Source of the DNA: Mitosporidium daphniae
Taxonomy: Eukaryota; Microsporidia
Length of the DNA stretch: 26,136 nucleotides
Direction: 5' to 3'
Assembly: GCF_000760515.2 (NCBI RefSeq)
Contig: NW_013546151.1
Span: 1-26,136, forward strand
A program made the position numbers and the translations under genes. Position 1 is the stretch's first letter. Each line of letters begins with the position of its first letter. Shown here piece after piece: positions 1 through 26,136 of this stretch. Below the pieces are notes generated by a model, which was not told the DNA's origin, made no database searches, and saw nothing but the letters and a program-made list of their open reading frames with translations.

Positions 1-3000
1 GGCGGGGCTTGAAAATTTCGGCCTTTTCTGAATCTATCCTTTCAAGCCTGTTGGAATCGGCGACTTCTGCAGAAAAATCAACTTCATTCCTTCGGAACCA
101 AAAGCTCAATTTGTTTTCTAGCTACATAAAGGAATGCAAACGCCTGGGCCTGTTAAACTGCGTTCCCGTTGAACTCCAGTCTGGAATCTTATCTCCGCTG
201 TCAAATGGCTTCAACACTTGCTTTTTGAATTATCCCGTGCTTTTGAGCGCTTTCAAATTGCACGGTAACGATCGGGCTGTTGGCGAAGCCCATGCTCCAA
301 ACGAGCTTTATCGGGTGATTTCCAACATTGAGGCCAACTTTGTCGGGTTTTTTGAATTCATCCCGGGCTTCAAAAAGGCTGTCATATCGATTTCGGGGCT
401 CTCCACGATTGACCAGACGTCCAAGATTCACAGAATCGTTGGTACTCTATTTGAGTGGCTGTGTATCAATTCTGTTCTTGCAGACTCTAAGGTGTCCAGA
501 TTCCATTTGCTGGCCTGCAAACTTGTTGGCAACTGGTCCGTTTGTAATGCCAGTCAATGCTGCATGTTGGTCAATTCCGCGGATGTTTTTGATGTGTTAT
601 GTGTGGTTGAGCTGATTTCAAATAGCATGCCAACGTTGTCAATCGAAAATGTGTCCAAACTTATTGGCTCCTTGAAATCGGAACTTGTTGACATGCAGCA
701 CAAAACCAGGCATTTTGACGGCAAGAATGCCATTTCAAACGAGTTTGTTGACAAGCTTGATTTGCTTCTGACCGAAGCTCGGGCATGTGCTTGTAAACAT
801 GGCTTTATTACATCGTTGAGCACGAGTCCCTTGTACGAAAAACGGGCTCCACTCGAACGCAGCGATTCTTCATCTTGTGCTGCATTTACGGACAAAATTC
901 TGCTGTTGGCGCAACACGTGATTTCGGTGTTGAATTCGATCTCAATACCACGGGATGTCGGATTTGGCTCAATTGAAAATACGATTCCGCAGCTTTATGT
1001 ATTGTTCAAGATGCTATTTTCGGATGCCTTTTATGCCTCGCTCCACGGGCTATTAGACATTTCTCCAAATCCATGTGGCTTGCCATTGATGACGATGCTT
1101 GTATCGATGCTACACGTGATGGTCCGATTGTTTCTTATTTTTGTAAATTCACTCTCCGAGTTATCGATTCACACGATTGCCTCAATTGCAGCGATTTATG
1201 AGAACAACTTTGGAGAGGTATCGACATCATCAAAATCGGACCCCACAACAGCTGATGGCGAAGGTTGTGAAGCGCAACAAGGCCCCATGCGTGCAGATGA
1301 TGGCACCGAGCTTCCAAAAGGCATGGCAGACTGTAAGGACGTCCCTTCTCAACAATCCAAGAACGTTTCAAATGAAATTGAATATGAGGAGCAAATATCC
1401 GATGTCAAGCAACAATCGGACGAAAAGCACAGTGAACAAGATCCCGAAGCAGACAAACAAAACGACATTCAGCCGCAAGCAGAAAATGAGGCTGCCGTAA
1501 GTACTAGTGAAAAGATGGATGGCATGCAGGATTGCAGAGACCAATCGGAATTTGAGAAAAACACCCGATCCGATCAAAATGATGCTCTTGACGAGGCAGA
1601 GACAGAAGGTGCTGATACTTTAGCTGCTTCACAAGAGGACCGCATTTGTGACAATCAGTTTAAGGAACAGCTAAATGAGGAAGAAGATTCCAGTGGCATG
1701 GCAAATGACGAAATACTGGAAAAACTGAACACCGATTCGTTTCCGCAGCATCTTGATCAAAGCATTTGGCAGGATGACCTCTCTTCCGATAATGAATTGT
1801 CCGAGGTCGATGAGGGTGGTGATTTTGCACACCAGGACGCTACCCCCGCTGCACGAGAGAAAGATCTTGCTCGCAGAAATGACAAATCTGTTACGGAAAA
1901 ACCTGGCTCCTCATCAAGTTGCGAGAGAAAGCCTAAACAGGAAGAGAGTTCTCTGGCTAATGTCGATTTATTGGACCAGGATAAAGGTATCTGTGGTGTT
2001 GATGCGGATGATGTTGATGCGGCTATGGAAGATAATTTATGCAAAGATCGCATTTCTATGGACGAAGACGTTGATGCCGATCCAAATGGCTTTGACACCG
2101 AATCAAAAAGTCTTGATGCTGACCCAAATGCTTTGCAGGATCATACAGAGGGTATGGATGATGAGAATATTGAAGCCTCTGCCCAGCCAATGGATCCTTA
2201 TCAAGAGGAGGCTCTTGCGTATGGCGAAATCCCACAAAACTTGGCCCAATTTACAGATGAAGAGAAGAGCCCATCACAAGGCACGAATGATGATATTAAC
2301 TCGGAAAACATCGGCATCGATTGCAACTCGGATAACATCGGCACCGATTGCAACTCCGAGAAACAGGATCAGTTCGGAAAGGCCTCAAATGGTCAGCTCG
2401 ATGATGCTTCAAACAAGGAACGTGCGAACCTGATTGATCAACTGCTTGAATTACCTCCACAACACAACGACCTGCAGTGTAGGAGGATATTAGGGGATCA
2501 GCTGGCCACGTGGAGAGACCTCTTGATGTCGCTGGAAAATTCTGCTCCAAACTCTGCACCGGAAAATGGCTCGCAGAATCCAGAGGTCTTTGAATATGAT
2601 TTGGACGACCCACTCGCGTCCAATGTAGACTCTGCGCACGTTCTTTCTCAAATATCGAAAGAAGATTTTAATGATGCGCCATCCTCTTCTGCATTGAATA
2701 ACCCTATTCAAGGGCAGCGGGGTAAGAGCCTTCCATTACAACAGCCATTTGACCAAATTTCTTTGAACAAAGACAATGATGGCTCACATTCGGAAGCTGA
2801 AACTTGTAACGCAAACGTTGAAGGCTTGGATTCCTCTTTCTCGACAATTGAGACTGAACCGCAACATGATTGCATTGAAGATATGGACGATGACCGTCCC
2901 TCTGAGATGGTTTTATCCCCCGGCTATAGGAACCATAATTGGCCAGAATACCTGCATGCTACGTATCCACTTGCATGCGAGTTGACAGAGAAACTTAGAA

Positions 3001-3824
3001 TGGTCCTAGATCCTACCATTGCAGGAAAGTTGCAGGGCGACTACAAAACAGGAAAAAGGCTGAACATGAAAAAAGTTATCCCCTACATTGCTTCTGGCTA
3101 TCGACGAGACAAGATTTGGCTACGAAGGACCAAGCCATCGAAAAGAAACTACCAAATCCTGATTTCGGTCGACCAAAGCCTGTCGATGGAGTCCTCTGGC
3201 GCCCCCCATCTACTTTTTCAAGTCATTGCGCTGTTGTCTCAAGCATTTTCGAAAATCGAGGTTGGCCATGTCGGTTTGGCCGGGTTTGGAGCCGAAACTC
3301 ATTCTTACATCGCTCTTCCCGGGTGTAGCTCGGACAGCAACTTTTGCTCCCAATTCAATGAGAACATTGGGGACCAAATTTTGGCAAACTTTCACTTTAA
3401 CGCGGAATCCACAAATCTCCTTTCTCTGCTTTCAAAATCCTTACAATGGTTTGAGCAGGCAAAAAGCGCCTCTTTTTCTGCTTGTTCCCAAATCCACTTT
3501 ATCCTGACAGACGGCATATTTAATAATTCCGATCAAATAAGAAAACTCTTGAACCAGTTTTCGGCGCAAAGGATCCTGGTTATCTTTTTGCTACTTGACG
3601 CCCGTTCTTCGAGAGATTCCATTCTAGAGCTAAAGTCCGTCGCATATGAATTTGATGGCACGAAGCCAATCATGAAGATAACCAAATATATCGACCAATT
3701 TCCTGCCAAGCACTACTTGGTGATCAGAGATATCTCCACGCTCCCTTCTATCTTTTGTAAATGTTTAAGGGAGTGGATTGAAGGCATAAACAGGACCTCT
3801 GTCTGTGAAACCTTTCGCTATTAA
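1..3824 (+). CDS. MDN1: Midasin (Mdn1/Rea1), C-terminal part; 5' end outside window
   Basis: C-terminal part of the giant dynein-like AAA ATPase that removes assembly factors (Rsa4, Ytm1) from pre-60S ribosomes in the nucleolus and nucleoplasm. The frame is open from the left edge, so the start and the AAA ring lie upstream. About 1,270 residues are visible: a helical linker-like region (to about nt 1190), then a long Asp/Glu/Gln-rich segment (about nt 1200-2900) typical of midasin, then a C-terminal MIDAS (VWA) domain. The MIDAS metal motif DxSxS appears as DQSLS at 3171-3185, followed by GLAGFGAET and LTDG segments. No intron is needed. A 27-nt duplication (2307-2360) repeats a nine-residue NIGxDCNSx unit inside the acidic region. 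An AATAAA overlaps the stop codon (3824-3829). Identification rests on the acidic region plus MIDAS architecture and is strong. Confidence 0.9.
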   Translation, partial: RGLKISAFSESILSSLLESATSAEKSTSFLRNQKLNLFSSYIKECKRLGLLNCVPVELQSGILSPLSNGFNTCFLNYPVLLSAFKLHGNDRAVGEAHAPNELYRVISNIEANFVGFFEFIPGFKKAVISISGLSTIDQTSKIHRIVGTLFEWLCINSVLADSKVSRFHLLACKLVGNWSVCNASQCCMLVNSADVFDVLCVVELISNSMPTLSIENVSKLIGSLKSELVDMQHKTRHFDGKNAISNEFVDKLDLLLTEARACACKHGFITSLSTSPLYEKRAPLERSDSSSCAAFTDKILLLAQHVISVLNSISIPRDVGFGSIENTIPQLYVLFKMLFSDAFYASLHGLLDISPNPCGLPLMTMLVSMLHVMVRLFLIFVNSLSELSIHTIASIAAIYENNFGEVSTSSKSDPTTADGEGCEAQQGPMRADDGTELPKGMADCKDVPSQQSKNVSNEIEYEEQISDVKQQSDEKHSEQDPEADKQNDIQPQAENEAAVSTSEKMDGMQDCRDQSEFEKNTRSDQNDALDEAETEGADTLAASQEDRICDNQFKEQLNEEEDSSGMANDEILEKLNTDSFPQHLDQSIWQDDLSSDNELSEVDEGGDFAHQDATPAAREKDLARRNDKSVTEKPGSSSSCERKPKQEESSLANVDLLDQDKGICGVDADDVDAAMEDNLCKDRISMDEDVDADPNGFDTESKSLDADPNALQDHTEGMDDENIEASAQPMDPYQEEALAYGEIPQNLAQFTDEEKSPSQGTNDDINSENIGIDCNSDNIGTDCNSEKQDQFGKASNGQLDDASNKERANLIDQLLELPPQHNDLQCRRILGDQLATWRDLLMSLENSAPNSAPENGSQNPEVFEYDLDDPLASNVDSAHVLSQISKEDFNDAPSSSALNNPIQGQRGKSLPLQQPFDQISLNKDNDGSHSEAETCNANVEGLDSSFSTIETEPQHDCIEDMDDDRPSEMVLSPGYRNHNWPEYLHATYPLACELTEKLRMVLDPTIAGKLQGDYKTGKRLNMKKVIPYIASGYRRDKIWLRRTKPSKRNYQILISVDQSLSMESSGAPHLLFQVIALLSQAFSKIEVGHVGLAGFGAETHSYIALPGCSSDSNFCSQFNENIGDQILANFHFNAESTNLLSLLSKSLQWFEQAKSASFSACSQIHFILTDGIFNNSDQIRKLLNQFSAQRILVIFLLLDARSSRDSILELKSVAYEFDGTKPIMKITKYIDQFPAKHYLVIRDISTLPSIFCKCLREWIEGINRTSVCETFRY

Positions 3825-3966
3825 ATAAATTATTGTTTAACACTACGAGCACGCAACTCCACACGTGCGGAGGCCGCCCAAAAAAATTCCACACGTCGGG
3901 TTATTTATTTTTAGAACAAAACTCATTCATTTGGGGGACAAAATTCATTCATTTGGGGGACAAAAT
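3825..3966. other. Convergent intergenic spacer with poly(A)-like signals
   Basis: A 142-bp spacer between the 3' ends of midasin (+) and CysRS (-). AATAAA at 3824-3829 serves the plus strand, and the minus strand has AATAAA at 3904-3909. The right half is filled by the 22-nt tandem repeat described separately. No ORF or RNA gene is visible. Confidence 0.6.
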
Positions 3967-3980
3967 TCATTCATTTTTGG
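3915..3980. repeat. 22-nt tandem repeat, three units, running into CysRS stop codon
   Basis: Three near-identical 22-nt units (core ACAAAATTCATTCATTTGG) lie in tandem. The period is visible as ACAAAA recurring at 3916, 3938 and 3960. The rightmost unit contains the TGA stop codon (3967-3969) and the last codons of the CysRS gene on the minus strand; the other two lie in its 3' untranslated region. The units therefore probably arose by duplicating the end of that gene. Confidence 0.85.
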
Positions 3981-6443
3981 AACGAAATAACTTTTCCTGC
4001 TGCTGATATTCTTTTATCAGCTTTTTTATGCGCGATTTTGGCAATTCCTCCCCTGCAGCATCATGTGTAGGGATTCCCTATAAATAAATTCAAACGCAGT
4101 TCCAACCTGTTCGTCAAATTTTGAATACAAAGACAGATCCTTGAACATTTCCGAAGGGCAAATTAGTGCTCTGGTATGTCTTTGTGCCTGGCGCTGTTGA
4201 GATATGGCTGCCATTTCTTTCTTTTTGTGCAGCGAGGCCTGCATGCTCTACGTGATTTTAAACTAGTCAAAAAACCTGCTCCTTCTCTTCTTTCATCCTT
4301 TTTAAAGTATCCTGGTCAAGGATCTTTACAAGCGCAGCTAGATGGCCACTTCCTTCAGTGGTCCTATCCTCCAAAATAACGCCAAGATCGGGGCAACCAT
4401 TGTCTCGAAGCTGATCGCACAATTCGAGAAGCATTTTTGGACTGATTTGCTGGCCTTTCTGAAGCGCTTCAAAGGAGAGGGCCCTTAGCTTATCCCTGAA
4501 GGATGAAATCAGGTGTGCAGATTTGGCAAATAAGGAGCTCTAGTTTAAAGTAAGCATTGATGGGAAATGCCATACCTGCGACACGGTGCATTGGTCGTTA
4601 AGGTTCGCAAAACTAACCCCAAAGGCCTTTAAAATCTTCTCAATATAAGCAGAGATTTCACTAAGCAATTGCGAGTAAACGGACGCATCTCCCTTGTTTT
4701 TCAAGTACACTCTGCAATCGCTCATCAGAGCGTTAAGCGATTTCAAGACAGAGGGCGTATCAAACGAGTCGCAAAGGGAAGCATGCACGGCTTCTTGGCA
4801 AGCAAACAGAGACTGCGACAAGCTTTTCTCTTCATCGCCAAAAAACGATACAAATTGGGAGTCTTCTCCAAGGCCTCTAATTACCGCATCAACCTGTGCA
4901 AAAAAATTAACAAATGAAGCTTCAAGAGAAACAGTCTCCAACATCGAGGTCTCTTTGTAATCAAGAGTGGAAGACCATGTATGGGTGAGGAAAAATAATC
5001 TCAATTGACGAGAGGTCCATCTAGACAAAGCTTCCTATGATAAAGTTGATCGGATCCAGGGCACCAACCTTGATGGTGATGAAATTTTTCAAACTCTTGG
5101 ACATTTTTTGCCCCTCAATGTGAAGATGTCCTGTGTGCAGGAAATAATTAACCCATTGCTCACAATCGTACTGTGCCTAATCGTTAATTGCTGTTTTAAC
5201 CCGATGGACTACCTCTGATTGAGCAAGCTCATTGTCATGATGCGGGAAGGCAAGATCAACACCACCGGAATGGATGTCAAGAACACCAGGGATCACATCT
5301 CCGGCCATTGCCGAGCATTCAATATGCCATCCGGGGCGACCGGGCCCCCAGGGAGATGGCCATACAGGCTCTCCTGCTTTCGAATGCTTCCAGAGCGCAA
5401 AATCGGCATTGGAACGCTTGCCGTGAGATAAATTTCCAAGAGCGCCCTCGCCCTCTTCAAGGAGCTTTTGGCGGTCAGCAGACTGTGGGCACAGCTTTGC
5501 ATATGTGTGCTTTGGAGAGTTGTTAAACTTCAAAGTGTCAAAGTAAATTGAACCATCGAGCTGATACCTAAAAATAACAGGGCATTGAAAGGCTACCCGT
5601 AGCCGTTGTTAATAATTTCCTGGATGCAAGAAACTATCTGCGGAATGTATTCGCTTACGCGAGTAAGCACAGCGGGCGGTAGCACGTTCAACGCTTCCAT
5701 ATCATCAAAGAACTCTTTTTCCCAATACTCTGGCAATTCCTTGAATATTTTAGGATCGGAAAGAGTATGTCCATATTGCGAGTCCAAATAGGAGCCCAAA
5801 AGCGCGTGAATAGATTCGGGGATGGTGGAGTGTTCTTTTCCTTTGACAAACGCAAGGGCATCAATAAGAGCCTCAAGAAATGCAGGAGGCTCTTCAGCAG
5901 CATTTTTCGCTCCGTGTGAAAGCAAAAACGAGCGAATGGACTCGGAACAAGTAAACGTCGATAATTTCGAAAGATCCACTTGATCAGAAGATAGAGCAAG
6001 TCGGGAAGAAAGATAATGCGCTACAGCCTTTTCGACTAGCTTTACGATACCACTGGGAGCAAGCTCAGGCTTTTCGGCCCCGGACAGCTGGGATAAAAGT
6101 TGGGATGTAAGAAACTCTTGACGGGCTCGAAGAATGATCTTATCATCGACATCCGTGATGTTCATTACAAACTGGATGTTGTATCCAAAGTAGTCCGTCA
6201 TAATTCGCCGAATGATATCAATGGTCACATAATTTCTGCATGTAAACTAAGCTCAAAATGATACCTTGCATGGCCCATATGCGATGCATCATAGACTGTC
6301 GGTCCGCAAGAGTACCACCTGATCAGCGCGTCGGCACGTTCGGGGATGAATTCGGTCTTTTCTTTGGCAAGCGTGTTCAAAATTTTCAATTTCGGTTGCA
6401 TCGATTTCGAGGTTGTTGGCATCTTCCATTTGCTTGTGGCCAT
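3967..6443 (-). CDS. CARS1: Cysteinyl-tRNA synthetase, 8 exons
   Basis: Class I aminoacyl-tRNA synthetase that charges tRNA-Cys. Exons (minus): 6443-6265, 6235-5597, 5567-5213, 5176-5069, 5034-4576, 4539-4276, 4247-4107, 4077-3967. They sum to 2,256 nt, or 751 aa, the size of the eukaryotic cytosolic enzymes. Introns are 29, 29, 36, 34, 36, 28 and 29 nt. Motifs restored or kept by splicing: [19 protein letters not shown] (HIGH-type signature HMGH, completed across intron 1), [10 protein letters not shown], the zinc-site region GWHIECSAM and [12 protein letters not shown], then KMSKS in exon 4. The fungal/metazoan C-terminal tail follows ([43 protein letters not shown]). The start chosen is the ATG just before the KWKMP segment, but the frame stays open to an ATG at 6704 (separate entry). 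Its 3' end overlaps a tandem repeat. Confidence 0.95.
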
Positions 6444-6704
6444 TTTTGACGTGGTGGAAAGCGCTTTCGACACGGAAATATATTTGAAAAGTTTGGGAAA
6501 CAGCACTAATGTGATGATTAAGCTTACTAATCTGCAGATTAAACTTGCTAATCTGCGGACTAAACTTACTAATCTGCGGCTTAAACTTACCAATGTGCCG
6601 ATTAAACTTACTAATGTGCCGATTAAACTTGCCATTCGGCATTTGATGCCTCTGAATCTAAAGATGCTCGCGGTTTTATTCAATATGATCGACACATAAA
6701 GCAA
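6444..6704 (-). other. Possible alternative N-terminal extension of CysRS
   Basis: The CysRS frame is open 87 codons further upstream, to an ATG at 6704. The extension has no Asp or Glu, is rich in Arg/Lys, Ser/Thr, Leu and Ile, and starts with an amphipathic-looking segment (MLYVSIILNKTASIFRFRG). That composition resembles a mitochondrial presequence. About a third of it is encoded by a 21-nt tandem repeat, giving seven-residue LVSLIGT-type units, and any frame through such a repeat tends to stay open. A dual-localised CysRS made from two starts is therefore plausible but unproven. Confidence 0.4.
6517..6633. repeat. 21-nt tandem repeat, about 5.6 units
   Basis: Five full units and one partial unit of 21 nt (ATTAAACTTACTAATCTGCGG on the plus strand, with point differences). 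They lie at the 5' end of the CysRS gene. The period is a multiple of three, so both strands stay open across it. The three left units carry AATCTGC, the right ones AATGTGCC, suggesting stepwise expansion. Confidence 0.9.
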
Positions 6705-6736
6705 GCAAATTTGCTTTTTATGAACATATGCCGGCG

Positions 6737-7453
6737 TTAGGAACCGAACTTTTCTGCTATCCCCATTTTAAACGGAAGATCTTTAAAAATAAAAGAATCA
6801 AGGGAGCTGCTTGCAAGCGTTCCTGATTCCAGGGCATTTGCAATGACATCGTCTGGGCGTGTGATTCTATCGCACCTTGAATATCCAGGACGTATCAGCA
6901 ACAAGACAATATAAATGTCGTCCGAGTCTTCAATAATATTTACAACAGGCAACGAAATCTTCTTTCCCAATACACTGGAGCAATTTTCCCTGGCAAGTTG
7001 TCGCTCTTTCCATCTCTCTTTGTCTGGGACAGATAGCTTGGCAACGATATAAACAAACATGTTGTTATGTCTCAGCTCTTCCAAAAAATTGAGCAAGTTA
7101 TTAGATGTGTTCATGAGCATAAAAAGACCCGATCCCGGTATCAGTTTGTCGGGAATATAAGCAGGGGCGCTCATCCGCCGAGCCGCTCTATTGTTCTCAA
7201 GAATGTATATGATGTCTTTTGGAGAGTGGCTATTTGCATCCAACAAATCTACATTTGCAGGGAAAGAGCCAAATAAAAATCCGGAAGAAAATCTATAATT
7301 TAGCAAACTTTCAGGAAAATGGTCAAGGGGCTCTTTAAATACCAAACACACACAGTCATGGAACATTACAACAGCACGTCCCGGGGGAAGCAATTTATTA
7401 AAATTTAAGCAAACCCCTTGATTTAACGAAATTGCACTATGGAGATGTTGCAT
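6737..7453 (-). CDS. Unrecognised protein, or 3' exon of the coiled-coil gene upstream
   Basis: An open frame of 238 codons beginning at an ATG at 7453. I recognise no family. The product looks globular and mixed: a hydrophobic stretch near LLPPGRAVVMFHDCVCLVF, then charged helical stretches (ELRHNN, KERWKERQLAREN), and no clear membrane segment or catalytic motif. It lies 68 bp downstream of the end of the coiled-coil frame at 7522 on the same strand, so it may be the same gene. An intron at 7437-7570 (134 nt, GT to TAG) would join the two frames to make 474 aa, but it would be much longer than every other intron here. In-frame TGA codons just before the ATG show that the frame cannot extend upstream unspliced. 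Confidence 0.55.
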   Translation of the reverse strand: MQHLHSAISLNQGVCLNFNKLLPPGRAVVMFHDCVCLVFKEPLDHFPESLLNYRFSSGFLFGSFPANVDLLDANSHSPKDIIYILENNRAARRMSAPAYIPDKLIPGSGLFMLMNTSNNLLNFLEELRHNNMFVYIVAKLSVPDKERWKERQLARENCSSVLGKKISLPVVNIIEDSDDIYIVLLLIRPGYSRCDRITRPDDVIANALESGTLASSSLDSFIFKDLPFKMGIAEKFGS

Positions 7454-7521
7454 TTGGCGAGATCATCATCGGCAACACCAGCAACATCGCGTCCTAGTGA
7501 TGGCGGAGAGCAGAGCAGGTC

Positions 7522-8326
7522 TTATTTAGGAATATCATTTTTCCTGGATAGCCTTCTCGATGTGTGTAACGGCGCTTCACCTCCAGAGGAAGTGAACGTG
7601 CCTATCATTTTGCATATTTGGCCAAGGGATTGTTTATAAGAAAGCCATTCTTGTCTATCGCGTAGCGATGTCTCCAGAAGGGATGACTTTTTCTTTTCTA
7701 ACTCATTAATTTCGGTGAGAATGGCATTTTTTGTGGAAAGAAGTTTGCGTAGTGTAGCTTTGACCCTGTCATAATCATCACCCAGAAGAAGGATGCCGTA
7801 GTCTGGAAAGGCAAGCTCCTGCGGAAGGACATTGACAGGGCAGCCCTCATCTTCATCCACCATAAAGGGCTCATCACTTCTGAAAACAACACAAAGATCA
7901 TTTTCCATCGCATTGTGTGGTTCTTGCTGTGGATTTCCCCCAATGTTTTCGTTGCCATCTTCGGCTCCTTGCCCAGGAGAGATGGTGGGAACCCCTTGCT
8001 CCTCTTGCTGCTCCTGCTTGCCAGTATCGAATGCAATTCTGGAGACGTCGTCAAGAAACTCTGAACCAATCCACATTTTTCTATTGCATAAGATGAGCAT
8101 GGCTGAGATACCTAAACGAATGGAGCTCCTCAAATTGGGATTTTAGCAGCATCAGCTTATACTCTAAATCGGCAATGGTTCTTTTCTTCTCGGCCAATAG
8201 CATTTGAAGCTGTTGCATTTGGCTTCGAAGGTGGCGAAACTGGGCCATCTTTGCATAATGAGACGATGAAAATTCAATCAGCTGGGAATGGCTGAATTTC
8301 GACGGGAAGCACACTGGGAATGACAT
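7522..8326 (-). CDS. Unrecognised coiled-coil protein, 2 exons
   Basis: Exons 8326-8112 and 8080-7522 join across a 31-nt intron (8081-8111, GTATCT to ATAG). They give 257 aa if the TAA at 7522-7524 is the true end. The N-terminal part has a helical, Gln/Leu/Lys-rich stretch (FRHLRSQMQQLQMLLAEKKR). A Gln/Glu/Gly-rich low-complexity linker follows, then a second coiled coil (LRKLLSTKNAILTEINELEK). The domain order resembles small structural subunits of kinetochore, autophagy or tethering complexes, but I cannot assign one. The gene may continue into the frame at 7453-6737. The 76-bp region to its right is shared with eIF3c as a divergent promoter. Confidence 0.6.
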
Positions 8327-8402
8327 TTTGGAATTTAAATTAAATTTGTGCTCGTGTCAAAATTAAAATTCAAGAATGCAATTTTTTTGCATTGTAGGAC
8401 CC
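8327..8402. promoter_or_regulatory. Divergent promoter region with AT-rich motif
   Basis: A 49-bp gap (8327-8375), or 76 bp if eIF3c starts at its second ATG, separates the divergent starts of the coiled-coil gene and eIF3c. It holds AATTTAAATTAAATTT at 8332-8347. Similar AAATTT-containing motifs lie just upstream of several other starts in the window. Function is inferred from position and recurrence. Confidence 0.45.
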
Positions 8403-11150
8403 ATGAGCAGAAGAATTTCATCATCAAAATTTTTCTCCAGAGAAATCGACTCGGATACTTCGTCCTCCTGCTCATCCTCATCCTCTTCGTCAGGAGAGGA
8501 TGAAATGGAGATGATGAGCGATTTCAGCCATTCGGAAACCATTACCAACCTCTGCGCCAAAGTTGAATCGCTTCTTAAGGTTGTTCCGATTGCCAATATC
8601 CGCTGGCCAATAGTTAAAAAAGGGGTTGAAGATATGCAGAAGGCTGTCAATTCTGCGTCTTCTAGCAAGCCTCTTGAAAAGAGCCTGATTGACCGGGTGG
8701 CAAGCCTTTTCATCTCGCTTGAAGACGCCCTGCAAGCCTCAAAGGCCATCGGGGGCGGTACAGGCTCTGTGGGAGTAGCCGCAAAGCAGGCCTCGCTGCT
8801 CTTATCTAGACTGCCGCTACTTAAGCCCTCAGTAATTTCATCCTCGCTTTTGGCTTCTATTCGCTCTTCTTCCAACTCCACACCCAATCCCACTTCTGAT
8901 GATCGAAATATGGGTGAGTTTTCCGAGGGCGATGGCAATGATTCTGAATATTCATCCGATTCGTCCTATTCTTCATACTCCTCCTCCTCTGAAGATGAGC
9001 AATCGTTTTCCGGCTCCTTTTCCCGAAACACAGCCAGTGCTGCGGACAAGTGGAAGAAAAAAGACTTGACGCCTTCAGCCAGTGCTTCACAAACATTGGC
9101 TTCTTCCATTAAAAAGCAACCTCAGCGCCCACAGAATATACCAAAACCCGATGGGACACACGCACAAGCGGAAACAGAGCATCACCAAATGTCGTGCGAA
9201 GAGCTGACACCGAGAGAAGCGCTGACGCCTAGCGAAGGTCTACAGAGGTACACACAGATTTTAGCGACTCGGGGACGCAAATCTGCAGACAAGGCAATTC
9301 AAATCAAAGAGCTGGAGGCCATCTCTTCCATCGTCGATCTCTCTGTGATTGATAAAATTCAAATCAAACTGACTCTCCTTTCCTTTTATTTTGAACGCAC
9401 CGCATCTGTCTCCGCCGCCGCGTGGATGAACATGCTCGTTGCTGCGCTTTCTGAGCTGATTGAGCTTGGTCTTGGGTCAAAAGCCTCTCTTTCCTCAACC
9501 TCAGAGCTGAAGGATATTTCTCTTTCCGCTTCTAGCTCGTCGCTTTTTGCGTCATTGCTTGCCTCTGTGCAGCGCCTGGACGATGAATATAACAACTTAC
9601 TGCTTACTTTCCCAGCCCCCAGTTCACAAGGCTCATCGGCGATGGCGGCAGCCACCATGGAGAGCTCAAACCATCCCCTTGAATATGCAGAACTGCTCCG
9701 TCTAGAAAGACCGCTTTATTTGCTTCTTGCAAAAATGCAATCTCTGTGTGCGTACTTTTTTGATACCAAAGAGGAAGCCCGCGAGGCAATCCATGACTTG
9801 ACGCTTCGTCGTTTGGGCCACCTCTATCTCAAGTCGGATCGGGGAATCAAAAGAATGGACACCCTTGAAAGCGGTGACATTACTTTAAGTGCTGCTTCTG
9901 AGTCCATGGCTTACAGGCTGCTGGAGATGTCTGGAGAGCCTGCTGTTGGCATATGCTCGACATCTGGAATGTCTCCCGTGCCCGCACCTCTTCGTTTGGC
10001 CGCTTTTCTTTTACTGTTGCAAGAGGATGTTGCCGAAGTCAAAAGAGCCCGTACGCTTTTATATCTTGTCTCTTGGATTGTCGGCGACGGATGTCCAATA
10101 TCCGTTTGCTCGCCTTTTCTTCTGGCAAAAGGTTTGCTAGTCGGGTCGTCTTTAAGCGAATCCATTATTTGGGCCGATTTGCATACCCAAGTTCTTTATA
10201 ATAGGACGCTTGCCCTGTTGGGACTGGCTGCCTTCAAAGAGGGCCGCCTCAAGGCCAGTATGGGCCTTCTGGGCGAGCTTATTGCGTCTGGTCGCTGTCG
10301 CGAGCTCATGGGGCAAGCGCAAGGCGGATTTTCGGCATTCGAGGATCCAATTACTGCCAGCTCCAGAGCCACTACTATGATGCCATGGCATACTTGGATC
10401 CCCACCGAACCTCTTGAAATGGTATACCTTCTATCTTCGGTTTTGGTTGAGATCCCGAATGCCATCCTTAGGGGATGTGTTGGCGGATTCCAACAACAAA
10501 CTTCATTTCCAAAGCCGCTCCGACGTCTTCTTTCTGAACGGACCATGGCCATCCAAGGAGCACCAGATCCGGGCTCCGGAGCCTCCTCCCGCGACCTGAT
10601 TGCTGGAATCGCTCGACTTATCCTGGCAGGGGATTGGAAACATGCAAATGCCCTTATTGCCCACCTGCGCCTTCCTGTGGTTTCGGTCGGAATTCTTTCA
10701 AATATCAAAAGAGCATCTCTTATCGCTTTTTTTGGTAAAAACGCATCCTCGTGGACGTCTTTGGATGTTTCGTCGTTTTCCGAATTTTTCGAGATGGAGG
10801 TGGATGAGGTTTTGGGCTTGATCAAAGGATGGATATTTGAATCCACTTCAAATGGCGTGTCATCTATTGTGGAGACACCTTATTTGGATGCCGATCAGAA
10901 ATGGGTTTATGCACATAAGCAGTTCGCAACAGCCGACAAAAGTACTGATTCTGCGAAAACAGATAAATTTGCCATGTGGACTTCAGGGCTGCAGTTGGCC
11001 TCCACTGTGTCTATACTCTCAGAAAAGCTATCTTCTCTCCTACAGGAGAACGAAAAATTCTTCCACAAACGGGGATCCTCCTCTGCAGACAGTAATAGTT
11101 CCTTTTCTCAGAAGCACTCGGCAACTTTGAAATCAAAGCCTGCATTTTAA
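8376..11150 (+). CDS. NIP1: Translation initiation factor eIF3 subunit c
   Basis: Core PCI-domain subunit of eIF3, which binds the 40S ribosome and contacts eIF1 and eIF5 during initiation in the cytoplasm. A single intronless frame of 924 codons, close to the family length (812 in yeast, 913 in human). The N-terminus is Ser/Asp/Glu-rich, as in the family. The conserved stretch LQRYTQILATRGRKSADKAI is at about residue 288, and YAELLRLERPLYLLLAKMQ with the RIYLLR-equivalent LTLRRLGHLYLKSD follows. The C-terminus carries PCI-like helices (DLIAGIARLILAGDWKHANA). Family members usually begin MSRFF, so the internal ATG at 8403 (MSRRISSSKFFS) may be the real start; 8376 is the outermost ATG. It shares a short divergent promoter with the gene on its left. 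Confidence 0.9.
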   Translation: MQFFCIVGPMSRRISSSKFFSREIDSDTSSSCSSSSSSSGEDEMEMMSDFSHSETITNLCAKVESLLKVVPIANIRWPIVKKGVEDMQKAVNSASSSKPLEKSLIDRVASLFISLEDALQASKAIGGGTGSVGVAAKQASLLLSRLPLLKPSVISSSLLASIRSSSNSTPNPTSDDRNMGEFSEGDGNDSEYSSDSSYSSYSSSSEDEQSFSGSFSRNTASAADKWKKKDLTPSASASQTLASSIKKQPQRPQNIPKPDGTHAQAETEHHQMSCEELTPREALTPSEGLQRYTQILATRGRKSADKAIQIKELEAISSIVDLSVIDKIQIKLTLLSFYFERTASVSAAAWMNMLVAALSELIELGLGSKASLSSTSELKDISLSASSSSLFASLLASVQRLDDEYNNLLLTFPAPSSQGSSAMAAATMESSNHPLEYAELLRLERPLYLLLAKMQSLCAYFFDTKEEAREAIHDLTLRRLGHLYLKSDRGIKRMDTLESGDITLSAASESMAYRLLEMSGEPAVGICSTSGMSPVPAPLRLAAFLLLLQEDVAEVKRARTLLYLVSWIVGDGCPISVCSPFLLAKGLLVGSSLSESIIWADLHTQVLYNRTLALLGLAAFKEGRLKASMGLLGELIASGRCRELMGQAQGGFSAFEDPITASSRATTMMPWHTWIPTEPLEMVYLLSSVLVEIPNAILRGCVGGFQQQTSFPKPLRRLLSERTMAIQGAPDPGSGASSRDLIAGIARLILAGDWKHANALIAHLRLPVVSVGILSNIKRASLIAFFGKNASSWTSLDVSSFSEFFEMEVDEVLGLIKGWIFESTSNGVSSIVETPYLDADQKWVYAHKQFATADKSTDSAKTDKFAMWTSGLQLASTVSILSEKLSSLLQENEKFFHKRGSSSADSNSSFSQKHSATLKSKPAF

Positions 11151-11424
11151 TTAAATTTTAACTTGGTGTATTGAAATAAAATTTAAATGATGTAATCATC
11201 AAATGAACACCACAATGACGACGATGGAGCTGATCACGATGATGAAGCTGATCACGATGATGAAGCTGATCACGACGATGACGATGATGGCAAATGGGCC
11301 AGGATTCACCGCCGCTATTGCCAGGGCATTTCAAGTTTAAAGCTAAAATGCAAGTTTGGGTTGAAACCGGTGTAGCTCGGTAAAATTGCGTTCGTAGCGC
11401 CATTTATTTTACCATTCGAAAAAC
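11151..11424. other. Intergenic region, eIF3c to exopolyphosphatase
   Basis: A 274-bp gap between co-directional genes. It starts with AT-rich sequence that includes an AATAAA-type signal for eIF3c and an AAATTTAAAT motif. An 18-nt tandem repeat follows, then about 120 bp of unremarkable sequence leading to the next ATG. A small minus-strand ORF overlaps the repeat and looks like an effect of repeat periodicity. No RNA gene is seen. Confidence 0.5.
11229..11282. repeat. 18-nt tandem repeat, three units
   Basis: The unit GCTGATCACGATGATGAA occurs twice exactly (11229-11246, 11247-11264), and a third copy (11265-11282) has three substitutions. Each unit contains a TGATCA palindrome. It lies in the eIF3c to exopolyphosphatase spacer, about 140 bp before the start codon. 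Confidence 0.85.
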
Positions 11425-12888
11425 ATGCCCACTCCACATTTTATCGTTGGCAACGAAAGCTCCGACTTGGATTCCATTGTATCCTCCATTGTGGTGGCCA
11501 AGTATGGTAACGAGCTTTTCGGTCGTGTCGGCGATGTCGACACCAAACATATTGCGGTGCTGGTCACACCTGGAGACATGTTCTTTTTTAAAAAGTATTG
11601 TTCCTATGTTGTTGAAAATATAATGGATGTCGATTTAACGGATACTTCTGAAATCCTTTTCATCGATGATTTCATGGCGACCGCAAAATGCTGCGATTCC
11701 ATTTGTGTTTCCCTCGTGGATGGACCGCAAATTCCATTGTTTCTCCGGCTCTTTAATTACAACTTCCAAGTGTTCAACATTATCGATCACCATTGCTTTG
11801 ATGCGAGTGCACGCTATTTGGGTGAGTGTGTTTTTATCGATCCCTGTGCGTCAAACTGTACCAATGTGTTTCGAGTCATGTGGGAAAAGATTTTCCATAA
11901 AAACGCATCGACTAGCACATTGGAGTCTATCTTTTTTGAGCATCCTTCACATGCAAAGCATCGATTTTGGGAAAATCCACATTGGTTTGCGGAGCTTCTG
12001 GAGGCCAAAAAGGAGCCTGTTGATAGGGTTCTGCTGGCACTTTTGTGCGTGATTGTTGTGGACTCCATTGGAATGGACATGGATGGCTCCGATAAGGTTA
12101 CTATCCACGATGTAAAGGCTTGTCTCTCCATTCTCCAATATCTTCGGATTGGAAAATTTATTTCTTTGTGTCCAGAAGAATTTGAGCAGCCATTACTATT
12201 TGCGTTTGTAAGGGAGAATCATCTGCAGCTCTTCGGCTCCATATTTGCTCATCTCAAGGAATACTCGTCTTTTTCGGCGACTGCGTTGCTTGTATCGCCC
12301 CAAATTGTGCTGCAGCTTGACTACAAAGATTATTTATACGAGTTTCGGGATGCAAAAGAGCGTTTTTTTGCGTACGGCATTTCCAGTATTTCTTGTTCCT
12401 TGTACGAGTTCGTTTCTGATTGTAGCGTTGAAAAAGAAACCGCCTCGTTTGCGGACTTTTCCTCAAAGCTAGTCGCGCACTTTGCGTTGAAAGCAAAATT
12501 AATTCCAAATTACTCGTTTCTCTTTGTCATGACCTGTCAGTCGAGAGAGATCATGACCAATGACAGCTTGATTGCAGATGACGCCAAGGACAGCTTGATT
12601 GCAGATGACGCCAAGAGCAGCTTTATTGGCGCAAGACAATTGTCTTTTTGCTCGCCTGCCGATTATTTTGGAACCTTGGACATTAACGATGCTGCAGAAT
12701 GTGTTTTGGAAAATTTTGAACAATTATTTCCTGGGCTGATTTCGAATTTGGAGTTGAAATTTGTATCTGCTCTTGTGGCAAATTCGTTTGTCACGGTGTC
12801 GTTTATTCAAGGTAAATACAAAATGTCCAGGAAAGCCATACAGCCCGTGATCCACGAATCGATTGGCCATAGAAGTAAACCACATTAG
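11425..12888 (+). CDS. PPX1: Exopolyphosphatase, DHH superfamily (Ppx1/Prune type)
   Basis: Metal-dependent enzyme of the DHH/DHHA2 superfamily that releases phosphate from the end of inorganic polyphosphate; in fungi it is mainly cytosolic. Intronless, 487 aa, longer than yeast Ppx1 (about 397). The DHH motifs are in order: DxDS at residues 14-17 (in VGNESSDLDSIVSS), the aspartates of FIDDF at 81-82, DHH at 121-123 (in FNIIDHHCF), and VVVDSIGMD with Asp at 213. The C-terminal half would hold DHHA2. A 27-nt in-frame duplication (12562-12615) repeats DSLIADDAK and adds part of the extra length. The DHHA2 Arg/His substrate signature is not obvious to me, so Prune-like phosphodiesterase activity cannot be excluded. 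Confidence 0.88.
   Translation: MPTPHFIVGNESSDLDSIVSSIVVAKYGNELFGRVGDVDTKHIAVLVTPGDMFFFKKYCSYVVENIMDVDLTDTSEILFIDDFMATAKCCDSICVSLVDGPQIPLFLRLFNYNFQVFNIIDHHCFDASARYLGECVFIDPCASNCTNVFRVMWEKIFHKNASTSTLESIFFEHPSHAKHRFWENPHWFAELLEAKKEPVDRVLLALLCVIVVDSIGMDMDGSDKVTIHDVKACLSILQYLRIGKFISLCPEEFEQPLLFAFVRENHLQLFGSIFAHLKEYSSFSATALLVSPQIVLQLDYKDYLYEFRDAKERFFAYGISSISCSLYEFVSDCSVEKETASFADFSSKLVAHFALKAKLIPNYSFLFVMTCQSREIMTNDSLIADDAKDSLIADDAKSSFIGARQLSFCSPADYFGTLDINDAAECVLENFEQLFPGLISNLELKFVSALVANSFVTVSFIQGKYKMSRKAIQPVIHESIGHRSKPH
12562..12615 (+). repeat. 27-nt in-frame coding duplication in exopolyphosphatase
   Basis: Two identical 27-nt units encode DSLIADDAK twice in tandem. Identity at the DNA level, not only at the protein level, points to a recent duplication. 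Confidence 0.9.
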
Positions 12889-13050
12889 CGAAATTTACTT
12901 GGCCTTCGCCTTCCCCTTTCGCAAACTCTATTTAAATTAAAAGAAGCTTTAGCTAATTAGATGTTAGGATCCTTAATTGATCATAAGAGACCAATTGAAA
13001 TACGCGTATTTTGCCTTTGATTCGTATCTTCCTGGTTTTTTAACTCATAT

Positions 13051-13752
13051 ATGAGGGGACTGATTCTTCAGCTTTCGGCACTTTCTCAGGAAGTTTCACA
13101 GGCAGAGCATGAAGATACAATGGCACACCAGCAAGATTTTGGTACCCAACTTCCAGAGAAAAAGACTAGACCACTTCAAAATGAAAACACCGTTGCAAAC
13201 ATCGATCCAATGGAGCACCTTTCAAAAAAGGAACTAGTCATGTTACTTGACAAATCGGGTGAATTTTTCAATCATCAAGACGAGGATTCGTTAAAGTCGA
13301 TTCAGTCAATGTTTGCACTTCATCATGTCGAAAACGATGGCGAAATAAATCACTCCACTCCAACGTCCATATGCAACAAGGCCGAAAAAAATCGATTGGC
13401 CCAAAAGGCATATCGAAAACGAAAAGCAGAATACATAAAGATCCTCGAAGCAAGATCCTCTCTTTTATCGATTCTAGAGAGCGAGCTGAAAGAAATACAA
13501 GACCAGTTGTCTCGCGTAAACAGCAATTTATTCGAATGCTATAAGGAAAGAGACTTGCTACTGGAGGAGTTAAATGCATTGAAAAGGGAAAAAAAATGTA
13601 AAGCTTGCTATTGCAAGGGGCATAAGTACTGTTTTAAGGACAAGTGCCCTGGGAAAAAAAATTCCGATACCTCGAACGGAAGTTCTGGAGATTCGAGTGA
13701 CAGATCATTTGAATATTCTCCTTATTTGGATGGTGATTTTTGTGCACCTTAG
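13051..13752 (+). CDS. bZIP transcription factor, AP-1/Pap1-like, with Cys-rich tail
   Basis: A single frame of 233 aa. The basic region at about 109-126 reads NRLAQKAYRKRK, the fungal AP-1/Pap1 pattern (N-x2-AQ-x3-R-x-RK, with Asn114 and Arg122). It runs into a zipper with leucines in strict heptad spacing at 132, 139, 146, 153 and 160, and another at 174. Directly after the zipper is a Cys/His cluster, C183-x2-C-x-C-x2-H-x2-C-x4-C199. The N-terminus is Gln/Glu-rich. This should be a nuclear DNA-binding dimer. AP-1-type factors in yeasts sense oxidants through Cys-rich domains, but here the cluster abuts the zipper and could instead bind metal. An alternative start is the ATG at 13120. The 162-bp upstream gap is AT-rich, with a TACGCGTA palindrome near 13001. 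Confidence 0.85.
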   Translation: MRGLILQLSALSQEVSQAEHEDTMAHQQDFGTQLPEKKTRPLQNENTVANIDPMEHLSKKELVMLLDKSGEFFNHQDEDSLKSIQSMFALHHVENDGEINHSTPTSICNKAEKNRLAQKAYRKRKAEYIKILEARSSLLSILESELKEIQDQLSRVNSNLFECYKERDLLLEELNALKREKKCKACYCKGHKYCFKDKCPGKKNSDTSNGSSGDSSDRSFEYSPYLDGDFCAP

Positions 13753-13920
13753 TTTTTATGTAGAATTTTAATGGCACGCCAATAAATGTTTGGACAGGTG
13801 TTTTGCATGGAATTGGCACTTGGATGCATCGATCATGTACATGATGTTGCAACAGATTTCGAAATGGCCACTTTTGTAAATTCCATAGTGGCCCTTGTAA
13901 AATTTTATTTAATGAAGTCA
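13753..13920. other. Intergenic region before Vps23
   Basis: Contains an AATAAA for the bZIP gene around 13781, and AAATTT at 13900-13905 a few bases before the Vps23 start. The Vps23 frame is open upstream to an ATG at 13786, but the translated segment resembles no UEV N-terminus, so I treat it as 5' leader. Confidence 0.5.
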
Positions 13921-14948
13921 ATGGCTAGGGCCAAGTTTGAGCAGACAATTGACGAAAACGTAACCAATGGCCATTCAAAGGGCTCTAAACTATTAGTATG
14001 ACCATCCTGAGCTTGTTAAACGACACATTATCCAGACTTTGAGGAAATTTGCCTCGTTGGCTCCGTACTTGGATGGTTTCCAAACAAATGGCATTATCCC
14101 ACACTTATTTACTATTGTTGCTTTTAGATCCGCATGCTCGTTTAATTGTGGGCACCCTGACGGTGGAGAACAACGAGAACACATATAGCATTCCGGCCTC
14201 CATTTCGCTTTCCTCGACATATCCATTTGGGGGCGATGATGCGGTTCCTGTGGTCCTTAAAGTGATTCCCACCCCTTTGATGAGCATAAACCTGGATTGC
14301 CCCTATATTTTCGAAAATGGAGTGTTCAAATACAGCCACCCATTCCTTTGTGAAGGAGAAGATGGCAATCTGATTATCCAAGTTATTTCAGAGGCTATAG
14401 CTAAATTTGCTGCTATCCCGCCAGTGTTTGCTATTGATGATAGCGGCCAACGTGAGCAAGTCGCTTTTGGAAAAGAAACAGACCTCTCGCCTGTGAGTAT
14501 TGAACATGGTCTCTGTGTGGCTGAAGCAGACGAAAAAGAGGAAAATCCTATGCCGGAGAAAGAGGAAAATCCTATGCCGGAGAAAGAGGAAAATCCTATT
14601 CCGGAGAAAGAGGAAAATCTTTCCTTTGAAGAAATTTCTGGCTCCTCTTTTAATTCAGAACATAGAATCAAAGGTAATTTTTATGCCCAGCTTATGGCTG
14701 AGCCTCCAGACCTCGCTGCCAAAGACATGGACTATAGGAACATTCCAAATTCTTCAATTGATGAAGCCATTAGACTCCTTTCAGATAGAATATTTTCCAG
14801 AGAAGGTTGCATTGATGACCTCGTTAACGCAAGTTTATCTTTTTTGACTCGATCTAGGAGTTACTTGTTTGGACCAAAGCAAAGTTCTACACCACCCTTC
14901 GTTCCACTTGAGATTGGAATTTCTTTACACTCCAGCAATAAAATTTAA
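13921..14948 (+). CDS. VPS23: ESCRT-I subunit Vps23/TSG101 (UEV domain), 3 exons
   Basis: ESCRT-I subunit that binds ubiquitinated cargo at endosomes through a catalytically dead E2 (UEV) domain. Exons 13921-13959, 13997-14075 and 14128-14948 give 312 aa. Introns are 37 nt (13960-13996) and 52 nt (14076-14127, the longest I placed). Splicing assembles a UEV: YDHPELVKRHIIQTLRKF, SLAPYLD, LIVGTL, NTYSIPASI, STYPFGG, KVIPTPLMSI and FKYSHPFL. The order and spacing match TSG101 (the dYxn, GTLP, YnIPv, P-v-PT and HPYL positions), and no active-site Cys is present. A Glu/Pro repeat region replaces the usual proline-rich region. A C-terminal helical segment (SIDEAIRLLSDRI to FLTRSR) could be a divergent steadiness box. 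It is shorter than most family members (about 390). ATG 13912 is an alternative start. Its stop lies 28 bp from the convergent Utp22 stop. Confidence 0.82.
14532..14619 (+). repeat. 24-nt in-frame tandem repeat in Vps23
   Basis: Almost four units of a 24-nt repeat encode the octapeptide EKEENPMP (one copy has Ile for Met, the last diverges). They lie between the UEV domain and the C-terminal helices, where relatives have a proline-rich linker. Confidence 0.88.
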
Positions 14949-14976
14949 CGCTGTTTAATGAAAATAAATTATCTGG

Positions 14977-17001
14977 CTATTTAAAGTAAGCCCCAAAAAG
15001 GGACACCAACTTTTGCAGTATTTCAGAGCGGATGAAATCCGCATCGACCGGCCCTTTGACCGATATTCCTATGGGGTGTGTGATGAGGCTACCCCCATGG
15101 AGCGTTTCCGAATCGTAAATGTCAATGGAAGAGGGGACAAAAAGTGTTAGGGGATAACAGGAAAACTCCGTCTAGGGAACAGTAAATTTAAACGAGGATA
15201 CCTTTATCAAGTTGGAAACAATGGAGAGCGGATTAAACCCCGGGAGCATTAAGGATGATAGAATATCCTCTTGGGTTTGTTTAATCCCCTCGATGTCACA
15301 AACAATTGACTCCCTAATGTCAGATAAGAATTTCCCCGATTCGAAGGAAATAGAAAAATCAAAAAAATCGTTGACCTTGAACATTTCCAAAAGCAGTGAC
15401 TCGGAAGGGAGGGGCCTTTTTGGGGGGGATGTAAATAGCAGGGATGCAACTGAGAGAGATTTTAAGGCCAATTGAGAAATAATTGAAAAGTCGGAGATGG
15501 AAACGCCAATTTTTTCCAAAATAGGCGCATTCTCCTGCTGACCTAGAAAGTGGATTGAATTGATGAAGGCTGAAGTTGGTGAGGTAGGAAATGTCCCCAT
15601 ACTCTGAGATGTTGTTTTATTTTTGCTTGATGGATCAAAAATACTGATTTGGTGAGTCTCCTTTGCCGATTGGGCACTGTCATCCTCATTTCGAGCTGGC
15701 ACCATATTAGATTCGATGACAATTTTTTCGACAGCTTCGAATGGAAAAAAATCGCTCAGCCTTTTATTGGAAATCCAAAGTAGCAAAAGCTTTATCCCAT
15801 CAAGAATAGGCTTTGGATGCATTGCATAAATAGAGTTTTTCACAAACGAATCATGAGCTAGTGCTTCCGTGAAAATTAGAAAACTAAACTCGTTGCACTT
15901 TGACATCCAATTTGCATTTGTTTTGAAGGGGAAATGATCGCTCAATTCTCTCCACAGAGAAAGATGAATTACATCCTTCTGCAATGTTTCCTCTTTTGGA
16001 AGCAGACGGATAGATTTGTTTTCTAAAGAAAGCCATGTTGCCGGTTGGTGAAAGGCGAAACCAAGGTCTAGGTAGCACCGGAAGACAAATCCGCTGCAAA
16101 ATACATCCATAAAAGAGGGTCCGGCACCGTTTGTTGAAATTGACGGAACCAAATCTGGCGTTGTGCGTTGGATCCCAGCACCAAGATTGCCCAAAAACGC
16201 GGTAGCCATGGCATGGAACGCCTTTGGCTCCGTTGGCCACCTGTTCGATGTTTCTAGTATTAAAAGCACGGTGTGCACAGGAATGAAAGCCTGCTTGACA
16301 TTTATATTTTCTTTACACAAAGACAAATACGCACTAGGGCTTGGGAGGTGTGGAAAATCGGTGTAAATCGAGCCCCTCATGGACGAGGAGATTGGAAGAA
16401 TCGACTGGATAGCAAGCGAGCTTTCCAGGCCCATAATAGATGTTTTTAGCTTTGAAAATGAGCCGTTCAAAAGCGAGGATCCATCCGCTTTATCTAATGG
16501 CTGCGAAAGGACATCACTTAAAGGCAGCAATTCCAGTCCACAAATCTGTATTTTTCCCGGATCCAGCTTTAAATGCACCTCCATCATATGTTGAACCATG
16601 GCCTTCAAAATTTTGCTTCTATCGGTTTTGATTTCAGGTGCATCCCATACAACACATTCGATGATGTTGGTATTTTGGAACTTCCTCAGTTGGCTTTTAG
16701 AAGGCCCCCAAAATTTCCTAAAAGACTCTGCTGCATTTGGATTGTCTGAAGGACTGGGCCCCTTATCAACAAGCCTAAATATCTGGTCCGGCTCGAAGAA
16801 AAGACCAAAAGCAAGTTTTTTGGAGACCTTGGCATTTTCCAATTCACAAATGCCTCTTACCCGGCTGGATAGCCCATATTGAAGCACATTTAAAATGTAT
16901 TGCGAAAGCGATGTTTCAGTGTCCAAAACGGAGTTCGCGTATGAAATGCTGTCCTTTGAGATGTCAAAAACTACCACTGCATCGTAAGCCAGGTTTTTCA
17001 T
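14977..17001 (-). CDS. UTP22: Utp22/NOL6 (Nrap family), C-terminal part only, 2 exons
   Basis: Utp22 is a scaffold subunit of the 90S pre-ribosome (SSU processome, UTP-C) in the nucleolus. Exons 17001-15202 and 15171-14977 join across a 30-nt intron (15172-15201, GTATCC to CTAG) that carries an in-frame stop. The product is 664 aa. Family landmarks: FRLVDKGPS, FRKFWGPSKSQLRKF and IIECVVW near the start, then FxxCYLDLGFAF, ILETSNRWPTEPKA and FHAMATAFLG in the middle. The protein starts where known family members (about 1,150-1,240 aa) are already some 40% through, so the N-terminal half is absent. An in-frame TGA sits shortly upstream of the ATG, and the myosin light chain gene ends 52 bp upstream, leaving no room for more exons. 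It is either a truncated lineage-specific form or the missing part lies elsewhere. Confidence 0.82.
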
Positions 17002-17053
17002 TAAAAAAAAGGGAGCGCGTCAATTTTATTTTGGACCAATTTACATTTCAACC

Positions 17054-17651
17054 TTAAACCCTAATTTGGGAATTGCCAATAACCTTGTCGATGATTTCTA
17101 GCAAGCAAGAAGGTTGGAGATGCTTTTACCTTCATAGGAGACGGCCATATCTACATTTGAATATCCCAAAAGTCTATAAAGGGAATCCACATCTTCAGAC
17201 GCCATCTTCTCACCGACCGTGGTGAGGATATGCTTAAGATCAGAAAGCTTAACCAGCCCGCTCCCTACGGCAATTGGTTCGGCGAGCAATTACCTTCTTT
17301 ATCCAAAATCTTAAAGCAATTGATAAGATCGGAGCGGTCGGTGACTACATTGACGGAGGCGCGGTCCATGCCTGAGACGAAGGAAAGGAAACTCTCCTCA
17401 TCAACCCATCCAGACCCTAATCTGGGAAGGGAACAGGTACATACCTAACGGATCGATCATTTTTTCAGTCTCCTTGATTTGGGCTTCAGAAGGAAAATTT
17501 CCCATTGCTCGTAAACAATCGCCCACTTTTGCCGTTGGGATTTTAAGGCCTTCGCCGCCGCCTTGGATGCTGAATATGGAAAACACCTCTTTAGCATCTA
17601 TACATGAGAGGAGAAGAACACCATAAAGGTACCATAATAGTTCGGCGCCAT
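17054..17651 (-). CDS. MLC1: Myosin essential light chain (Mlc1/Cdc4-like), 5 exons
   Basis: EF-hand light chain that binds IQ motifs of myosin heavy chains in cytokinesis and transport. Exons (minus) 17651-17633, 17597-17445, 17416-17294, 17264-17130 and 17097-17054 total 474 nt, 157 aa; yeast Mlc1 has 149. Introns are 35, 28, 29 and 32 nt. Splicing gives the essential-light-chain order: EVFSIFSIQGGGEGLKIPTA, KVGDCLRAMGNFPSEAQI, VDEESFLSFVSGM, CFKILDKEGSGLVKLSDLKH, ILTTVGEKMASEDVD and VSYEEIIDKVIG. The EF-hand loops lack the full set of acidic calcium ligands, as usual for essential light chains. It could be a divergent calmodulin-like protein, but ILTTVGEKM and VGDCLRAMG favour Mlc1. It diverges from the Pus1 gene across a 95-bp promoter region, and AATAAA lies 24 bp past the stop on its strand. 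Confidence 0.9.
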
Positions 17652-17746
17652 TGATTAAAGAAATTTAAATTTCAATGTGTTAATTTTTAAAAACCGGCCA
17701 ATTACAGGTGGTTGCATTGGGAGTACACTTGGTTTATTCTTCCCCT
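17652..17746. promoter_or_regulatory. Divergent promoter, MLC1 and PUS1
   Basis: A 95-bp gap between divergent start codons. At 17661-17672 is the perfect palindrome AAATTTAAATTT, ten bases from the MLC1 ATG. A T-rich stretch follows at about 17681-17690. This is the best example of the AT motif found near starts in this window. Confidence 0.5.
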
Positions 17747-19251
17747 ATGAGCGAGACTTTGGATCGCACCGAAATGATGGCACCACCAGTTAAATTTCCA
17801 AAAAAAAAGGTCGCATTGGTTCTAGCCTATTTAGGCACAAACTATCAGGGAATGCAAATGTATGTTGGGTGGCCTTTTATTTTAGAAATCCAAATGCCAA
17901 AACTATAGAGTCCGCCCTATTCAAGAGCTTGGTTGATTCGGAACTGGTTTCTGAGCTCAACTCCACGGACCAAAAGAAGGTTTGCTTGGGTTTCTTTCCG
18001 CTAGATTGGATTGATGAGAGCCTGTCGCACAGACAAGGGTGTCCATGCAGCCATGCAAGTGGTGTCTTTGAAGGTTATTTTTAAAGACCCCATTGCGAGC
18101 ATCATGAGCTCAATCAATTCACATTTGCCCAAGGATATTAGGGTCTGTGGTATCCATCCGGTGAGCCAGACTTTCGACTCAAAGTTGCATTGTGATTCGA
18201 GATTTTACGAATATTTGCTGCCGACGTTTATGTTTAAATGCGACTCTTCCTTTGATTTGTCCTTTTTGGAGAACATGGCCGCAAAAAGGGACACTTTAGA
18301 TGGCAAAAACGAGGCTGCAAGCGACGGTTCTGAATGTGAAGACAATGTTGCTGGAAATGAAGATCAAGCCTCGATGCAAAAACACAAGCTCGCCGCCGAT
18401 TTCTATTCCAATAATTTTAAGCCTACTTTGGCCGACATTGAGCAGCTTTCGGCGTTTCGCCTATCTTCAAAGGAGAAAGACCGACTTGACGCCTTGCTAA
18501 AATGCTTTGAGGGCTCCCACTTTTTCCACAACTACACGATCAAAAAGTCGGCCGTAGATCCCAGTGCATGCAGGAAAATTATCTCCTTTTCGGTGGGTAC
18601 TTTTTTGCTAACTTTCAGAGCTCGGATCCATTCGTTCTAAATAACAACTGCACCGATCGTGCCGACTTGACTTTGGCGTCCTCGGAGTGGATCAAATTGA
18701 CCATCCACGGACAGTCTTTCATGCTGAACCAAATTAGAAAGCTCATTGGTATCCTTTGCCTCTTATCCCTAGGAATGGTGATCATGATTATGCGTCTCGA
18801 TGTCCAGGATTATTCGATGGTCATTTCCAGGAGTCTTTCGAAATCCGAAAAAATGAATGTCCCAAAAGCCCCTGGCGTGGGTCTCTTGTTAGCTCAAGTA
18901 TGAGTGTGCTTTTTACTTTAGGCGTGTTTTTCGCAATACAACAAACGTATTTCAGAGATAAATCCGCTATCCTATGATACCTATGCGCTCGAGATTGATT
19001 CCTTCAAGGAAAAGGAAATTTATCCTGCCATTGCCAGTGAAGAGTTTTCCAAAAACATATTCATGAATTGGTGGTGTGCTATCTCCCTGCATGCATATGA
19101 TTTCCAGTATGTCCTACAACAGTGGACACCACCTGATTCTGAAGTATCGAAAAAAAAAATTAAAAAGGGCAAATACAGTGCCGATCAAGCATCTCAGAGC
19201 GAGCCCCCCAAGGTCGAGCAAAAGAATCCGGATCCCAGCATATCTCAATAA
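17747..19251 (+). CDS. PUS1: tRNA pseudouridine synthase, Pus1 type (TruA family), 6 exons
   Basis: Converts uridine to pseudouridine in tRNAs (and some snRNAs/mRNAs) in the nucleus; Pus1 orthologues also serve mitochondria. Exons 17747-17859, 17886-17979, 18005-18592, 18619-18748, 18773-18897 and 18922-19251 total 1,380 nt, 459 aa. The five introns are 26, 25, 26, 24 and 24 nt, the shortest in the window. Restored motifs: VALVLAYLGTNYQGMQ, CRTDKGVHAAMQVVS with the catalytic Asp, HLPKDIRV, RFYEYLLPTF, FEGSHFFHNYT, GQSFMLNQIRKLIGMVIMIM, VPKAPGVGLLL and YNKR. The Pus1-type C-terminal extension ends in a Lys-rich tail. An Asp/Glu-rich insertion follows RFYEYLLP. ATG 17747 or 17774 could be used. 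It converges on the HMG gene with 32 bp between stops. Confidence 0.93.
18749..18772 (+). other. 24-nt intron without in-frame stop (PUS1 intron 4)
   Basis: GTATCC to CTAG, 24 nt. It has no stop codon in the reading frame and is a multiple of three, so retention would insert ILCLLSLG after KLIG. The family motif IRK(M/L)(I/V)GMV is continuous only if it is removed, which is the argument for splicing. Confidence 0.7.
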
Positions 19252-19283
19252 TGAATAGAAATTATTTATTTAATAAAATTCAC
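19252..19283. terminator. Shared convergent 3' end with poly(A) signals on both strands
   Basis: Only 32 bp separate the stop codons of PUS1 (+) and the HMG-box gene (-). AATAAA lies at 19272-19277 on the plus strand. The stretch TTATTTATTTAATAAA also reads AATAAA on the minus strand, so both transcripts probably end within or beyond this element and overlap tail to tail. Confidence 0.6.
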
Positions 19284-20323
19284 CTACTCCTTCGTATCTG
19301 ATTTGCTTTTCTTGGATTTTTTGTTGGCCATCAGAGTATGCATGATATCCCATTCTTCTTGGGAGAGCACATTTGCATCCGCAGGCTTTGGAGCTTCCTT
19401 TGGCACATTTTCACGGTCAGATGGAGTATCGCTTTCTCCAGAATACTTGTTTTTGGAGCTGGTTTTGCTTCTTTTGGATTTTGAAACAGTTAGAGCCTCA
19501 GCATCCGCATGTTCGATAGATGACAATTGAAGTATTTCCGTCGATGGTGCTGAAATTTCTTCTTGATGCGACTGTGATTTATCCTTCTTTTTGGACGATT
19601 TCTTTTTGGCCGGGAATTCGTTTTCCTGAACTGCGGATGTAGCCTCCTCTATGACGGGCTCCATTTCATGAAGTTCTGATTCCTTAATCTCCAAAACCAG
19701 GTCCTTTTCCTCCTCGCAGGCAGACGAGGCTGCCAGGATTTCTTCTGCGAGCGGTGTGGGGAGGAACTTTTTTTTCCTTCTCTTTTGATCTCCATTGTAC
19801 GCTTCGGGGAATTTAGCCTGGTTAATTTCCATGGCCTTCAAAGAATAGCCCTAGGGATTCTCGTATGGAAAATGCAAACCCTTTTTTTTTCATCCGATTC
19901 TTGCTTCCACAATTCAATGGCCTGGTTATAGATTTCTTTGGAACTTTGCCCTTCATGAGCTTTATCGAGCCTAGGCTTTACCTCTGAATAATAAATCGTA
20001 AATCCATTGACACGGCCCACCCGTTCTCTTGTAGAAGAAACCTCTGCATATTGTAAAGATAACCGATTACCTTTTATGGCTTTCTCGGCGCCGTTGGAGA
20101 GGGGGGTTTGGGATACACACTCAACATTTGAACATAGGATGTTGAAAATATTTTCAAAAGATTTTGAAATGCTTAGAAATTCATTCTTCAGTGCATGTAC
20201 GGCCTCTTGTGTAAAAAATACATGGTTGCTGGAAGTGCCGGCACCCGCACCAGCTGTATTTTCCGCATCACTGCTTGACAACGCCGTTTGACCGGCTGAT
20301 GGTTTTCTGGATGCTTTAGTCAT
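19284..20323 (-). CDS. HMG-box-like protein, 2 exons
   Basis: Exons 20323-19880 and 19850-19284 join across a 29-nt intron (19851-19879, GTTTGC to CTAG), giving 336 aa. Residues about 103-170 look like a divergent HMG box: GRVNGFTIYYSEVKPRL matches the N-x-F-x-x-(F/Y)-x-x-x-x-(R/K)-P pattern. ELWKQESDEKKRGYSLKA matches the W-x-x-L-x-x-x-E-K-x-x-Y core, and it is completed only after splicing. The N-terminus is Ser/Ala/Gly-rich with a helix (ALKNEFLSISKSFENIF). The C-terminal half is low complexity, with alternating acidic and Lys/Ser-rich blocks ending in KKSKKSKSDTKE, typical of nuclear chromatin or nucleolar proteins. No orthologue is assigned. AAAATTTAATTAATT lies just upstream of the start. 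Confidence 0.65.
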
Positions 20324-20381
20324 GTTAATTAGTTAAAATTTAATTAATTGAATGTTTTTATTTAAACGTTAAAATGGGAAA
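20324..20381. promoter_or_regulatory. Spacer between uS7m stop and HMG-gene start
   Basis: 58 bp containing AAAATTTAATTAATT at 20335-20349, close upstream of the HMG-gene ATG. AATAAA on the minus strand (20357-20362) serves the uS7m transcript. The promoter of one gene and the 3' end of the next therefore overlap. Confidence 0.45.
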
Positions 20382-21024
20382 TCAAGTTGATTTGTGCATA
20401 TTGAATCTCTTGGCGTAAAGTGAAGAGGTGCCGGCAAAGATTTCTGCTATTTCGTCATATAGGCCTCTCTCGAGATTTCTCACCGTATTGTACTCTCTCT
20501 GTGTTGCGGCTTCAACCAGCCATCGAATAGCAATGCCGTTCTGTCTATGGGGAGTCAATACTCTTGGCAGAGTTTGTTTGCGCCCCATCATGGATTTGTA
20601 CTCCAATAGTGGCTTGACGCTATCAATGGCCAATTGGATTGGATTATCAATTTGATAGTCCAGCTTTAGCCTGGCATTCACTCTTGCAAGAATGGCATTC
20701 TGGCTTACTCCACCCTTGATCAACGACCCAAGAAAGTTGGGACACAAGCTGGTGGGTTTTGTAGCCACATGTCCCGTTTCTAATGCCGGGTTATAAAGCT
20801 TCCATATGGCGCGTACCTTTTTCGTTGCTAGCTATGTCCAAGTTTGGATCCGCTCTGGACAAACTTTCTGTGATCAGTATGCTTGCAGCCATTTCGTCTG
20901 CCACAAAATTCCTTTCTTGTTTGATAATTTCTCGCATCGGAATGTCCTTGGCTGCATAGAACCTCAAGCCAGCTCGAATATGACGGCTTCCCGCTATGCG
21001 GGGAAACGCCCTACCTGCCACCAT
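20382..21024 (-). CDS. RSM7: Mitochondrial small-subunit ribosomal protein uS7m, 2 exons
   Basis: Bacterial-type uS7, which nucleates the 3' head domain of the small rRNA, here predicted for the mitoribosome. Exons 21024-20817 and 20779-20382 join across a 37-nt intron (20780-20816), giving 201 aa. The N-terminus is Arg/Ala-rich and lacks acidic residues for about 28 codons (MVAGRAFPRIAGSRHIRAGL), a good mitochondrial presequence. The C-terminal half has the uS7 pattern: NPIQLAIDSVKPLLEY, QTLPRVLTPHRQNGIAIRWL, VEAATQRE and SSLYAKRFNMHK. The eukaryotic cytosolic uS7 has different signatures. The upstream frame has only a TTG further out, so I chose the ATG at 21024. A 21-nt GT...AG segment at 20994-21014 could be a second intron, but it is not needed. 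Confidence 0.85.
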
Positions 21025-21033
21025 TTGATTGTT

Positions 21034-21104
21034 AATTAAAAGGACGAATTTCAAGTGCTAATTAAAAGAACGAATTTCAAGTGCTAATTAAAAGGACGAA
21101 TTTT
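21034..21104. repeat. 26-nt tandem repeat, about 2.7 units
   Basis: Units at 21034-21059, 21060-21085 and 21086-21104 (partial) share AATTAAAAGGACGAATTTCA. They sit 10 bp upstream of the uS7m start, in the divergent spacer with the small membrane protein gene, so they may carry repeated promoter elements. Confidence 0.88.
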
Positions 21105-21205
21105 AAATTGACAAATAAATTGATGTTGGTTACCTAATCGGCGCCATCCCAAAGGAGGGTTACCATAATTGGCGCGTAACTAGGGTGTAAAAGAAGCGAA
21201 ATGTT
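21105..21205. other. Rest of divergent spacer
   Basis: About 100 bp with an imperfect direct repeat of GGTTACC followed by TAATCGGCGC or ATAATTGGCGC (near 21129 and 21159). No gene or RNA structure is evident. It may belong to the promoter of the membrane protein gene. Confidence 0.35.
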
Positions 21206-21674
21206 ATGATCAACACTCGAAACCAATATTTTTTACTGAACTATATGACTGCCAGTTGTGGATTTTCAATTCCAAATATTTGTAAATTAACGGAAAATAT
21301 GAACTGTACATTAATTATGCTTGTGGCCATGGGCATGCTAACGGCGTGTATTTTGGGAGCCATGTATTATAACCAATCCAGGAAGCTTAAAAAAGGTACC
21401 GATGCGTTCGCTAAATTATGCAGATGATACTGTCGCCAAAAGACTTCGAAGTTCGAGGAAAGCGGCAAAAGAGAAAGTAAGTTTTGAATCCGACAACGAA
21501 GCATCTGATAAGTTGCCGAAAAAGAGCAAGCCAAAAAAGGCAACTACCGAATTGACTCGAAGCCAATCGCGAAGAAAATCTGCCGAAATAGCCAACCAAG
21601 CCATTGTGGAGGGTGCCGGTGGCATATCGACGCCACGCAAGGCCAAAGCCAAATCGGTCTCCAGTGCAAAGTAA
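21206..21674 (+). CDS. Small single-pass membrane protein with basic tail, 2 exons
   Basis: Exons 21206-21395 and 21424-21674 join across a 28-nt intron (21396-21423, GTACCG to GCAG), giving 146 aa. If translation starts at the internal ATG at 21299, 115 aa result, beginning almost directly with the membrane segment. A hydrophobic helix, CTLIMLVAMGMLTACILGAMYY (in parts Met-rich), lies at about residues 34-55. It is followed by NQSRKLKK and a highly basic, Ser/Lys/Ala-rich hydrophilic tail (SRSQ-like RSQSRRKS, TPRKAKAKS). By the positive-inside rule the tail should be cytosolic or nucleoplasmic. I recognise no family. Without splicing the frame stops right after the membrane helix, so the intron decides whether the tail is made. 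Confidence 0.55.
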
Positions 21675-21726
21675 TTGTAATTGTAAGTAAATCGAACAAA
21701 GCCACCTATGCCCAATAGTGCCCCAA

Positions 21727-22167
21727 TTACATTGAAATGTTGTATTCCTCACCACTGCTACGATCATCCGACTCGATGTCTTCATTCAGGTAGGAGAGAT
21801 CAGAGGAGCAATCTGGATCTACCGGTACATACGTTTGATGCAGCAGCCTGAACAAAGTCTGTTCCAGGACAACCATGTCGATTTTGTATCGCTGCGAAGG
21901 ATCCTCGGCGTAAATGTACTTCCAACCGAGCAGCGAATCACATCCTTTGCAAAAAACGTCGCAAACGATATGGATTCCTGTAAGTAGCTTTCTGCTCTCA
22001 GCTGTGCCGAAATGCACGTTCAATACTTTTCGAAATAAAAAGGCCTGACCAAGGGTGCCACTAAAAGAGCGAGAGACGACGTCTGTTGGCGTGGACAGGT
22101 GTGTCGAGCATTCGACACACTGAAACACATATCTTGAATCGATGTACTTTCTTAGCGGAATGCCCAT
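21727..22167 (-). CDS. YPEL: Yippee-like zinc-binding protein (Moh1/YPEL)
   Basis: A 146-aa intronless member of the Yippee family (part of the Yippee/Mis18/cereblon fold). The domain is read directly: YVFQCVECSTHLSTPTDVVS, then SFSGTLGQAFLFRKVLNVHF, TGIHIVCDVFCKGCDSLLGW, and KYIYAEDPSQRYKIDMVVLE. Two CxxC pairs (CVEC and CKGC) about 55 residues apart form the zinc site. The start chosen is ATG 22167 (MGIPLRKYI), matching the family's short N-terminus; the frame further out has only a non-ATG. The C-terminus is an acidic extension (DLSYLNEDIESDDRSSGEE). Yeast Moh1 is linked to stationary-phase survival and GID/CTLH complexes, but its role here is unknown. It converges with the membrane protein gene at 52 bp. 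Confidence 0.92.
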   Translation of the reverse strand: MGIPLRKYIDSRYVFQCVECSTHLSTPTDVVSRSFSGTLGQAFLFRKVLNVHFGTAESRKLLTGIHIVCDVFCKGCDSLLGWKYIYAEDPSQRYKIDMVVLEQTLFRLLHQTYVPVDPDCSSDLSYLNEDIESDDRSSGEEYNISM

Positions 22168-22245
22168 TAAAAACACCGAAAGCCGAAGTGTAAAAAGAAT
22201 GCATCATGCACTGAAATTAAAGTTTGCTAATGCAATGGAAATAGT

Positions 22246-23573
22246 TTATCGTGAAAATGCTTTTCTTTTCCTACTTGGAATGGGCGTGTAATCAGCTCTG
22301 TGTAAGACAGCAGCAAGGTGTTCATCATATGCCTTTTCAGGATCAACATTTCGGTCGTCCAGCATCGACATCAAATGCTGGTGATAAAAGGAGCGAGACA
22401 GAGAAAATCTACTCCACGAGCCAGAAAGGCCCTGGTAAAGCGATCTGAGTGCTTTTTGCTTTAAATCTTTGTAGCATTCAGATGAAAATTCAAGGCCGTC
22501 AAAGGTTGCGTCCCACAGCACCAAGGCGTCCTCGCTTGCCATGTGGTATGTTGGCTTTTCTGTGCTCTCAAACATATACTGTATTACCTAAAGGTCAACA
22601 GCATAGCGTCGTACCGAGGGCTCTTCATGCCCAGTTCCGATCAAAAACAGGATTCCCATCATACAGCGGACTTGATGATACAAAAAGCCCTTTCCCGTAA
22701 CAATGAATACGTACTGCTTAAGAGACGAAATCGAACTAGCTTTGTCATCAAAAGCTGGCTTACTCTTGGAAGCACTCGACCGGCTCTATTTTGGACGCTA
22801 TTATGGTTCTTTCAAAGAGCACGTTATCTTTTGATTTGTCGACTTTGCAAAAGTTTTTAAAATTGTGAATGCCCACATAAAGTGCGGCGGCTTCATTCAT
22901 TTTCTAATTTGCATTACATACGATGCCACGTTACCTCGATGTCAAGATCTTCGGCCAGGAAATAATAATGGTACGTTCTGGAGGTGCAATTAAATCTAGC
23001 AATTTAGACACCCAAACCACACCGTGCGTCAAAGTCGGCTCCCACATCTTTCCATCCCAATATCCGGATGTCGCTTGGAAGAACCGAATTTAAGATCGAC
23101 ATGTAGGGCAGCTCCCTTTCCCTTTCTATGGTGGAAAATTGCACGCCAGACCCGCAATCAGAGTCGGCCTTTTCGACGGATCGAATGTTTAGCGATATAA
23201 TTTGTTTAAACGCCGAAACACCCTTATCGGTTCGCCCGCATCTGGAATAGTTGCACGAATCCACACTTTCAATTAGCTTGGTCTTGATCAACGAGCCAAA
23301 TAAATGATCCTATTTTGAAAAGGGCCTATCATGTACCTCAATCGTATTTACATTCGTATCTCTCTGCGTGGCCAATCCCTGAAATGAATGGCCAATGTAG
23401 CAAAGGTGCATTGCAACTTTCCGTCGTTTAAACGAAGAAAAGTCGAAAGCAGAGCGTTTGGTTTTATCGTGATAGCCGTTGCCCCTTTTTGATGGCAGTT
23501 TAGCCATCTTGGCTTGAAGTTCTCTAATGAGAACAATCAAGCACTCTTTGGATAAATTTTGTAAATTGGACAT
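22246..23573 (-). CDS. PUS3: tRNA pseudouridine synthase Pus3/Deg1 (TruA family), 6 exons
   Basis: Makes pseudouridine 38/39 in the anticodon arm of many tRNAs. Exons (minus) 23573-23337, 23309-23023, 22995-22935, 22903-22764, 22735-22615 and 22587-22246 total 1,188 nt, 395 aa; yeast Deg1 has 442. Introns are 27 (23310-23336), 27 (22996-23022), 31 (22904-22934), 28 (22736-22763) and 27 nt (22588-22614). Splicing gives Pus3 hallmarks: LCYIGHSFQGLATQ, NYSRCGRTDKGVSAF (catalytic Asp), LNSVLPSDIRILGW, FDARFNCTSRTYHYYF (completed across intron 2), NEAAALYVGIHNFKNFCKVD, GFLYHQVRCMMGILFLIG and KPTYHMASEDALVLW. An N-terminal Leu-rich helix (LSKECLIVLIRELQAKMAKL) matches the family. A second TruA gene, PUS1, lies 3 kb away. 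AAATTTAAA is three bases upstream of the ATG. Confidence 0.94.
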
Positions 23574-23609
23574 GAAATTTAAAAAAGTTTCCGTTTTTAT
23601 GATTTGCTT

Positions 23610-26027
23610 TTATTCGATGCAGACTGCAAAGACCCCGTGAGACAGGGATTCTGCTGTCAGATACGAACCAAAGTGCTGTTTTAGCCAAAGCATCATGCTC
23701 AGCGTTGGAGATGTTATAGCGACAGACCCTTCCATGTGAGAGTATTCCGATACGAAATGCTCGACAAAGTTGATTACCGAGGGATCCTCCTTGAAGGATA
23801 GCAATTTTTCCTTTAAAATATCCCAAGCCCAGGGCTCACATGGGTTTTGTGCAAGAACATCGTTTTCAAGCCAAATGAAGATCGCCTCAAGACCTAATAC
23901 CTTTCCCTCAAGCAAATGATCAATGACCACTTGAATATATTGGGGAGAAAGTTTCCAGAAAAACAAAAGATGTCTCAAAAATTCAATCTGGCTCTGCATG
24001 TCTAATGGAGAAATACCAAGAAGTTCAAGATATCTATTGGTTATTCCATCATAAGTACCTGTCAATGGCATTGATTGTATGCGAAAAGGATTTGGATCCA
24101 TATAGGAGAACAGACTGGATGATGACTTTTCTTGGATTCGATATGGAGAACACATTGGCGGAAATGATGCCTTCAATCTCTGACACCGGGGTCTTTGATT
24201 TTATGCATTCCCCTAGTTTCCTGGAAAGAGCCAGCTCTTCCGGGCTTGCCGTGGTCGATGCCTCGGAAAATTCAAAACATGGCTCTGGCGATGGCTGTAA
24301 ATAATTAACGAAAAATTCTGGAATGTTTGCTCTGATTTGTTCGTAGTATGATAGTCTATACTGTCATGCGGCTGAAAGGATACCTTATCATTTTGGAAAG
24401 CAGAGTCTGTAAAAAGAGGGCTTGAGACCCCACTTGTGGCTCGAGATTGAACCCTGTACTCATATTCTCCGAGAGGGTTTCCCTAACGTTGAGACAGTTT
24501 CTGAAATTACCATTGCATCCATTGGCTCCATTTATATTCAAACTGGCTAAAATGGTGCGCTAGCCAGCCACTTAGAATAACCAGTTGCGAGAATAAAAGT
24601 TCGTCAAGAGAGGTAAATAATCCAGTCACAATGGCACCAAGATATTCGCTGGCAACGTCACATATTGTCAGAATGTCTTTGATAAGCATCGTATAATAAA
24701 CGGTTGGAAATGGAGGGGGTCGTGGGGCCGCTAGCATTTCCGAAAGGATGCACTACACGATAAAATGTCACCACAAATACACTAAGAGCAATTCTAGGGA
24801 TGTCCGCAGATGGAAATGTGTGTTGAACATCGACGATGATAAAATCGGCACATTTGTGGTAGTTTTCATCAAACGCATTGATGATGTGAGTGACGATATC
24901 GGAAAGCAGCCAATGCTCCATGCAATCTCTTTTTATCGTAAACTTGGGGCTGCCATCATTTGTTCCATCAATAGTTTCAGACTCAGCATGCGGTTTACTG
25001 GCGTAGTCTTCGTCCACAGCCTTATGGGACATGTCTTGGTCGGTGATTCGAAACACTCTCCGAACATGAGGGAAGGTTTGTGTCTCTTTAGGCTCGTACA
25101 AAGCCCCAGCGTCAAGATTATGTGGCAAAGTGTGAGCATTTACAGAATCAGCGGGAGATGAAAATTCTTCTAAAATCACTTGATCAATCAGGTTATTCTG
25201 CAAGTAAGTAAAGTATGCAATACCGTCCAGTTGTCCATGTTTGTAAAGAACGAGTACAATTCCAAAAGAATGTCAAAAGAAAAAAACCGGGGAACACCGC
25301 TACCTGATTGTTCAAGACTTGGGGATGCTGATTTGATTTCCAACATTATGTTGCCAATGCGAACAAGAAGCGTTCGAAAGACGCCCTCATTTTGTCTCAG
25401 CAAAACCGATCCGTTCCAAAGGAAGGATGAAAGAATCGAATACAAAAAGTAAAATTTTGCTTTTTCCCTGGACGGGTCATTAGAACATTGTTCAATGAAA
25501 TCAATCAACGGTTCAATTGAATGCAAAAAGGATAGATCATTGACAACATTGACGGTGACAAGATCGGCTAAAAATCGAAGAGAAAGAGTAAATTTCGACC
25601 AGCTTCCATTGGAAATAAATTTGTCCATTGAGTCAAGCAGCAGCGGGATAAACTTTTCGCTCACCATTGCCGGATCTTGTAGATTGAGAAGACCAACGAT
25701 GGAGGAGTAGATCCTGGGCTTCCATGCCATTTCAGAAACACATTCAATGATGGTGGCAAGCAAAGCATCAAAATATGGCTTAGAAGATTCGGACAGCAAA
25801 ACCTTTGCCAAATTACGAATATTATCAGATAAAGAAGAGGAGCTCTTTTGTCCGACAAGGAATATTAAATGATGCAGAGTATCCTCAGCAGACTGGGTTT
25901 CTCCGCCCTTGTTTCCATGAAATCGCTTGGAGTTTGAGCGTCGCTCCGAAGGGCCGTGCTTATGCTCTAAAATATAGGGAGTTATTGTACCGTATTCACT
26001 GTCATCAAAGCTTCGCTTGGAATTCAT
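23610..26027 (-). CDS. CBC1: Nuclear cap-binding complex large subunit CBP80/Cbc1, 6 exons
   Basis: Large subunit of the nuclear cap-binding complex, which with CBP20 binds the m7G cap and promotes splicing and export. Exons (minus) 26027-25224, 25197-24759, 24730-24511, 24482-24384, 24355-24059 and 24033-23610 total 2,283 nt, 760 aa; human has 790. Introns are 26, 28, 28, 28 and 25 nt (25198-25223, 24731-24758, 24483-24510, 24356-24383, 24034-24058). The first MIF4G domain is clear: LVGQKSSSSLSDNIRNLAKV, YSSIVGLLN and LSLRFLADLVTVNVV. MIF4G-2 has YPAPRPPPFPTVYYTMLIKD and LAHHFSQFEYKWSQW, then LSYYEQIRANIPEFF. MIF4G-3 has DHLLEGKVLGLEAIFIWLEN and WAWDILKEKL. The N-terminus has Lys/Arg clusters (KRSF, SERRSNSKRF) fitting a bipartite nuclear localisation signal. 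The stop overlaps an AATAAA (23609-23614). Confidence 0.92.
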
Positions 26028-26136
26028 TGAAAATGAAAATGAAAATTTAGGGTTAATTGAAGGGCCTTATTTGAAAACAAGTTTCCGTAAATTTTCGTAT
26101 CCTTGCTAATTAATTCTCCCTATATTTTAGAGCATA
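26028..26136. other. Upstream region of CBP80, right edge
   Basis: 109 bp of AT-rich sequence with a GAAAAT repeat and AAATTTAG near the CBP80 start. No ORF is supported before the window ends. A gene to the right may begin outside. Confidence 0.4.

Follow-up and report, generated by a model that had tools for sequence, protein, structure and literature searches.

Tiny and frequent putative spliceosomal introns in a 26-kb stretch of the Mitosporidium daphniae genome

Eleven genes in a 26,136-nt stretch of Mitosporidium daphniae contig NW_013546151.1 (hereafter the window, on which all coordinates are given) are interrupted by 33 introns that are very probably real, their splicing being predicted from DNA (4078..25223, Table 1). 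Gene models, reading frames and family motifs together give lengths of 24 (two introns), 25 (two), 26 (three), 27 (three), 28 (seven), 29 (five), 30, 31 (two), 32, 34, 35, 36 (two), 37 (two) and 52 nt, with a median of 28 nt, recovering every entry of the length table in a first-pass annotation of the same DNA. That annotation had 29 of the 33 introns ending in TAG, which is also our count; the remaining four end in CAG. All 11 coding sequences, with introns removed, are multiples of three in length, as it had claimed, and contain no internal stops. Its tally of start triplets in this version of the set stands for GTA (24), but we count seven GTT and two GTG where it gave six and three. Intron density in the window is 1.42 per kb of coding sequence.

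The single 52-nt intron, 14076-14127 (GT-AG) in the TSG101/Vps23-type gene, is probably a 37-nt GC-AG intron at 14091-14127 instead, judging from the UEV profile, which scores 38.4 bits with the GC-AG version versus 28.3 bits with the GT-AG version. The GC-AG model, the only one aligned, gives TSG101 alignments of up to 34.6 bits with a 3-residue gap six residues past the junction. Because of this re-reading, the length range in the window is probably 24–37 nt; of the 24–52 nt first proposed, the lower end stands and the upper does not. Likewise, the earlier statement that all introns begin with GT applies to 32 of the 33, the revised set comprising 32 GT-AG introns and one that is probably GC-AG.

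Table 1 Genes of the window and their putative introns
Gene	Position	Strand	Introns	Intron coordinates	Remark
Cysteinyl-tRNA synthetase (CysRS)	3967..6443	-	7	6236-6264, 5568-5596, 5177-5212, 5035-5068, 4540-4575, 4248-4275, 4078-4106	
Gene with no Pfam match over cut-off	7522..8326	-	1	8081-8111	Frame joined by gene model only
TSG101/Vps23-type UEV protein	13921..14948	+	2	13960-13996, 14091-14127	37 nt, GT-AG; 37 nt, probably GC-AG
Nrap/Utp22-like protein	14977..17001	-	1	15172-15201	Doubtful
Calmodulin-like EF-hand protein	17054..17651	-	4	17598-17632, 17417-17444, 17265-17293, 17098-17129	
Pus1-type tRNA pseudouridine synthase	17747..19251	+	5	17860-17885, 17980-18004, 18593-18618, 18749-18772, 18898-18921	
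HMG-box-like protein	19284..20323	-	1	19851-19879	
Ribosomal protein uS7	20382..21024	-	1	20828-20864	Mitochondrial by best chain names
Gene with no Pfam match	21206..21674	+	1	21396-21423	Frame only
tRNA pseudouridine(38/39) synthase, Pus3 type	22246..23573	-	5	23310-23336, 22996-23022, 22904-22934, 22736-22763, 22588-22614	
Nuclear cap-binding protein CBP80/NCBP1	23610..26027	-	5	25198-25223, 24753-24780, 24483-24510, 24356-24383, 24034-24058	

The reconstruction is partly independent: the gene model alone gave 23 of the 33 introns at one setting and proposed 15172-15201 only at a looser one, and the earlier length table was already known when the other nine were placed from family motifs and reading frames. 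Ab initio gene finding from coding statistics, with no splice model, returned 21 introns against 12–18 decoys at any length, and 8 against 1–2 decoys at 24–40 nt. A first self-trained gene model found seven window introns; retraining of the coding model and a looser intron penalty raised this to 23, and training on the window introns came after. Several segments proposed at the looser setting were dropped (13733-13763, 25967-25990, 23607-23633, 20044-20070, 16023-16061, 15570-15602 and 7293-7349). Two of these, a possible sixth intron of CBP80 (25967-25990) and a possible second intron of the HMG-box-like gene (20044-20070), are stop-free multiples of three left out of the count; since they could be real, 33 may be an underestimate. 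Stop-free introns divisible by three are difficult to detect with such an approach.

Residue-by-residue alignment leaves 21 of the 33 junctions ungapped within 3 residues. The seven-intron CysRS model is identical in all 737 modelled residues to the NCBI M. daphniae protein P0136, which has 14 extra N-terminal residues (start at 6443), and in 13 other CysRS homologues, picked from the listed matches, six of the seven junctions are ungapped at this distance. The same applies to all five junctions of the Pus1-type protein (234.9 bits to 7r9f_A), four of five in the Pus3-type protein (253.8 bits to 9enb_A; exception 22736), three of five in CBP80 (131.5 bits to 1n52_A; exceptions 25198 and 24483) and three of four in the EF-hand protein (75.2 bits to calmodulin). 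For the HMG-box-like junction, at residue 148, the support consists of equal matched spans (residues 105-157 on profile positions 5-57; 24.4 bits, below the cut-off of 25.4), and it brings the family-covered junctions with no nearby gap to 22 of 33. Four junctions adjoin a small alignment gap (4540, 22736, 25198 and 24483), two lie at the edge of a family match (17598, the first of the EF-hand gene, and 13960), one is the probable GC-AG junction, and four are placed by frame (8081, 15172, 20828 and 21396). Among the last, intron 20828-20864 precedes the matched part of uS7, which begins at residue 93 at most, and at 21396-21423 the frame is restored by 11 GT-AG pairs of 15–80 nt. The weakest intron is 15172-15201, which could be the gene end: the Nrap/Utp22-like protein is matched only up to residue 309, and the alternative to an intron is a stop at 15172.

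On balance, we think it probable that most introns are real but that a small number of boundaries are misplaced or a small number of introns overlooked; the candidates are the 52/37-nt case, 15172-15201, junctions in loops and the stop-free multiples of three. A median of four GT-AG pairs (15–80 nt, chosen pair included) restores the frame at each site, the two UEV versions lie 10 bits apart, four introns have no homologous cover, and the looser model offers two extra candidates divisible by three; the 21 ungapped junctions set a limit to such errors.

A survey of lengths beyond the window, suggested in the first-pass annotation, covered 230 kb of the assembly with a flat length prior of 12–200 nt, splice weights from the window and mirror decoys. 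The 23–40 nt band stands out: at a gain of at least 3 it holds 52 real versus 0 decoy segments (other lengths, 23 versus 37), and at a gain of at least 5, 26 versus 0 (other lengths, 13 versus 16). Some longer introns may exist, since segments of 71–100 nt number 5 real versus 1 decoy at the higher gain. Weaker models at 22–40 nt gave 63 versus 17 and 116 versus 28, and further weaker-model runs gave 93 versus 39, 186 versus 70, 240 versus 123 and 288 versus 245; the model that found 186 versus 70 in the 230 kb outside found 27 versus 12 in the 26-kb window. Because decoys are not rare under the weaker models, about a quarter of the 63 outside introns may be false.

Donor information in the window is concentrated at −1 to +3, with G at exon position −1 in 27 of 33 introns and A at +3 in 25. 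Positions +4, +5 and +6 carry 0.17, 0.14 and 0.03 bits, in agreement with their earlier description as variable. AG directly precedes the donor in only 17 of the 33 window introns. Agreement with the U1 ideal is 0.64 at −2 and 0.82 at −1 for the window introns; it falls to 0.52 and 0.56 outside, where −1 is G in 35 of 63 introns and the exon side was left out of the model.

Near the 3′ end, a branch-like signal is present, weak and at a nearly fixed distance. T-N-A with its A at −7 to −9 occurs in 56 of 96 introns versus 22% of GT..TAG pseudo-introns, so that the first-pass view of no shared branch-point motif does not hold; introns with at least one such site number 35 of 63 outside and 21 of 33 in the window, against 654 of 2936 pseudo-introns. 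Counted as sites against shuffles, the figures are 40 versus 17.6 in the 63 outside introns and 22 versus 7.8 in the 33 window introns, in a test whose intron model used +3 and −3 only. Over whole window introns, CTAAC (1/33), CTRAY (1/33) and YTRAY (5/33 versus 6.9 expected) show no enrichment. At −7 to −9, YTTAY reaches 9 versus 1.1 and YTRAY 3 versus 1.1 in the window, and YTRAY 12 versus 2.6 and YTTAY 6 versus 3.1 outside; the middle base thus differs between the sets, the window preferring YTTAY and the outside set YTRAY. The form yUnAy is that expected for pairing with U2. AG at −10 to −4 is depleted outside (4 versus 11.3, P 0.004); in the window the depletion is not significant (4 versus 7.7, P 0.098).

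The A at −7 to −9 might instead belong to the 3′ splice-site context, branch choice being unspecified, as reported for Paramecium, the chlorarachniophyte nucleomorph and dicyemids. No T-N-A stands at these positions in 12 of the 33 introns of the window or in 28 of the 63 found outside it (40 of 96 together), and PMC2483917 reports no branch signature for Paramecium, the Bigelowiella natans nucleomorph or dicyemids. We nevertheless judge this reading unlikely, since the yUnAy-form pattern recurs in two sets and is not enriched in the GT..TAG pseudo-introns. A reading of the segments as errors of assembly or sequencing that break the frame is extremely improbable: errors would not give GT/GC starts, TAG/CAG ends, lengths of 24–37 nt and a positional A, and the same size band recurs elsewhere with 0 decoys (23–40 nt, gain of at least 3). 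The P0136 identity by itself would not rule out errors confined to one assembly; this protein lies on a longer contig (875,858 bp), presumably part of the 2025 assembly, for which BRAKER/ProtHint and funannotate were the annotation tools, and is probably a prediction too, the term RNA-seq being absent from the main text of the paper on that assembly. Self-splicing introns were rejected, the window having no Rfam match above gathering scores.

The assembly encodes U1, U2, U4, U5 and U6 snRNAs (83.6, 137.2, 97, 89.8 and 90.8 bits; at least one of each over the Rfam cut-off, these counts being lower bounds). The U1 5′ end (GUACUUACCUG) and U2 (GUGUAGUAUCUGUUCUU), whose inspection had been suggested at first pass, were both found with ordinary sequence, and U6 carries ACAGAGA. 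The Prp8 gene is unbroken and 100% identical to DI09_1p450. An SF1-HH profile search of the assembly gave no match, and its controls were also silent, a non-detection that does not equal absence, as genes interrupted by such introns could be missed in six frames; two matches to KHDC4/BBP KH were not accepted as SF1. The U2AF_lg profile gave 30 matches, all under the cut-off, which likewise does not equal absence of U2AF65. Those examined, on contigs C120, C136, C22 and C78, look like CstF64-like and nucleolin-like proteins, Y14 and an SF-CC1/RBM39-type protein. Together, the snRNAs, Prp8 and homology across junctions support the initial proposal that these are spliceosomal introns of a nuclear genome of fungal type.

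We consider it likely that these are U2-type spliceosomal introns shrunk to 24–37 nt (median 28), recognized by intron definition with a canonical RNA core. U1 would bind the donor chiefly at positions −2 to +3 (A-G|G-U-A), so that little intron sequence would be needed. U2 would pair with the degenerate T-N-A, whose enriched A, 7–9 nt before the 3′ end, would be the branch point, leaving 15–30 nt from donor to branch. The next TAG after the branch would act as the 3′ site, a polypyrimidine tract not being evident, and assembly would proceed across the intron. The sequence-based part of this explanation comprises intron positions and lengths, splice-site and branch-region statistics, the snRNA genes and Prp8; our confidence is tempered by the weaker exon-side pairing seen beyond the window and by the partly dependent reconstruction.

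M. daphniae, a water-flea parasite, is an early branch close to the root of the Microsporidia, most of which are intron-poor. Its window density of 1.42 introns per kb lies between the value for Rozella (2.53) and the mean of 15 Microsporidia species (0.01). Tentatively, the species may stand between shrinkage and loss: its introns, still frequent, would have reached a floor of 24–37 nt with U1 pairing focused on −2 to +3 and a fixed branch-AG distance of 7–9 nt, perhaps lacking a working SF1/U2AF65 pair, and strict motifs and mass loss would have come later in canonical Microsporidia. The order of shrinking first and losing later is testable, because density is intermediate yet length is near the floor. 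If it is true, the spliceosome would read a short unit of branch and AG together with the donor, not a polypyrimidine tract. The near-fixed branch-AG distance beside ordinary U1, U2 and Prp8 offers a natural test of the minimum intron for a canonical core, and gene annotation in such genomes fails if introns are required to be longer than 24 nt.

The titles and abstract openings returned by our literature search do not announce short introns in M. daphniae, nor do the consulted passages describe any, and a prior report is possible. Encephalitozoon cuniculi has few introns (37 in a combined set, 22–76 nt) with a fairly strict 5′ site and branch motif (CTAAYTT in 9 of 13). M. daphniae shares with it the phylum (NCBI taxonomy), a similar minimum length and GT-AG ends, but has many introns, loose positions +4 to +6 and a branch reduced to T-N-A; the window introns as a set have neither a strict 5′ site nor a CTAAY-type branch motif. 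It resembles the intron-dense lineages of PMC2483917 in having short introns at fairly high density and a 5′ site largely reduced to GT(A); Paramecium, the nucleomorph and dicyemids are intron-dense with weak 5′ sites, and introns are short, with lengths of about 25 nt in Paramecium and Nyctotherus and 18–21 nt in the chlorarachniophyte nucleomorph. Unlike Paramecium, the nucleomorph and dicyemids, M. daphniae shows a positional T-N-A, detected by a position test and not by the consensus test of that paper. Tiny introns are also shared with Stentor coeruleus (15–16 nt, branch A mostly the 10th nucleotide, 5-nt tail) and mikrocytids (16–17 nt), whose introns are far shorter and near-uniform, whereas those of M. 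daphniae vary over 24–37 nt with a near-fixed distance on the 3′ side only. As to the first-pass suggestion of a length close to the lower limit for a fungal-type genome, M. daphniae does lie near the floor, but E. cuniculi already has introns of 22–76 nt and other eukaryotes of 15–21 nt. Tiny introns are already known elsewhere, and M. daphniae is a useful further example with no new mechanism, its value lying in introns that are tiny yet frequent at an early microsporidian branch.

Rebuilding the gene models of the window upholds the first-pass annotation of tiny introns in substance. Every entry in its table of 33 intron lengths is matched, an agreement that is not fully independent because 9 of the 33 introns were placed with that table already known, from reading frames and family motifs. 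As claimed, 29 of the 33 introns end in TAG (the remaining four in CAG) and the length of each CDS is a multiple of three; none contains an internal stop. The count of 24 GTA donors stands, while the same set contains seven GTT and two GTG donors rather than six and three. An initial gene model, whose coding statistics were weak and which favoured no particular length, detected few introns; the retrained model recovered 23 of the 33, and a looser penalty added 15172-15201, in a putative Nrap/Utp22-like gene, plus seven segments left out of the set. Two of these seven, 25967-25990 (24 nt) and 20044-20070 (27 nt), both on the minus strand, are GT-AG, stop-free and multiples of three in length, and may be introns additional to the 33.

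The proposed upper size of 52 nt probably gives way to a smaller one. In the UEV gene (TSG101/Vps23-type; 13921..14948, plus strand), a 37-nt GC-AG intron at 14091-14127 scores 38.4 bits, compared to 28.3 for the 52-nt version at 14076-14127, which drops five residues more. With the GC-AG intron adopted, the range becomes 24-37 nt, with a median of 28 and a mean of 29.5.

Homology supports most of these joins. The NCBI M. daphniae CysRS protein, probably itself a prediction, is identical to our model along its full length, plus 14 residues starting at 6443, and is consistent with all seven intron joins; 13 other homologues, hand-picked among 120 hits listed, cross six of the junctions gap-free (within three residues). 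Alignment to the best solved-structure chain per search supports 5/5 junctions in Pus1, 4/5 in Pus3, 3/5 in CBP80, and 3/4 in calmodulin. Residue-by-residue support thus extends to 21 of the 33 junctions in total. A 22nd, in the HMG gene, shows equal matched spans only, in a match slightly under the cut-off. Of the rest, four adjoin a small gap, two lie at a match edge, and another four fall outside any homologous match; the GC-AG junction makes up the total. The most doubtful of the 33 introns is 15172-15201.

Short introns are common in the M. daphniae genome, since real segments exceed decoys in 230 kb outside the window. Decoys mirrored GT-AG introns in complementary letters (CA-TC), with mirrored weights. 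Using window-derived weights and a length prior that was flat over 12-200 nt, segments of 23-40 nt numbered 52 real versus 0 decoy at a gain of at least 3 and 26 versus 0 at a gain of at least 5; other lengths gave 23 versus 37 and 13 versus 16 (the 71-100 nt portion of the latter, 5 versus 1). It is possible that a few longer introns are also present. When only +3/-3 were modelled, the corresponding counts were 116 versus 28 and 63 versus 17 at 22-40 nt, and 17 versus 38 and 10 versus 19 in the rest of 18-60 nt. Under the window's length prior and a falling penalty, real and decoy counts were 93/39, 186/70, 240/123, and 288/245. The window does not look exceptional in intron content, because one model applied to both regions yields 27 versus 12 decoys inside and 186 versus 70 outside.

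Donor information resides at +1 and +2, exon position -1 (0.99 bits), and +3 (0.94 bits); +4, +5, and +6 carry 0.17, 0.14, and 0.03 bits. The exon side is weaker outside the window, where 35 of the 63 introns predicted at a gain of at least 5 have G at -1. The 5' end of U1 snRNA is GUACUUACCUG.

The first-pass annotation saw no shared branch-point motif, yet T-N-A (TNA) sites with the A at -7 to -9 from the intron 3' end are over-represented in both sets. They number 22 versus 7.8 in shuffles in the window and 40 versus 17.6 outside, where positions -4 to -10 were left unmodelled during prediction. At least one such site occurs in 21/33 window and 35/63 outside introns, compared to 654/2936 GT..TAG pseudo-introns of 22-40 nt, a conservative comparison because that pool still contained the introns of the window. 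The middle base is T in the window versus A or G outside. For TNA at -6 to -10, the A falls at nt 17-30 in 24/33 window introns and nt 15-29 in 40/63 outside introns. U2 snRNA contains GUGUAGUAUCUGUUCUU. AG is scarce at -10 to -4 outside (4 versus 11.3); its depletion in the window is not significant (4 versus 7.7). A clear polypyrimidine tract is absent, the T fraction at -15 to -4 being 0.40 in the window and 0.45 outside (upstream, 0.32 and 0.45).

The genome searched (4.66 Mb, 147 contigs) is smaller than the published M. daphniae draft, tabulated as 5.64 Mb in 612 scaffolds with 43% GC; window GC is ~44%. Its Prp8, 2419 aa in one uninterrupted reading frame, is identical to M. daphniae DI09_1p450 in the protein search. 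Protein searches also gave P0017, an unnamed protein 89% identical to Prp8, and P0002 and P0003, likewise unnamed and 67% and 45% identical to the window's eIF3c at 8403-11147; these matches point to putative undescribed M. daphniae relatives. The genome search gave at least one match apiece for U1, U2, U4, U5, and U6, and two above-cut-off zf-U1 matches (best 67.9 bits), although the E. coli control genome matched too. An SF-CC1 (RBM39-type) factor lies above its cut-off. The genome also encodes a KHDC4/BBP-family KH protein, which we take by its motifs to be KHDC4 and not SF1. The genome search gave no SF1-HH match and no clear U2AF65, though either may still be present. An exon junction complex component, Y14/RBM8A (L034, a locus elsewhere in the genome, minus strand), is retained in this genome, where introns are ~28 nt.

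Six window gene models have no intron.

Intronless gene models and tandem repeats in the window
Feature	Coordinates	Strand	Remarks
ORF, 1273 aa	3-3824		Open at contig end; no Pfam match; presumably midasin-like
Unmatched ORF	6737-7366	-	
eIF3c	8403-11150		
DHH-like protein	11425-12888		Match below cut-off
bZIP protein	13051-13752		
Yippee/Mis18 protein	21727-22167	-	
Tandem repeat	6505-6630		21-nt unit; repeats largely intergenic
Tandem repeat	3914-3988		22-nt unit
Tandem repeat	21033-21103		26-nt unit

Intron density across the 17 gene models of the window is 1.42 per kb CDS; Rozella has 2.53, and 15 Microsporidia average 0.01. NCBI taxonomy places M. daphniae in the Microsporidia, and a review ranks it as one of the two earliest-diverging members sequenced. 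The introns are short, as claimed, but their size is no record: published lengths are 15-16 nt in Stentor (branch A mostly nt 10), 16-17 nt in mikrocytids, 18-21 nt in nucleomorphs, ~25 nt in Paramecium and Nyctotherus, and 22-76 nt in Encephalitozoon cuniculi (combined set, n=37; motifs relatively strict). A class of tiny introns is already known, and the interest of the M. daphniae introns lies in phylogenetic position and in the near-fixed distance of the branch-like signal. PMC2483917 separates intron-poor lineages with strict motifs from a class with short introns, relatively high density, weak motifs, and no branch signature. M. daphniae resembles the latter in density and donor, but differs from it in retaining a positional branch-like signal.
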